64,000 bases of DNA from positions 4,154,001 through 4,218,000 of the forward strand of contig NC_008541.1 in assembly GCF_000196235.1 (NCBI RefSeq). The letters are read 5' to 3'. Below the pieces are notes generated by a model. The model did not search any database, was not told the origin of the DNA, and was given only the letters and a program-made list of their open reading frames with translations. A program made the translations under genes and the position numbers. The DNA comes from Arthrobacter sp. FB24 (GTDB taxonomy: Bacteria; Actinomycetota; Actinomycetes; Actinomycetales; Micrococcaceae). Below are positions 1 through 64,000 of this stretch, piece by piece. How positions within the stretch are numbered: position 1 is the first letter of the stretch; each line of letters starts with the position of its first letter.

Positions 1-947
1 CCGTCCTGCCCGCTGAAGGCGGCTCATCCGGCCGGCCGGATTCCGCCAGCGCCAGGGGTGCCACCAGCCTGGGCACCGGTGAACTGATCCGGGCAGCGCT
101 CGACGCCGGATGCCGGCAGATCATCCTGGGCGTCGGCGGGAGCGCCAACACCGACGGCGGCGCCGGCGTCCTGCAGGGACTCGGCGCGCAGCTCCTCGAC
201 GCCGACGGCAACGAACTGCCGCCCGGCGGCGCGGCCCTCGCCAGGCTGGACCGGATCGATTTCTCCGGATTCGATTCGCGGCTGGACGATACACGCTTCG
301 TCCTAGCCAGCGACGTGGACAACCCGCTGCTCGGAGCCGAAGGAGCCGCGGCGATCTTCGGCCCGCAGAAGGGTGCCGGCCCGGAGGACGTGTCAATCCT
401 TAATGCCGCGCTTGCACACTTTGTGGATGTCCTCGCCGCCGAGATCGGGCCCCGCGCGCTGAAGGCCGCGGAGGCACCGGGCGCCGGAGCGGCGGGCGGT
501 GTTGGCTACGCGGCCATAGCCGTCCTGGCCGCGACGCGCAGGCCGGGCATCGACGTCGTGCTTGAATTCACCGGGCTCGCCGACCGGCTGGCCGGGGCAG
601 ACCTGGTGATCACCGGGGAAGGCAGCCTGGACGAACAGAGTTTGCTCGGCAAAACGCCCATGGGCGTGGCGCGAGCGGCCGCCCGGGCCGGCGTTCCGGT
701 GGTGGCCGTCTGCGGGCGGACCACGCTGACGCCGGAGCAGCAAAAGGATTCCGGATTCCGGCAGGTCTACCCCCTGACCTCGCTGGAGGCCAAGGTAGAA
801 ATATGTATAGCCGAAGCAGCACCCCTGCTTGAACAATTGGGAAAGCACATCGGCGCGGAACTGGCGGACCTGACCCGGGCCGCCACCACGGTTGATTCCG
901 CCGCGCCAGCGAACAACGCCCGCACTAAGGAGCCCCTCAATGTCTGA
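1..947 (+). CDS. Glycerate kinase, 5'-truncated by window edge
   Basis: The open frame enters from the left edge (first full codon at base 3) and ends at 947, so the N-terminus is missing. It carries the glycerate kinase GarK/GlxK-family motif [13 protein letters not shown] near the visible start, followed by a [13 protein letters not shown] segment and a late [19 protein letters not shown] block, all typical of the family. Known role: ATP-dependent phosphorylation of D-glycerate, the end of the glyoxylate/tartronate semialdehyde branch of allantoin use. The stop overlaps the allantoinase start by 8 bases, so the two are translationally coupled, which supports a ureide role. Confidence 0.9.
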
Positions 948-2283
948 AGAAAGCTTTGACCTCGTTATCCGGGGGCAGCGTATCCTCACCACGGCCGGCA
1001 TCGCACCCCGGGAAGTGGGCGTGCGCGGCGGCAAGATCGTGGCCATCGAACCGCTCGGCAACGGCCTGGCCGGCGCCGAAGTGATCGAACTCGCCGACGA
1101 CGAAACCTTGATCCCCGGCCTGGTGGACACCCACGTCCACGTCAACGAGCCCGGCCGCACCGAATGGGAGGGCTTCGCGTCCGCCACCCGGGCCGCGGCA
1201 GCCGGCGGCGTCACCACCATCATCGACATGCCGCTGAACTCCATCCCGCCCACCACCACCGTTGAAGGCCTTAAGCTCAAGCGCGAAGTGGCCGAGGACC
1301 AGGCGTTCGTGGACGTCGGCTTCTGGGGCGGCGCCGTGCCCGGCAACAAGGCCGACCTGCGCCCGCTGCACGACGAAGGTGTGTTCGGTTTCAAGTGCTT
1401 CCTGCTGCACTCCGGCGTGGACGAGTTCCCGCACCTGGAGGCGGACGAGATGGAAGAGGACATGGCCGAGCTCAAGTCCTTCGACTCGCTCATGATCGTC
1501 CACGCCGAGGACTCGCACGCCATTGACCGCGCACCGCATCCGGGCGGCGACCACTACTCCACCTTCCTGGCATCCCGCCCCCGCGGCGCAGAGAACAAGG
1601 CCATCGCCGAGGTGATCGAGCGTGCCCGCTGGACGGGTGCCCGCGCCCACATCCTGCACCTCTCCTCTTCCGATGCGCTGCCGATGATCGCCAGCGCCAA
1701 GCGCGACGGCGTGCACCTCACTGTGGAGACCTGCCCGCACTACCTCACCCTGATGGCCGAGGAGATCCCCGACGGCGCCACCGCCTACAAGTGCTGCCCG
1801 CCCATCCGCGAGGCCTCCAACCGCGAGCTCCTCTGGAAGGGACTGCAAGACGGCACCATCGACTGCATCGTCTCCGACCACTCCCCGTCCACGCTTGACC
1901 TGAAGGATCTGGAAAACGGCGACTTCGCTGTGGCCTGGGGCGGCGTCTCCTCGCTGCAGCTTGGCCTGTCGCTGATCTGGACCGAGGCCCGGCACCGCAA
2001 CATCCCGCTGGAGCAGGTTGTTTCGTGGATGGCAGAGAAGCCGGCCGCCCTGGCACGACTCTCAAACAAGGGCCAGCTGGCGCTCGGTTTCGACGCCGAC
2101 TTCTCGGTCTTCGCGCCCGATGAGGCCTTCGTGGTGGACGTTTCCAAGCTCAAGCACAAGAACCCCATCACGCCCTACGACGGCAAGGCACTCTCCGGCG
2201 TGGTCCGGAAGACATTCCTGCGCGGACATGAAATCGATGGCCAGACCCCCGGCGGCAAGCTGATCCGCCGCGGCGGCGTCTGA
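940..2283 (+). CDS. allB: Allantoinase
   Basis: A 447-residue cyclic amidohydrolase that hydrolyses allantoin to allantoate. The metal-binding motif [11 protein letters not shown] lies near residue 60, the lysine normally carboxylated is in GFKCFL near 155, and later His/Asp ligands appear in VHAED, ILHLSS and VSDHSPS. The start is the ATG at 940 (MSEESFDL), preceded by AAGGAG with 7-base spacing; an upstream in-frame ATG at 892 lies inside the glycerate kinase gene and has no comparable site. It is coupled to the glycerate kinase gene, giving the order of a purine-ring degradation operon. Confidence 0.93.
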
Positions 2284-2294
2284 GGCACCACGCC

Positions 2295-3059
2295 ATGGCT
2301 GTCCAGGTACATTCCCCGCGCGGCATATGCACTGCGGGCCCGGCGCAGGCTGGCCCGGCGCGGCCCGGTCCGGCGCAGGCCGGTCCGGCGCAGGCCGGTC
2401 CGGGGCAGCCCGGTCCGGGGCAGCCGGGTGCGCAGCTCAAAGCCCATGGCCTGGCCGTCTGGGTAACCCCGGACGACGGCCAGGACATTGACGACGCCGT
2501 TATGGCGCGCGCCGCGGAACTGTTGCTGGCGCGTGCCCTCAAGATTGCTCCGGAGGCGGAAGTCCATGTCTGGCCCGCCGCCGGAGCTGCAACTTCCGCT
2601 GCCGAGGCTGCCCTGCCGGGGGGACCGCACGGGGCAGCCCGCAGCGGAACCCGGGTGCCGTCGTCGCCCCTTACGGAGGACTCCCCGGAAGGGGACGACG
2701 ACGGCGCCACTCCCCTGCCGCCGTCGGCCGGTCCCGCGTGCCTCGTGTCCGTGGACCTCGCCGCGGGTGAGGTCCGGCTGGACGGCAAGCGGGTGGCGCT
2801 CACCGGCGTCGAGTTCAAGCTGCTGCGCTACCTCGTGGAAAATTGCTCGCGGACCGTCAGCCGGGAGGAATTGCGGCTGTTCCTGGAATCCTTTGATTCC
2901 CCAGCGGCGGCCTCGCGCTCTATCGATGTATACGTGGGGCGGGTGCGCCGGAAGCTGCGCCGCGGCCGGCACGCCATCGCCACAGTGCGCGGCGGCGGCT
3001 ACCAGTTCGTCCCGGGCGCGCACACTAAAGTTCGCGGCCCCGCGGAATACAGCATCTGA
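2295..3059 (+). CDS. Winged-helix DNA-binding protein with N-terminal GPAQA repeats
   Basis: A 254-residue protein. The C-terminal ~95 residues form an OmpR/PhoB-type winged helix (LTGVEFKLLRYLVEN, then the recognition region SRSIDVYVGRVRRKLRR and hairpin VRGGGYQF). There is no receiver domain with an acceptor Asp. Residues ~14-45 are five-residue repeats of the GPAQA/GPGQP type, from a 15-bp DNA repeat. The middle contains a short VWVTPDDGQDIDDAVMARAAELL segment and a Pro/Ser/Asp-rich linker. It follows allB by 11 bases and may be co-transcribed. No good ribosome site precedes the ATG used, so the true start could lie after the repeats. Target genes are not evident. Confidence 0.75.
   Translation: MAVQVHSPRGICTAGPAQAGPARPGPAQAGPAQAGPGQPGPGQPGAQLKAHGLAVWVTPDDGQDIDDAVMARAAELLLARALKIAPEAEVHVWPAAGAATSAAEAALPGGPHGAARSGTRVPSSPLTEDSPEGDDDGATPLPPSAGPACLVSVDLAAGEVRLDGKRVALTGVEFKLLRYLVENCSRTVSREELRLFLESFDSPAAASRSIDVYVGRVRRKLRRGRHAIATVRGGGYQFVPGAHTKVRGPAEYSI
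2337..2433 (+). repeat. 15-bp tandem repeat inside the winged-helix gene
   Basis: About six imperfect copies of a 15-base unit resembling GGCCCGGCGCAGGCC encode GPAQA, GPARP, GPAQA, GPAQA, GPGQP and GPGQP. The unit length keeps frame, so copy number could change without disrupting the gene. Function is unknown. Confidence 0.8.
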
Positions 3060-3144
3060 ACCGGTGGTTGTGCCATACAGCCGTCTGCCCCACCCCGTTG
3101 TTTACGCAGCTCTTTTGTCAGCAACAGACTCCCGAAGGATCATT

Positions 3145-3624
3145 ATGAGCCCCACTCTGACCACCAAGCTCCAGCCCGGAACCCAGGCACCGGATTTCAC
3201 CCTGCCGGACGCTGAGGGCAAGCCCACCTCGCTGGCCGATTACCGCGGCAAGAACGTCATCGTGTACTTCTACCCCGAAGCGGCCACGCCCGGCTGCACC
3301 ACGGAGGCGTGCGACTTCCGCGACAGCCTCGAGTCCCTGCAGGGCTCCGGCTACGAGGTCCTGGGCGTCTCCCCCGACGCTCCCGAAAAGCTGGCCCACT
3401 TCACCGGCGACTTTGCCCTGACCTTCCCGCTCCTGGCCGACGAGGACCACTCCGTGGCCCTGGCCTACGGCGCCTGGGGCGAAAAGCTGCGCGATGGCGA
3501 GGTCACTGAAGGAATCGTCCGCTCCACCGTGGTGCTCGACCCCGAGGGCAAAGTGAAGCTGGCCCAGTACCAGGTCAAGGCCCAGGGCCACGTCGCAGCG
3601 CTGAAGGAAACCCTGGGCCTCTAG
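3145..3624 (+). CDS. bcp: Thiol peroxidase, Bcp/PrxQ-type peroxiredoxin
   Basis: A 159-residue cytoplasmic peroxiredoxin reducing hydroperoxides with thioredoxin. The family pattern is clear: PGTQAPDFTLPD at the N-terminus, then FYPEAATPGCTTEACDFRD near residues 42-60. This contains the peroxidatic Cys in PGCT and the resolving Cys five residues later, as in atypical 2-Cys Bcp enzymes. The conserved Arg is in GIVRSTVVLD. The start at 3145 has an AAGGA sequence about 7 bases upstream; the longer open frame running in from 2488 is out-of-frame readthrough of the regulator gene. Probably monocistronic and housekeeping. Confidence 0.92.
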   Translation: MSPTLTTKLQPGTQAPDFTLPDAEGKPTSLADYRGKNVIVYFYPEAATPGCTTEACDFRDSLESLQGSGYEVLGVSPDAPEKLAHFTGDFALTFPLLADEDHSVALAYGAWGEKLRDGEVTEGIVRSTVVLDPEGKVKLAQYQVKAQGHVAALKETLGL

Positions 3625-3639
3625 CCCCTCCTCCCGCCG

Positions 3640-3860
3640 GACGCTCTCTCACTTCCTGCGGGATCTGGGCAGACGCTCTCTCACTTCCTGCACGATTTGG
3701 GCGGACGCTCTCACTTCCGGCACGATCTGGGCCGACGCTCTCTCACTTCCTGCACGATTTGGGCCGACGCTCTCTCACTTCCTGCACGATTTGGGCCGAC
3801 GCTCTCTCACTTATCGCAACAAAAGCCGGAACGCTCACTCACCGAGTGAGAGAGCGTTCC
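3640..3860. repeat. Array 1 of the ACGCTCTCTCACTT repeat family with terminal hairpin
   Basis: This fills the 300-bp gap between two convergent genes. Direct units begin at 3640, 3672, 3704, 3734, 3766 and 3798 (period 30-32), each opening with GACGCTCTCTCACTT and most continuing CCTGCACGATTTGGGC. The series ends in a dyad at 3828-3860, where GGAACGCTCACTCAC pairs with the inverted AGTGAGAGAGCGTTCC (one mismatch, loop CG). Related arrays lie near 8.3, 18.2 and 48.4 kb. The likely role is a bidirectional terminator or REP-like element. The bases from 3861 to the next gene's stop at 3926 show no feature. Confidence 0.9.
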
Positions 3861-3925
3861 GGTGGTTGGGGCCGAGGGTGGTTGGGGCCGCCGGTGATTG
3901 GTTCGCCGGCTCGGGCCTCCGGTGG

Positions 3926-4891
3926 CTAGCGACCGGCCGGTTCAGCGGCCAGCGCTGGCTGGCGCACCTGTGCCGGGGTGAAACGGGCGCCGGCGTCGGG
4001 GAATCCCGGAACCTCAATCCGTGCGTGGCTGTGGACTTCGGTGACCGTGTCCCGGATGTGCTGGGCGATCCCGGCCATGGTGGTGACCCACATTCCGTCC
4101 ATGTCCTTGACGCGGCTGATCAGCTGTTCCAGGGCCACGGCTTTCGAGGGCCGGCCGGAGATGAACGGGTGATTGGTCAGTACAAAGCAACTCCCGGCCG
4201 CATGGTGTGCCTCCGCTTCCAGCGTCCACATTTCCAGGACCTTGGCGGGGCTTTCGATGACGCCGCTGCCGGTGACCCCGGGATAGAACGCGTACTGCTC
4301 CCAGTCGTCGAGCGCCCAATCCACCGGGATTTCCACCAGGTCCCTGGAATCGCCCTCGCCGACGCTGAAGCGGTACGGTGCATCGCCGTCGAGCAGGCTT
4401 GAATCGTAGAGGAAGCCGCGGTCCGCAAGGAGCGCTGGCGAGTGCCAGTTCAGTTCCCACCACGGGGCCCGGTAACCGATCGGCCGGACACCGGCGACCT
4501 TGGCCAGCGCTTCCAGCCCGCGGTCGATGTACCGCGCCTCGGTGGCCGCGTCGATGCCCTGCATGGGTTCGTGCAGGTAGCCGTGGTGGGCGATTTCGTG
4601 GCCGGCGTCCACAATCCGGCGCACCACGTCGGGGTAGCTTTCAGCCGTGAATCCGGGAATGAAGAACGTGGCCTGGATGTCCTGGCGCTGCAGGATCTGG
4701 AGCAGCCGGGGCACTGCAACCTTGGGCCCGTAGGACTGGTGCGTCATGAGCGACATCCGGCGGGTGCTGGTGGGGTCGTGCGCAATGGTGCATGATTCCG
4801 CGTCCACATCGAAGGTGAAGGACGCGGCCGCCCGGAACCCTTCGGGCCAGGTGATGGGATGGGCGGAGTCCGGGAAGGCGGGGAATTCCAT
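3926..4891 (-). CDS. Polysaccharide deacetylase family protein (PuuE-like)
   Basis: A 321-residue NodB-fold hydrolase. Visible catalytic motifs are FTFDVDAES near residue 27 (metal-binding Asp), HEIAHHGYLHE near 100 (His-x3-His), and YRAPWWE near 147. Members of this clade include cofactor-independent allantoinase PuuE and cell-wall chitin/peptidoglycan deacetylases. No signal peptide is seen, which favours a cytosolic amidohydrolase. It lies 14 bases downstream of an NCS1 nucleobase/allantoin permease gene with a divergent PucR regulator, so I infer a ureide or pyrimidine substrate. The exact substrate cannot be read from sequence, and allantoinase AllB is already encoded nearby. Confidence 0.8.
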   Translation of the reverse strand: MEFPAFPDSAHPITWPEGFRAAASFTFDVDAESCTIAHDPTSTRRMSLMTHQSYGPKVAVPRLLQILQRQDIQATFFIPGFTAESYPDVVRRIVDAGHEIAHHGYLHEPMQGIDAATEARYIDRGLEALAKVAGVRPIGYRAPWWELNWHSPALLADRGFLYDSSLLDGDAPYRFSVGEGDSRDLVEIPVDWALDDWEQYAFYPGVTGSGVIESPAKVLEMWTLEAEAHHAAGSCFVLTNHPFISGRPSKAVALEQLISRVKDMDGMWVTTMAGIAQHIRDTVTEVHSHARIEVPGFPDAGARFTPAQVRQPALAAEPAGR

Positions 4892-4905
4892 GGTCCGAAT
4901 CCTTT

Positions 4906-6444
4906 CTACAGCGAGACTGCGGTGGTTGACGGGCGGGCTGAAGGTTCCGGGACCGTCGTCTCCGGGACGGTTACCTGGACCGGCTCAGCGGCGCCGCCGG
5001 CCAGAAATTTCCGGTGGACCCGGGGGCCAAGAACTGCGTAGCACGCTGCGCTGCTGACGCCGCCGGCGAGCCAGGAGAGGTCCCAGCCGCCCAGTGCCAC
5101 TGCGATGGGGCCCTGCATTGCGGGAACCAGGCCGTACATGAACAGCCAGGTGGCGAAAATGCCGACCAGGAGGGACACGACGCCCGCCCAGTTGACTCCG
5201 GGGAGCCGCTTAGTGCCCACGCCGTCGAACAGCCGTGAGGCCTCGCCGGGCCAGCGCTTCTCGATCCAGAAGAAATGCACCAGCATGACGCCGCCCCAGG
5301 CGGCCACCCAGGCCACGAGACCGATCAGCCACGCATCCAGGACGGAGGCGAAGTCCTCCTGGAAGATGAAGAATACGACGGCGATGAGCGAGAAAACGCC
5401 GACGAACAGATTGAGCTTGCGGCGGCTGATGGTGATGTCGAGGGCCTGGGTTGCGACTGAGAAGGTGTAGATGTTCAGGATGTTGGTGGCGATGGGTCCG
5501 TGCAGGACCATCAGGAGTACCGGAAGCGCGAGGACTCCGAAGTTTTGCACGATGAGTTTTCCGGGGTCGATCTCGCCACTGTTGGTTGCAAGGCTGGCGC
5601 CCAGGACTCCGAGCCAGACGACCGGGATGAACTGCCCCAGCACTGAGGCCAGGTAGACCTTGCGCTTCGGCACCTCGGTGCTCACAAAACGGGAGTAGTC
5701 AGCGGCGTAGGTGAACCAGGTGATTCCCCAGCCGATGCCGATGGCCGTCATAACGGCGCTCATGGCCGCGATCCGCTCCGAGCCTTCGAGGATGTTGCCG
5801 GCGGGTCCGGCGTAGGACCAGTTGATCTTCATGCCGAACCAGGCGACGGCGGACATCACCGCGAGGATGATGATGGTGGGCGGCACGGTCCACTTTTCAA
5901 AAGCCGCAATAGCCTTGTAGCCGAACCAGGCGATGGCAACCTGCGCAGCCATGATGGTGGTGGCGACACCGATCTTCCAGGCGTAGTTGTGGGCTGTCGG
6001 GTCCACCCAGCCGAGGGTGCCGAAGAGTGCCATGACAAGGTCCAGGATGATCCAGGTGTTGACGGCGCACCAGCCGATGACCAGTAGCGCCTGGATGGCG
6101 GCGGGAAGGTAGTTTCCGCGCCGGCCAAATGCCGCGCGGGCCAGCACCATGCCCGTGGCACCTGTCTTCTGGCCCAGCAGTACGAAGCAGCCGAACAGAA
6201 GCATGCCGATCAGGTTCCCCAAAACCAGGACGGTAACGGTGTCGGCGAAGCCAAGTCCGAGGTGGATGCCCAGGGCGCCGAGCACCCAGTTGATGGGCGC
6301 CAGGTTGGCTCCCGCCCAGATCCAGAACTGTCCGGAAACCTTCCGGGTCCGCTGTGATTCGGGGATGGGCTGAAGCCAGGCTTCAACGTCTTCGCCGGCT
6401 GCGGGCACGTGGCCGGCCGGGACTGCAGTGGAGTTGTTTTGCAT
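4906..6444 (-). CDS. NCS1 family nucleobase/allantoin:cation symporter
   Basis: A 512-residue integral membrane permease with about 12 hydrophobic segments. The N-terminal part (GQFWIWAGANLAPINWVLGA) matches the NCS1 family of cytosine, uracil, allantoin and hydantoin transporters. I place the start at the ATG at 6444 (MQNNSTAV), preceded by GGAGG at good spacing; a longer reading to 6558 would overlap the divergent regulator gene. It shares a 107-bp divergent intergenic region with pucR and is followed by the PuuE-like gene, suggesting a two-gene uptake/hydrolysis unit under PucR control. The substrate is inferred only from context. Confidence 0.88.
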   Translation of the reverse strand: MQNNSTAVPAGHVPAAGEDVEAWLQPIPESQRTRKVSGQFWIWAGANLAPINWVLGALGIHLGLGFADTVTVLVLGNLIGMLLFGCFVLLGQKTGATGMVLARAAFGRRGNYLPAAIQALLVIGWCAVNTWIILDLVMALFGTLGWVDPTAHNYAWKIGVATTIMAAQVAIAWFGYKAIAAFEKWTVPPTIIILAVMSAVAWFGMKINWSYAGPAGNILEGSERIAAMSAVMTAIGIGWGITWFTYAADYSRFVSTEVPKRKVYLASVLGQFIPVVWLGVLGASLATNSGEIDPGKLIVQNFGVLALPVLLMVLHGPIATNILNIYTFSVATQALDITISRRKLNLFVGVFSLIAVVFFIFQEDFASVLDAWLIGLVAWVAAWGGVMLVHFFWIEKRWPGEASRLFDGVGTKRLPGVNWAGVVSLLVGIFATWLFMYGLVPAMQGPIAVALGGWDLSWLAGGVSSAACYAVLGPRVHRKFLAGGAAEPVQVTVPETTVPEPSARPSTTAVSL

Positions 6445-6551
6445 GTGGGCCTCCGTGGGAGAAAGGGGATACAGCCAGAGTATGTGCCGCAGACCACACG
6501 CAACAAGATACGATATGTACATCAAAAGCCCCATTTGCATGACGGAGCGTA

Positions 6552-8201
6552 ATGCCAATAAAGCTCAGTGAGATCCTAAAACATGCCACCCTCACAGCCG
6601 CCGATCCCGTGATCCGCGCCGGTGCAGGCGCAGTGGCGGGTACGCAGCTGCGGTGGGTGCACTCCAGTGAAGTCCTGGACATCGCGCCGTTACTTAGCGG
6701 CGGCGAGCTGCTTCTTACCGGCGGCGACGCGCTGGTTACTGCCTCGGATGCACGCCGGGCGGAGTACGTCCGGCAGCTCTCGGAGCGCGGGGTTGGTGCG
6801 CTGGCGGTGGAAACTGGCCAGCGGCTCGCTTCACTGCCGTCGTCGATGATCCAGGCAGCGGAAACCGCCGGGCTTCCCCTTATCGAATTCCGCAAGGTGG
6901 TGCCCTTCGTGGGCATCATGCAGGCGATTAACTCGATGCTCGTCAGTGAATCGGTGGCCCATCTGCGCCGCGCGGATGAGGCCAGCCACGCCATGGCCGT
7001 TGAGCTGGCCCACGGGAGCAGCCTGGATCAGATCCTTGCCGTGCTGGCCGGAATCATTGGTGCGACCCTGGAGCTCTCATCCGTGTCCGGTGTAACGCTG
7101 GGCAACGCCGGCCCGGGCGGCGCCGATACGCGTCCGGCGGCCGGCGCCGGTACGCATCCGGGGAACGGCACGGCTTCCCAGCCGGCAGAGGGCCTGGAGT
7201 CCGGCACCGGCTCCCCGGCAGAGCCCGGAAGCGCGGCAGAGCCCGGAAGCGCGGCAGAGACGGGCATCGGCGGCACGTTGATAAGCATTGATGTGCCGGT
7301 CCGTGGCGTGCCCTCCGCGAGGTTGCTCATCAATGTCCCGGCCGACGGCGACGTCAACCTGGCGCGCGTGGCCGGCGGCCGCTGCGTGGACATCCTGTCG
7401 CTCGCTCTGCTGCAGCGGATGCCGCCCGGGCTGAAAGAAGTGGCCGGCACGGCGCTGCTGCGGGCCGTCAGTTCCGGCAGCCAGCCCTGGCGGCTTCAGC
7501 AGCTCTCCCCCGCCGCCGGGATCCTTCCCTCTGCGACGGTGGTCGCCGTCGTCGTCCGGTCGTCCACCTCACAGCAGCTGCGGGCGGCAATGGACACTAT
7601 CCTCAAGCGGTCGGCGCAGCAGAGCGCCAGCTATGTGGACAATGCCGAGCTCCTGGCGCTTGCCGCCCTCCCTTTTGACGGGGCGGCGGCCGCGCGGGCC
7701 GGGCTCGTGGCAGCACTCAGGGAGCTCCCGGTTGAGGCGGGGACCATGACGGCGGTGGGTCCGCTGGCCGCCGGGATCGAACACGCTCCCTGGTCGTTGT
7801 CGGAGGCGAAAAGCGCCCTGGATCTCGCCGTGAACGGCTCACTTCGGTCAGCGGCCCGGCCGGCGTCGGACACGGAAGGAGTGGTGATCGACGTCGAAAA
7901 TCTGGCGGTGGAGCGCCTGGCGGTGCAGCATCTGGACCAGGGCGCGCGGCAGGATTTCGTCCGCCAGCAGGTGGGGCCCCTGCTGGATCACGACGCGCGG
8001 CGCAACTCCCAGCTGCTCGCAACCCTGGCAACCTGGCTGGACTCTGGCTGCAACACCGCGCAGGCTGCCCGCGAACTGCATGTTGAGCGGCAGTCGATGC
8101 ATCACCGCATGCAGCGGATTTTTGAGTTGTGCGGCGGCGATCCGCGCGGAACCGGCCGGCTCGCTGCGCTGCACCTCGCCACCCGGCTGGCCGCGCTGTA
8201 G
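6552..8201 (+). CDS. PucR family transcriptional regulator
   Basis: A 549-residue regulator. Residues ~1-125 match the PucR N-terminal ligand-sensing domain (LSEILKHATLTAADPV, LLLTGGDAL). Residues ~180-235 are a Gly/Ala/Pro/Glu-rich linker with a repeated AEPGSA. The C-terminal ~60 residues are the PucR-type helix-turn-helix (WLDSGCNTAQAARELHVERQ, then HHRMQRI). The family activates purine/ureide catabolism and related nitrogen or amine pathways. ACGGAG lies just upstream of the ATG at 6552. The gene is divergent from the NCS1 permease; the shared region contains the palindrome ATGTACAT at 6515-6522, a weak operator candidate. Confidence 0.88.
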   Translation: MPIKLSEILKHATLTAADPVIRAGAGAVAGTQLRWVHSSEVLDIAPLLSGGELLLTGGDALVTASDARRAEYVRQLSERGVGALAVETGQRLASLPSSMIQAAETAGLPLIEFRKVVPFVGIMQAINSMLVSESVAHLRRADEASHAMAVELAHGSSLDQILAVLAGIIGATLELSSVSGVTLGNAGPGGADTRPAAGAGTHPGNGTASQPAEGLESGTGSPAEPGSAAEPGSAAETGIGGTLISIDVPVRGVPSARLLINVPADGDVNLARVAGGRCVDILSLALLQRMPPGLKEVAGTALLRAVSSGSQPWRLQQLSPAAGILPSATVVAVVVRSSTSQQLRAAMDTILKRSAQQSASYVDNAELLALAALPFDGAAAARAGLVAALRELPVEAGTMTAVGPLAAGIEHAPWSLSEAKSALDLAVNGSLRSAARPASDTEGVVIDVENLAVERLAVQHLDQGARQDFVRQQVGPLLDHDARRNSQLLATLATWLDSGCNTAQAARELHVERQSMHHRMQRIFELCGGDPRGTGRLAALHLATRLAAL

Positions 8202-8222
8202 CGAGTGGCCAACGCGTGAATG

Positions 8223-8358
8223 GACGCTCTCTCACTTAACGCAGGAAAAACCGGGACGCTCTCTCACTTTCTCCAAGAAAGTGAGAGAGCGTCCCGGCTT
8301 AACCGACCGGAAGTGAGAGAGCGTCCCGGCTTAACCGACCGGAAGTGAGAGAGCGTCC
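8223..8358. repeat. Array 2 of the ACGCTCTCTCACTT repeat family with perfect hairpin
   Basis: This fills the gap between convergent pucR and purU. One direct unit is at 8223, then a perfect dyad: arm 8253-8271 (GGGACGCTCTCTCACTTTC), loop TCCAA, arm 8277-8295. Two further inverted units with period 32 follow at about 8311 and 8343 (AAGTGAGAGAGCGTCC plus CGGCTTAACCGACCGG). The last unit runs directly into the purU stop codon. The structure would form a strong hairpin in transcripts from either side. Confidence 0.92.
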
Positions 8359-9269
8359 TAGCGGAGCACCACTGTCCTGTTGCCGCGCAGGATCACACGG
8401 CCCTCGCAATGCCAGCGCACCGCGTTGGAAAGGGCCTTGCACTCGGTGTCGCGTCCGGCGGCCACCAGGTCTTCCGGGCCGTAGGTGTGGTCCACCTCCA
8501 CCACCTGCTGGGCGATGATGGGTCCCTCGTCCAGCTCGCCGTTGACGTAGTGCGCGGTAGCCCCTACCGTCTTAACGCCGCGGGCGTAGGCCTGGTGGTA
8601 CGGCTTGGCGCCCTTGAAACTGGGCAGGAACGAGTGGTGGATGTTGATGGCACGGCCGTCCAGCTTGCGGGTGAGGCCGTCGCTAAGGACCTGCATGTAG
8701 CGGGCCAGCACCACCAGTTCCACGTCGAACTCGTCCACCAGCTCCAGCAGCCGCGCCTCGGCCTCGGGCTTGGTGGCGGCGGTAACGGGCACGTGGAAGA
8801 ACGGGATCCCGTGCCATGCCACCAGCGCCTGGTGGTCCGTGTGGTTGGACACCACGGCCACCACGTCCACCGGCAGCTCGCCGATCCTGGCACGGAACAG
8901 CAGGTCGTTGAGGCAGTGCCCGAACTTGGACACCATGATCAGCACGCGGCGCTTGGAACCGTGCGGCTCCAACCGCCAGCTCATCCCGAAGCGTTCAGCA
9001 ACCGGGGCAAAAGCGGCCCGCAGGGTCTCCGCGGTGGAGGCATCGCCGTCGGACGCAAAGTGCACCCGCATGAAGAAGTGCCCTTCGGAGCGTTCGCCGA
9101 ACTGCTGGTTGTCGATAATGTCGCAGCCGTGTTCCAGCAGGAAGCCGGAGACGGCGTGGACGATGCCCGGCGACTCGTTGCAGTCCAGCGTCAGGACATG
9201 TTCCACGGTGGTCGCGGCCGGGCCCGCGAAGGACGGAAGGGAAGAAGTTTCAGTCTCAATGGCAGTCAT
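8358..9269 (-). CDS. purU: Formyltetrahydrofolate deformylase (first copy)
   Basis: A 303-residue enzyme converting 10-formyl-THF to formate and THF. An N-terminal ACT domain (LTLDCNESPGIVHAVSGFLLEHG, about 26-100) precedes the formyltransferase-fold hydrolase. Family motifs are MVSKFGHCLNDLL, HVPVTAATKPEAE and INIHHSFLPSFKGAKPYHQA, with the catalytic Asp in GELDEGPII. It is the last gene of the sarcosine operon, 3 bases after sdaA. The context indicates it regenerates free THF when sarcosine demethylation loads the folate pool with one-carbon units. A second copy is at 29643-30572. Confidence 0.95.
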   Translation of the reverse strand: MTAIETETSSLPSFAGPAATTVEHVLTLDCNESPGIVHAVSGFLLEHGCDIIDNQQFGERSEGHFFMRVHFASDGDASTAETLRAAFAPVAERFGMSWRLEPHGSKRRVLIMVSKFGHCLNDLLFRARIGELPVDVVAVVSNHTDHQALVAWHGIPFFHVPVTAATKPEAEARLLELVDEFDVELVVLARYMQVLSDGLTRKLDGRAINIHHSFLPSFKGAKPYHQAYARGVKTVGATAHYVNGELDEGPIIAQQVVEVDHTYGPEDLVAAGRDTECKALSNAVRWHCEGRVILRGNRTVVLR

Positions 9270-9272
9270 GGC

Positions 9273-10646
9273 TCAGCACTCGATCACATTCACGGCGAGG
9301 CCCCCGCGGGAGGTCTCCTTGTACTTGGTTTTCATGTCCGCTCCTGTCTCGCGCATGGTTTTAATGGCTTTGTCCAGCGATACCTTGTGGCTGCCGTCCC
9401 CGTGCAGGGCAAGGCGGGCGGCGTTGATGGCTTTCACGCTGGCAATGGCGTTCCGTTCGATGCAGGGGATCTGCACCAGGCCGCCCACGGGGTCGCAGGT
9501 CAGGCCCAGGTTGTGTTCGATTCCCACCTCAGCCGCGTTTTCCACCTGTTCCGGCGTGCCGCCGAGCACTTCGCACAGTCCGGCGGCCGCCATGGAGCAG
9601 GCGGAACCCACTTCGCCCTGGCAGCCCACTTCGGCGCCGGAGATTGAGGCGTTGATCTTGAATAGAATCCCGACGGCGGCCGCCGCCAGCAGGAAGCGGA
9701 CCACGCCGTCGTCGTCGGCTCCGGGGACAAACTTGACGTAGTAGTGCAGTACGGCCGGCACAATCCCGGCCGCGCCGTTGGTGGGGGCGGTGACGATCCG
9801 CCCGCCGGCGGCATTTTCCTCGTTGACTGCCAGCGCGAAGAGGTTCACCCACTCCATGGCCCGGAGCGGATCGGTGACGCCGGTGTCCGCGGTCAGGGTC
9901 TTGAACAACGACGGCGCCCGGCGCCTGACGTTCAGCCCGCCGGGAAGGATCCCTTCCGCGGCGCAGCCGTTGTCCACGCATTCGCGCATGACGGCCCAGA
10001 GTTTCAGCAGCTCCTCGCGGAGTTCCGCTTCGCTGCGCCATGCCAGCTCGTTGGCGAGCATGACGTCGGAGATGGACATTCCCTCGCGGCGGCAGATCTC
10101 CAGGAGTTCGTCGGCCGTGGTGAAAGGGTATGGCAGCGGTGTGTCGTCCGCCACCACTTTGTCTCCGGCGTCGGCATCGCCGTCAACAACGAAACCGCCG
10201 CCAATGGAGTAGAAGCTCCGTTCACTGAGCACGGCGCCGGTGTGGTCCAGCGCGCGGAACGTCATGCCGTTGGGGTGGGCAGGCAGGGATTTCCGGCGGT
10301 GCAGCACCACGTCCTCGTCCCAGTTGAAGTCCACCCGGTGGTCCCCGCCGATCCGGAGTTCGGCGTCGAGCGCGGCGGCGGCCACCTGGTCGTCCGCGGT
10401 GGAGGTGTCCACCGTTTCGGGGTCCAGGCCCTGGAGGCCCAGGACCACGGCTTTGTCGGAGCCGTGGCCCCTGCCGGTGGCGCCGAGCGATCCGAACAGT
10501 TCCGCCTGGACCCGTGTGGTGGCGCTCAGGTGGCCGTCACCTTTGAGCCCTTCGGCGAACAGTTTCGCCGCCCGCATCGGGCCGACCGTGTGTGACGACG
10601 ACGGCCCGATGCCAACGGAGAAGAGGTCCAGGGCGCTCAGCGCCAT
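9273..10646 (-). CDS. sdaA: L-serine ammonia-lyase, single-chain iron-sulfur type
   Basis: A 457-residue enzyme deaminating L-serine to pyruvate and ammonia. The beta domain starts at once ([23 protein letters not shown]), and the alpha domain follows from about 185. Cluster cysteines are visible in [14 protein letters not shown] and, later, GLTCDPVGG and QIPCIERN. The start is the ATG at 10646, which shares a base with the soxG stop (TGATG). A much longer open frame reaching 11066 is antisense-like readthrough of soxG and is rejected. In the operon it takes serine made by GlyA from glycine into central metabolism. Confidence 0.95.
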
Positions 10647-11281
10647 CAGGGCACCTCGGGGGAGGCGTATTCCCTCATGGCGTCCAGGAGCCACCGGCCC
10701 AGGAAGTCCGCGAACGAAGCCCGCGGGAAGAGCCGGAAGCTGTCCTCGCCGGTCTTCAGCAGGATCACCGGGATGTTGCCCACTTCGGTGCTCAGGGCTG
10801 TTCCCGGCGTGAAGCTGCGGGGGTGCAGGTCCAAGGCGCAGCCCTTCTCCAGGACTGCCCGTGCACGGGGGCCAGAGAGTTCGAACGTGGTGCGGTTGGC
10901 GGAGAGGTCCACCACCTGGCCCGGGGCGTCTCCGAGGGCTGCCGTGAGGGAGCCGATCAGGTGCCCGCCGAGGGAGTCGTGGGCTTCTTCCGGTGCGACC
11001 ACCAGGAACTCGGACGGGCCGAGCCACAGGACGCTGATGCCGTCCGAGCCGGCCACTTCGCCGCACCGTGCGGGCAGGCCGCCGGCCACGGACGCGATCC
11101 GCGAGCCCTGCTCGGAGCGGGGGTCAACGCGGATCCCCGCCATGGTCTGGAACGGGCCTTCCTGGAGGACAACCGTGCCCGTCACGGAGCCGGCGTCCAG
11201 CGCTTCGGCCAGGTGGGAGGCCGGGCTGCGGCGGATGTCCCGGAGTCCATTGATGCCTTCGAGTGCTGCTGTGTTAGCCAT
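10646..11281 (-). CDS. soxG: Sarcosine oxidase gamma subunit
   Basis: A 211-residue small subunit of heterotetrameric sarcosine oxidase with a GcvT-like fold. Recognised by [50 protein letters not shown] and a C-terminal [16 protein letters not shown], all typical of SoxG. The start chosen ([12 protein letters not shown] at 11281) overlaps the soxA stop by 8 bases, matching the tight coupling across the operon. Upstream in-frame starts would extend into soxA. Confidence 0.9.
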
Positions 11282-14228
11282 CTTTGCGGGTCCCTTCAGG
11301 GTCAAAAAGTACGGTTTCGGCGACAACGACATCAACCAGCTGGTCACCGGCGGCGGCCACGAGGGTCTCGCCGATGCGGTTGCGGCCGTTCTTGATCAGG
11401 GCCAGGCCGAAGGACCGGCCCAGTGCGGCGCTGTGGTAACTCGAGGTCACGAAACCCTGCATCGGGACGGGACCGTAGGCGGGGTTGGTCGGGATGCCCT
11501 TTTCCACGAGCTGGGTGCCTTCCGGCAGCCGCAGCGTTCCGTCCACGGGGAGGACGCTGACCAGGTGCTTGCGGTCCTCGCGCTTCGCATCGGCACGGGC
11601 GTAGGAGCGCTTGCCGATGAACTCCTTGGCCTTGGAGACAACCCATTCCATCCCGGCATCCTGCGGGGTGACAGTGCCGTCGGTGTCCTGCCCGACGATC
11701 GGGTAGCCCTTTTCGGCGCGGAGCACGTGCATGGTTTCGGTGCCGTAGGGGGTGATATTGAATTCGGCCCCGGCGGCCGCAACAGCTTCCCAGGTGTTCA
11801 GGCCGTACCAGGACGGCACGTTAATTTCGTAGGCCAGTTCGCCGGAGAACGAGATCCGGCAGATCCGGGCCTGCACGCCGGAGGCGAGGGTGGTTTCGCG
11901 GAAGGTCATGAACGGGAAGGCTTCCGCCTCCAGGCCGCCGCCGGCGGCGAGTTCGGGTGCCACCTTCGCGAGGACCGCGCGGGATTTGGGCCCGACGACG
12001 GCAATGGTGCTCCACTGTTCGGTCACCGAGGTGCAGTGCACGTCCAGCTCAGGCCATTCGGTCTGTAGCCATTCCTCCAGCCAGTCCAGCACCTTCGCGG
12101 CACCGCCGGTGGTGGTGGTCATGAAGAACCGGTCCTCGTCGAGGCGCAGGGTCACGCCGTCGTCGAAAATCATGCCGTCCGCCATGCACATCACGCCGTA
12201 GCGGGCGGAACCCGGGGCGAGCTTCTTGAACGCGTTGGTGTAGATCCGGTTGAGGAACTCACCGGCGTCCTTGCCACGGATTTCGATCTTGCCGAGCGTG
12301 GTGGCGTCCATGAAGCCCACGGATTCGCGGACGGCGGCGCACTCGCGCAGCACGGCGGTGTCCATGTCCTCCCCGTCCTGCGGGTAGTACCAGGGGCGCT
12401 TCCACTGCCCCACGTCCTCGAACAGCGCACCCTTGGCCACGTGCCACGGGTGGATCGACGTAACACGGGCGGGGTCGAACAGTTCGCCGCGCTGGCGTCC
12501 GGCAAGTGCCGCAAACGCCACCGGGGTAAACGGTGCCCGGTACGTGGTGGTGCCGATGTCGCCGATGCCCCGGGACGCTTCGCCGGCGGTGCGGAGAGCC
12601 GCGGCGATCACGCCGATGGCGTTGACGCCGGAAGTCTTGCCCTGGTCGTTGGCGGTGCTGATCGAGGTGTAGCGCTTGATGTGCTCCACGGACCGCATGC
12701 CGGCGCCGGTGGACCGCAGCACGTCAGCCACGGACTGGTCGCGCTGGAAGTCCACGAAGTGGTGGTGCCAGTCGTCCGGGGTACCGGCCTGGCCGGGCAC
12801 CAGCCACAGCTGGCGGGTCGGGGCGGATGCCTTCGGCTCGCCGATGACAGAAGGTTCGACGGCGGCACTGAAGCCGGCGGCGATGGCCGCCGAAGCTCCG
12901 GCGGAGATGCCTTCGGCGAGGCAGTCGGCGAGTTCGAAGCTGCCGCGGCCGGAGCCGATGGTCTGCTGGTTCGGGACCACGGTGCTCGGTACGAACGCCG
13001 CCAGGTCCTCGTCCCAGCGCAGCTTTCCCTGCCGCTGCGAGTGGAGGTGCACCAGCGGGCTCCAGCCGCCGGAGACTGCCAGCAGGTCGCAGGCGATCTC
13101 TTCGATGCCGGAGGTGAGTTCGCCGTCGTCGTTGATACTGCGGACGGTGACGCTGTCCAGCCGGCCGTCTGCGGCGCCTTCTCCTGAGGCGGAGGTGTTG
13201 GCCACGGCGCTGCCGATCAGCACGCGGGTGCCGGACTCGACGGCGGCGGCTGCCACTTCCGTAAGGCGGGGACGGGCGTCGACGACGGCCGCCACCTTGA
13301 CGCCGGCGGCGCGCAGGTCCGAGGCCAGTGCGTAGGCGCTGTCGTTGGTGGTGCTGATGACGACGCGCTGCCCGGCGGCCACGGCGTAGCGGTTGAGGTA
13401 GCTGCGGACGGCCGAGGCGAGCATGATGCCCGGGCGGTCGTTGTTCTCGAAGACCAGCGGGCGCTCGTGGGCGCCGGGAGCAACCACCACCTGCTTGGCA
13501 CGGATGTGCCAAATCCGCTGCCGGGACACGCCGGGGGCGGCCGGGCTGGAGAGGTGGTCGGTGCGGTTCTGGACGGCGACGATGTAGTTGGCGTCGTAGG
13601 CGCCGAAGGCCGTGGTGCGGTTCAGGACGGTGCATTCGGCTGCGGAGACGAGCTCGGCTTCCACATCAGCCACCCATTCCAGGGACGGCTTGCCTTCGAT
13701 GGCCTCGGCCAGGTCAGGTGCGGTGGATCCGGACAGGAGCGTGCCGCCCAGTTCGGGCTGGTCGTCCAGCAGCATCACCCGGGCGCCGGTGCGCACGGCC
13801 TCGCGGGCCGCGGCCAGGCCGGCGGGGCCGCCGCCGATCACCAGGACGTCCGTGTGCACGAACTTCTTGTCGTACTCGGCGCGGTCCTCCTCGGGGTCAA
13901 GCCGGCCCAGGCCGTTGAGCAGGTCTGCCTTCAGGCCGTCCACCAGGGTGACGGTGGTGGCGGGGAGCATGGACTCTGCCACGTGGCCCGGGAACCGTGC
14001 TTCGACCCGGACCAGCGCGTTGGATTCCTCCACGCCGGCGGACATGATGCCGCGGGGGCGGTCCTCGTACAGCGAGTTGCCGGCGGCGATCCGGCCATTG
14101 GCGAGCAGGGCCGAGGCGAGCGTGTCGCCGGGGTGGCCGGTGAATTCCTCGCCGTCCACGGTGAAACGCCAGGAGATGCTGCGGTCGATGCGTCCGCCGG
14201 CGGCGAGGCGGGCGTTCTGGGAAGTCAC
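11274..14228 (-). CDS. soxA: Sarcosine oxidase alpha subunit
   Basis: A 984-residue subunit of the usual family length. The N-terminal ~100 residues form a ferredoxin-like domain ([20 protein letters not shown]). An FAD/NAD Rossmann domain follows ([14 protein letters not shown] near 130), and a second dinucleotide motif region lies after about 285. The C-terminal ~400 residues are a GcvT aminomethyltransferase domain that binds tetrahydrofolate ([20 protein letters not shown]). Known role: with SoxB/D/G it oxidises sarcosine to glycine and forms methylene-THF, or formaldehyde if THF is absent. The start overlaps the soxD stop as ATGA. Confidence 0.96.
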
Positions 14229-14662
14229 TTGGTTGCTCCTTCCGGGGCGGTGGTGCTTGAGGCTGTCGTGCTTGAGGCTGAACCGGCCGGTGCGATGCTG
14301 GTTGCAGAGGTGCTGGGCGCGCTGGTGCCGGTGGTGGTGCTGTCAGCGGCGGTGCTTGCAGTGCCGGATTCGGCCGCGGCCGCGACGGACACGTCCGGCC
14401 GGGGTGAACCCATCGGGTAGACGGCCTGGATGTCGTACGTGACGGTGTCGCGGAGCATGTTGAACCACTGGCGGCAACCGGTGCTGTGGAGCCAGCGCTC
14501 GGCGAAGGCGCCCTTGGTGTTGTCGCGGTAGAACAGGAACTCGGCCCATTCGCGGTCGTTCATGTCGTTCGGGTTTTCCGGGTACGGCACGTGGGCCTGG
14601 CCGCCGTAGTGGAACTCGGTCTCGTCGCGCGAGCCGCAGTTGGGGCATGAGATAAGCAGCAT
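14225..14662 (-). CDS. soxD: Sarcosine oxidase delta subunit with Ser/Thr/Ala-rich tail
   Basis: A 145-residue protein. Residues 1-90 are a full SoxD subunit, with the zinc-site start [32 protein letters not shown] and [15 protein letters not shown]. The family is normally about 95-100 residues; here a further ~55 residues of Ala/Ser/Thr low complexity follow (for example [20 protein letters not shown]). The tail is in frame and ends by ATGA overlap with soxA, so it is not an annotation error. Its role is unknown; it may be a disordered extension or simple-repeat expansion. Confidence 0.93.
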
Positions 14663-14689
14663 GTGCGTCTTCTTTCTATGGGACGGCGG

Positions 14690-15906
14690 CTAGTGGGCTA
14701 CTGCGGCTGCGCCGTGCTCGTCGATCAGGGCGCCGGTTTCGAAGCGTTCCAGCGCAAACGGCTTGTTCAGCTTGTGCGGGGTGCCCGTGGCGATGGTGTG
14801 CGCGAACGTGAGTCCGGCAGCCGGGGTGGCCTTGAAGCCGCCGGTGCCCCAGCCACAGTTCACGAACATGTTCTCCACCGGGGTGGTGCCCACGATCGGC
14901 GAGGCATCCAGCGTGGTGTCCACGATCCCGCCCCAGGTCCGGAGCACATGTGCCCGCGCAAAGATGGGGAACAGTTCAACGGCGGCGGCCATCTGGTTCT
15001 CAATTACGTGGAAGGACCCGCGCTGGCCGTAGCCGTTGTAGGAGTCGACGCCGGCGCCCATGACCAGTTCGCCCTTGTGGGCCTGGGAAACATAGACGTG
15101 CACGTGGTTGGACATCACCACGGTGGGGTGGACCGGTTCGTGCAGCTCGGAGACCAGGGCCTGGAGCGGGTGGGACTGGATGGGGAGCCGGAAGCCGGCC
15201 ATTTCCGCAAGGACCGAGCTGTGGCCGGCAGCGCACAGGCCCACCTTTTCGGTGTTGATGGTGCCGCGGTTGGTCTTGACGCCCACCACGCGGTCGCCGT
15301 CCTTGAGGAAGCCGGTGACTTCGCAGTTCTGGATGATGTCCACGCCCAGTTCGTCGCACTTGCGGGCGAAGGCCCAGGCCACGTGGTCGTGCTTGGCGAT
15401 GCCGGCACGCGGCTGGTAGGTGGCGCCCATGACCGGGTAGCGGATGTTGTCGCTGATGTTCAGGATCGGGCAGAGCTCCTTGACCTGGTCCGGTTCCAGC
15501 CACTCAGCGTCCACGCCGTTGAGCTTGTTCGCGCCCACGCGGCGGATGCTTTCGCGGACGTCGCCCAGGGTGTGGGCGAGGTTCATGACGCCTCGCTGGC
15601 TGAAGAGGAAGTCGTATTCGAGCTCTTCCGGCAGGATTTCCCAGAGCTTGAGGGCGTGCTCGTAGATGGCAGCGCTCTCGTCCCAGAGGTAGTTGGACCG
15701 GATGATGGTGGTGTTGCGTGCCATGTTGCCGCCGGCCAGCCAGCCCTTTTCCAGAACGGCGATGTTGGTCATGCCATGGTTCTTGGCCAGGAAGTAGGCG
15801 GTGGCCAGGCCGTGCCCGCCACCGCCCACAATCACGGCGCCGTAGGAGGACTTGGGCTCCGGGTTGCGCCAGAGGAAATCCGGGTGCTCGGGGAGCTGTT
15901 GGGTGC

Positions 15907-15910
<4 letters not shown>
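14690..15910 (-). CDS. soxB: Sarcosine oxidase beta subunit
   Basis: A 406-residue flavoprotein that carries the sarcosine oxidation site. The FAD-binding dinucleotide fold is at [19 protein letters not shown] (about 26-44), and the conserved [12 protein letters not shown] follows at 65-76. The AKHDHVAW block near 172-179 is where the covalent FMN histidine lies in characterised beta subunits. The C-terminal [16 protein letters not shown] and [14 protein letters not shown] are family signatures. The start overlaps the glyA stop as ATGA and soxD follows, so it belongs to the sarcosine operon. Confidence 0.95.
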
Positions 15911-17268
<1,358 letters not shown>

Positions 17269-17300
17269 GGATGCTCCTTTGAAATACCACTATTGCTATG

Positions 17301-17314
17301 ACTGATATATCAGT
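17301..17314. promoter_or_regulatory. Palindromic operator candidate between glyA and the GntR gene
   Basis: ACTGATATATCAGT is a perfect 14-bp palindrome in the 74-bp divergent gap. It lies 32 bases upstream of the glyA GTG, which places it near the likely sarcosine-operon promoter, and 28 bases before the first ATG of the GntR gene. FCD-type GntR regulators usually bind short AT-centred palindromes of this kind and control the divergent operon. Binding is inferred, not shown. Confidence 0.6.
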
Positions 17315-17342
17315 GTGAGGTCAATGGTATGATTGGGATCAC

Positions 17343-18146
17343 ATGAGAGTCAATAGCCGGTGGCAAAGTGGCACTGAGCTTCCGGTTGGAACCGCATCAA
17401 CCGGTGGTTGGAGGCCGGCCGCTGTGGTGACGACGAGCCATAAGGAACTGAGTAGCGAAGAACGGAGCGGCACCTTGAATGCACTTCCCGCCCTGCCACC
17501 CGCCGAGGACGAAGTACTGTCCCAGGCGGAGGCCGCCTACCGGCAGCTGCGCGACAAGCTGATCATGCTCGAGATCCGGCCCGGCGAGCCCATCAATGAC
17601 GGCCAGCTGGCGGCCGAGCTCGGCTTCGGCCGCACTCCTGTGCGCGAGGCGATCAAGCGGCTGGAGGTGGACCATCTGGTGGTGTCCTATCCGCGCCGGG
17701 GAACTTTTGCCACCACCGTGGACTTCACCGAACTGGCTGACGTCTCGGAGGTCCGGGAGCTGCTGGAGCCGCTGGCCGCCCGCAGTGCTGCCACGAGGGC
17801 AAACGCCGCCATGCGCCGCGAACTCCTGGAAGTCGCCACGATCATCGCGGAGCTTGATCCCAGCCCTGCCGAGTCCCGCGAGCTGATGCGCTATGACCTG
17901 ACAGTGCACCGGTTGATCTACAAGGCGGCTGCCAACCCGCACCTGGAAGACACCCTGATCCGCTACGACAACCTGGCCACCCGCATCTGGTGCCTGGTCC
18001 TGGACAAGGTGCCCTCGGTGAGCGGCCACATCACCGAGCACGTGGAGCTGCTCAAGGCGGTGGCCGCGGGCGACGCCGACAAAGCCGGCGAGCTGGCCCT
18101 GCACCATGTCACAAGCTTCGAAGAGACCATCCGCGGGGTGCTCTAG
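17343..18146 (+). CDS. GntR family regulator (FCD subfamily), probable sarcosine operon regulator
   Basis: Up to 267 residues. After a ~60-residue unstructured leader comes a GntR winged helix (AYRQLRDKLIMLEIRPGEPI, then GFGRTPVREAIKRLEVDHLV, PRRGTFAT). An all-helical FCD ligand domain follows (ELADVSEVRELLEPLAARSA, with metal-site-like HRLIYKAAANPH and ITEHVELLKA). The ATG at 17343 is used, but a GTG at about 17425 or the TTG at 17475 would remove most of the leader, so the start is uncertain. Its divergent position to glyA-sox points to control of sarcosine catabolism. Confidence 0.85.
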   Translation: MRVNSRWQSGTELPVGTASTGGWRPAAVVTTSHKELSSEERSGTLNALPALPPAEDEVLSQAEAAYRQLRDKLIMLEIRPGEPINDGQLAAELGFGRTPVREAIKRLEVDHLVVSYPRRGTFATTVDFTELADVSEVRELLEPLAARSAATRANAAMRRELLEVATIIAELDPSPAESRELMRYDLTVHRLIYKAAANPHLEDTLIRYDNLATRIWCLVLDKVPSVSGHITEHVELLKAVAAGDADKAGELALHHVTSFEETIRGVL

Positions 18147-18161
18147 GCGCCCCAAGGCAGA

Positions 18162-18299
18162 AACGCTCTCTCACTTTTGGCCCTAAACCCCAAGACGCTC
18201 TCTCACTTTTGGCCTTAAAACCCCAAGACGCTCTCTCACTTTCCTGAAGAAAGTGAGAGAGCGTCTCGTGTAAACCGGCAGGAAGTGAGAGAGCGTCCT
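18162..18299. repeat. Array 3 of the ACGCTCTCTCACTT repeat family with perfect hairpin
   Basis: Lies between the convergent GntR gene and a secreted-protein gene. Direct units begin at 18162, 18194 and 18227 with spacers CTTTTGGCCCTAAACCCC-like. The last forms a perfect 18-bp stem (18226-18243 with 18249-18266, loop CTGAA). One more inverted unit is at about 18283-18296. Organisation is the same as the other arrays: direct copies left, dyad, inverted copies right. Confidence 0.92.
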
Positions 18300-18326
18300 G
18301 CGTTGCTTTCCAGTCCTGTCTGCTTC

Positions 18327-18887
18327 CTAGTGGCCGCCGCCTCCGATCACTCCTGCTTCCACAGCCTTCGTGACGGCGTCCGCCTCGACCTGGGTCAGTT
18401 TGCCGTCGGTGACAGCCTGGTCAAGCCGGGTCTTAAGTTCGGCCGCCCGTTCAGCCTGGCCGGCCGTGCGGATTTCTTCCAGGGCTGCGGTGACCTTGGA
18501 TTCTTCGACGCCGAGTGACCCAGCCAGGTCCTTGGCCATCGCCGCGTCCATGGCGGAGCGGTCCGGTTTGGTCCCCTCGGTTGGCTTGGTTCCGTCAGCC
18601 GGTTTGTTGGCATCCCGGAACGCCTGGAGGGCCTCGGTCACCTGGGACTCCTCCACGCCGAGCTTGGTGGCCAGGTCGGCAGCCAGCTGGCCGCGGTCGC
18701 CGCCCCTGTGGCCGCCGCGCATGCCGCCGTCAGTGGTTGTGGATCCGTCGGTGGATGCGGTGCTCTGGGCCGTTGCGCTGGGGCTAGGGGTTTCGGCCGC
18801 CGAGGCCATCCCGGTGACTCCCAGCCCGGCGCCGAGCGCCAGTGCCCCGGCCGCCAGGCCGAGCGTGATTCTCTTCGTGCGTGACAT
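18327..18887 (-). CDS. Secreted protein with duplicated LGVEES helical repeat
   Basis: A 186-residue exported protein of unknown function. The start MSRTKRIT (ATG at 18887) has GAGGAG upstream; residues 4-30 form a signal peptide ending at ASAAE. A Ser/Thr/Gly-rich stretch with GGHRGGDRG follows. Two similar helical units come next: LATKLGVEESQVTEALQAFR (about 75-94) and LAGSLGVEESKVTAALEEIR (about 123-142). The end is DAVTKAVEAGVIGGGGH. The repeat recalls the DUF2680/YckD-like secreted proteins of Gram-positives; I give no function. Confidence 0.8.
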   Translation of the reverse strand: MSRTKRITLGLAAGALALGAGLGVTGMASAAETPSPSATAQSTASTDGSTTTDGGMRGGHRGGDRGQLAADLATKLGVEESQVTEALQAFRDANKPADGTKPTEGTKPDRSAMDAAMAKDLAGSLGVEESKVTAALEEIRTAGQAERAAELKTRLDQAVTDGKLTQVEADAVTKAVEAGVIGGGGH

Positions 18888-19065
18888 CTGATGTCTCCTC
18901 GATCCGCCGTGTGAACGGCTCTTTGGGGAAGAACGGCCGGTTTGCACCGTCCTTCACTCAAAGATGCGGCACCAAGGTATGGCGCTGCTGTTCGGATCCT
19001 GTCGGCAGGCTGTGAATGCGGGCCGGGAGATCAGGTGGAGGGTCGAGGGCATCCACGCAAGGCGG

Positions 19066-19235
19066 TCAGCTGTTCCTCTTCCAGCCCTTCGGCCACTTCA
19101 CGTTCAGCAGCAGAAGGCCCAGCAGGAGCGAGTCCACTGTCATGATGGCCGCCATAAGGTAGGCCCAGCCGATCATCATGCGGTGTTCACCGCCAACCTG
19201 CGGCACGAATTCTTGGCTGGCATCGATGGTCGCAT
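19066..19235 (-). pseudogene. Small membrane protein gene with apparent one-base deletion after the start
   Basis: Leftward from an ATG at 19235, preceded by AGGAG 6 bases upstream, the frame is lost at once. One base further on, another frame reads ATIDASQEFVPQVGGEHR, then MMIGWAYLMAAIMTVDSLLL, GLLLLNVKWPKGWKRNS and a stop at 19066. The interval is 170 bases; adding one G after ATG would give an exact 56-residue protein beginning MATIDAS. The product would have one or two hydrophobic segments and a basic tail. It may be a true frameshift, a sequence error, or translation from the internal MMIGW start (37 residues). No function is recognised. The flanks 18888-19065 and 19236-19369 show nothing else. 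Confidence 0.5.
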
Positions 19236-19369
19236 GACAATCTCCTGACGTGGATCCCCCCAGTCACTCGATAGTCCATCAAGTGTGGCATGGCCGCAGT
19301 CAGGACGGAACGGCCGGGACTACTCGAATCCTGCCGCGGTCATACACCGAAAGGCGCGCGGAATACTCG

Positions 19370-19993
19370 TTAGATAATCGCCGCGCGCAGCTGCTTGGCG
19401 GCCAGTGCCGGATCCTCTGCGCTGTAGATGGAGCCACCGACGACGGCGACGTCCGCACCGGCGCGCTGTACGGCTTCAATGGTGGACAGGTTTACTCCAC
19501 CGGCCACCGAAAACGGCACCCGGGCTTCCTCCCCTGCGCTGAGCAGCAAGTTGAGGTTGTAGCCCGGCTTGGCCTGCTCGTCGAGGCCTGCGTGGAACTC
19601 AATGAACTTGGCGCCGAGTGCGCGGGCTTCCTTGGCGCGGGTGACTTTGTCCGCGACGCCGATCAGGTCAACAACAATCCCCTTGTTGTGGGCCTTCGCC
19701 GCCTTGACCGCGCCGGCGATCGTGGAGTCATCCGCGCTGCCGAGGACGGACACCAGGTCCGCACCGGCGCCGAAGGCGATCTCGGCCTCCAGTTCGCCGG
19801 CGTCCATGGTCTTCATGTCCGCGAAGACGATCTTGTCCGGGTGGGCGGTCTTGACGGCGGTCACGGCGGACAGGCCGGCGTTCTTCACCAGCGGGGTGCC
19901 GAGCTCGATGATGTCAACGTATTCGGCGACCTTGCCCGCGAGCTCGAGGGCGGCTTCGACGGTCAGGACGTCCATGGCGACTTGCAGTTTCAC
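19370..19993 (-). CDS. hxlA: 3-hexulose-6-phosphate synthase
   Basis: A 207-residue enzyme of the ribulose monophosphate pathway that condenses formaldehyde with ribulose 5-phosphate. The OMP-decarboxylase superfamily signature DMKTMDAG lies at 59-66. The N-terminus MKLQVAMDVLTVEAALELAG and the ending VPFSVAGGVNLSTIEAVQRA, AVVGGSIYSAEDP are typical. The start codon is GTG at 19993. It follows hxlB by 48 bases on the same strand. Its presence beside betaine and sarcosine demethylation genes suggests it captures the formaldehyde released there. Confidence 0.94.
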   Translation of the reverse strand: MKLQVAMDVLTVEAALELAGKVAEYVDIIELGTPLVKNAGLSAVTAVKTAHPDKIVFADMKTMDAGELEAEIAFGAGADLVSVLGSADDSTIAGAVKAAKAHNKGIVVDLIGVADKVTRAKEARALGAKFIEFHAGLDEQAKPGYNLNLLLSAGEEARVPFSVAGGVNLSTIEAVQRAGADVAVVGGSIYSAEDPALAAKQLRAAII

Positions 19994-20041
19994 GTGGTGT
20001 CTCTTTTCTGGTTGGGGTGTCTCGGTGGAAATTGGCGTGGT

Positions 20042-20644
20042 TTACTCGAGGTTCGCGTGGCGCCGCCAGAGTTCCTCGGCAGCGGCCGCGTCCTCGTCCC
20101 AAAGGCTTTGGAAGACGGCTTCAGTGGTGGTGAACAGCACCTGTTCGAAGAGGCTGCCCGAATACTGCCGGGACACCGCCGAGCCGTGGTCCGTTTTCCG
20201 GGCGGCCGGGATAAGCACGACGGCGGCAGCAACCGCCGCGAGCGGGGAACCGGCGTCAGTGGTGTAGGCAGCGACCCGCGCGCCCTGGCCGGCCGCTGTC
20301 TCCGCCGCCTTGACGACGCCGGGGGTGGTGCCGGAACCGGAAGCCGCCAGCAGCAGGTCCCCTGCGCTGATGGCAGGCGTGGTGGTCTCACCGACCACGT
20401 GCACCGTCAGTCCCAGGTGCATCAGCCGCATGGCCGCCATTTTCAGGACCAGCCCGCTGCGGCCGGCTCCGGTCACGAAGATCCTGCCCGCCAGCCGGAG
20501 CTCGGTGACGAGCGCCGCCACCTGAACCGGATCAACGCGTCCGGATACAGCCCTGATCTCGTCCTGGACCAGGTCCCGATTGCGGCCAAAGGCGCGGGAC
20601 GCATCGGCCAGGACGGCCGGATCGGTTTCGGCGATGACGCTCAT
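20042..20644 (-). CDS. hxlB: 6-phospho-3-hexuloisomerase
   Basis: A 200-residue SIS-fold isomerase that turns hexulose 6-phosphate into fructose 6-phosphate. The SIS phosphosugar site is seen in GRIFVTGAGRSGLVLKMAAM (about 51-70), followed by LMHLGLTVHVVGETTTPAI and LLLAASGSGTTPGVVKAAE. GGAGG precedes the ATG at 20644. It is the first gene of the hxlB-hxlA pair and is divergent from the fused regulator at 20780. Confidence 0.94.
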   Translation of the reverse strand: MSVIAETDPAVLADASRAFGRNRDLVQDEIRAVSGRVDPVQVAALVTELRLAGRIFVTGAGRSGLVLKMAAMRLMHLGLTVHVVGETTTPAISAGDLLLAASGSGTTPGVVKAAETAAGQGARVAAYTTDAGSPLAAVAAAVVLIPAARKTDHGSAVSRQYSGSLFEQVLFTTTEAVFQSLWDEDAAAAEELWRRHANLE

Positions 20645-20670
20645 CTGCGGGTTCCTCCTTCACGAAAGTT

Positions 20671-20750
20671 GCTACCTATTCATCCTCACCCGCCCGACAG
20701 GTAGTTCCAACGCCATGATTGAACGGTATTTACTACCCAAAGGGATAGGT
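20671..20750. promoter_or_regulatory. Repeated CTACC/GGTAG motifs in the hxlB/regulator divergent region
   Basis: The 135-bp divergent gap holds GCTACCTATT at 20671, AGGTAGTT at 20699 and a near-dyad TACTACCCAAAGGGATAGGT at 20731-20750. The alternating TACC/GGTA half-sites resemble NarL/LuxR-type response-regulator boxes, which suits the LuxR helix-turn-helix of the neighbouring regulator. They would control hxlBA leftward and the regulator rightward. Inference from pattern only. Confidence 0.5.
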
Positions 20751-20779
20751 CTATTCCCGTGGCGTCGTAGACTGGGCAG

Positions 20780-22060
20780 GTGGAAGCCCCCGATACAGTC
20801 CTGCTGGAAGCCGTTGCCGCCCTGGCCACCGCCCCGCTGGCCACCATTGCCCAGCGGCTGCGGGAGGCGACCCTCCCCTATCTGGGAAGCAGCGCCCTGG
20901 TCATCTTCACCGAGGACTGCACGGGCAGGCCGCAGAAGAAGGCCGGAGACGAATCGATCATCAGCCGGGTCTCCATCGCGGAACTGGACCAGATCCGGGC
21001 GTCGCTCTCCGCGGCAGGGGGACTGTCGCCGGGTGACCGGTGGCAAGGCGGAGCCGTGCTCGGCGGCGAGGAACGCCAGGTCCTCGCCTTGTCCTCCCCC
21101 AGCAACGCCCTGTTGGTCCTCGCCGACCCGCAGCTGCCGGATCCGGCCGGGCACGATGCAACGGAGAGCATGCTCCGCTACCTGTGGACGCTGGCAGCGG
21201 AGCGGATCCGCGAAAAGGTGGCGGACGCGCCGCCGTCGTACCTCATCGAATCCCGCGCGGCCTCGGCCGAGCGGGTGAGGGTGACGGCGGAACTGGTGGA
21301 TCACCACTCCACCACGCTCGAAACCCTGCTCGCCGCGCTGCGGTCGCCTGCGCTCAGCGACGACGCAGCACGAAAGTCCGCCACCGATGTCGCCGCCAGG
21401 GCGTTGGTGGGACTCCGCACCCTCAACGACCGCACCACCGAACTCGTGGAGGAACCGGTGGCCACGGCTTTCCAGCGGCTGCGCGAGGACCTGAAACCGC
21501 TCATGAACTTCAGCGGCATCGACGTCCAGTTCATCGAGCCGCCCGTCAACGGCCGTGCCCTGCCCGGCGAAGTGGCGCACGCGGCCCGCGCGATCGTCCG
21601 CGGGCTGGTCCTTGCCATGGTGGACCAGGCGGGAGTGCGGCGGATCCGTACGCAGTGGGATTGCGACGGCGAGAACCTCCTGGTCAACGTCCGCGACGAC
21701 GGACCCGGCGAGCGCTCCGCGGCCGCGCCCGCCATGGCCCGCCTCGCCCAGCGGGTGGAAGCCCTCGACGGCAGAATGTCCGTGGATGTGATGCCCGGCT
21801 GGGGTGCCGACGTCGCCATCTCACTCCCCCTTGATCCGCCTGCCCGCCCGCTGGCCGACGTTTCCGACTGGAAGCTCGGGGACCGCGAACTCGAGGTGCT
21901 CCAGCTGCTCGCCGCCGGACAACGGAACCGGGCCATCGCCGCGAAACTGCACATCAGCGAGAACACAGTGAAGTTCCACCTGCGCAACATCTACCGGAAA
22001 GTGGGCGCCACCTCCCGCACCGAAGCGATCGCCATGGCCCACAGCAACGGTGTGCGGTAG
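20780..22060 (+). CDS. Fused sensor-kinase-like ATPase / LuxR-type regulator
   Basis: A 426-residue protein with GTG start at 20780. The N-terminal ~150 residues look GAF-like. Residues ~165-230 have a DHHSTTLETLLAAL helix like a HisKA_3 dimerisation region. Residues ~265-350 resemble a HATPase (VNVRDDGPG as the D/G1 box, MPGWGADVAISLPLDP at the end), but the usual N-box Asn is not obvious. The last ~60 residues are a LuxR/NarL helix-turn-helix (LGDRELEVLQLLAAGQRN, KLHISENTVKFHLRNIYRKV). Having sensor and DNA-binding parts in one chain makes it a one-component regulator. Divergence from hxlBA suggests formaldehyde/RuMP control. Confidence 0.8.
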   Translation: MEAPDTVLLEAVAALATAPLATIAQRLREATLPYLGSSALVIFTEDCTGRPQKKAGDESIISRVSIAELDQIRASLSAAGGLSPGDRWQGGAVLGGEERQVLALSSPSNALLVLADPQLPDPAGHDATESMLRYLWTLAAERIREKVADAPPSYLIESRAASAERVRVTAELVDHHSTTLETLLAALRSPALSDDAARKSATDVAARALVGLRTLNDRTTELVEEPVATAFQRLREDLKPLMNFSGIDVQFIEPPVNGRALPGEVAHAARAIVRGLVLAMVDQAGVRRIRTQWDCDGENLLVNVRDDGPGERSAAAPAMARLAQRVEALDGRMSVDVMPGWGADVAISLPLDPPARPLADVSDWKLGDRELEVLQLLAAGQRNRAIAAKLHISENTVKFHLRNIYRKVGATSRTEAIAMAHSNGVR

Positions 22061-22105
22061 GCCTGGGACCGTACATCAGCATCAGCATCGAAAGGACTCC
22101 GCGGC

Positions 22106-22678
22106 ATGGCAATCGAGGTTCGTCCGGCGACCCGGTTCGAGGACGTAAGGACGATGGTGGGCCCCAAGCGCCCCGACGCGACGGTGTGCTGGTGCCTGAG
22201 CTATCGCATCCCCTCCAAGCAGAACCTGGCGTTGCGCGGCCCTGAGCGCGGCGAAGTCGTCAAGGAGTTGGTCCGGCAGGACCCGCCGCCCGGGGTGCTC
22301 GCGTACGACGGCGACGAGGTGGTGGGCTGGGCCGCTGTCCATCCGCGCGCCGATACCAGCTTCGCCCGTAACCGTAAGATCCCCCACGTAGACGATGTCG
22401 ACGTGTGGTCGGTGTGGTGCATCCGGGTGCGGCCCGGGCATCGAGGCAAGGGGATTTCCCATCACCTGCTGCAGGGCGCCATCGACTTCGCCCGCAGCCA
22501 CGGCGCTCAGGCAATCGAAGGCTATCCGGTCGATAACCAGGGCCGGAAGGTGGACATCACCATGGCCTACGTCGGCACGCGCAAGCTCTTCGAGGAGGCC
22601 GGTTTCACCAAGGCCGCGGACACCGACTCCGTGCTTAACGGCTTCCCCCGGGTGCTGATGCGCCTGGACCTGTCGTGA
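22106..22678 (+). CDS. GNAT family N-acetyltransferase
   Basis: A 190-residue cytosolic acetyltransferase. The acetyl-CoA motif A is visible as WCIRVRPGHRGKGISHHLLQ near residues 110-129, preceded by the beta strand DEVVGWAAVHPR and followed by AIDFARSHGAQAIEGYPVD. A Cys/Trp-rich segment (DATVCWCLSYRI) near the N-terminus is common in a subgroup of uncharacterised GNAT enzymes. It follows the fused regulator by 45 bases on the same strand. The substrate is unknown. Confidence 0.85.
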   Translation: MAIEVRPATRFEDVRTMVGPKRPDATVCWCLSYRIPSKQNLALRGPERGEVVKELVRQDPPPGVLAYDGDEVVGWAAVHPRADTSFARNRKIPHVDDVDVWSVWCIRVRPGHRGKGISHHLLQGAIDFARSHGAQAIEGYPVDNQGRKVDITMAYVGTRKLFEEAGFTKAADTDSVLNGFPRVLMRLDLS

Positions 22679-22816
22679 CGACCCCGCGCTTAACGCAATG
22701 CCGCCTGGCGCACCCGTCTCGGCATAGGATCGAAAGTGTGGAACTAACCGAGAGGACGCTCTAAGCGGCCTTGTGGCGGGTAAGCAAGCCGCAGAAACTA
22801 CTTAAGGGTATGGATC

Positions 22817-23626
22817 ATGGCTTCGAAGAACGACCCCGAATCCGACGTCGACGCGGACTCGGGCCAGCACGGCGGCGTCCAGTCAGTGGACCGGGCAATG
22901 GCAGTCCTGGAGATCCTGGCCCGGGACGGCCATGCGGGCGTGAGTGAAATCGCCGAGGAGATGGGCATCCACAAGTCCACCGTGTCCCGGCTGCTGGGCT
23001 CGCTGGTGAGCCGTGAAATGGTCCACCAGAACAGCGAGCGCGGAAAGTACCAGCTGGGCTTCGGCATCCTGAGGCTGGCGAGCTCCATCCCCGGACGGCT
23101 CAGCCTGGTCCGTGAAGCCCGCCCCGTACTGGAAGGGCTGGCCGAGGAATTCAAGGAGACGGTGAACCTGGCCGTCCTGCGCTCCAACTACGCCGTCAAC
23201 GTGGACCAGGCCATGGGACCGTCAACGCTTGCCACCTACGACTGGGTGGGCAGCCTGACCCCGCTCCATGCGACTTCGAGCGGCAAAGTCCTCCTGGCGG
23301 CGCTGTCCGCGGACGACCGGGACCGCATCCTGAAAGAGACCGGCCTCCCGGCCCGGACGCCCCGGACCATCACCAACCGGAAGGCGCTCGAAACCCAGCT
23401 CCTCGACGTCGCCCGCGACGGCTACGGCGTGGTCCGCGAAGAGTTCGAAATCGGCCTCAACTCGATGTCCGTGCCGGTGTACAACCACATGGGTGCTGTG
23501 ATCGGTGCGGTCAGCATCTCCGGGCCTGCCTTCCGTTTTGATCCCGAAAAGGCACCGGGACTCCTTGAGGCGCTGAAAGAGGCGGGACTGCAGATCAGCG
23601 CAAGAATGGGCTACACCCGCCGCTAA
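22817..23626 (+). CDS. IclR family transcriptional regulator
   Basis: A 269-residue regulator. The N-terminal winged helix (SVDRAMAVLEILARDGHAGV, then EIAEEMGIHKSTVSRLLGSL) is followed by an IclR effector domain (TPLHATSSGKVLLAAL, EFEIGLNSMSVPVYNHMG, GAVSISGPAFR). AAGGG lies 8 bases before the ATG. IclR members often control glyoxylate, allantoin or aromatic/betaine pathways. It stands alone between a GNAT gene and a convergent LysR gene 35 bases away, so the target is not evident. Confidence 0.88.
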   Translation: MASKNDPESDVDADSGQHGGVQSVDRAMAVLEILARDGHAGVSEIAEEMGIHKSTVSRLLGSLVSREMVHQNSERGKYQLGFGILRLASSIPGRLSLVREARPVLEGLAEEFKETVNLAVLRSNYAVNVDQAMGPSTLATYDWVGSLTPLHATSSGKVLLAALSADDRDRILKETGLPARTPRTITNRKALETQLLDVARDGYGVVREEFEIGLNSMSVPVYNHMGAVIGAVSISGPAFRFDPEKAPGLLEALKEAGLQISARMGYTRR

Positions 23627-23661
23627 GGCATCAGGTCCAGGACGCCCCACGCCGGCAGCGC

Positions 23662-24594
23662 TCAGGGGTCCACTTCGGGCCGGGCGGTGAGGATCCGATT
23701 GGCATTGACCTGCAGGATGCCGAGCGACTCCTGGATCAGGGGTGAGGCGATGCTGCCCCTGCGCACCGCGGCGACAATGCGGCGCGTGGGTTTCGCCCTA
23801 CCGGTGATGCGTAGCCGAACCACGTTTTCGGCACCATGCAAAGGCGCCAGCCGGGGCAGCAGGCCGACGCCCAGCCCCGCACCCACGAACGCGATCTGGG
23901 TTTCCCATTCAACGGCCTCGTGGGCAATCCTCGGTGTCACCCCGACTGCCGTGAACGCCGCGGTGAACAGGGAATGGTAGGTGGAACCGACTGCCTCCGT
24001 GATCCATGGTTCCGATGCCAGTTCTTCAAGCGTCGCTGTTTCCCGTGATGCCAGCGGATGGTCACCGGGAATGATGACGTCCAGCGGATCGTCGAGCAGA
24101 ACTCTCTGCTCGAAGCGCGGATCGTCCTCACCATAACTGTCGGACTGCATGGCGACAATGACTGCAAGGTCGATTCGTTCCGCAATCAACAAGTCGAAGC
24201 AGCGGGCCGGATCAGCCTCAAGAACCTGCACCTCCAGCATGGGGCGTGTTGAGCGCAGGGTGGCGGCCAGCGGCGCGAGCAACTGGGCGGCTGCTGAGGA
24301 GAATCCGCCGAGGCCAAAGTGGGACTGCACCTGGTCGCCAGCCTCCATGGCTGCGGCGCGCAGCTTCTCCCATTGGGCAATGAGGGGATCCGAGCCCGCC
24401 ACCAGAAAGCGTCCCGTGGCGGTAAGACGCACACCCCGGCCGTCCTTCGTCAGCAGCTGCATTCCAAGCACGCGCTGGAGCTCCCGCAATTGCGCGGAGA
24501 CAGCGGAGGGAGAATAACCCGTGAGCTCCGCGGTTGCGCCAATAGTGCCGCACCGGGCAAACACCCGAAGTGTTGTGAGCCGTGGATCGATCAT
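23662..24594 (-). CDS. LysR family transcriptional regulator, divergent from gbcA
   Basis: A 310-residue LysR protein. The N-terminal helix-turn-helix reads LTTLRVFARCGTIGATAELT, then YSPSAVSAQLRELQRVLG. A periplasmic-binding-like effector domain follows (SSAAAQLLAPLAATLRSTRP through FVGAGLGVGLLPRLAP). The start used is the ATG at 24594 (MIDPRLTTL); the longer reading to 24666 adds a non-family leader through the promoter region. Divergence from the glycine betaine monooxygenase genes makes it the probable regulator of betaine degradation. Confidence 0.88.
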   Translation of the reverse strand: MIDPRLTTLRVFARCGTIGATAELTGYSPSAVSAQLRELQRVLGMQLLTKDGRGVRLTATGRFLVAGSDPLIAQWEKLRAAAMEAGDQVQSHFGLGGFSSAAAQLLAPLAATLRSTRPMLEVQVLEADPARCFDLLIAERIDLAVIVAMQSDSYGEDDPRFEQRVLLDDPLDVIIPGDHPLASRETATLEELASEPWITEAVGSTYHSLFTAAFTAVGVTPRIAHEAVEWETQIAFVGAGLGVGLLPRLAPLHGAENVVRLRITGRAKPTRRIVAAVRRGSIASPLIQESLGILQVNANRILTARPEVDP

Positions 24595-24609
24595 GCATCT
24601 ATTCTGCAT
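24593..24609. promoter_or_regulatory. LysR-type operator candidate
   Basis: ATGCA, seven bases, TGCAT forms an interrupted dyad (24593-24609) overlapping the LysR start codon and ~140 bases upstream of gbcA. It fits the T-N11-A pattern of LysR regulators and could serve autoregulation. The remaining gap to 24750 has no clear promoter boxes that I would defend. Confidence 0.45.
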
Positions 24610-24750
24610 GGTTATCTTCAAAATCACGCGCTTTTGTTGCAGCTCCCGTGACCCTAATCTCATCATTACAAGTACTTCGACCGGCCGTTAGCACCCGCCC
24701 ACGCATGGCCGCCGCAACACCCACTACCCATGCCTCCCGGGAGGAAACCC

Positions 24751-26055
24751 ATGACTGCTTCAGTGAACGTCCCCCTCAATTCACGCGGAAAACTCGCTGC
24801 ATCCTTGCCGGCCGAGCAGCTGGCAGAAATTACCGCGCTGTTTGAGTTCCGGCGCACCGGCTACTCCCTCGATGCCCCCTTCTACACCGATCGCTCGATC
24901 TTCAACATCGACATGGAGGCCATTTTCGGCCAGCACTGGATCTTTGCCGCGAGCACCGCCGAACTGCCGGAGCCGGGCGACTACGTCACCGTCGACTACG
25001 GGCCCTACTCCCTGATTGTGCTGCGCAACGACGACGGCGCCGTGAACGTCCTGCACAACGTATGCCGCCACCGCGGCGCCCGCGTTCTCACCGAAGCTGC
25101 CGGGTCAACCGGAAACCTGGTCTGCGGCTACCACTCCTGGACCTACTCCCCGGAGGGTAATTTGATCCATGCCTCCGCGCCGGGGGAAACGAAGTTCGAC
25201 AAGAGCTGCTTCGGCCTCAAACGCGCCCACGGCCGCGAAGTCGCCGGACTCATCTTCGTCTGCATTGCCGATGATGCGCCGACGGACTTCGATGAAACCG
25301 CAAAAATCTTTGAGCCCTACCTGGCGCCCCACGATCTCTCGAAGACAAAAATCGCCTACCAGCAGAACATCATCGAAGAGGGCAACTGGAAGCTCGTCAT
25401 GGAGAACAACCGTGAGTGCTACCACTGCGACGGCCACCCTGAGCTCGCCTGCTCCCTCTTCCCCACCTGGGGCCTGACGGAGGGCCTGATCCCGCCCCAT
25501 CTTGAGGAAGTGTGGAACCGGAACAAGGAGGCTCAGTCCTCCCTCGAGGAGCGTTGCCGCCGCTACGGCCTTCCCTACGAGGTGGTCGAGCAGCTTGACA
25601 CGCGTATCGCGGGAATCCGTATCTCACGGGAATCACTCGATGGAGAGGGTGAGTCGTTCTCCGCGGACGGGCGGAGGCTTTCCAAGAAGCTGCTGGGTGA
25701 TTTGCCCGACTTCCGCCTTGGCCGCTGCTCGATGCACCTGCAGCCCAACAGCTGGTTCCATTTCCTCGGCGACCACGTGATCACGTTCGGCGTCTTTCCC
25801 ATCAACGAACACCAGAGCCTCGTACGCACCACCTGGTTGGTGGCTGACGACGCCGTGGAAGGCGTCGACTACGACCTGGAGAAGCTCACCTACACCTGGA
25901 AGCAAACGAACCTGCAGGACAAGGCGTTCGTGGAGCTGTGCCAGCAGGGTGCCGGCAGTCCCGCCTACGAGCCCGGTCCGTACATGAAGAGCGAATACCA
26001 GGTCGAGGCATTCATCAACTGGTACGTGCAGCGCGTGCAGGAGCACTTGGCATGA
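24751..26055 (+). CDS. gbcA: Glycine betaine monooxygenase, Rieske oxygenase subunit
   Basis: A 434-residue Rieske non-heme iron oxygenase. The [2Fe-2S] Rieske ligands are Cys105-x-His107 (NVCRHRG) and Cys125-x2-His128 (VCGYHSW). The mononuclear iron ligands are in NNRECYHCDGHPEL (His225, His229). The start is the ATG at 24751 with GGGAGG 6 bases upstream rather than the ATG at 24730. Known role of GbcA: oxygenation of glycine betaine to dimethylglycine and formaldehyde. Coupling to a gbcB-like reductase by ATGA and a downstream BCCT transporter and dimethylglycine oxidase supports this over a generic aromatic dioxygenase. Confidence 0.9.
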   Translation: MTASVNVPLNSRGKLAASLPAEQLAEITALFEFRRTGYSLDAPFYTDRSIFNIDMEAIFGQHWIFAASTAELPEPGDYVTVDYGPYSLIVLRNDDGAVNVLHNVCRHRGARVLTEAAGSTGNLVCGYHSWTYSPEGNLIHASAPGETKFDKSCFGLKRAHGREVAGLIFVCIADDAPTDFDETAKIFEPYLAPHDLSKTKIAYQQNIIEEGNWKLVMENNRECYHCDGHPELACSLFPTWGLTEGLIPPHLEEVWNRNKEAQSSLEERCRRYGLPYEVVEQLDTRIAGIRISRESLDGEGESFSADGRRLSKKLLGDLPDFRLGRCSMHLQPNSWFHFLGDHVITFGVFPINEHQSLVRTTWLVADDAVEGVDYDLEKLTYTWKQTNLQDKAFVELCQQGAGSPAYEPGPYMKSEYQVEAFINWYVQRVQEHLA

Positions 26056-27455
26056 TTGAACTCCTCACCGAAACGGCAATCCAGGAACCACAGCGTATTC
26101 GCGGTCTTGAGATGCCGTGGAACAGGGTGATGGGAAGCCCCGAGGCACCCGCACGGGCAGCCCGGGCGTTGGGCCCATGGCATCCGCAGGAGTTCATGGC
26201 CGAATGCGTCGAGACCGTTCCCGAGGCCGGCGCCATGATGACCTTCGTGTTCCGCCGATGCGACGGTGCACCCCTGGCGTTCCGTGCCGGCCAGTACGTG
26301 AACGTCGCATTTCCCGTGAATGGCGAGGACCAGGAACCGGTGGACCGCAGCTACTCGCTGTCCAGTTCGCCCACCGAGCCGTGGACTTTCAGCATTACCG
26401 TCAAGTGCGACCCCACGGGATTGGTCTCACCCTGGGTGCACGAGAACGTCAAACCCGGCACCGTTCTTGAGATGCTGGGACCGGTGGGAGCATTCCACCT
26501 GCCCGATGCCGACCGACGGGCACGGTATCTCCTGCTTGCTGCCGGCGCAGGCATCACCCCCATCATGTCCATGGTGCGGACCATCCACTCCCTGCCCGGA
26601 CACGCCGATGTTGTGGTGCTCTACCACGGCTCGGATGCTGGAGGCTTTGGCTTCCACCGGGAACTGGCCTATATCGCATCCGTGGACTCGCGCGTCAAGG
26701 TCCACTACTCCCTGGGCGACCGCAGCGTACCGGAGGGGTGGGAAGGGCTCAGCGGAAGGCTGACGGCGGCCATGCTCGAGGAGGTGGCCCCTGATGCCAA
26801 CGGCCGCCAGGTGTACGCATGCGGTCCCGAGGGTTACCTGAACACCGCCACCGAGCTCCTCCAAAAGGTCGGCGTCGATGACACTTCCATATACATGGAG
26901 TTCTTCTCGGGAGACCGCCAGACGCTCCTTGAATACCAGGCGGAGGTGGCACTTGCAGCCGACGTCGCGGAGGAGATCGCCGAATCCGCCGAGGACTACT
27001 TTGAAAGCCAGCCCGCCGCATTCGGGCTCTACGAGCCTGGCTACGACGCCGACGGGACTCTGCAGGCCTCGGGTCTGCCGCTGGAAATCAGCGGCCCGGA
27101 GGCACCCGGCTCCGACCCCGCCGTCGACAGCCCGGGCCTGGAGCCGGAAGCCGGTTCCCCTGACGCCTCGAGCTTCGGCACGGTGGGGACAGGCAGCCTC
27201 ACCATGTCCTTCATGCGTACCGGCATCAATGTCCGGATCGATCCCACCGAGCGCATCCTCGAGGTGGCCCAGCGTGCGGGCGTCAGGATTGGCGCGAACT
27301 GCAAGGAAGGCATGTGCGGCTCCTGCAAGGTCGTCAAGCTTTCAGGGGAGATCGAGATGAACCACCAGGGAGGGATCCGGGCGCGGGAAATCTCGGCGGG
27401 CAAGTTCCTGCCCTGCTGCTCCACGGCGCAGACGGACCTGGTTATCGATGCCTAG
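26052..27455 (+). CDS. gbcB: Glycine betaine monooxygenase reductase with fused ferredoxin
   Basis: A 467-residue electron-transfer partner of GbcA. Residues ~45-145 are an FAD-binding FNR barrel (RSYSLSSSP is the flavin motif). An NAD domain follows (LLLAAGAGITPIMSMVRTIH and VYACGPEGYL). After a ~100-residue acidic/Pro/Ser-rich linker comes a plant-type [2Fe-2S] ferredoxin (GANCKEGMCGSCKVVKLSGE plus a late CCS). The start ATG at 26052 overlaps the gbcA stop as ATGA; the longer frame from 25938 lies inside gbcA. The linker is longer than I would expect for the family. Confidence 0.9.
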   Translation: MIELLTETAIQEPQRIRGLEMPWNRVMGSPEAPARAARALGPWHPQEFMAECVETVPEAGAMMTFVFRRCDGAPLAFRAGQYVNVAFPVNGEDQEPVDRSYSLSSSPTEPWTFSITVKCDPTGLVSPWVHENVKPGTVLEMLGPVGAFHLPDADRRARYLLLAAGAGITPIMSMVRTIHSLPGHADVVVLYHGSDAGGFGFHRELAYIASVDSRVKVHYSLGDRSVPEGWEGLSGRLTAAMLEEVAPDANGRQVYACGPEGYLNTATELLQKVGVDDTSIYMEFFSGDRQTLLEYQAEVALAADVAEEIAESAEDYFESQPAAFGLYEPGYDADGTLQASGLPLEISGPEAPGSDPAVDSPGLEPEAGSPDASSFGTVGTGSLTMSFMRTGINVRIDPTERILEVAQRAGVRIGANCKEGMCGSCKVVKLSGEIEMNHQGGIRAREISAGKFLPCCSTAQTDLVIDA

Positions 27456-27715
27456 CCCCTGCCCCGGCCCACCGTCAAGGCGCAGCCGGATTGCCTGAAA
27501 TAGGGCTTAAGACTTCAGAAAATCCTTGACACGTGACTGTGATACGGGCCACTCTGTTGCTTATGGCGAGACGTGTTGCTCTTTACGGAACAACTGCCGC
27601 GATGCAAGCAAAGCTGACCTTGAACAATGAATGCCAGGAAGGCCCCGATCTTCCGCCCGGTTTGGGGACACCGGAGTACAGCTTCAGCCCATGAATTCAA
27701 ACCAAAGGACTTGAC

Positions 27716-27763
27716 ATGGCTTTGAACAGCGACATCCGCACGGATGCCCACCCCCCCCGTTGA
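27716..27763 (+). other. Eight-cytosine tract disrupting the 5' end of the BCCT gene
   Basis: An ATG at 27716, preceded by AAAGGA at good spacing, opens MALNSDIRTDAHPP and hits a stop at 27761. The C8 run at 27751-27758 causes the shift: with seven Cs the frame would continue as PPVELEEPKLV into the transporter. The tract could be a slippage-prone switch or a base-calling error. The gap 27456-27715 has a TTGACA at 27526 but no convincing -10 box. Confidence 0.6.
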
Positions 27764-29633
27764 GCTGGAGGAGCCCAAGCTCGTTCCTGCGTCCGAGAAC
27801 TCTCCTTCCTCCCACGATTCACACGATGCCGAGGACACCGAACAGATCATGCAGGAACTCCGCCAGACCAAAGCCGAGCAGGCTGTGGCAGAGCGGCGGA
27901 ACCGCAAACTCACCCTCGACAAGGCCACCTTCGGCATCACCGGGGTTCTGGCCCTGGCCTTCGTGGCGTGGGGCTTCCTGGGCCGGGACAGCCTGGCCGC
28001 CACGTCAACAGCCGCCCTCGACTGGGTAATGGAGTACACCGGCTGGCTCTTTATGGTCCTGGCCTCGCTGTTCGTTGTTTTTGTGCTCTGGCTGGCCCTG
28101 GGCAAGTGGGGCAACATTCCCCTCGGCAAGGACGGCGAGAAGCCCGAGTTCCGGACCGTGTCATGGATTGCCATGATGTTTGCGGCCGGCATGGGCATCG
28201 GCCTGATGTTCTACGGTGTGGCCGAGCCGCTGTACCACTACATCTCCCCTCCGCCGGGAACGGTGGACGGACGCACGCCGGCAGCCATCCAGACGGCCAT
28301 GGCAACCTCCATCTTCCACTGGACCCTGCACCCCTGGGCGATGTACGCCGTCGTCGGCATTGCCATGGCCTACGGCACCTACCGCCTGGGCCGCCGCCAG
28401 CTGATCTCGGCAGCGTTCACGTCGCTGTTCGGCATCAGGACGGTGGAAGGGCCGGTGGGCAAGTTCATCAACATCCTGGCGATCTTCGCCACGCTCTTCG
28501 GCACGGCCGCTTCCCTGGGCCTCGGCGCCCTCCAGATCGGCAGCGGCCTGACGTCGAACGGCTGGATCGGGGAAGTGGGAACACCCATCCTGGTGGCCAT
28601 CGTTGCCGTCCTGACAGCCTGCTTCGTGGCCTCGGCGGTGTCCGGCATCAGCCGCGGCATCCAGTGGCTGTCCAACATCAACATGGTCCTGGCCGTGATC
28701 CTGGCGCTCATCGTTTTCCTCGCCGGGCCCACACTGTTTATCCTCAACCTCATTCCCGCAGCAGTCGGTGACTACGCCAGGGACCTGGCCGAGATGTCCT
28801 CCCGCACCGAAGCCGTGGGCGACGAGGCGCTCCGGACCTGGATGTCCGGCTGGACCATCTTCTACTGGGCCTGGTGGGTATCGTGGACGCCGTTTGTGGG
28901 CATGTTCATCGCCCGCATCAGCCGCGGCCGCACCATCCGCCAGTTCGTCACCGGCGTCCTGCTGGTCCCCAGCATCGTCAGCGTCATCTGGTTCGGTATC
29001 TTCGGCGGCACTGCGTTCCACGTCCAGGAGGAAGCGGACAAGGCGGGTACCCCCGGACTGGTGTCCATGGCCAGCGGGTCACCGTCCATCGACTTCGACG
29101 GCGCCCTGTTCGACCTCGTCCGGAACATGTCCATGCCTGCCTGGCTCACCGCAGCAGTGGTGGTTCTCGCCATGGTCCTGGTGGCCATCTTCTTCATCAC
29201 CGGAGCCGATTCCGCATCGATCATCATGGCATCCCTGAGCTCCAACGGGTCCTCCGACCCGAAGCGCGGCCTGGTCATCTTCTGGGGCCTGCTCACCGGC
29301 GCAGTAGCCGCCGTCATGATGCTGGCCGGCGGCGATGAACCCTCGGAGGCGCTCTCCGGCCTGCAGCGGATCACCATCGTGGCGGCCCTGCCGTTTGTGC
29401 TGGTCATGCTGCTGCTGTGCTTCGCCCTGGTCAAGGACCTGCGCCGGGATCCGCTGTCCCTCCGGCGCCGACTGGCGGACTCGGTAGTGGAGCGCGCCAT
29501 TCGCAGCGGCGTGGACCAACACGGCGGCGTCCAGTTCGATCTCGTTACCAAACATCAATGTGATCAGCGCTGTCCGGACGACGGCCGCTGCGCGGCTTCC
29601 CCCGCTGACACCCAAGCCCCCGCAAAGAATTAG
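27744..29633 (+). CDS. BCCT family betaine/choline/carnitine transporter
   Basis: Up to 629 residues, with a ~55-residue charged cytosolic N-terminus, then about 12 transmembrane helices. The substrate-site region WTIFYWAWWVSWTPFVGMFI (TM8) is the family signature. MMFAAGMGIGLMFYGVAEPL is the glycine-rich TM3, which also suits sodium-coupled members. The ATG at 27744 keeps the frame but lacks a ribosome site; the better start at 27716 is out of frame because of an eight-C run. Located between gbcAB and dimethylglycine oxidase, so betaine (or choline) uptake is the likely job. The purU copy follows 9 bases later. Confidence 0.88.
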   Translation: MPTPPVELEEPKLVPASENSPSSHDSHDAEDTEQIMQELRQTKAEQAVAERRNRKLTLDKATFGITGVLALAFVAWGFLGRDSLAATSTAALDWVMEYTGWLFMVLASLFVVFVLWLALGKWGNIPLGKDGEKPEFRTVSWIAMMFAAGMGIGLMFYGVAEPLYHYISPPPGTVDGRTPAAIQTAMATSIFHWTLHPWAMYAVVGIAMAYGTYRLGRRQLISAAFTSLFGIRTVEGPVGKFINILAIFATLFGTAASLGLGALQIGSGLTSNGWIGEVGTPILVAIVAVLTACFVASAVSGISRGIQWLSNINMVLAVILALIVFLAGPTLFILNLIPAAVGDYARDLAEMSSRTEAVGDEALRTWMSGWTIFYWAWWVSWTPFVGMFIARISRGRTIRQFVTGVLLVPSIVSVIWFGIFGGTAFHVQEEADKAGTPGLVSMASGSPSIDFDGALFDLVRNMSMPAWLTAAVVVLAMVLVAIFFITGADSASIIMASLSSNGSSDPKRGLVIFWGLLTGAVAAVMMLAGGDEPSEALSGLQRITIVAALPFVLVMLLLCFALVKDLRRDPLSLRRRLADSVVERAIRSGVDQHGGVQFDLVTKHQCDQRCPDDGRCAASPADTQAPAKN

Positions 29634-29642
29634 GAGTAGACC

Positions 29643-33117
<3,475 letters not shown>

Positions 33118-33132
33118 GTTCTCTTACGCCGG

Positions 33133-33175
33133 AACGACGGCGACACACCGGTAAAGCCGGTGTGTCGCCGTCGTT
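33133..33175. terminator. Long perfect hairpin at a convergent junction
   Basis: Arms 33133-33151 and 33157-33175 (AACGACGGCGACACACCGG and its exact complement) form a 19-bp stem with loop TAAAG. It begins 15 bases after the dimethylglycine oxidase stop and faces a convergent small gene. A short T run follows on the + strand, so it likely terminates the dmg transcript and possibly both. Confidence 0.85.
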
Positions 33176-33215
33176 CTCGGTTTAAAACGGGCAGGAGGGC
33201 TCGCGCAAAAGGTTC

Positions 33216-33503
33216 CTAGCCTGCCGCGTATGCATCCGTCTCGCGCTGCAGGCGCCGGGTGATCAGTTCCACCCGGCGGGACATCCGGGTGCCCACCTGG
33301 AGCCGGTCGCCGGGCCAGCTGGAGGCCTCCCACGAGTCTTCGAGCGCCTTGGCCAGGGCACGGGAAAGGGCGTAGACCTTCCAGGCGTGCTTCATGTAGT
33401 GGACCGCGCGCCTCTTGTATCCGGGGGCTTCCCGCACGAGTCCGACGGCGGCCCGGGCCAGGGCTTCACCCAGCAGTTTCTCCCCGATTTGAATTCTTTC
33501 CAT
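33216..33503 (-). CDS. Conserved-looking small hypothetical protein
   Basis: A 95-residue basic, helical protein from the ATG at 33503 (MERIQIGEKLLGEALARAAV), or 100 residues from 33518. It contains AVHYMKHAWKVYALSRALAKA and ends RRLQRETDAYAAG. No membrane segment, metal motif or known domain is recognised. It is convergent with dmg and divergent from the GH13 gene. Codon pattern matches its neighbours, so it is probably real. Confidence 0.55.
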   Translation of the reverse strand: MERIQIGEKLLGEALARAAVGLVREAPGYKRRAVHYMKHAWKVYALSRALAKALEDSWEASSWPGDRLQVGTRMSRRVELITRRLQRETDAYAAG

Positions 33504-33669
33504 GCGGACCTTCACCATCCCCGGTGCGCAGACTGACTCTTACTTGACCCTTCCCTTCGAGTGTGGCGAACGTAGCTCAGCGTCGGCTCAAAGAAGTGCA
33601 AGGATTGGCTCAAGGTCCGGCCAGGGAGCCGACCGAGTATGTTGGGAAGCTGACGAAAGGTGGATCTCC

Positions 33670-35076
33670 ATGACGGAACCGGACTGGGTAAAACACGCAA
33701 TCTGGTGGCAGGTCTACCCGATCGGCTTTGTCGGCGCGGAGCAGGCTGCCGCTGAACGGGCGTCCAAGGCGCCGACGTCCGAGGCGCCGGGCCAGACTGT
33801 GGCCCATCGGCTGGGGCAGCTGGTTCCCTGGCTTGACTACGTGCTGGAACTCGGCGCGTCCGGGCTCGCGCTGGGGCCCGTCTTCGCCTCGGAAACCCAC
33901 GGCTATGACACCACGGACTACTTCAGGATCGATCCCCGGCTGGGCGATGACGCGGACTTTGACGAGCTCATCGCCCAGTGCCACGCCCGCGGACTGAAAG
34001 TCCTGCTGGACGGCGTCTTCAACCACGTGGGGCGCAGCTTCGGGGCGTTCCAGGGTGTGCTCACGGACGGTCCCGGGTCTCCTGCCGCCTCCTGGTTCCG
34101 CCTGCGGTGGCCGGAGTCCGGATGGGCGCCGGGGACCGAACCGGGCTACGAGGATTTTGAGGGCCATCATCACCTGGTGGCGCTCAACCACGATGAACCG
34201 GCAGTTGCCGCCCTGGTCACGGACGTGATGAAGCACTGGCTAGGCCGGGGAGCGGACGGCTGGCGGCTGGACGCGGCGTACGCTGTGCCGGCGTCGTTCT
34301 GGGCCCCGGTGCTGGCTGAGGTGCGCCGCGAGTATCCGGACTCCTATTTCGTGGGCGAGTACATCCACGGCGACTTCGCCGAGGAGGTGGAGCGGAGCAC
34401 GCTCGACTCGGTCACGCAGTACGAACTGTGGAAGGCCGTCTGGAGTTCACTCAACGATGCCAACTTCTACGAACTCGCATCCGCGCTCGAGCGGCACAAC
34501 GGGTTCCTGGACACCTTCGTGCCGCTCACGTTCGTGGGCAACCACGACGTCACCCGCCTGGCCAGCAAGCTGACGAACCCGGACCAGCTGGCGCTTGCGC
34601 TCACAGTCCTCCTGACCGTGGGCGGGACGCCCTGCATCTACTACGGAGACGAGCAGGCTTTCCGCGGCGTCAAGGAGGACCGGGCCGGCGGAGATGACGC
34701 CGTCCGTCCGGCGTTCCCCGCGGGGCCCGCAGAACTGGCGGAGGACGGCTGGTCCGTCTACCACCTGCACCAGGAACTGATCAGCCTCCGACGGCGGCAT
34801 GCCTGGCTGCACCGGGCCCGCACCACGGTCCTGGCGCTCAGCAACGAACACCTCGTTTACCAGGTCCGCGGCGACGGTAAGGCAGCAGCAGGTAGCACAG
34901 AGGAGGGCGGCGCAGGCGCCGCGCTGACAGTCGCGCTGAACCTTTCCGGCACGCCGGCGGACCTGCCCGTACCGTCCGGGTCAGGCGGCCTCCTGGCCGG
35001 GCGGGCCCACCGGCATCCGGATCGGGATGCCGTGGGCCTGCCCGGTTACGGGTGGGCAGTGCTCGGGAACAGCTAG
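33670..35076 (+). CDS. Alpha-amylase family glycoside hydrolase (GH13)
   Basis: A 468-residue cytosolic (no signal peptide) GH13 TIM-barrel enzyme. The conserved regions are LLDGVFNHVG (I), GWRLDAAY with the nucleophile Asp (II), VGEYIHGDF with the acid/base Glu (III) and FVGNHDVTR (IV). The start is the ATG at 33670 after GAAAGGTGG; the longer frame from 33502 has no family similarity. Likely acts on short malto-oligosaccharides or trehalose-type sugars; specificity cannot be read here. It stops 5 bases from the convergent oxidoreductase gene. Confidence 0.88.
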   Translation: MTEPDWVKHAIWWQVYPIGFVGAEQAAAERASKAPTSEAPGQTVAHRLGQLVPWLDYVLELGASGLALGPVFASETHGYDTTDYFRIDPRLGDDADFDELIAQCHARGLKVLLDGVFNHVGRSFGAFQGVLTDGPGSPAASWFRLRWPESGWAPGTEPGYEDFEGHHHLVALNHDEPAVAALVTDVMKHWLGRGADGWRLDAAYAVPASFWAPVLAEVRREYPDSYFVGEYIHGDFAEEVERSTLDSVTQYELWKAVWSSLNDANFYELASALERHNGFLDTFVPLTFVGNHDVTRLASKLTNPDQLALALTVLLTVGGTPCIYYGDEQAFRGVKEDRAGGDDAVRPAFPAGPAELAEDGWSVYHLHQELISLRRRHAWLHRARTTVLALSNEHLVYQVRGDGKAAAGSTEEGGAGAALTVALNLSGTPADLPVPSGSGGLLAGRAHRHPDRDAVGLPGYGWAVLGNS

Positions 35077-35081
35077 CTGCT

Positions 35082-37445
35082 TTAGCCGACCGACGCCGGC
35101 TGGGCTGCCGCGCCTTCAGGGTGCGGCGTTGTTTCCGCGGGGTGCGGCACGAAGCGGACGAACATGGCCTTGAACCCGGGGGTGTTGGATTCACGGGCCA
35201 CGTTTTCCTTGTGGACCAGGGCGTTGGCCTCGGGGAAGTACGCCGCGGCGCAGCCCTTGGCCGTCGGGTAGGCCACCAGCCGGAACTTGTCCGCCTGCCG
35301 GTCGTTCCCGCGGAACGTGCTCACCACGTCCACCAGGTCCCGGTCCTTGAAGCCGAGTTCGGCCAGGTCCTCCGGATGCACCAGGATCACCCGGCGGCCG
35401 TCCGAGATGCCGCGGTACCGGTCATCCACGCCGTAGAACGTGGTGTTGTACTGGTCGTGGCTGCGGATGGTCTGGAGGACCAGGTGGCCCTCGGGCGGGG
35501 TCAGATACTCCAGCGGGCTGACCGTGAAACGTCCGCGGCCGATGTCCGTCTTGAAGGACCGGGTGTCCCGTGGCGGGTTGGGCAGCACAAAGCCGTTCCT
35601 GGTCCGGATCCGCTCGTTGAAGTCCTGGAAGCCCGGGATGACGCGGGAGATGTGGTCCCGGACCACGTCGTAGTCCGCGGCCATGGCCTTCCAGTCCACC
35701 GGGTGGTCCTCGCCGAAGGTGGCGTCTGCCATCCGGGCGATGATCACCGGCTCGGCGAGAAGGTGGTCGGAGACCGGGTGGAGCCTGCCCTGCGTGGAGT
35801 GGACCACGGACATGGAATCCTCCACGGACAGGAACTGGGCACCGCCCGGGTGCTTGTCGTCCTTGTCCGTCCGGCCCAGCGTGGGCAGGATGAGCGAGGT
35901 GCGCCCGTGCACCACGTGGGACCGGTTCGGCTTGGTGGACACGTGCACTGTCAGGCCGATGCGCTGCATCCCGGCTTCCAAGGTCGCGGTGTCGGAGCAG
36001 GCCAGGGAGAAGTTGCCGCCCATGGACACGAAGACGTCCACGTCGTCGCGTTCGAAGGCCTCCATCGCTTCCACGGCGTCGTAGCCGTGGCCGCGCGGTG
36101 ACTGGATCTTGAACTCCTTGTCCAGTGCTTCCAGGAGCCATTCCTTCGGCTTCTCCCAGATGCCCATGGTCCGGTCGCCCTGGACGTTGGAGTGTCCGCG
36201 GACCGGGCAGGCGCCGGCGCCGGGCTTGCCGAAGTTGCCCTGCAGGAGCAGGACGTTGACCATTTCCTTGATGGTGTCCACCGAGTGGGGCTGCTGCGTG
36301 ACGCCCAGTGCCCAGCAGAAGATCGTGGCCTTGGACCGGACCAGCATCCCGGCCACGTCCTCGATCTGCTTCCGGGCCAGGCCCGTGGCCTTCTCGGTCT
36401 CCGCCCAGTCCAGTTCGCGGCGAGCGTCGCGGTAGGCGTCGAAGCCGTCCGTCTGCGCGTCGATGAAGGACCGGTCGACGACGGTGCCCGGGTTCCGCTC
36501 TTCCTCCGCCAGGAGCAGGTGGCCGAGGGCCTGGAACAGTGCCAGGTCCCCGCCCACCTTGATCTGCAGGTACTCGTCCGCCAGCGGTGTTCCGTGCCCC
36601 ACCACGCCGGAGACGGTCTGCGGGTCCTTGAAGTTGAACAGGCCGGCCTCCGGCAGCGGGTTCACTGCCACCACCTTGCCGCCCTTGTCCTTGCATTCCT
36701 TCAGCGCCGAGAGCATCCGGGGGTGGTTGGTGCCGGGGTTCTGCCCCACCACGAAGATGAGCTCGGAGTCGTGGATGTCATCCAGGGAGACGGTCCCCTT
36801 GCCGATGCCGATGGTCGGGTTCAGCGCTGATCCCGACGATTCGTGGCACATGTTCGAGCAGTCCGGCAGGTTGTTGGTGCCCAGGGCCCGCGCGAACAAC
36901 TGGTACATGAACGCGGTCTCGTTCGCGGTGCGCCCCGAGGTGTAGAAGACGCAGCGGTCCGGCGTGCTGGCCCGGATGTGTTCACCGATCAGCTCGAACG
37001 CGTCCGCCCAGGAGATCGGCGAGTAATGCGTCTCGCCCTCGCGGATCACCACGGGTTCGCTGAGCCGGCCCTGGTTGCCCAGCCAGTACTCCGTTTTCCC
37101 TGACAGTTCGGCGATGGAATGCCGGGCCCAGAATTCGGCACCGACCGTGCGCAGGGTGTTCTCCTCGGCCACGGCTTTGGCGCCGTTCTCGCAGAACTCC
37201 GCCGTCTTGCGTTTCTTGTCCGATTCAGGCCAGGCGCAGCCGGGGCAGTCAAAGCCGCCACGCTGGTTCAGCCGGAGCAGCGAATGGGCCGTCCGGGACA
37301 CCCCGGCCTGCGCCACGGCGCGTTCAAGCGCAACCATCACAGCCTTGACGCCGGCCGCTTCCCTCTTCGGCGGGTGGACTTCAAGCTCGTCCTCGTTGAT
37401 GTCCGCAACCGGCGCCGGCTGCCTGCCGAACCTGGGAGGTTTCAT
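35082..37445 (-). CDS. Molybdopterin oxidoreductase, FdhF/YdeP family
   Basis: A 787-residue molybdenum enzyme. The N-terminal iron-sulfur cysteines appear in GFDCPGCAWPE and AEFCENGAK. The active-site block reads PDCSNMCHESSGSAL, so Cys replaces the selenocysteine of E. coli FdhF. Molybdopterin-binding segments follow (IFVVGQNPGTNHPRML, VRGHSNVQGDRTMG). The C-terminal cap ends around residue 770. The start ATG at 37445 overlaps the MBL gene stop as ATGA. Downstream of mycothiol-linked formaldehyde oxidation, formate oxidation to CO2 is a reasonable inference, though YdeP-type members are mostly uncharacterised. Confidence 0.85.
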   Translation of the reverse strand: MKPPRFGRQPAPVADINEDELEVHPPKREAAGVKAVMVALERAVAQAGVSRTAHSLLRLNQRGGFDCPGCAWPESDKKRKTAEFCENGAKAVAEENTLRTVGAEFWARHSIAELSGKTEYWLGNQGRLSEPVVIREGETHYSPISWADAFELIGEHIRASTPDRCVFYTSGRTANETAFMYQLFARALGTNNLPDCSNMCHESSGSALNPTIGIGKGTVSLDDIHDSELIFVVGQNPGTNHPRMLSALKECKDKGGKVVAVNPLPEAGLFNFKDPQTVSGVVGHGTPLADEYLQIKVGGDLALFQALGHLLLAEEERNPGTVVDRSFIDAQTDGFDAYRDARRELDWAETEKATGLARKQIEDVAGMLVRSKATIFCWALGVTQQPHSVDTIKEMVNVLLLQGNFGKPGAGACPVRGHSNVQGDRTMGIWEKPKEWLLEALDKEFKIQSPRGHGYDAVEAMEAFERDDVDVFVSMGGNFSLACSDTATLEAGMQRIGLTVHVSTKPNRSHVVHGRTSLILPTLGRTDKDDKHPGGAQFLSVEDSMSVVHSTQGRLHPVSDHLLAEPVIIARMADATFGEDHPVDWKAMAADYDVVRDHISRVIPGFQDFNERIRTRNGFVLPNPPRDTRSFKTDIGRGRFTVSPLEYLTPPEGHLVLQTIRSHDQYNTTFYGVDDRYRGISDGRRVILVHPEDLAELGFKDRDLVDVVSTFRGNDRQADKFRLVAYPTAKGCAAAYFPEANALVHKENVARESNTPGFKAMFVRFVPHPAETTPHPEGAAAQPASVG

Positions 37446-38062
37446 TGGTCCACCTTGGCCAGCGTCTCGCGCTCGGCCCCGATGGTGGTGTTGTCGCCGT
37501 GGCCGGTGCGGACCACCGTGGCAGCGGGCATGGTCAGCAGCCGTTCGCGGATGGAGGCGAGGATGGTCGGGTAGTCGCTGTAGGACCTGCCCGTGGCGCC
37601 CGGGCCGCCGTTGAACAGCGTGTCCCCGGAAAACACCGTCCCCTCCTCCTCGAGCTGGAAACACGTGGACCCGGGCGAGTGGCCCGGGGTGTGGAGGGCG
37701 CGCAGGGTTGCCCCGCCTACCCGGAACACATCGCCGTCCGCGAGGTAGCGGTCCGGTTTGATGTCGGGATAGACCTGGTCCCACAGCACCAGGTCGTCAG
37801 GGTGCAGGTAGATCGGGGCGCCCACGGCCTCGGCCACGGCACGTGCCGCGCCGATGTGGTCGTTGTGCGCGTGCGTCAGCAGGATGGCCAGGACCTTCCG
37901 GCCGCGGACCTGGCTGATGATGGCCTCCGCATCATGCGGGGAGTCGATGATCACGCATTCGTCGTTGTTTCCCACGATCCAGACGTTGTTGTCCACATCC
38001 CAGGTGCCGCCATCGAGCGAAAACGTGCCCGAGGTGACCAGGTTCTCGATGGTCACGCTCAT
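37442..38062 (-). CDS. MBL-fold metallo-hydrolase of the mycothiol formaldehyde pathway
   Basis: A 206-residue metallo-beta-lactamase-fold enzyme with the binuclear zinc motif THAHNDHIG near residue 63 and downstream ligands in [12 protein letters not shown] and SGDTLF, plus the terminal [11 protein letters not shown]. It overlaps mscR by 4 bases. In actinobacteria this protein accompanies mscR and is proposed to hydrolyse S-formylmycothiol to formate and mycothiol (the glyoxalase II fold fits). Function is inferred from context. Confidence 0.85.
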
Positions 38063-39201
38063 ACGGCGGCCGCTTCCGGGGCAGTCTCAGCGGCAGTGAC
38101 GGTTTCGGCGGACGGGTGGATTTCGACCACGGAACGCAGCACCTTGCCCTCGTGCATCTTGGCGAACGCCTCTTCCACCTGGTCGATGGTGATGCGTTCG
38201 GTCACGAACGCGTCCAGGTCCAGGTTGCCCAGCTTGTAATGCTGCACCAGCATGGGGAAGTCCCGGGACGGCAGGCAATCGCCGTACCAGGAGGACTTCA
38301 GGGAACCGCCGCGGCCAAAAACATCCAGCAGCGGCAGCTCAAGCTTCATGTCCGGCGTCGGCACACCCACCAGCACCACGCGGCCGGCGAGGTCGCGGGC
38401 GTAGAACGCCTGCTTGTATGTCTCGGGGCGGCCCACCGCTTCAATCACGACGTCGGCGCCGTTGCCGCCGGTGAGGGCCCGGATGGCTTCGACGGGATCT
38501 TCCTTGCTGGAGTCCACTCCGTGGGTGGCGCCCAGGGACTTGGCCATTTCCACCTTGTTGGCGTCGATGTCCACCGCGATGATGGTGGTGGCGCCGGCCA
38601 GCTTCGCGCCCGCGATGGCGGCAATGCCCACGCCGCCGCAGCCGATCACGGCGACGGATTCGCCGCGCTTGACCTCACCGGTGTTGATCGCGGCGCCAAT
38701 GCCTGCCATCACGCCGCAGCCGAGCAGCCCGACGGCGGCGGGATCGGCGTCGTCGTCAACTTTGGTGCACTGCCCGGCGGCGACGAGCGTCTTCTCCGCA
38801 AAAGCACCGATGCCCAGCGCGGGCGAGAGCTCAGTGCCGTCCTCCAGCGTCATCTTCTGCGTCGCGTTGTGCGTGTTGAAGCAGTACTGCGGCTGGCCCT
38901 TGGCGCAGGCGCGGCATTCTCCGCACACGGCGCGCCAGTTCAGGATCACGCGGTCGCCGGGAGCCACTCCGGTGACGTCCGGTCCCACCGCGCTGACCAC
39001 GCCGGTAGCCTCGTGGCCCAGCAGGTAGGGGAAGTCCTCACCGATACCGCCCTGCTTGTAGTGCAGGTCCGTGTGGCACACCCCGCACGTGAGGATGTCC
39101 ACCAGTGCTTCACCCGGCCCCGGGTCCGGCACCAGGATGGTCTCCAGCGAAACCGGAGCGTTCTTCTCCTTGACGACAACGGCTTTTACTTTGTGCACCA
39201 T
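38059..39201 (-). CDS. mscR: S-(hydroxymethyl)mycothiol dehydrogenase
   Basis: A 380-residue zinc-dependent medium-chain alcohol dehydrogenase. Catalytic zinc ligands start at [11 protein letters not shown] (about 38-48) with GHEATGVV. The structural zinc lobe has four Cys in [15 protein letters not shown]. The NAD fold is [15 protein letters not shown]. The sequence is of the mycothiol-dependent formaldehyde dehydrogenase (AdhE2/MscR) type, which oxidises the formaldehyde-mycothiol adduct to formyl-mycothiol. The C-terminus has an Ala/Glu-rich tail after IHPSAE. It is coupled to the MBL gene, giving a formaldehyde-to-formate module behind the choline genes. Confidence 0.92.
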
Positions 39202-39261
39202 GATTCTTGTGTTCCTTTCCTGAGCCCGGGGGGCTCGCTGGCAACGGCACCCATTGCCAAT

Positions 39262-40950
39262 CTAGCTGACTCGTTGCGGTTCCAAATCTTCTTCTAGCGG
39301 CTCAAGGCCCTGATCGGCGCCCTGGCCGGGGCCTTGGCCGGCGCCCGAAACCCGGACCTGATCCGGGCCCGGGCCCGGGACGGCGGCGTGCGCTACTGCC
39401 CGGACTGCGGCGGGCACTGCGGCGTGCTCCGCCAGGACGCCCGTGCGGTGCCTGATCCTCAGACGGTAGAGCAACGCCCCGCCAATCGCGACTGCACCGA
39501 CGAAGATGACGCCGCCCCACTGGAGGTACCACTCGAACGGCGGCACGGAGTTGTAGATCTCCGGGCGCGGCCAGATCAGGTTGAGGGTCATGGCACCGCC
39601 CCACAGTACGGCGAGGATATTTACCGGCATCCCCCATTTGCCCAGGCTGAAGCCGGGTTCGGTGTCGTCTTCAGCCAGCGGCCATTTCTTCTGCAGCCGC
39701 TTCCGCAGCATCGGCACCGTGACCAGCAGGTAGGACAGGTAGATCAGGACGATGCTGATGCTGGACATGATGGTGAAAATTGCCGGCTGCGTGATGTTGA
39801 CGATCAGCGGGACGACGGCCAGGATGCCGATGACGATGGCGGCAACAGTGGGCGTCTTGCGGGCCGGATCCACTTTGCTGAGCTGGCGGCTAAAGGGCAG
39901 GTTGTTGTCCCGCGCCATGGCGAACATCATCCGGATGGCGGCGGCGTGGACGGCCAGGGTGCAGACCACGACAGCCACCACGATGCAGACCAGGAATGCC
40001 TTGCCGAAAGGCCCGCCCAGCACGGACAGGACCACGTACTGCAGTCCGCCGTCCGCAGCGCCCACCTTCGGGTCGTTCAGGTCCGGCGCAGCCAGCAGCC
40101 CGCCGAGGAGGATCAGGCCACCGAGCACGAACGATGCGGTGACGGCGCGGAGGATTGCTTTGGGGGCGGTGCGCTTCGGGTCCTTGGTCTCCTCGCCAAG
40201 GGAACTCGCAGTGTCGAAGCCGTACATGACGTAGCCGGAGGCCATGGCGCCGATGAGGAACACCCCGAAGAATCCCAGCGGGTGGTCGTCGCCGTAACCG
40301 GCGGTCTCGAAGAGGACTTCGGGACCGCGCACTACGTGCCAGCCCAGCGCCAGGATGAGCAGCACGGCCGCGGCCAGTTCCACAAAGACGCCGATGCTGT
40401 TGATCCGCGTCATCAGCTTCACGCCGAATGCGTTGATGAGGGTGGAGATGCCGATCATGATGCTGGCCAGGATCACGCCGTTGACGGCGAAGTCGTACGG
40501 ACCGGTCCCGTCCCCGATGAACTGGAAGCCGGACCAGATCTGCGGCAGCGTGAGCTGCAGGGCCAGGGCGACCGCCCCAAGCGCCATCATGGAGGAGAGC
40601 AGGAGCAGCCAGCCGGCCAGCCATGCCCACGTCCCGGAGGAAAGCCGCTTGGCCCAGTTGTAGACCGAGCCGGCCACCGGGTAGCGGCCTGCCAGTTCGG
40701 CGAAGCACAGTGCCACCATCAGTTGGCCGGCGAAGACGAGGGGCCAGGACCAGGCGTAGGCCGGCCCGGCCATGGAGAAACCGAAGTAGAACAGTTGAAA
40801 GACGCCGGTGAGGATGGAGATGTAGCTGACTCCCGCGGCGAAGCTGGCGAACTTGCCGATGCTGCGGTCCAGGGTCTGGGCGTAGCCGAATTCGTCCATG
40901 CCGCTTGAGTCGGCGCTTTTGCTGGGTGCCGATGTGGTGGGTTCTAACAT
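39262..40950 (-). CDS. APC family amino acid/amine permease
   Basis: A 562-residue permease with about 12 hydrophobic helices. The APC signatures are GVSYISILTGVFQLFYFGFS in TM1 and the ELAGRYPVAGSVYNWAKRL loop, with GEETKDPKRTAPKAILRAV between TM6 and TM7. The start MLEPTT (ATG at 40950) follows AGGAG; an open frame extending to 41310 runs into betB. The C-terminal ~60 residues are Gly/Gln/Pro-rich low complexity. Its position between betB and mscR suggests uptake of choline, betaine or a related amine, but the family also covers GABA and putrescine. Confidence 0.87.
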   Translation of the reverse strand: MLEPTTSAPSKSADSSGMDEFGYAQTLDRSIGKFASFAAGVSYISILTGVFQLFYFGFSMAGPAYAWSWPLVFAGQLMVALCFAELAGRYPVAGSVYNWAKRLSSGTWAWLAGWLLLLSSMMALGAVALALQLTLPQIWSGFQFIGDGTGPYDFAVNGVILASIMIGISTLINAFGVKLMTRINSIGVFVELAAAVLLILALGWHVVRGPEVLFETAGYGDDHPLGFFGVFLIGAMASGYVMYGFDTASSLGEETKDPKRTAPKAILRAVTASFVLGGLILLGGLLAAPDLNDPKVGAADGGLQYVVLSVLGGPFGKAFLVCIVVAVVVCTLAVHAAAIRMMFAMARDNNLPFSRQLSKVDPARKTPTVAAIVIGILAVVPLIVNITQPAIFTIMSSISIVLIYLSYLLVTVPMLRKRLQKKWPLAEDDTEPGFSLGKWGMPVNILAVLWGGAMTLNLIWPRPEIYNSVPPFEWYLQWGGVIFVGAVAIGGALLYRLRIRHRTGVLAEHAAVPAAVRAVAHAAVPGPGPDQVRVSGAGQGPGQGADQGLEPLEEDLEPQRVS

Positions 40951-41080
40951 CTGAGCTCCTAAGTTCGAATAGCACGATGCTGCCGGCCCGCTGCCTGAAG
41001 GCGCAGGCGTAATCAACGGCCGGCGCACAAACTGCGCCTGACCGGTTTCCCCATAGGTGATGCTTGGCTGGTGGCGCGCC

Positions 41081-42589
41081 TTACCTTTCGGTGGAAGTGC
41101 CGAACCAGCGGCTGGGACCCGGCCGGGTGTTCTGCCAGATGTGCTTGGTTTCCCGGTACTCCGCCAGGCCGAGCACTCCAAGTTCCCGTCCGTTGCCGGA
41201 CTGCCCGAAGCCGCCCCATTCGGCCTGCGGGACGTAGGGGTGGTAGTCGTTGATCCACACGGTGCCGTGCCGCAGTGCCTGCGCCACGCGCTGCGCGCGG
41301 GATCCGTCACCGGACCACACTGCGCCGGCCAGGCCGTAGACGGTATCGTTGGCCAGCCGGATGGCCTCGGCCTCGGTCCGGAAGGTTTCCACGGTGAGCA
41401 CGGGCCCGAAGGATTCCTCCTGCACCACGCCCATGGTGCTGTTGCAGCCGTCCAGAATGGTGGGCGGGTAGTAGCTTCCCGCAGCCAGGTGCGGCTGTCC
41501 TGGGATGATCCCCCCGCACACCAGCCTCGCCCCTTCGGCCAGCCCCGACTGGACGTACGCGTGCACCTTGTCCCGGTGGGCGAACGAGATCAGCGGACCG
41601 GTCTCGGCCGTTTCGTCGAACGGACCGCCCAGGCGGATCGTGCGGGCCCTGCGGGCCACCTCGGCAACGAATTCCTCGTGGATGGACTCCTCGACGATCA
41701 GCCGCGCGCCCGCGGAGCACACCTGCCCGGAGTGCAGGAATACGGCGGTGAGGGCGAAGTCGACGGCGGCCTCCCGGTCGGCGTCGGCGAACACAATGTT
41801 GGGGTTCTTCCCGCCGAGTTCCAGGGCAACCCGTTTTACCGTGCCTGCGGCCGCGGCCATGATGCGCTTCCCGGTGGCCAGGCCGCCGGTGAAGGACACG
41901 AGGTCCACCCGCGGATCGGTGCTGAGGACGGCGCCCACCTCCGGCCCGGTGCCGGTCACCAGGTTGGCCACGCCCGCAGGCACCCCCGCCTCGCGGAGCG
42001 TCTCCATGAGCAGGACGGCCGTGGACGGTGTCAGCTCGCTGGGTTTGAGGACAAAGGTGTTTCCTGCCAGGAGCGCCGGTGCCACCTTCCAGGACACCTG
42101 CAGCAGGGGGTAGTTCCACGGTGTTATCAGCCCGCACACACCCACCGGCATGTGCACGATCCGGCTGACCGCATCCGGGTTTCCGGTGTCGATCACCCGG
42201 CCCGCGTCCGTGCCCGCGATGCCGGCGTAGTAGCGGAAGCAGGCGGTGACGTCGTCGATGTCGTACTCCGCTTCGACGTACCTCTTCCCTGTGTCCAGCG
42301 CCTCCGCCCTGGCGTAGTCGGCCTTGTCGCGTTCCAGCAGCTCGGCGACCCGCTGGAGAACCCTGCCCCGCTCGCGTTCCGGCGTTCGGGGCCACTCGCC
42401 GTCGTCGAACGCCCTGCGGGCGCTGGCGACCGCCGCTTCGGCGTCGGTCGCGGTGCCTTCGGCCACCACGGCAACGGCGGTTCCGTCGGCCGGGCAGCTG
42501 ATGGTCCGGGTCCGGCTACCCGCCGACGGCGACCATCCGCCGTCGACATATACGCCCCGGGCGAGTTCCACTTGGGTTTCGATCGTCAT
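41081..42589 (-). CDS. betB: Betaine aldehyde dehydrogenase
   Basis: A 502-residue NAD(P)-dependent aldehyde dehydrogenase. Visible motifs are TPWNYPLLQVSWKVAPALLA for cofactor binding, VALELGGKNPNIVF with the general-base Glu, and FLHSGQVCSAGARL with the catalytic Cys. The end EWGGFGQSGNGRELG followed by YRETKHIW is typical of betaine aldehyde dehydrogenases. It starts 9 bases after the betA stop on the same strand, which supports betaine aldehyde as the substrate. Confidence 0.92.
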   Translation of the reverse strand: MTIETQVELARGVYVDGGWSPSAGSRTRTISCPADGTAVAVVAEGTATDAEAAVASARRAFDDGEWPRTPERERGRVLQRVAELLERDKADYARAEALDTGKRYVEAEYDIDDVTACFRYYAGIAGTDAGRVIDTGNPDAVSRIVHMPVGVCGLITPWNYPLLQVSWKVAPALLAGNTFVLKPSELTPSTAVLLMETLREAGVPAGVANLVTGTGPEVGAVLSTDPRVDLVSFTGGLATGKRIMAAAAGTVKRVALELGGKNPNIVFADADREAAVDFALTAVFLHSGQVCSAGARLIVEESIHEEFVAEVARRARTIRLGGPFDETAETGPLISFAHRDKVHAYVQSGLAEGARLVCGGIIPGQPHLAAGSYYPPTILDGCNSTMGVVQEESFGPVLTVETFRTEAEAIRLANDTVYGLAGAVWSGDGSRAQRVAQALRHGTVWINDYHPYVPQAEWGGFGQSGNGRELGVLGLAEYRETKHIWQNTRPGPSRWFGTSTER

Positions 42590-42598
42590 GTTGCCTCC

Positions 42599-44302
42599 CT
42601 AGCCCTTCGCCGCTGCGGCGGCGGCCTGGTCCCGCATCAGCGGGCTGTGCCCATGGCGGTAGAACTCGGCATGCCGCGGGGCCAACGGGGCCGTTCCGGC
42701 AATCAGGTCGGCTGCCTTCTCGGCGAGCATCATCACCGGGGCGTAGATGTTGCCGTTGGTCACGTACGGCATGGCCGAGGCATCCACCACGCGGAGGCCC
42801 TTGACCCCGTGCACGCTCATGTCGAGCGGATTGACCACGGCCATCGGGTCCGATTCCGGCCCCATCTTCGCGGTGCACGACGGATGCAGGGCTGTTTCGG
42901 CGTCGCGCGCCACCCAGTCCAGGATTTCGGCGTCGGTCTGGACACTCCGGCCAGGGGAAAGCTCCCCGCCGTTGAAGGGGCCCATGGCGGACTGGCCGAG
43001 GATGTCGCGGGCGATATGGATGGCCTCCACCCATTCGCGGCGGTCCTGGTCGGTGGAGAGGTAGTTGAACACCATGGAGGGGTGCACGGTGGGATCCGTG
43101 GATGTGATCTTGAGGCTGCCGCGGGCGTCGGAATACATGGGGCCGATGTGCACCTGGTAGCCGTGCTTCGCATCCGCCTTTTGGCCGTCGTACCGCACGG
43201 CGACGGGGAGGAAGTGGAACATCAGGTTGGGGTACGCCACCTCATCGTTGGAGCGGACGAACCCGCCGCCCTCGAAGTGGTTGGTGGCCGCGGGACCCTT
43301 GCGGCCCAGGAGCCACTGGAGGCCGATGAGCGGGTAGCGCCACAGGTCAAGGTTCGGCTGCATGGACACCGGCTGGGTGCAGGCGTGCTGGATGTAGACC
43401 TCCAGGTGGTCCTGCAGGTTCTCGCCCACGCCAGGGAGGTGGACCACGGGCTTGATGCCGAGCGACTTGAGGTGGGTGGCGTCCCCGATGCCGGAAAGCT
43501 GCAGCAGCTGGGGGGTATTGATGGCGCCGCCGGACAGGATCACCTCTCCGGCGTTCACCTGGTGCGTCCTGCCGTTGCGGCGGTAGGTGACGCCGGTGGC
43601 AACGTTGCCCTTGAAGTTCACCTTCGTGACCAGGGCGCGGGTGCGGACCGTCAGGTTGGGCCGCTTGGCCCCGGGGCGCAGGTAGGCCCGGGACGCGGAA
43701 AGCCGCTGCCCCTTGTGCACGTTCCGGTCAAACGCCGCGAAGCCCTCCTGGCGGTAGCCGTTCACGTCATCCGTCAGCGGGAATCCCGCTTCCTGTGCTG
43801 CCTTGAAGAAGGCTTGGAACAGCGGGTTGGTGGCAGGGCCGCGCTCCAGGACCAAGGGTCCCGAGTGGCCGCGGAGGTCATCGTCCGGATCCGCCGCGAG
43901 CGCGTTTTCCATCCGGTTGAAGTACGGCAGGCAGTGCGCGAAATCCCAGGTTTCCATCCCGTCGTCGGCTCCCCAGCGTTCGTAGTCCAGCGGGTTTCCA
44001 CGCTGGAAGATCATGCCGTTGATGGAGCTCGAGCCGCCCAGGACCTTGCCGCGGGCATGGGCCACCCGGCGTCCCCCCATATGCGGCTCCGGATCCGACT
44101 GGTAGCGCCAGTCATAGAGAGGATTCCCGCTGGGGAAGGTCAGGGCAGCCGGCATCTGGATGAACAGATCCCAGGGGTAGTCGCTTCGTCCCGCTTCCAG
44201 AACCAGGACGCTGCGCGTGCCCCCTGCGCTCAGGCGGTTTGCCAGCACGGAACCGGCACTTCCCCCACCGACGATGACGTAGTCGTAGCTGGTCTCTGTC
44301 AT
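42599..44302 (-). CDS. betA: Choline dehydrogenase (GMC flavoprotein)
   Basis: A 567-residue GMC oxidoreductase that oxidises choline to betaine aldehyde. The FAD Rossmann motif [19 protein letters not shown] is at 7-25. The GMC signature [20 protein letters not shown] follows near 80. The active-site His region is [12 protein letters not shown], and the C-terminal [19 protein letters not shown] is typical. AAGGAG precedes the ATG at 44302. It is the first gene of the leftward choline operon. A second, truncated GMC gene lies at the right edge of the window. Confidence 0.92.
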
Positions 44303-44647
44303 TCTGCAAAGTCTCCTTGTACGTCGCGAGGACCCGGCGTCGCCGTTCCTTGATCGAGAAGCAGGCCTGCGCACCGCGGATTAGGGTTCCGCTAATTGCG
44401 TATTACACAACACGATGCACATAGCGCGTACTGGAAAATATGACAGCCGTCACAAGGGGTGTCAATAGGTCACCGGAGTACTACGCCCGGGGGTCCGGCG
44501 CGGCATCACGGCGGACTTCCTTTGCGACGTCCTCAGACGCAACAGCGTCGCTTCCAGCGCAACCCACCTCACTCCATCACACTTTCAGCGTGCGCTCGCC
44601 CAGCACTTCAGGGGCTGAAAAGTTCACAATTCCGAAACGCAAAGGTA

Positions 44648-44692
44648 TTGACTGTGTTACACGTCACGCATAATCTGGTGCAACAGCGTTGC
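44648..44692 (+). promoter_or_regulatory. Promoter and dyad candidate before the MFS/creatinase genes
   Basis: Within the 423-bp divergent gap (44303-44725) TTGACT at 44648 and CATAAT at 44669 form a -35/-10 pair with a short 15-base spacer. The dyad GCAAC-AGC-GTTGC at 44680-44692 sits where the transcript would start and could be an operator, for example for the IclR regulator encoded downstream. The rest of the gap shows no gene. Confidence 0.4.
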
Positions 44693-44725
44693 GCTGAATG
44701 CAACCACAAACAATTTGGTGGATAC

Positions 44726-46129
44726 ATGAGTAACGAAACTTCCTCTCCCGCTCTTGCGGGAGGACTGGGCGCGGAGCAGGATGGCGTGCATGAAGGCCGC
44801 CGCGCCGGCCGCAGCACCTTGAGCGGCCAGAATTTCCAACCTGCTGACAACGATGTCAGCAGGGAAACGCGCCGGAGAGTCATCGCGGCCAGCTTCATCG
44901 GCAACTTCGTCGAATGGTTCGACTACGCCGTCTATGGCTACCTGGCCGTAACGATCGCGACGGTATTCTTCCCTGAATCGAATCCCCAGACCGGGCTCCT
45001 GCTGACTTTCGCCCTGTTCGCGATTTCATTCCTGGTGCGCCCCCTCGGCGGGTTCGTCTGGGGCCATATCGGTGACAGGGTGGGCCGGCGGACCGCTCTC
45101 TCCCTGTCGATCCTGATCATGTCCGGAGCGACTTTCTGCATAGCTCTCATTCCGGGCTACGACACGATCGGCATCTGGGCTCCGATCCTGCTGCTGATCA
45201 TCAGGGTCGTGCAGGGCTTCTCCGCTTCAGGGGAGTACGCCGGAGCATCGGCGTTCCTGGTCGAATACGCCCCCGCCAACAAGCGCGGCGTCTACGCCGC
45301 GGTGGTTCCTGCAAGCACCGCAGCAGGCTTGCTCCTTGGTTCCCTGCTGGCCGGCCTGCTGACGGTCCTGCTCAGTTCCGACGCGATGCAAAGCTGGGGT
45401 TGGCGCCTGCCGTTCCTGCTGGCTGCCCCGATGGGACTGATCGGACGCTACATCCGTACCAAGCTCGAAGACACCCCGGTGTTCCGCGAAATGGCAGCAG
45501 AGGACGAGGCGGTCAAGGCACCTGTTTCCAGCCTGTTCCGGAACCACTGGCGGCAGCTGCTGCAGGCCGTCGGAGCTGTGCTGCTGAACGCCGTCGGCTT
45601 CTATGTGATCCTCAGCTACATGCCCACTTATCTGTCCTCAGAGCTGGGCCTGGGCGCAACGGAATCCTTCCTGGCCACCACCATCGCGTTGGTCACGTAC
45701 ATCGGGTTCATCTTCCTTACCGGAATGCTCTCGGACCGTTACGGCCGCAAGAAGGTGCTCATCAGTGCATCCGTCGCCTTCATCGTGCTGACGGTGCCGG
45801 CATTCGCCCTCCTGGGAACCGGGAACTTCCTGATTATCATCCTGGTCCAGATCCTGCTGGGTGCGATGCTCACCCTCAACGACGGCACGCTCCCCAGCTT
45901 CCTGGCCGAAATGTTCCCCACCCGTGTCCGCTACAGCGGCTTCGCGGTCAGCTTCAACCTCTCCAACGCCCTCTTCGGCGGCACCGCCCCGTTCATGGCA
46001 ACCCTCCTTATCGCTGCCACCGCCAGCGATCTGGCACCGGCCTGGTACCTCGTAGCCGCGGCAGTGATCTCCCTGATCGCCGTTTCGCTCTCCCGGGAAA
46101 CCTGCAAAGAACCGCTGCGCCACGAATAG
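44726..46129 (+). CDS. MFS transporter, ProP/metabolite:proton symporter type
   Basis: A 467-residue permease with a ~45-residue hydrophilic N-terminus and 12 predicted helices. NFVEWFDYAVYGYLA in TM1 and FLVRPLGGFVWGHIGDRVGR in the TM2-3 loop are signatures of the proline/betaine ProP, shikimate and alpha-ketoglutarate group of MFS carriers. LTGMLSDRYGRKKVLI is the repeated loop motif in the second half. The start used (MSNETSS) has a weak GGTGG nearby. It precedes the creatinase gene by 54 bases, so uptake of creatine, betaine or a similar zwitterion is inferred. Confidence 0.87.
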   Translation: MSNETSSPALAGGLGAEQDGVHEGRRAGRSTLSGQNFQPADNDVSRETRRRVIAASFIGNFVEWFDYAVYGYLAVTIATVFFPESNPQTGLLLTFALFAISFLVRPLGGFVWGHIGDRVGRRTALSLSILIMSGATFCIALIPGYDTIGIWAPILLLIIRVVQGFSASGEYAGASAFLVEYAPANKRGVYAAVVPASTAAGLLLGSLLAGLLTVLLSSDAMQSWGWRLPFLLAAPMGLIGRYIRTKLEDTPVFREMAAEDEAVKAPVSSLFRNHWRQLLQAVGAVLLNAVGFYVILSYMPTYLSSELGLGATESFLATTIALVTYIGFIFLTGMLSDRYGRKKVLISASVAFIVLTVPAFALLGTGNFLIIILVQILLGAMLTLNDGTLPSFLAEMFPTRVRYSGFAVSFNLSNALFGGTAPFMATLLIAATASDLAPAWYLVAAAVISLIAVSLSRETCKEPLRHE

Positions 46130-46183
46130 CCAAACTTCTTCCACTCACCTCACGTAACTGCACCACGGAAAGGCAACACCACC

Positions 46184-47440
46184 ATGACCATCACAGCATC
46201 CGAGAACGCAACGTCCGTCGCCGAGCTGGAGCGCACCAAGGTCCTGAAAAACGGGGACAAGGTGAAGCTCACATTCTCCGACACGGAGTTCGAACGCCGC
46301 CTCGCCGGCCTGCGCCGCATCATGGCAGAGAAGGACCTGGACGCCGTCGTCCTGACCAGCTACCACTCCATCAAGTACTATTCCGACTTCCTTTTCACCA
46401 CCTTCGGCCGCTCCTACGGCATGGTGGTCACCAAGGATGACACCGTCACGGTCACCGCCAATATCGACGCCGGCATGCCGTGGCGCCGCAGCTACGGCGA
46501 CAACATCGTGTACACGGACTGGCGCCGGGACAACTACATCTTCGCCATCCAGGAAGTGCTTCGCACCCGCGGCATCAACCCGCGCCGGCTCGGCGTCGAG
46601 GACGACTCGCTGCCGCTGGACAACCGCAACAAGATCCAGGCCGCCTTCCCGTCGGCAACCCTTGTGGACGTCGCGCAGGCCGCAATGCGCCAGCGGATGA
46701 TCAAGTCCGCCGAGGAGATCGAGGTCATCAAGCACGGGGCGCGCATCGGCGACCTCGGCGGCGAGGCCATCCGCAACGCCATCACGGCAGGCATCACCGA
46801 GTACGAGGTCGCCCTGATCGGCACCGAGGCCATGGTCCACGAGATTGCCCGGACCTTCCCGGATTCCGAGATCCGCGACACCTGGGTCTGGTTCCAGTCC
46901 GGCATCAACACCGACGGCGCCCACAACTGGGCTACCACACGCAAGATCCAGGAACACGACATCCTGTCGCTGAACTGCTTCCCCATGACCTCCGGCTACT
47001 ACACCGCCCTGGAACGCACCCTGTTCTACGGCGAACCGGATGCCCGCTCGCTGGAACTGTGGAACATCAACGTCGAGGTCCACAAGCGCGGCCTGGAACT
47101 GATCAAGCCCGGCGCGGTATGCAAGGACATCGCCGCCGAGCTCAACGAGATCTACGTCGGCTACGGACTGCTCGCCAACCGCACCTTCGGCTACGGCCAC
47201 TCCTTCGGTGTCCTGAGCCACTACTACGGCCGGGAAGCCGGGCTCGAGCTGCGCGAGGACATCGACACCGTCCTGGAGCCGGGCATGGTGGTTTCCATGG
47301 AGCCGATGATCACGGTCATGGACGGCCAGCCCGGTGCCGGCGGCTACCGCGAGCACGACATCCTGGTGGTCGGCGAAGACGGCGCGGAGAACATCACCAA
47401 GTTCCCGTTCGGCCCGGAATACAACATCATCGGGGCCTGA
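46184..47440 (+). CDS. Creatinase (creatine amidinohydrolase)
   Basis: A 418-residue pita-bread-fold (M24-related) enzyme that splits creatine into sarcosine and urea. It aligns over its length with Pseudomonas-type creatinase as I recall it. Distinctive blocks are TSYHSIKYYSDFLF, NIVYTDWRRDNYIFAIQ, WFQSGINTDGAHN with the catalytic His, LSLNCFPMTSGYYTALERT and GYGHSFGVLSHYYGREAGLE. Metal ligands of true M24 peptidases are absent, as expected. RBS-like GGAAAGG lies upstream. The product sarcosine would feed the SoxBDAG operon. Confidence 0.92.
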   Translation: MTITASENATSVAELERTKVLKNGDKVKLTFSDTEFERRLAGLRRIMAEKDLDAVVLTSYHSIKYYSDFLFTTFGRSYGMVVTKDDTVTVTANIDAGMPWRRSYGDNIVYTDWRRDNYIFAIQEVLRTRGINPRRLGVEDDSLPLDNRNKIQAAFPSATLVDVAQAAMRQRMIKSAEEIEVIKHGARIGDLGGEAIRNAITAGITEYEVALIGTEAMVHEIARTFPDSEIRDTWVWFQSGINTDGAHNWATTRKIQEHDILSLNCFPMTSGYYTALERTLFYGEPDARSLELWNINVEVHKRGLELIKPGAVCKDIAAELNEIYVGYGLLANRTFGYGHSFGVLSHYYGREAGLELREDIDTVLEPGMVVSMEPMITVMDGQPGAGGYREHDILVVGEDGAENITKFPFGPEYNIIGA

Positions 47441-47465
47441 TAAGCACCGCAGTTACCACCGCCCG

Positions 47466-47498
47466 AAAGCGGCGCCACGTCCTTCGTGGCGCCGCTTT
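47466..47498 (+). terminator. Intrinsic-type hairpin after creatinase
   Basis: A perfect 14-bp stem (AAAGCGGCGCCACG and its complement) with loop TCCTT lies 25 bases after the creatinase stop. No long T run follows. It probably separates the MFS-creatinase transcript from the IclR gene that starts 17 bases later. Confidence 0.8.
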
Positions 47499-47514
47499 CC
47501 GGCTTACATACGGA

Positions 47515-48336
47515 ATGATGGTGCACACCATGACCTCTGCAGAAGCCCCCGAAACCAGCAGCAACGGCGACGCCAAAGGCACGTCCGTCATCGTCAACGC
47601 CATCGCGGTGCTTCGAAGCTTTACCGCCGACGAGCCGCTGCTCGGCGTCACCGAGATCGCCAACCGCGTCGGCCTGCACAAGAGCACCGTTTCCCGCATC
47701 CTGGCCACGTTCGAACAGGAACACCTGGTGGAGCGCGACCCGGAGACCCGCAGGTTCCGCCTGGGACTGGGCCTCATCGCCGTCGCCGGACCGCTGCTGG
47801 CGGAACTCGAAGAGCGCCGCGTGGCCTACCCCGTCCTGCGCGAACTGACGGAGCAGACCGGCGAAACAAGTGCCCTCATGGTGTGGAACGGCTCCGAGTC
47901 GATGTGCGTGGAGCAAATTGCCAGCCACCACCAGATCAAGCACACCACCCCGCTGGGCGCCCGGTACAACGATGCCCTCAGCGCTTCCGTGCAGGTCTTC
48001 CTCGCCGCCGAGCCCGCCGAGCGCGTGCGGGTGTTGCTCCGCAGCGGCGAAATTGCCTATCCGGGGCTGGACGACACCAGCCTGGAGGCCTACCTGATCC
48101 GGCTCGGCGATGTCGCCCGGCGCGGCTGGGCCACCAATTACGGGGAGTCGTCACTGGACGAGGTCGGCCTGGCTGCCCCCGTGTTCGACCACCGCGGCGA
48201 CATCGTGGCGGCCGTCCTCATTCCGGCACCGCGCTTCCGGGTCTCCCCGGACACGCTGCAACGCCTCGGCGAATCCTGCAAGGCGGCCGCGGACCGCGTC
48301 ACAGCCCGTCTCGGCGGCGCCTCCCCCGCCCGCTAA
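47515..48336 (+). CDS. IclR family regulator beside creatinase
   Basis: A 273-residue IclR protein. The winged helix is SVIVNAIAVLRSFTADEPLL, then EIANRVGLHKSTVSRILATF. The effector domain includes HTTPLGARYNDALSASVQVF, GEIAYPGLDD and DEVGLAAPVFDHRGDIVAAV. Start codons at 47515, 47518 or 47530 are all in frame and none has a clear ribosome site; I use the first. It follows creatinase after a hairpin, so creatine/sarcosine control is the simplest inference. It is distinct from the IclR protein at 22817. Confidence 0.85.
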   Translation: MMVHTMTSAEAPETSSNGDAKGTSVIVNAIAVLRSFTADEPLLGVTEIANRVGLHKSTVSRILATFEQEHLVERDPETRRFRLGLGLIAVAGPLLAELEERRVAYPVLRELTEQTGETSALMVWNGSESMCVEQIASHHQIKHTTPLGARYNDALSASVQVFLAAEPAERVRVLLRSGEIAYPGLDDTSLEAYLIRLGDVARRGWATNYGESSLDEVGLAAPVFDHRGDIVAAVLIPAPRFRVSPDTLQRLGESCKAAADRVTARLGGASPAR

Positions 48337-48354
48337 CCCCGGCTCCCCGCGCCC

Positions 48355-48446
48355 GACGCTCTCTCACTTCCCGCCGGTTTTTCCCCGACGCTCTCTCACA
48401 GGTGAGAGAGCGTCGGAAAATAGGCGACCACAGGTGAGCGAGCGTC
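48355..48446. repeat. Array 4 of the ACGCTCTCTCACTT repeat family with perfect hairpin
   Basis: Between the convergent IclR and OpgC genes. A direct unit at 48355 is followed by a perfect 15-bp stem (48385-48399 with 48402-48416, CCGACGCTCTCTCAC and its complement, loop AG). A diverged inverted unit GGTGAGCGAGCGTC at 48433 ends inside the stop codon of the OpgC gene. Same polarity rule as the other three arrays. Confidence 0.9.
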
Positions 48447-50988
48447 AGGTGGGGATAATACGGAACAGGAACTTGGTCCGGACCATCACCCACAGCAGCG
48501 CCACGATCAGGGCATACCCGGCGGTGTTGAGCCAGATGTTCCCCTGCTGCAGTGCCGGGATGTTCGCCACCACCGCGATCAGCACCACGTGCATGATGAA
48601 GACGTACAGCGTGGCCCGCCCCAGCGGAATCAGCAACCAGCCGACAGCGCGTTCGATCGGCGTCCAGTAGGCCGTGAGGAGCGCGTAGGCCGTCACCAGC
48701 AGGGTGAGGACGTTCAGGAGCCGCCCCGGTTCCAGGTAGGTCCGCCCGAAAAACTGGTCGTAAACGGCGCGATAGTTCGCGTCGGACGTCAGCGCCAGCC
48801 GGACATCGTATTCGTTGGCCAGGTACGGGTTTGCCCAGGACATCAGGACGAAAGCCACAGTGACGGCGGCGCAGACACCAACCACCCAGCGGTGCGCGGA
48901 GAACCAGGCCACGAGGGTCCGCCGGTAGTAGCCGCCCACCAGGCCCAGTACAAACAGGATCTGCCACACCAGCAGCGGGAAGGAATCCTCGAACTGGGAC
49001 GGCAGGATCCTGAACCGGAACACCGTGCCGGCGACGTATAGCGCGGTAGTGGCAGCGAGCACCCACAGCACCTTGCCGCGGGCCAGCGCGAGCAGGATCA
49101 GCGGGCTGACCAGGAGCATGATCACGTAGAGTCCCATGACGTTGAACTGCCATGGCCCGAACTGCAGGAGCAGCACCGCAGGGATGACGGCACCGGACAC
49201 CGGGAACTGCAGCAGGCCCTGCATGCCGGTGTAGAGGTCGTAGGTCCGGCCCGCGCCTGACCTGCCGGCGCCGCCGGTCCCCTGGTCCGTGAACGAGGTC
49301 AGCACGTCCGAGTTGAAGGCCGGGATGAGGCTGAGGGCGAACACCAGGACAACAACTGCCAGCGCCGTGACGTACAGCTTGCCCGCCCGCCTGCCGGTCT
49401 TTTGGGCGACCTCGCCGATGTTGTCCTGGGCCTTGGGCCCGTAGACCATCCCCAGCACCAGTCCGGACAGCAGCACGAACAGTTCGGCGCCGGAGACGAA
49501 GCCGATGGTTTCCTGCGTGAACAGCTGAAAGAGGGATGTCATGCCCACGTGGTTCACCACCACAAAGAGGATGGCCAGCCCGCGCATCAGGTCCACGCGG
49601 GAGTCGCGCGGGGATTTGTCCGAATACGTCCAGCCCTTCGCCGGGCGCACCCGCACCGGCAGGAACCACAGCAGGACCGCGCCTGCCAGCAGGGCGGCTG
49701 CCGCGATCCCCGCCGGCACACCGGACAGCGTGTTGCCGGGTGCCCCGCCGAGCCCGTCCACAGTCCTGGTGACCGGTCCTGTGACGAGCGTGGACTCCTT
49801 GAGGGCCGCCCCGGCGTCGGCTGCCACGTCCGCGTTCCGGGTGAGGCGCCAGTCAATGATGGTGTTGCCGGCGTCACCCACGTCCGTCTTCTCGTCCCAG
49901 ACGACGGCGGCAATCCGTTCCAGTTTGCCCGGCGCGGCCTCGCCCAGCACCTGCTTCCACCAGCCGGACTTGATGTCGGTCTCCGACGGGCCGCCCGCCG
50001 TCGGACTGAAGTATGCCGCGGTCTGGAGCAGCAGCGGCTTGTCCCGCTTGACCGCGTAGGACTCGTAAAAGTCGGAGTCACCGCCGTCGGAACTGGTCCC
50101 CTCACCGGAGGCGGCCCCCCGGGCGGTCCCGTTCAGCAGGGAGGCCAGTTCCCCGTCCCTGGGCAGTGTGTTGACGGCGGCTCCGCCGCCCGTGTCGTCA
50201 TGCACTGCCGTCAGGCCCGCCCAGTCAACCACGTCGTCCCCGGGGTAGTACGGGGCGTAGGGTGCGTCCGAACCGTTCCAGGCGCCGTCGGAATTCGTGT
50301 CCAGTGCGGCGAAACCCGCGGTGCCGGGTGCCGGGGCATCACGGTTCCTGGTGAACGGATAGTCGCGCGCCTGGAACGGCTGCCACACCATCACCGCATT
50401 TGATTCCGGTTCGAACGCCTGGGCCACGGCACGGAACGCCGTCACGTAGTCTCCGGGTTGCTGGCCCCAGGAAACCCAGCTTGAGTTCATGTCCGGGGCG
50501 AAGCGGATCAGCAGCTTCCCGGGAAAACCCTGCGCGAGACCCGCAAGCTGCCCGGCAAAATCGGCGGCACCGGCTGCGCCCACCTCTGCGAGGGGCACTG
50601 TGGGATTCACTGTGAGCAGCGCATGGGCCCCGGAGGCGGCACTCTGGGCCAGGAACTCCCGCAGGTAGCCCTTTTCACCGCTCCTGATGGGAAAGGAGAC
50701 GTCGTGGCCGAGCACCGCCGGGGTTGCCTGCAGCCGTCCGGCGAACCCGGCGGCGTCGTCCTCGCCCCACTCCAGCACGCCGCCCAGGAGCGGTCTCCCC
50801 GATGAGGAACCGAGGTCCTCGCCGCTGTTAATGTTCGACGCCGGAAGGGCGGCTTGCGCTGCCGCTCCGGCTTGCGCTGCCGCTCCGGCTTGGGCTGCCA
50901 CGGCAGCCTGCGCGGCCCCCGCCGGAAGCAAGAGCACCAGGGCGAGCACCAGGAGCGCGGTCCGGCAGAAGGCTTTAAGCGGATTCAT
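48445..50988 (-). CDS. GH26-like extracellular domain fused to OpgC-type acyltransferase membrane domain
   Basis: An 847-residue protein. A signal peptide (about 1-30) is followed by an AAQAGA repeat stretch. Residues ~55-390 resemble a GH26 mannanase-like barrel (LLGGVLEWGEDD, LLIRFAPDMNSSWVSWGQQP). The usual catalytic HE-MN motif reads PDMN here, so activity is doubtful. After a TM segment near 440, residues ~470-845 are an OpgC/acyltransferase-3-like domain with about 10 helices (SRVDLMRGLAILFVVVNHVG). It probably modifies or builds a cell-surface glycan. The start overlaps the upstream kinase gene by 14 bases. Confidence 0.75.
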   Translation of the reverse strand: MNPLKAFCRTALLVLALVLLLPAGAAQAAVAAQAGAAAQAGAAAQAALPASNINSGEDLGSSSGRPLLGGVLEWGEDDAAGFAGRLQATPAVLGHDVSFPIRSGEKGYLREFLAQSAASGAHALLTVNPTVPLAEVGAAGAADFAGQLAGLAQGFPGKLLIRFAPDMNSSWVSWGQQPGDYVTAFRAVAQAFEPESNAVMVWQPFQARDYPFTRNRDAPAPGTAGFAALDTNSDGAWNGSDAPYAPYYPGDDVVDWAGLTAVHDDTGGGAAVNTLPRDGELASLLNGTARGAASGEGTSSDGGDSDFYESYAVKRDKPLLLQTAAYFSPTAGGPSETDIKSGWWKQVLGEAAPGKLERIAAVVWDEKTDVGDAGNTIIDWRLTRNADVAADAGAALKESTLVTGPVTRTVDGLGGAPGNTLSGVPAGIAAAALLAGAVLLWFLPVRVRPAKGWTYSDKSPRDSRVDLMRGLAILFVVVNHVGMTSLFQLFTQETIGFVSGAELFVLLSGLVLGMVYGPKAQDNIGEVAQKTGRRAGKLYVTALAVVVLVFALSLIPAFNSDVLTSFTDQGTGGAGRSGAGRTYDLYTGMQGLLQFPVSGAVIPAVLLLQFGPWQFNVMGLYVIMLLVSPLILLALARGKVLWVLAATTALYVAGTVFRFRILPSQFEDSFPLLVWQILFVLGLVGGYYRRTLVAWFSAHRWVVGVCAAVTVAFVLMSWANPYLANEYDVRLALTSDANYRAVYDQFFGRTYLEPGRLLNVLTLLVTAYALLTAYWTPIERAVGWLLIPLGRATLYVFIMHVVLIAVVANIPALQQGNIWLNTAGYALIVALLWVMVRTKFLFRIIPT

Positions 50989-52210
50989 GCGGGGCGCCAT
51001 TCGGGAAGAGGGCCGAGACGGTCGTTCCGCCGCCCGGGGTTTCCGTGAGGGAAAGCTCTCCGCCGTGCGACTGGACGATCCGCACGCAGGTAGCCAGCCC
51101 CAGGCCCGAGCCGGGTGCGTCGCCGGGACGGTGCAGCCTGACCAGGGGTTCAAGGACCCGTTCGCGGTCGGCGGCGCTGATGCCCTTGCCGTTGTCCGCC
51201 ACCCGGACGGTGACTCCGCGGTCGTCTGCCAGCGCGTAGACCCTGACTTTGAGTTCGTGCGCGGGGCTGCGGTAGTTGGAGGCATTGCCGAGAAGGTTCT
51301 GCAGCAAGGCCCGCAGCTGCGCCGGGTCAGCCACCACGTCCGCGTCCTCGCAGCTTAGCTCGGCGCCATGTCTGAACACGTCGCCCAGGTCGCTGACCGC
51401 CGCTGCAACGGTGTCCTTAAGGGAGACCGGCCGCGGACGCAGCATTCCGCCCACCTGGGAGTAGCTGAGCACGTCGTCAAGCATGGAGAGCATCCGGCGC
51501 CCGCTGCCCCGGATGCGTTCCAGGTAGCCCGCAGCCGGGCTGTCCGGACGGATGTCCTCGTCATCCTCGCTCAGTTCCACATAGCCAAGGATGGTGGTGA
51601 GCGGGATCCGCAGGTCATGGCTGACCCGGCCGGCAAAATCAGCGAGCTTGCGGTTGCTGCGGGCGAGTTCTTCCAGGGCGTGCTGGAGCTGCAGGGTGCG
51701 GTGCTGCAACTCCAGCACTTCCACCACCTGTGCCGCGAGGACATCCAGCATGGCGGTCTGTTCGGCGGAGATGGTGGCCGGCGCATCGGAAAAGATGCAC
51801 AGGGAGCCCAGTGTGAAGCCGGAATCGGTCACCAGCGGGGACGAGGCGTAGAACCGGACGCTCGCGATTTCTCCGGTCACAAACGGATTGGCCGCAAACC
51901 TGGGGTCCGCGGAAGCGTCGGGCACCACGGTGGTGCGGCCCTGCTGGAAGACCTGTGCGCACATCGAGTCTTCGCGTGCGCACAGTCCGGGTTTCAGGCC
52001 CGCAGCCGCGAGCTGGACCTGCTGCTCGGGAGTGATGATATTGACGGCGCTGAAGGGCACGCCGCAAAGCTTCGCCGCAAGGTCCACCAGGAAGTTCAGT
52101 GCGCGCGCCGCGCCGGCACTAGAACTCTCTTCCAACAGTCCGTACTCTCCCCGCACGGAGCGCCGTGCCAAGTCAGCGCTGACAAGGCTGTGCCCATCTG
52201 CTTGAGCCAC
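50975..52210 (-). CDS. GAF-domain sensor histidine kinase
   Basis: A 411-residue soluble kinase with GTG start at 52210 (AAGGGA upstream). A GAF domain spans ~30-165 (LCGVPFSAVNIITPEQQVQL, CAREDSMCAQVFQQG). HisKA has the phospho-acceptor His in FAGRVSHDLRIPLTTILGYV near 205. The HATPase has ALLQNLLGNASNYRSP (N box), VADNGKGIS (G1) and GSGLGLATCVRIV (G2). No response regulator gene is adjacent. It is coupled to the GH26/OpgC gene, which suggests a shared transcript; the partner and signal are unknown. Confidence 0.9.
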   Translation of the reverse strand: MAQADGHSLVSADLARRSVRGEYGLLEESSSAGAARALNFLVDLAAKLCGVPFSAVNIITPEQQVQLAAAGLKPGLCAREDSMCAQVFQQGRTTVVPDASADPRFAANPFVTGEIASVRFYASSPLVTDSGFTLGSLCIFSDAPATISAEQTAMLDVLAAQVVEVLELQHRTLQLQHALEELARSNRKLADFAGRVSHDLRIPLTTILGYVELSEDDEDIRPDSPAAGYLERIRGSGRRMLSMLDDVLSYSQVGGMLRPRPVSLKDTVAAAVSDLGDVFRHGAELSCEDADVVADPAQLRALLQNLLGNASNYRSPAHELKVRVYALADDRGVTVRVADNGKGISAADRERVLEPLVRLHRPGDAPGSGLGLATCVRIVQSHGGELSLTETPGGGTTVSALFPNGAPHESA

Positions 52211-52334
52211 TTAAGTCCCTTCCATCCCCAGAGCACCCGGCCAAGCGCCACAGTCCCCGCAGCAGGAGTCTAGCGGAGCGGATTGCCGCTCACGGGGGTG
52301 AGGTAGTCTCTTGACACCAACCGCAAATTTCAGG

Positions 52335-52377
52335 TTGACTATTACGCATGCTGAAATAACAGTTCCATGATGCGGAA
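52335..52377 (+). promoter_or_regulatory. Promoter and TTCC-N7-GGAA dyad upstream of uraD
   Basis: The 282-bp divergent gap (52211-52492) contains TTGACA at 52311 and TTGACT at 52335. The latter pairs with a poor -10 (TAACAG, 16-base spacer). The dyad TTCCATGATGCGGAA at 52363-52377 follows directly, a spot and shape typical of an IclR/AllR-type repressor site. Both calls are inference. Confidence 0.4.
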
Positions 52378-52492
52378 TGTAGGCGACTGCGGCGGCCCTG
52401 ACCGGATCCGTGGCGGCCACTACAGCGGGGCACTCCCTTTTCCGCATAGCCGACGCCATGGATGCCAGCATTTGCACGAGGGATGAACAAGC

Positions 52493-52990
52493 ATGCAGCT
52501 TGCCGTATTCAACGGGGCGGACCGCGCGGAAGTCACCGCGGCGCTTCGCCCCTGCATCGACGTCCAGCGCTGGGTGGACCAGATCGCGGACGCACGACCC
52601 TTTGCCAGCAGCAAGGCCCTGCTGGACTTCGCCCGCGACGCCGCCGACCCGTTCACACCGGACGAGGTGGAGTCGGCCATGGCCCACCATCCGCGGATCG
52701 GGGAACGGCCCGCCGCTTCCACCACGGAGGCTTCCATGTCCCGATCGGAACAGGCCGGAGTGGATCCCGCGGACCAGGAGATCGCCACGGCATTGGCCGA
52801 AGGCAACCGCGCCTATGAGGAAAAGTTCGGCCGGGTGTTCCTGATCCGGGCCGCCGGACGCACCGCCCCGGAAATCCTGGCGGCGCTGCACGAGCGCCTC
52901 AACCACACCCCCGAAGAAGAAGACGCCATAGTGGCCCGGCAGCTGCGCGAAATCGCCCTGCTGCGGCTCGAAGGAGTGATCAGCGAATGA
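52493..52990 (+). CDS. uraD: OHCU decarboxylase
   Basis: A 165-residue enzyme of urate breakdown that decarboxylates 2-oxo-4-hydroxy-4-carboxy-5-ureidoimidazoline to S-allantoin. Signatures are FASSKALLDFARDAADP, MAHHPRIGERP with the catalytic His near 62, YEEKFGRVFLIRAAGRT and EILAALHERLNHTPEEE. It is coupled by ATGA to uraH. No urate oxidase gene is adjacent or elsewhere in the window, so that step must be encoded outside it. Confidence 0.94.
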   Translation: MQLAVFNGADRAEVTAALRPCIDVQRWVDQIADARPFASSKALLDFARDAADPFTPDEVESAMAHHPRIGERPAASTTEASMSRSEQAGVDPADQEIATALAEGNRAYEEKFGRVFLIRAAGRTAPEILAALHERLNHTPEEEDAIVARQLREIALLRLEGVISE

Positions 52991-53328
52991 CCGTTTCACA
53001 GGTGACCACCCACATCCTTGACACGGGAGCCGGTCGCCCGGCTGCCGGCGTAGCCGTCGGGCTGTACGCGCGCGACGGCGGCGGCTGGAGCCTCGTTGCC
53101 TCGGGCACCACCGACGGTGACGGCCGGGCGAAGGACCTCGGTCCGGAGCTGCTCCCGGCCGGGACGTACCGGCTGAACTTCGCCACAGGCGCCTACTACG
53201 AGGGCCTGGGCACGGCCACGTTCTTCCCGGAAGTGGACCTGGTGTTCACCGTGTCCGACGCCGGGGAGCACTACCACGTGCCGCTGCTCCTGAGCCCGTT
53301 CGCCTACTCGACGTACCGCGGCAGCTAG
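52987..53328 (+). CDS. uraH: 5-hydroxyisourate hydrolase
   Basis: A 113-residue transthyretin-like enzyme that opens 5-hydroxyisourate to OHCU. Active-site blocks are VTTHILDTGAGRPAAGV (His and Arg nearby) and the C-terminal HYHVPLLLSPFAYSTYRGS, whose YRGS ending is diagnostic for the enzyme rather than vertebrate transthyretin. The start overlaps the uraD stop as ATGA, so the pair works in succession in urate degradation. Confidence 0.95.
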   Translation: MTVSQVTTHILDTGAGRPAAGVAVGLYARDGGGWSLVASGTTDGDGRAKDLGPELLPAGTYRLNFATGAYYEGLGTATFFPEVDLVFTVSDAGEHYHVPLLLSPFAYSTYRGS

Positions 53329-53366
53329 GCGCTGGAGGAAGAGCCCGGGGCAGTAGGCTAGAGGGC

Positions 53367-53717
53367 ATGGCTTCTGAAGACACCCCCGCCGAGAGGCGCG
53401 AAATCACCGTGCGCCGAGCACCCAAATACGTGCCGTTCCTCATACTTGGCGGACTAGTGGGCGTCATCGTTGCGGCGGTCATCGCGTTTGCGTTGCCCGG
53501 AGACCCGAGCTACGAACCCAGCTCGGTCTTCGGCTTCTTCCTGGTCCTTTTCGGCGCCGGCGGCGTGATTCTGGGCGCCATCGTTGCCCTCCTCCTGGAC
53601 CGGCTCAGCGTCCGCCGCGCCGAGCACGCCGTCGTCGAGGCCGTCCCGGAAGAGGCCCCGGGCAACGAGACGGACGACGGCGAGGACAGCGGCGCCGCGG
53701 CCGGCCGTCAGTCATAA
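53367..53717 (+). CDS. Small two-helix membrane protein
   Basis: A 116-residue protein of unknown function. A charged N-terminus (MASEDTPAERREITVRRAPK) precedes two transmembrane helices: YVPFLILGGLVGVIVAAVIA and FGFFLVLFGAGGVILGAIVA. A cytosolic acidic tail follows. It lies 38 bases after uraH and 47 bases before purF on the same strand. No domain recognised beyond the membrane topology. Confidence 0.75.
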   Translation: MASEDTPAERREITVRRAPKYVPFLILGGLVGVIVAAVIAFALPGDPSYEPSSVFGFFLVLFGAGGVILGAIVALLLDRLSVRRAEHAVVEAVPEEAPGNETDDGEDSGAAAGRQS

Positions 53718-53764
53718 ACGGGCAGCCGGAAAAGTCCTACCCCATCACGTGAGATAATCGACCA

Positions 53765-55441
53765 GTGGCACGCGGCGATGGAAAACTTTCTCATGATCTT
53801 CTCCCTGGCGAAAAAGGCCCCCAGGACGCTTGCGGCGTCTTCGGGGTCTGGGCACCAGGTGAAGAAGTAGCAAAACTCACCTATTACGGGCTGTATGCAT
53901 TGCAGCACCGCGGTCAGGAGTCGGCTGGCATAGCAACCAGTGACGGCAAGCGGATCAACGTCTATAAGGACATGGGGCTCGTATCCCAGGTCTTCGACGA
54001 GACAACGCTGAACACCCTGACCGGGCACCTGGCCGTCGGCCACTGCCGCTACTCCACTACCGGCGCCAGCCACTGGGCCAACGCCCAGCCCACGCTTGGC
54101 GCCACCGCCACGGGCACCGTGGCACTGGCCCACAACGGCAACCTCACCAACACTGCCGAGCTCAATGCCATGATCATTGAGCGCAACGGCGGCCAGCTCA
54201 GCGGCGAAATGAAGCAGGGCAACACCTCGGACACGGCCTTGGTCACGGCACTGCTGGAGGGCGAAGAGGGCAAGTCCCTCGAACAGACCGCCATCGAGCT
54301 GCTGCCCAAGATCAAGGGCGGCTTCTGCTTCGTCTTCATGGACGAAGGCACCCTCTACGCGGCACGCGACACCTACGGCATCCGCCCGCTGGTCCTCGGC
54401 CGGCTGGAGCGCGGCTGGGTAGTCGCCTCCGAGCAGTCTGCCCTGGCGACCGTGGGCGCCAGCTTCATCCGCGAAATCGAACCCGGCGAATTCATCGCCA
54501 TCGACGAAGACGGCGTGCGGTCCCAGCGTTTTGCGGAGCCGACGCCGGCGGGCTGCGTTTTTGAGTACGTCTACCTTGCGCGTCCGGACGCGGCCATCGC
54601 GGGACGCTCCGTGTACGAGTCCCGTGTGGAGATGGGCCGCCAGCTGGCCCGCGAAAACACCCAGGAAGCGGACATCGTCATCCCGGTCCCGGAGTCCGGA
54701 ACCCCCGCCGCCGTGGGCTACGCCGAGGAATCCGGCATCCCCTTCGCGCACGGCTTCGTCAAGAACTCCTACGTGGGCCGCACGTTCATCCAGCCCTCGC
54801 AGACCCTGCGCCAGCTGGGCATCCGCCTCAAGCTCAACGCCCTCGAATCCGTAATCCGCGGCAAGCGCGTTGTGGTGGTGGATGACTCGATCGTCCGCGG
54901 CAACACCCAGCGCGCCATTGTCCGGATGCTCCGGGAAGCCGGGGCCGCCGCGGTGCACGTGAAGATCTCTTCCCCGCCGGTCCAGTGGCCGTGCTTCTAC
55001 GGCATCGACTTCGCGTCCCGCGCGGAACTGATCGCCAACGGCGCCACCATTGAGGAAATTTCCCAAGCCATCGGGGCCGATTCGCTGGCGTACATCTCCG
55101 AAGACGGCATGATCGGCGCCACCCAGCAGCCGCGCGAACGCCTCTGCACCGCCTGCTTCACCGGCAAGTACCCCATCGAGCTCCCGGGCTCGGACAAGCT
55201 GGGCAAGAACCTGCTCGAGCGCACGGATCTCGGCGGCCTGCCCGCTGCCGGATCCGCAGCCAGCGCCCCGGCATCCGCCACCGTGGCTGTGGACTCCGAC
55301 GAGGATCCGGCCGGGAAGGCCGGTGCCACCGGCTGCGACCCGGGACCTGATGCCGAGTTCGAGAACCTGCTGACCGAAGCCGACCTTGTGCCAGACGTGC
55401 ACGCCGCCACCGCCGGCGCTGACAAGAAAGAGTCCGTATGA
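53765..55441 (+). CDS. purF: Amidophosphoribosyltransferase
   Basis: A 558-residue enzyme for the first committed step of purine synthesis (PRPP plus glutamine to phosphoribosylamine). GTG start at 53765. After a ~22-residue propeptide, the N-terminal nucleophile Cys is in DACGVFGVWAPG. The glutamine-site block is HRGQESAGIA. The PRPP loop is VVVVDDSIVRGNTQRAIV. Four cysteines (GCVFEYVYL, WPCFYGID, RLCTACFTG) match the [4Fe-4S] type of B. subtilis. The C-terminal ~70 residues are a low-complexity extension. Coupled by ATGA to purM. Confidence 0.96.
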   Translation: MARGDGKLSHDLLPGEKGPQDACGVFGVWAPGEEVAKLTYYGLYALQHRGQESAGIATSDGKRINVYKDMGLVSQVFDETTLNTLTGHLAVGHCRYSTTGASHWANAQPTLGATATGTVALAHNGNLTNTAELNAMIIERNGGQLSGEMKQGNTSDTALVTALLEGEEGKSLEQTAIELLPKIKGGFCFVFMDEGTLYAARDTYGIRPLVLGRLERGWVVASEQSALATVGASFIREIEPGEFIAIDEDGVRSQRFAEPTPAGCVFEYVYLARPDAAIAGRSVYESRVEMGRQLARENTQEADIVIPVPESGTPAAVGYAEESGIPFAHGFVKNSYVGRTFIQPSQTLRQLGIRLKLNALESVIRGKRVVVVDDSIVRGNTQRAIVRMLREAGAAAVHVKISSPPVQWPCFYGIDFASRAELIANGATIEEISQAIGADSLAYISEDGMIGATQQPRERLCTACFTGKYPIELPGSDKLGKNLLERTDLGGLPAAGSAASAPASATVAVDSDEDPAGKAGATGCDPGPDAEFENLLTEADLVPDVHAATAGADKKESV

Positions 55442-56583
55442 CTTCCGCATCTTCCTCCGCCCAGAACGCCGGCATCACGTACGCCTCTGCCGGTGTTGAC
55501 GTCGAAGCGGGCGACCGCGCCGTCGAACTCATGAAGGACGCCGTCAAGGCCACCCACAATTCCTCCGTGATCGGCGGAGTGGGCGGCTTTGCCGGACTCT
55601 ATGACGTTTCGAGGCTCCTCACCTTCAAGCGGCCGCTGCTCGCAACCTCCACGGACGGCGTGGGCACCAAGGTGGCCATCGCCCAGGCCATGGACATCCA
55701 CGACACCATTGGCTTCGACCTCGTGGGCATGGTGGTGGACGACATCGTAGTGGTGGGCGCCGAACCGCTCTACATGACCGACTACATCGCCTGCGGAAAG
55801 GTTGTCCCCGAGCGCATCGCGGACATCGTCCGCGGCATCGCGGCAGCCTGCTCCGTGGCCGGCACCGCCCTGGTGGGCGGCGAAACCGCAGAGCACCCTG
55901 GCCTGCTAGGTGAGCACGAGTACGACGTCGCCGGTGCCGCCACCGGTGTTGTCGAGGCCGACGCCCTGCTGGGGCCGGACCGCGTCCGCGCCGGCGACGT
56001 AGTGATCGGCATGGCCTCCTCGGGCCTGCACTCCAACGGCTACTCCCTGGTCCGCCGCGTCATCAACCACGCCGGCTGGGCCCTGGACCGCCAGGTCTCC
56101 GAACTCGGACGCACGCTGGGCGAGGAACTGCTCGAGCCCACCCGGGTCTACGCCGCAGACTGCCTGGACCTGGCCCGCACCTTCCCGGTTACGGCAGGCG
56201 CGGCCGTCCACGGCTTCAGCCACGTCACCGGCGGCGGCCTCGCGGCCAACCTGGCCCGCGTCCTCCCCCAGGGCCTCATCGCCACGGTGGACCGCGCCAC
56301 CTGGGAACTCCCCGCCATCTTCAAGCTGGTTTCGGAACTGGGCAACGTCCCGCTGGCCGACCTCGAGCGCACGCTGAACCTCGGCGTGGGCATGGTGGCG
56401 ATCGTCTCCCCCGAAGCGGCCGACGCCGCAGTGAACCGCCTCAATGACCGCGGCCTGCCGTCCTGGGTCATGGGCACCGTGGAGGAGAACTCGGACTCGA
56501 TCGTGAAGACCGGCCCGGACTATGTCCAGGGTGCCAAGGGTGTTGACGGCGGCGCAGTCCGACTGGTGAACACGTACGCCTGA
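55438..56583 (+). CDS. purM: Phosphoribosylformylglycinamidine cyclo-ligase (AIR synthetase)
   Basis: A 381-residue PurM of usual length that closes FGAM to AIR with ATP. The N-terminal YASAGVDVEAGDRAVELMK and LLATSTDGVGTKVAIAQAMD carry the ATP-binding Asp/Gly signature. NDIVV-type VVDDIVVVGAEPLYMTDYIA, LVGGETAEHPGL and GFSHVTGGGLAANLARVLP follow. The start overlaps purF as ATGA. Standard actinobacterial purF-purM pair. Confidence 0.96.
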   Translation: MTSASSSAQNAGITYASAGVDVEAGDRAVELMKDAVKATHNSSVIGGVGGFAGLYDVSRLLTFKRPLLATSTDGVGTKVAIAQAMDIHDTIGFDLVGMVVDDIVVVGAEPLYMTDYIACGKVVPERIADIVRGIAAACSVAGTALVGGETAEHPGLLGEHEYDVAGAATGVVEADALLGPDRVRAGDVVIGMASSGLHSNGYSLVRRVINHAGWALDRQVSELGRTLGEELLEPTRVYAADCLDLARTFPVTAGAAVHGFSHVTGGGLAANLARVLPQGLIATVDRATWELPAIFKLVSELGNVPLADLERTLNLGVGMVAIVSPEAADAAVNRLNDRGLPSWVMGTVEENSDSIVKTGPDYVQGAKGVDGGAVRLVNTYA

Positions 56584-56606
56584 GCACCTCCCCCGAGCAA
56601 CTGACC

Positions 56607-56660
56607 GAGTGCTCCGCAACCGCCGTCTAGCGAGCTGAAAACGGCAGTTGCGGAGCACTC
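56607..56660. terminator. Long inverted repeat between purM and the VOC gene
   Basis: Arms 56607-56626 and 56641-56660 (GAGTGCTCCGCAAC and so on) pair over 20 bp with one mismatch, loop 14 bases. It fills the 83-bp convergent junction, so it most likely terminates both transcripts. Its sequence is unrelated to the ACGCTCTC family. Confidence 0.82.
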
Positions 56661-56666
56661 GCCTGT

Positions 56667-57449
56667 TTAAAGTTCCAGCACGCTGAACACCCCGCCTTGG
56701 GGGTCTTTCAGCGTGGCAATAGTTCCTGCCTCTTCGATGTCGTCCGGCTCAACAAGGACCACGCCGCCTGCTGCCACCGCAGCTGCCACCGCTTCCGAGA
56801 CGTCCGAAACGCCGAAATAGACCTGCCAGCCGGGTTCGAGCGTGTGCTGGGCATCGCCGGGAACCCTGGCGATCCCGGCCACCTCCGCACCGTGCACCAT
56901 CAGCGTGGTGTACGTCCCCCCGTCGTCCTGCGGGTACTCGGTAACCTCGTGCCCGAACAGCTGCTGGAAGAACGCGACCGCTGCCTGCGGTTCGGCGGTC
57001 AACAGTTCGGCCCAGGCCAGCGCCCCGGCCTCGTTGTACCGGGCGGTGCCGGTATGCGTTCCCGGCTGCCACACCCCGGTGGTTCCGCCTCCGGGCGGCG
57101 CGACGAACACCATGACACCGGTGTCCGCCACGTCCTCGGGACCGAACTCCAGTGTGCCGCCCGCGTGCGGGGTTTCCTCGGCTATGGCGCCGGCGTCACC
57201 CGCGGCAAAGTAGATGTTCCACTGCGCGGCGGTCCCGGATGCCTCCTGCAGGGGATTCTGCGGCGCAATGACAGTGATGAGGTCATCGCCCAGGTAGGCC
57301 TTCGAATAGCTTCGCCCGTCCGGTGTGGGCAGGTCCTCGTAGCGCCATCCGAACACGCCTGCGTAGAAGGACTTGGCGGCCTCGACATCCTTGGCCTGCA
57401 GGTCCGTCCAGCAGATCTCGCCCGCATTGTACGTGCTGCGCTCGGTCAT
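56667..57449 (-). CDS. VOC superfamily (glyoxalase-like) protein with two domains
   Basis: A 260-residue protein from the ATG at 57449 (MTERSTYNAGEICWTDLQAK). Two vicinal-oxygen-chelate domains are seen: residues ~10-120 (DVEAAKSFYAGVFGWRYEDL) and ~135-258 (EPQAAVAFFQQLFGHEVTEY). The upstream extension to 57626 crosses a terminator and is rejected. Relatives include glyoxalase/bleomycin-resistance-type proteins and 27 kDa antigen-like proteins; no substrate is assigned. Confidence 0.85.
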   Translation of the reverse strand: MTERSTYNAGEICWTDLQAKDVEAAKSFYAGVFGWRYEDLPTPDGRSYSKAYLGDDLITVIAPQNPLQEASGTAAQWNIYFAAGDAGAIAEETPHAGGTLEFGPEDVADTGVMVFVAPPGGGTTGVWQPGTHTGTARYNEAGALAWAELLTAEPQAAVAFFQQLFGHEVTEYPQDDGGTYTTLMVHGAEVAGIARVPGDAQHTLEPGWQVYFGVSDVSEAVAAAVAAGGVVLVEPDDIEEAGTIATLKDPQGGVFSVLEL

Positions 57450-57494
57450 AAAATTGTTTCCCTTCGACCCCAACAGTGTAGGCGCACAGCAGAA

Positions 57495-57539
57495 AGGCCC
57501 GTCAGGGCGCACCGGAAACCGGCGCGCCCTGACGGGCCT
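57495..57539 (-). terminator. Hairpin downstream of the DUF3073 gene
   Basis: Arms 57495-57510 and 57524-57539 (AGGCCCGTCAGGGCGC and its complement) form a perfect 16-bp stem with an inner CCGG-AAA-CCGG dyad. A T-rich stretch follows on the minus strand, so it fits as terminator for the leftward DUF3073 gene, 126 bases downstream of its stop. Confidence 0.75.
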
Positions 57540-57664
57540 GATATCTGAGGTCAGCACCCGGGGGTGCTGGGAAAGAAGAGCCGAAGCATCGTACGGATCA
57601 CTGTGGTGAATGAACGACGGCGGCACGCCACTGAGTGCCTTACGGCAGGTTCAGGGGGCGACAA

Positions 57665-57898
57665 CTAACCGATTCGACGGGTGTCAACCTCGTCGTCGTC
57701 GTCTTCCAAATCATCCGCGTACTTATCCACATAGGCCGAATAATCCGGCTCTACCGGCTCACTCGAGAAACGGCTCGGTGCACGACCCTCGGAGCTCTTG
57801 AGCTCGCGCTGAAGAGCCGTGTAGTCAGTATTCGGGGAATAGTACTTAATATCCCGAGCCTGCTTGGTAGCTTTTGCCTTTTGACGGCCGCGCCCCAT
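57665..57898 (-). CDS. DUF3073 family small actinobacterial protein
   Basis: A 77-residue highly charged protein starting MGRGRQKAKATKQARDIKYY, a hallmark of the conserved actinobacterial DUF3073 family. An acidic region (DDLEDDDDEVDT) lies near the C-terminus. The longer open frame to 57985 adds non-conserved residues. The function of the family is unknown; the purF/purM neighbourhood is shared in many actinobacteria. Confidence 0.88.
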   Translation of the reverse strand: MGRGRQKAKATKQARDIKYYSPNTDYTALQRELKSSEGRAPSRFSSEPVEPDYSAYVDKYADDLEDDDDEVDTRRIG

Positions 57899-57965
57899 GG
57901 CGTGACCCCCTTTTGTACTCGGACCGGAGGTGGTCACCATTGGCGTTAGTGAGGCCCCGGAATGT

Positions 57966-58088
57966 TTGGTCAATTTGTCGTACACCTAGATTACATGCTT
58001 TCAGCGGTAACTGCTCCCCGGAACGCGCCCCCGGCGGACAGCAGCCACGTTTACGCAGGTCCGGGCCTTCTTCGGCCCTCGGTTTTTT
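57966..58088 (+). ncRNA. Possible short transcript ending at an intrinsic terminator
   Basis: A clear rho-independent terminator (GGGCC-TTCTTC-GGCCC, then TCGG and six T) lies at 58063-58088 with no + strand gene before it. TTGGTC at 57966 and TAGATT at 57987 could be a promoter (15-base spacer), giving a ~90-nt RNA. It could be an orphan small RNA or an attenuated leader of the gene at 58180. The terminator is well supported, the transcript is not. The rest of the gap to 58179 shows nothing. Confidence 0.4.
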
Positions 58089-58179
58089 CTTCGGTAGAGT
58101 CGTTTGAGCGACTCCACGCCGACGGCCGCAGCCACGGCATAAGGCGGGGGAAAAGACGCCGGGAAGGGTGAATCTTCAC

Positions 58180-58941
58180 GTGAATGACGAGAACGCAACG
58201 GGCACCAGCGACGGGAACCACAAGACATCCCCGGGGGCCGGGACGCCGCCCGTGGTGCCGCCTCCGCCTGCCAGGCCACCGACCAGCGGCCTCCCCATCC
58301 AGCAGCCCGCCGCGACAACAGAGGCCCCGGCCGTGACAACAGAGCCTGCGGAGCCTGCCCCGGGCGCCCGGCCTGCGAGCAATACCCGGAGAACCGCCGA
58401 ACAAACCGCCGAACAAAAACAGAATCTGTTCAAGGCCGGCTTCGTGGTGGCCGGACTTGTGCTGCTGGGCCTTTTCATCTGGTGGCTGGCCTCCCTGATC
58501 GCCAGCGCAAACGAGCAGGCCGCCAGGCAGGACCCGGCCCCGGCTGTCTCGGAGACGTCACAGTCTGCGCCGGCAACCCGGAGCCAGCTTCCCCAGGACG
58601 GCGTGAGCGCCCTGGACTACCAGCTGGGCGACTGCTTCGAGAACTTCGATCCCGAAGCTACGGAATCGCGGGTGGTGGCCTGCACCACCGGCCACTCGGC
58701 CCAACTGGTCGCCCTGTACCGGTACCCGGAATCAGACTCTTATCCGGGCATCGCCGCGTTGCGGCAAAAGGGCCGCGAGATCTGCCAGGACGCCGGCCTC
58801 ACCGACGCCGTGGCAAACTACGTCCTCATGCAGCGCAACGCCTATCCGAGCGACACCAGCTGGGAGAAGGGCGACCGGCGGGTGGATTGCTATGTCACGG
58901 CGGACAAGGGCAACATCATCATGGAATCCCTGATCCCCTAG
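58180..58941 (+). CDS. Membrane-anchored protein of the septum-formation-like family
   Basis: About 253 residues. A disordered Pro/Thr/Ala-rich cytosolic region (~1-85) precedes one transmembrane helix (FVVAGLVLLGLFIWWLASLI, about 90-112) and an extracytosolic domain. That domain contains QLGDCFENFD, VVACTTGHSAQLVALYRYPE, REICQDAGL and RRVDCYVTADKG. The paired cysteines and DCF/HxAQL pattern match the septum-formation domain found in actinobacterial membrane proteins. GTG at 58180 has GGGAAGGGTG upstream; GTG at 58168 is an alternative. Function is not established. Confidence 0.75.
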   Translation: MNDENATGTSDGNHKTSPGAGTPPVVPPPPARPPTSGLPIQQPAATTEAPAVTTEPAEPAPGARPASNTRRTAEQTAEQKQNLFKAGFVVAGLVLLGLFIWWLASLIASANEQAARQDPAPAVSETSQSAPATRSQLPQDGVSALDYQLGDCFENFDPEATESRVVACTTGHSAQLVALYRYPESDSYPGIAALRQKGREICQDAGLTDAVANYVLMQRNAYPSDTSWEKGDRRVDCYVTADKGNIIMESLIP

Positions 58942-58977
58942 GACCGCGCCGGACCGCGTCCACCCGCCCTTGCGCTG

Positions 58978-61647
58978 CTAGCCCTTCCGCCGCACTGACA
59001 GCCCGCTGCCGGCGAGGGCACGGCCATCGGGCGATTCCTGTCCGCCCAGGCTGGCAATGGTGAGTTCGTCGACGTCGGCCGCGGTGTCCACCAGTACGGT
59101 GTCGCCGTCCGCGATTTCCCCGGCGAGGATGGCCTTGGCCAGCCGGTCGCCGATCTCGCGCTGCACCAGCCTGCGCAGCGGGCGGGCGCCGTAGGCGGGA
59201 TCGAAGCCCGTCATGGCCAGCCAGGCGCGGGCGCCCTCGGTGACTTCCAGGTCCAGGCGGCGCTCGCGCAGCCTTCCGCCAAGTTCAGCCACCTGGAGTT
59301 CCACAATCCGGGCCAGCTCTTCGACGTCCAGGGCGTCGAACAGCACCACTTCATCCAGCCGGTTCAGGAATTCCGGTTTGAAGGACGCGTTCACGGTTGC
59401 CATCACGGCGCTGCGCTTGGCGTTGGCATCCAGGGTCTGGTCCACCAGGAACTGGCTGCCAAGGTTCGAGGTCAGCACCAGGATCACGTTGCGGAAATCC
59501 ACGGTGCGGCCCTGGCCGTCGGTGAGGCGGCCGTCGTCGAGCACCTGCAGCAGGATGTCGAACACCTCGGGATGGGCTTTCTCCACTTCGTCCAGCAGCA
59601 CCACGGAGTACGGACGACGGCGGACGGCTTCAGTCAGCTGGCCGCCTTCCTCGTAGCCCACGTAGCCAGGAGGTGCACCGACAAGCCGCGCGACGGAGTG
59701 CTTCTCGCCGTACTCGGACATGTCGATCCGCACCATGGCGCGCTCGTCGTCGAACAGGAACTCCGCCAGGGCCTTGGCGAGTTCGGTCTTGCCTACGCCG
59801 GTGGGTCCCAGGAACAGGAACGAGCCCGTTGGCCGGTTGGGATCGCTGATGCCCGCACGGGCGCGCCGGACGGCGTCCGACACTGCAGTGACGGCCTTTT
59901 TCTGGCCGATCAGCCGCTTGCCGAGTTCCTCTTCCATGTGCAGCAGCTTCTGGCTTTCACCCTGGAGCATGCGGCCGGCCGGGATGCCGGTCCACGCCGA
60001 AATCACCTCTGCGATGTCACCAGCCGTGACCTCGTCTGCCACCATGAGTTCCTGCTTGGCGCCACCGCCGGCAACCCGTGCGGCTTCCGCCTCGGCGGCA
60101 GCGGACAGCTCGCGTTCCAGTGCGGGAAGTTCGCCGTAAAGGATGCGGGAGGCGGCAGCGAGGTCGCCTTCGCGCTGGTACTTCTCAGCCGCCGACCGCA
60201 GCTCGTCGATCCGGGCTTTCAGGTCACCGACATGGTTGAGGCCGGCTTTCTCAGCTTCCCAGCGGGCATTCAGTGCGGACAGCGCTTCCTTTTTGTCCGC
60301 CATGTCCGCCCGGAGCGCGGCGAGGCGTTCAACGGAGGCGGCGTCCTTCTCGTTGGCGAGGGCGAGTTCTTCCATGGTCAGCCGGTCCACCTGGCGCCGG
60401 AGCTGGTCGATCTCCTCCGGTGCGGAGTCAATCTCCATGCGCAGCCGGGACGCCGCCTCGTCCACGAGGTCGATCGCCTTGTCCGGAAGCTGCCGGCCGG
60501 AGATGTAGCGGTTGGAGAGTGTCGCCGCAGCGACCAGGGCGGAGTCCGCGATGGACACCTTGTGATGGGCTTCGTAGCGTTCCTTCAGGCCGCGGAGGAT
60601 GCCGATGGTGTCCTCCACGCTCGGCTCACCCACGAACACCTGCTGGAAGCGGCGCTCCAGCGCGGGGTCCTTCTCGATGTTCTCGCGGTATTCGTCCAGC
60701 GTGGTTGCACCGATCAACCGCAGCTCGCCGCGGGCCAGCATGGGCTTGAGCATGTTGCCGGCGTCCATGGAGGAGTCTCCTGAGGCGCCTGCGCCCACCA
60801 CGGTGTGAAGCTCGTCGATGAAGGTCACGATCTGCCCCTCGGAGCTCTTGATCTCCTCCAGGACGGCCTTCAGCCGTTCCTCGAACTCGCCGCGGTACTT
60901 GGCCCCGGCCACCATCGAGGCGAGGTCCAGGGCGATGAGGGTCTTGCCGCGCAGGCTCTCCGGGACGTCATTGGCGACGATCCGCTGGGCCAGGCCCTCG
61001 ACGACGGCGGTTTTGCCGACGCCCGGTTCGCCGATGATCACCGGGTTGTTCTTGGTACGGCGGCTCAGCACCTGGATGATGCGGCGGATCTCGGCGTCGC
61101 GGCCGATCACCGGGTCCAGCTTGCCGGACCGTGCGATGGCAGTAAGGTCCGTGCCGAACTTCTCCAACGCCTGGAAGGTGTTCTCGGGGTCGGCGTTGGT
61201 GACCTTGCGGTCACCGCGGACACCCGGCAGCGCGGCGAGCAAGGCCTCGTGGGAGGCGCCGGCGTCCCGCATCAGCTTGCCGACGGCGTCACTGCCGGCG
61301 GAGAGGCCCAGCAGCAGGTGCTCGGTGGAGACATACGTGTCCCCCAGCTTGTCTGCCTCGTTTTGGGCATTCTTGATTGCCTGCAGGGCGGCGCGGGACA
61401 GCTGGGCCTGCTGAACGGAGGCGCCGGAGGACGCCGGGAGCGCCTTGATGGCGGTGCTCGCCTGGACGCTGACGGCGTCCGGATCGGCGCCGGTGGCTCG
61501 CAGGAGCGCGACGGCCACGCCTTCCCGCTGGTCCATCAGCGCCTTGAGCAGATGGGCAGGCTCAACCTGGGGATTTCCCGCCGTGGAGGCGTTCATGGCT
61601 GCTGCCGAAAGAGCCTCCTGGCTCTTGGTGGTGAACTTGGCGTCCAA
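58978..61647 (-). CDS. clpB: ATP-dependent disaggregase ClpB
   Basis: An 889-residue AAA+ chaperone that rescues aggregated proteins with DnaK. The N domain ([20 protein letters not shown]) precedes AAA-1 with [13 protein letters not shown] near 205. The coiled-coil middle domain (~405-525) follows, then AAA-2 with [13 protein letters not shown] near 610. No P-loop for ClpP binding is expected. The start is a TTG at 61647 with AAAGGAG 5 bases upstream, reading (M)DAKFTTKSQ; the ATG at 61674 lies upstream of the ribosome site. It is preceded by a HAIR dyad, indicating HspR control. Confidence 0.95.
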
Positions 61648-61679
61648 AGAGAGCTCCTTTCGGGGATAGATCAACTCTT

Positions 61680-61706
61680 AAAGTTGAGTGTACATGACTC
61701 AACTTT
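61680..61706. promoter_or_regulatory. HAIR element (HspR operator) upstream of clpB
   Basis: Ten-base arms AAAGTTGAGT and its exact complement flank seven bases (GTACATG). The core TTGAGT-N7-ACTCAA matches the HspR-associated inverted repeat of actinobacterial dnaK and clpB promoters. It ends 32 bases upstream of the clpB TTG, so HspR bound here would block clpB transcription until heat stress. Confidence 0.9.
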
Positions 61707-61818
61707 GCAGACGGGGTCTACGCTCCATGTTTGCCGACGGCGAAATGGCTGTCTAGGGGCGATTGGCCCCCCGCTGACCGGCACCGGCAGGGGCGCCGGC
61801 CGCCAAGGCGTCCGGGCG

Positions 61819-62634
61819 TCAGGACGGGCCGACGCCGGTGATGACCGCGATCCAGCCCAGATGGCGCGAGACGGCGGCGTGGTCGTTGTAGAGGCCGGCG
61901 AACCCGGAGGGGTTGCCGGCCGGCAGGACGCTCGACGTCGACAGCACGCCAACCAGCTTCCCGGCGACAATGAGGGGCCCTCCGGAGTCCCCGGACAGCG
62001 GGTGCCCCGTCCGGGACTGCGTCCGCACGGACAGGCCGCCAAAAGCGTCCGAGCCCTGCCCCGCCACGGTTACACCGGCAGCCTTGACCTGGTAGGACAT
62101 GGCACCCGACCCCTCAGCCTGGTCCCCCCAGCCGAATACCCGTGCGTCCGAGCCGGGAGCCGGGAAGGTTCGGGAGAGGCTGGCATATTGTCCGGGGTGC
62201 GGGGCGGAGAGTTTGAGCAGGAGAACGTCGCCCGTCGTCGACGGGTACCGGGCAGCGACTTTCCGCACGGAACCGCCGACGCCCAGGTACGGGCTGCCAA
62301 GACGGACTGACTGAAGTCGGGCAGAGTCGCAGTGTCGGGCAGTAATAACCCACTCCGCTGAAATCTGGCTGCCCGTGCAGCCCACCCTGGCACCCGCGGT
62401 GTCGTAGGCGATTTGGGCGGCGAATGGGGCGTCGGACATGGCCGCAGCCTCGCCGCCGGCAATGTTCGTGTCCGCCGGACCCGGGTCCGGCGGACCCGAA
62501 GCCAGGAAGGTGAGGGCTGGCGGATCGGGGACCGGCGAACCGAACGCCGGCGCCAGCGGCAGGGCAATGAGCAGCGCGACGGCGAAGATCACCCGCGGGG
62601 TGCGGCGACCCTGGAACCTCAGGCGACAACGCAT
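61819..62634 (-). CDS. Secreted trypsin-like serine protease
   Basis: About 271 residues from the ATG at 62634 (MRCRLRFQGRRTPRVIF). A basic leader and hydrophobic stretch (VIFAVALLIALPLAPAFG) form a signal peptide. The chymotrypsin-fold triad is visible: His in WVITARHCDS, Asp in STTGDVLLLKL, Ser in PLSGDSGGPLIV. The IAGGEAA segment could be the activation site. No ribosome site is strong and longer frames reach 62766, so the start is uncertain. The substrate is unknown; it likely acts outside the cell. Confidence 0.85.
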   Translation of the reverse strand: MRCRLRFQGRRTPRVIFAVALLIALPLAPAFGSPVPDPPALTFLASGPPDPGPADTNIAGGEAAAMSDAPFAAQIAYDTAGARVGCTGSQISAEWVITARHCDSARLQSVRLGSPYLGVGGSVRKVAARYPSTTGDVLLLKLSAPHPGQYASLSRTFPAPGSDARVFGWGDQAEGSGAMSYQVKAAGVTVAGQGSDAFGGLSVRTQSRTGHPLSGDSGGPLIVAGKLVGVLSTSSVLPAGNPSGFAGLYNDHAAVSRHLGWIAVITGVGPS

Positions 62635-62897
62635 TTTCACATGGTAGGACTGCGGCCCGGGAAACGTTAGCCCCTTAGGCGGGCATGCAGGAGGGCGGCT
62701 CCCCCAAGGAACCGCCCTCCGGCTGGCATGCGAGCCTGCGTATGACATGCGCACGGCCCGACACACAGGAACTTCTCTGGTGGACCGCCGCCCGCCGCGG
62801 GGCGGACAGGCGGTCCGGTGAAAACACTACAGCGCTTCAATGGCCTTGTCACGACTGTGACAAAATCGGTCATGTCCTGATGGGTATTCTGGAAGCC

Positions 62898-63407
62898 ATG
62901 GACCAGACTCATGATGCCGGCAACCCCACCACCCAGCACATCTTCATTGACAAGGAAAGCCCGGCGGTCTGGCGTGCGCTGAACGGACTCGGCCTGAAGG
63001 CACGGGAGGCGGCCGACGAAGCCGGCATCAGCAGGGCGCTGACGGAGCTGCTCAACGTCCGCATCTCGCAGATCAACGGCTGCGCCTACTGCCTGAACAT
63101 GCACGTTGCCGATGCGCTAAAGAAGGGCGAGACCACGCAGCGCCTCGCCGTGCTGTCCGCCTGGCGCGACACCGCTTTGTTCACTGAGAAGGAGCGCGCG
63201 GCCCTGGCATTGGCCGAGTCCATCACCACCCTGCCCGACGTCCACAGCCGTGAACGGGAGGACGCCTACGCGCGGCAGCACCTGAACACGGCCGAATATT
63301 CGGCGGTGAGCTGGCTGGTGATCACCATGAACGCGTTCAACCGCGTGTCCATCACCAGCCAGCACCCCGTGCGGCGCGATGCAAAGGCCGAATCCGAAAC
63401 GCGCTAG
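62898..63407 (+). CDS. AhpD-like carboxymuconolactone decarboxylase family protein
   Basis: A 169-residue protein with the AhpD-type redox motif NGCAYCLNMHVADALKKGE (CxxC plus downstream His), surrounded by helices LTELLNVRISQ and RLAVLSAWRDTALFTEKERA. The family includes alkylhydroperoxidase-like proteins, which use the CxxC for peroxide reduction. Start codons at 62880 and 62898 are both in frame; the later has GGAAG very close. It is convergent with, and overlaps by 4 bases, the GMC gene. The 263-bp gap before it (62635-62897) shows no other gene. Confidence 0.82.
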   Translation: MDQTHDAGNPTTQHIFIDKESPAVWRALNGLGLKAREAADEAGISRALTELLNVRISQINGCAYCLNMHVADALKKGETTQRLAVLSAWRDTALFTEKERAALALAESITTLPDVHSREREDAYARQHLNTAEYSAVSWLVITMNAFNRVSITSQHPVRRDAKAESETR

Positions 63408-64000
63408 GAAGCCTGTGCCCGCGCGGCCTTCACCAGCTCCGCGCAGCGCTCCCCGATCATCATGGTGGTGATGTTCGGGTTCACCGTGGTCAGCTCCGGC
63501 ATCACCGAGGCATCCGCAACGCGCAGTCCGGACACGCCCTTGACCCGAAGTTCAGGATCCAGCGGGGACATCACGTCGTCCGACGCGCCCATCCGCACGG
63601 TTCCCGCCGGGTGGTAGACCGTGTTGTGGGTTTTGCGGATGTACTCCGTGATTTCCGCGTCGCTCTGAATGGCTTCGCCGGGATAGAGCTCCTTGCCCGC
63701 CCATTCGGCCATGGCCGGCTGCGCCACGATTTCCCGGGCCTTGCGGATGCCGGCAACCATCACGCGCATGTCGTGCGGGTCGGTGAAGTACCGCGGATCC
63801 ACCTTAGGCTTGTCCCGGTAGTCGCGGCTGCGGAGCCGGACCGTCCCGCGAGACCTGGCGTGCGTGACATTCGGCGTCAGGCAGAAGCCGTTGTCCGTCG
63901 TCGGAAAGCCCTGGCGGACAGTGTGCATGTCGAAGGGCACCGAGCCGTAGTGGAACATCAGGTCCGGCCGGTCCAGGCCTTCTTCTGTGGTGGTGAAGAT
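63404..64000 (-). CDS. GMC family oxidoreductase, C-terminal part only
   Basis: The frame runs off the right edge, leaving about 198 C-terminal residues. They include FHYGSVPFDMHTVRQGFPTT, GTVRLRSRDYRDKPKVDPRY, the active-site His block NTVYHPAGTVRMG and the C-terminal LRVADASVMPELTTVNPNIT. This matches choline dehydrogenase/choline oxidase-type GMC flavoproteins. It is a different protein from BetA at 42599-44302. The substrate could be choline or another alcohol. Confidence 0.88.
   Translation of the reverse strand: MFTTTEEGLDRPDLMFHYGSVPFDMHTVRQGFPTTDNGFCLTPNVTHARSRGTVRLRSRDYRDKPKVDPRYFTDPHDMRVMVAGIRKAREIVAQPAMAEWAGKELYPGEAIQSDAEITEYIRKTHNTVYHPAGTVRMGASDDVMSPLDPELRVKGVSGLRVADASVMPELTTVNPNITTMMIGERCAELVKAARAQAS

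Follow-up and report, generated by a model that had tools for sequence, protein, structure and literature searches.

Four short arrays of a repeated sequence lie in the window, i.e. the whole 64,000-nt stretch of the Arthrobacter sp. FB24 genome that was analysed (Table 1). Array 1 is flanked by a peroxiredoxin-type gene and a gene for a polysaccharide deacetylase (Pfam), array 2 by a pucR-type gene and a formyltransferase (purU-like) gene, array 3 by a GntR/FCD regulator gene and one without a firm family, and array 4 by two convergent genes. The window contains 10 convergent junctions, and the four with gaps of at least 100 bp are the four that carry arrays. By eye, a long single-copy inverted repeat was found at each of two other convergent junctions (gaps of 83 and 98 bp), and neither an array nor an inverted repeat at the four shorter ones.

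Table 1. Arrays and their neighbouring genes in the window (position 1 is the first nucleotide of the window).
Feature	Position	Strand	Description	Basis
Left neighbour of array 1	3145..3624	+	AhpC/TSA-Redoxin family	Own gene call; Pfam on longer ORF 2488-3621
Array 1	3640..3857		Plus cores: five exact, one shortened, one weak; one minus core at right end	Sequence, core matches
Right neighbour of array 1	3926..4891	-	Polysaccharide deacetylase family	Pfam
Left neighbour of array 2	6552..8201	+	PucR family regulator	Pfam
Array 2	8223..8357		Two plus and three minus cores round a 20-pair stem	Sequence, core matches, folding
Right neighbour of array 2	8358..9269	-	Formyl transferase domain; ACT domain below its cut-off	Pfam
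Left neighbour of array 3	17343..18146	+	GntR/FCD regulator	Pfam
Array 3	18162..18297		Three plus and two minus cores, central hairpin	Sequence, core matches, folding (z about -8.5)
Right neighbour of array 3	18327..18947	-	No family above its cut-off	Pfam
Left neighbour of array 4	47515..48336	+	No Pfam family	Own gene call, Pfam
Array 4	48355..48446		Two plus and two minus cores; central stem, 4-nt loop	Sequence, core matches, folding (z -7.5, -9.3)
Right neighbour of array 4	48445..50778	-		Own gene call; longest ORF runs to 51285

All four arrays of the preliminary description were found in place, with 20 matches to ACGCTCTCTCACTT (at most two mismatches) in the window against 0.23 expected, a number that none of 100 shuffled windows reached. 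The whole-genome scan that it had called for (genome G000, 5.07 Mb in 4 contigs) yielded 119 matches with at most one mismatch, 100 of these positions coming from one listing and additional ones from a further scan, and the reversed pattern yielded none. In agreement with the earlier claim that no copy lies inside a gene, none of 161 core hits overlaps a called gene in the own-genome stretches, which had been selected for their core hits and were annotated by codon-usage calls made for this analysis and trained on 13 long ORFs. These data confirm that the gene-end repeat family of this Arthrobacter genome is real. An Rfam search of the window returned no family above threshold.

The repeated unit is 32 nt long and can be written ACGC-NNNN-TCA(C/G)-nTyyyGC-sss-WWWW; ACGCTCTCTCACTT is the version of one species. 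Across 544 units from eight genome sets (270 of them from named loci chosen by TCTC), ACGC is followed by four central bases, hereafter the heart, then by TCA(C/G), any base, T (0.89), three mostly pyrimidine positions, G (0.90), C (0.72), a G/C-rich stretch, an A/T-rich block at positions 23-26, further G/C-rich positions and a purine. The linkers, which had been said to differ between arrays, are themselves constrained, with T14, G18, C19 and the A/T block recurring across species. The spacing of about 32 bp was found to be exactly 32 bp for 90 of 100 same-strand neighbours in the own genome and for 283 of 307 at the 116 other loci, counted between neighbours within 130 bp; the remaining spacings are 30-33 bp or near multiples of 32, except one of 53.

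Where units occur on both strands (two-handed arrays), the plus units precede the minus units in 93 of 93 arrays in a set of 179 and in 106 of 106 in a set of 281, the finder for the latter requiring a partner at 31-33 nt and missing lone cores. The one-handed arrays number 86 and 175 in these sets, respectively. In five genomes with other hearts (G002, G003, G077, G073 and G032), 23 of 24 arrays show the plus-then-minus order, the exception being a plus-minus-plus array in G073, and the minus-then-plus order was seen at one place, in G002 (locus L274). A plus-to-minus spacing of 26, which produces a hairpin, is the most frequent (11 of 22 cases in the own genome and 27 of 57 in others). Perfect stems of at least 12 bp are present in 51 of 98 two-handed arrays but in none of 294 length-matched random windows, and 45 of 66 close-centred arrays have a T-tract in at least one direction, a combination of hairpin and T-tract that is absent from the one-handed arrays. 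In the window, arrays 2, 3, and 4 gave folding z values from -7.5 to -11.1 on both strands, array 2 reaching about -11 on each, and the tested piece of array 1 folded weakly (z -2.7 and -2.1). The stem of array 2 is followed by TTTTT on the minus strand; among the 18 terminator-like sites at positions 1-20000 (12.5 expected), the longest stem is the centre of this array, on the minus strand.

The composition of the arms is also polarized. On the gene-sense strand, the frequencies of C and G are 0.40 and 0.17, compared with 0.34 and 0.31 behind the other genes of the window, and C exceeds G in the arms of the five other-heart genomes as well (0.38-0.48 versus 0.13-0.28). Within the A/T block, the T share of T+A is 0.80 in one-handed arrays and 0.47 next to a close centre. 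T-rich tracts in the read-through direction were counted as 39 versus 30 next to central hairpins and as 26 versus 172 for all other units (odds ratio 8.6, p 6e-12), a turn of the tract that termination by hairpin plus U-tract would select.

The location of the arrays is a strong preference, not a rule. Of 38 array junctions in the own-genome stretches, 21 are convergent, 14 tandem and 3 divergent; convergent junctions account for only 17 of the 151 array-free junctions with gaps of at least 40 bp (odds ratio 9.7, p 3e-8). The 179-array set covers all loci, including two Clostridia contigs (L057 and L120) and a Cellulomonas MAG (L163), and comprises 76 convergent, 64 tandem and 16 divergent arrays among 156 that could be classified, the other 23 lying at contig edges or where no gene was called, as beside rRNA. 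Most of these loci were fetched as array-bearing; a heart-free scan of 48 genomes and orthologous gene ends retrieved with the genes at 8358..9269 and 17343..18146 as queries are less biased. Confinement to convergent junctions and absence from divergent promoters, both claimed in the preliminary description, therefore hold for the window but not for the genome (21 of 38 convergent, 3 of 38 divergent) or for all loci (16 of 156 divergent); at one divergent junction, an array is present in 4 genomes. The first same-sense core typically lies 14 nt behind the stop codon (median of 175 values, 179-array set). The corresponding medians are 10-18 in four of the five other-heart genomes, none of which has an array inside a gene, and 79 from 4 values in G073. 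One-handed arrays in tandem contexts lie on the strand of the upstream gene in 22 of 32 cases, and the sense orientation is thus a preference only.

The heart is TCTC in G000 and GTCC, TCCC, CCCA, GCGC or CCGG in other species. Exact copies of the TCTC version (ACGCTCTCTCAC) were detected in 22 of 36 same-genus relatives, the count per same-genus genome ranging from 0 to 123, and at most two copies per genome in 22 genomes outside the genus. Behind the ortholog of array 2's neighbour gene, G002 carries a similarly built array that contains GACGCGTCCTCAC, a 12-mer present in 26 copies in G002 and in at most three in each of the other 60 genomes. When 48 same-genus genomes of low or unknown TCTC count were scanned with a heart-free pattern (ACGCNNNNTCAS, 19-21 nt, ACGCNNNNTCAS), 44 were found to contain tandem pairs (five or more in 37, only one to three in seven, and up to 244), and the reversed control gave 0 in each of the 48. 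The repeat had been called lineage-specific, which is true of the TCTC core with its patchy distribution but not of the unit, which is nearly genus-wide with species-specific hearts. One heart is most frequent in the fetched arrays of each of these five genomes: GTCC at 34 of 61 hearts of G002, followed by TTCC at 19 (loci chosen by the GTCC pattern, plus one TCTC place); CCCA in 24 of 34 in G003 (15 listed of 26 pairs); GCGC in 35 of 59 in G077; CCGG in 26 of 37 in G073 (5 places); and TCCC in 30 of 32 in the 8 listed contigs of G032 that were fetched, contigs with TCTC pairs being left out, and at 37 of 48 core positions in its full listing (by eye). The common minority hearts differ from the main one by one step (TTCC/GTCC, CCGC/GCGC, GCCA/CCCA), and the hearts of G008, G023, G033, and G082 are loosely mixed. 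The lack of uniformity within genomes and the four of 48 genomes in which the heart-free pattern found no tandem pair, where the system is either dispensable or was missed, count against the reading preferred below. Outside the group, the TCTC array pattern occurred, among the matches listed, on the two Clostridia contigs and the Cellulomonas MAG mentioned above; the former may be chance matches and the latter may be mis-binned. A phage origin was rejected on the basis of IMG/VR, which contained no tandem TCTC pattern, the heart for which it was searched.

The same junction can carry different hearts in different species. The L274 junction has GTCC in G002, TCTC in G000, G020, and G064, GCCA in G003, and GCGC/CCGC in G074. 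In G002 (L278) and A. globiformis NBRC 12137 (L095), the flanks are 95 and 93% identical, and the beginning of the central inverted repeat is common to the two. Neither of the two plus units has kept the same heart, and 9 and 16 of 20 linker positions match (by eye). For best unit pairs, linker identity is 0.74 between orthologous arrays with the same heart and 0.57 between those with different hearts, compared with 0.49-0.52 between non-orthologous arrays of different genomes and 0.56 between different places in one genome; the p-values of these comparisons are too small, as some loci overlap (for example, L194/L278; L085/L179 are probably one place). Because the linkers are more alike at the same junction than elsewhere in the genome, most arrays appear to be retained by descent at their junctions, with the heart being what changes. 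Spread by copying, offered earlier as an explanation for the family, is mostly unsupported, as linkers follow the junction (0.74 versus 0.56), although an identity of 0.56 slightly above 0.52 may reflect some copying. On a tree of 24 genomes built from one gene, the heart labels, several of which come from few units, require 11 changes, a value as low as which did not arise in any of 200 shuffles (mean 14.3), and G018 (TCCC) falls within a clade of six TCTC genomes.

It is conceivable, but in our view rather unlikely, that the arrays are bidirectional terminators acting in cis only, in which hairpins with U-tracts end transcription, the pyrimidine-rich arms could load Rho, and the heart, read by nothing, is shared only through descent and slow copying between arrays. 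The hairpins, the T-tract bias, the excess of C over G in the arms (0.40 versus 0.17) and the slightly higher linker identity within than between genomes all fit this explanation. However, hairpins need no common heart across unlinked arrays, the one-handed arrays share the heart of the two-handed ones, linkers stay with the junction while hearts differ, and the fixed period and order are left unexplained.

Several relatives possess another structure at a corresponding gene end. Behind the ortholog of array 2's neighbour gene, an ordinary hairpin followed by T was recognized by eye in at least 7 of 30 genomes (G001, G003, G006, G007, G009, G026, and G029), in which the next gene often differs, and other genomes among the 30 have other long inverted repeats at this gene end (by eye). 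The position, the hairpins, the T-tracts and the replacement by ordinary terminators together argue for a function in termination or insulation, and the bidirectional terminator suggested earlier is supported to this extent as a prediction from sequence. The common heart of unlinked arrays and the fixed order and period, which hairpins do not need, argue for a reader acting in trans: one heart dominates the unlinked arrays of a genome and another those of the next species, the ACGC/TCAC frame and the period are kept between species, and a single junction can differ in heart from species to species.

We therefore favour, with a probability of roughly 50%, the reading that these are nearly genus-wide arrays marking transcription ends in a two-way or polar manner, with hearts probably read by a putative trans-acting factor; both termination itself and the existence of the factor are what we infer from the patterns described. 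The 32-nt unit mostly sits directly behind the stop codon, its core reading in the same sense as the mRNA, and at convergent genes two arms face each other, often round a central hairpin followed by a T-tract. Polymerase leaving either gene would then be stopped within the array before entering the neighbour, in part by the hairpin and T-tract and in part, presumably, by the factor binding the tandem units as DNA or as nascent RNA. If the factor gradually came to prefer other central bases in other species and its sites changed accordingly, a species-specific heart would result. Repeats at gene ends are usually ascribed to REPs or plain terminators, and the rigid 32-nt unit with a heart of each species' own is what distinguishes the present ones. 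Should a factor read the heart, it would represent an unrecognised layer of termination or insulation in Actinobacteria, and the species would provide a natural series of specificity changes for one factor co-evolving with many sites.

At the rRNA operons, an ordinary hairpin comes first in all 29 readable loci (by eye; own genome: two operons), and arrays, where present, lie after it. A role as the main rRNA terminator was dropped for this reason. Many one-handed arrays, the arrays behind the rRNA hairpins and some divergent arrays are observations that speak against termination as the sole function.

The position behind, and not at, the rRNA terminators would suit an element of chromosome topology, in which sites phased at three helical turns serve a nucleoid protein or gyrase at convergent ends that collect positive supercoils, transcription ending elsewhere. 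Convergent gene ends have been linked to supercoiling in work seen in part (PMC1525189), and the 32-nt period, the A/T-rich block in each unit and the convergent enrichment are compatible with such an element. The T-tract bias at central hairpins and the excess of C over G on the sense strand suggest instead a role in RNA or transcription, and we regard the topological explanation as improbable.

Compared with known systems, the arrays resemble REP/BIME elements mobilized by RAYT in being multi-copy, intergenic and often composed of opposed copies. REP/BIME units are palindromic and carry a GTAG tag; the Arthrobacter unit has neither feature, as ACGC-N4-TCAC is not self-complementary and only plus and minus units pair. 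The Y1 (RAYT) transposase domain PF01797 was found in only 1 of the 61 genomes searched, not in G000, and in 5 of 14 control genomes. A RAYT-driven REP/BIME family is thus ruled out for these arrays, and the REP-like alternative of the preliminary description, which had proposed a search for a REP-type tyrosine transposase, is not supported. Closer in several respects are the CGTC-tagged REPs, described in the part of the source available (Di Nocera et al. 2013, PMC3733652) as palindromes with 8-9 bp stems and 4-5 nt loops. Like the present arrays, they lie mostly behind genes at convergent or co-directional positions, include many inverted dimers and have no dedicated transposase, and the Arthrobacter unit begins with GACG, which is CGTC on the other strand. 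In contrast to them, the Arthrobacter unit has no internal stem, recurs in tandem with a 32-nt period and differs in its heart from species to species; the same part of the text (PMC3733652) does not name Arthrobacter. Among open-licence papers, represented mostly by titles and the beginnings of abstracts, no description of these arrays was found. Arthrobacter livingstonensis appears in a table of REP counts, in the part of the RepRanger paper available (PMC12306157), and some of these arrays may have been counted there without being described.

Intrinsic bidirectional terminators share the central hairpin and T-tract with part of the arrays, which add tandem units, a fixed period and a heart and whose one-handed forms have no such hairpin. 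Rho-dependent terminators are similar in the C-rich, G-poor RNA behind the stop codon. Rho sites are known for a loose composition and not for a shared 12-nt core, which the arrays possess. Identity as CRISPR arrays was considered unlikely, given many scattered short arrays with linkers repeated within the array. A similar layout is that of eukaryotic terminator-protein arrays (TTF-I, Sal box), in which tandem, orientation-dependent and species-specific boxes lie behind transcription units. The arrays have a shared box in fixed order and phase, as expected of a polar terminator array read by a protein, but are bacterial and genome-wide, and their reader protein is only putative. Tentatively, and with more doubt than confidence, a transcription-end system read in trans by a factor whose four-base specificity changes between related species, its sites being re-tuned in place, might be the equivalent in prokaryotes of a terminator protein that evolves together with its boxes, and mobile elements might exploit it.

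Two kinds of mobile genes are associated with the arrays. The first is an IS110-family element (PF01548, PF02371) with four identical copies in G000, all inserted at AAGTGAG|AGAG, which is core sequence; three are at arrays and one is on contig C2 outside an array, and one array contains a pair of oppositely oriented copies with another gene between them. Its left non-coding stretch contains AAGTGAG and CTCTCT, motifs that might be those that a candidate bridge RNA for the core target would carry. IS621 and other IS110 elements are reported to insert into REPs in the parts of the sources available (PMC1525189, PMC11208160); the target of the own-genome IS110 element is these arrays and not a REP. 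An insertion sequence that targets the core, as others target REPs (PMC1525189, seen in part), would also be consistent with a selfish REP-like repeat, active or relic, that is tolerated at gene ends, as would the patchy TCTC copy number among same-genus genomes and a gene-end location resembling that of REPs (PMC3733652, likewise in part). We give little credence to this explanation: PF01797 is nearly absent, the linkers follow the junction rather than the genome, and the order of units is constant with respect to the array and, for the most part, with respect to the genes.

The second is a gene for a 319-aa protein that has no Pfam hit of its own and whose relatives are named DUF559/endonuclease domain proteins, partly with PF04480. 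Homologues of at least 70% identity occur in 11 examined loci including its own; the finder placed arrays on both sides of the gene in 7 of these 11, six of which have 71-73 bp from the array to the start codon. The array loci of G002 and G008 showed no copy of this DUF559-type gene. It appears to move between arrays or to be captured there. In G021 and G015, it lies inside the array at window junction 2 (by eye; loci L179 and L183, fetched by the neighbouring gene and not by arrays), and array 2 of the window is the empty-site counterpart of these gene-filled arrays (by eye).

The FB24 genome (G000; loci L315–L318) carries an IS110-family element in four identical copies, all of them inserted within core sequence, between AAGTGAG and AGAG, with three copies located in arrays. 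Two oppositely oriented copies enclose a gene, an arrangement resembling a composite element. AAGTGAG and CTCTCT are present in the left non-coding stretch of the element and may represent a bridge-RNA guide. Plus and minus arms of arrays flank a nuclease-like gene of the DUF559 type (319 aa) at junctions that vary with species, and one of these sites is present in its empty form as array 2 of the window. In loci L179, L182, and L183, this gene is preceded by TGTGGATAA, which resembles a DnaA box.

Features associated with core sequence, arrays or gene ends
Feature	Location	Genome
IS110-family copy	C4 632977-634221	G000
IS110-family copy	C4 4332870-4334114	G000
IS110-family copy	C4 4335323-4336567	G000
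IS110-family copy	C2 101547-102788	G000
DUF559-type gene	L044:5218-6174	
DUF559-type gene, further loci	L074, L085, L091, L143, L295, L370	
DUF559-type gene, further loci	L179, L183	
Array between divergent genes	L046:4910-5106; L061:3121; L117:6385; L164:5877	
Other hairpins	L189, L191, L187, L223	G008, G033, G023, G005

At many gene ends, the core touches or overlaps the stop codon (TGACGC..., e.g. L058:4502 and L140:5044), the stop-to-core distance being -1 or 0 in 20 of the 175 measured cases. The rRNA operons of the genus have an ordinary hairpin at their end (loci L040, L053, L331, and L343; 5S loci L320–L349), after which arrays or worn-down array units follow in several genomes. One array, shared by four genomes, is located between divergent genes, identified by eye as menD-like and lacI-type, and a terminator serving both makes little sense there.

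Among the matches listed, the tandem TCTC pattern occurs beyond the genus in a Cellulomonas MAG (N5CT; L163), possibly on a mis-binned contig, and in two Clostridia MAGs (L057 and L120), possibly as chance low-complexity matches. In other species, long, nearly perfect hairpins of other kinds lie downstream of genes orthologous to those whose ends were compared from the window; those of G008, G023, and G033 resemble one another and may constitute further repeat families.
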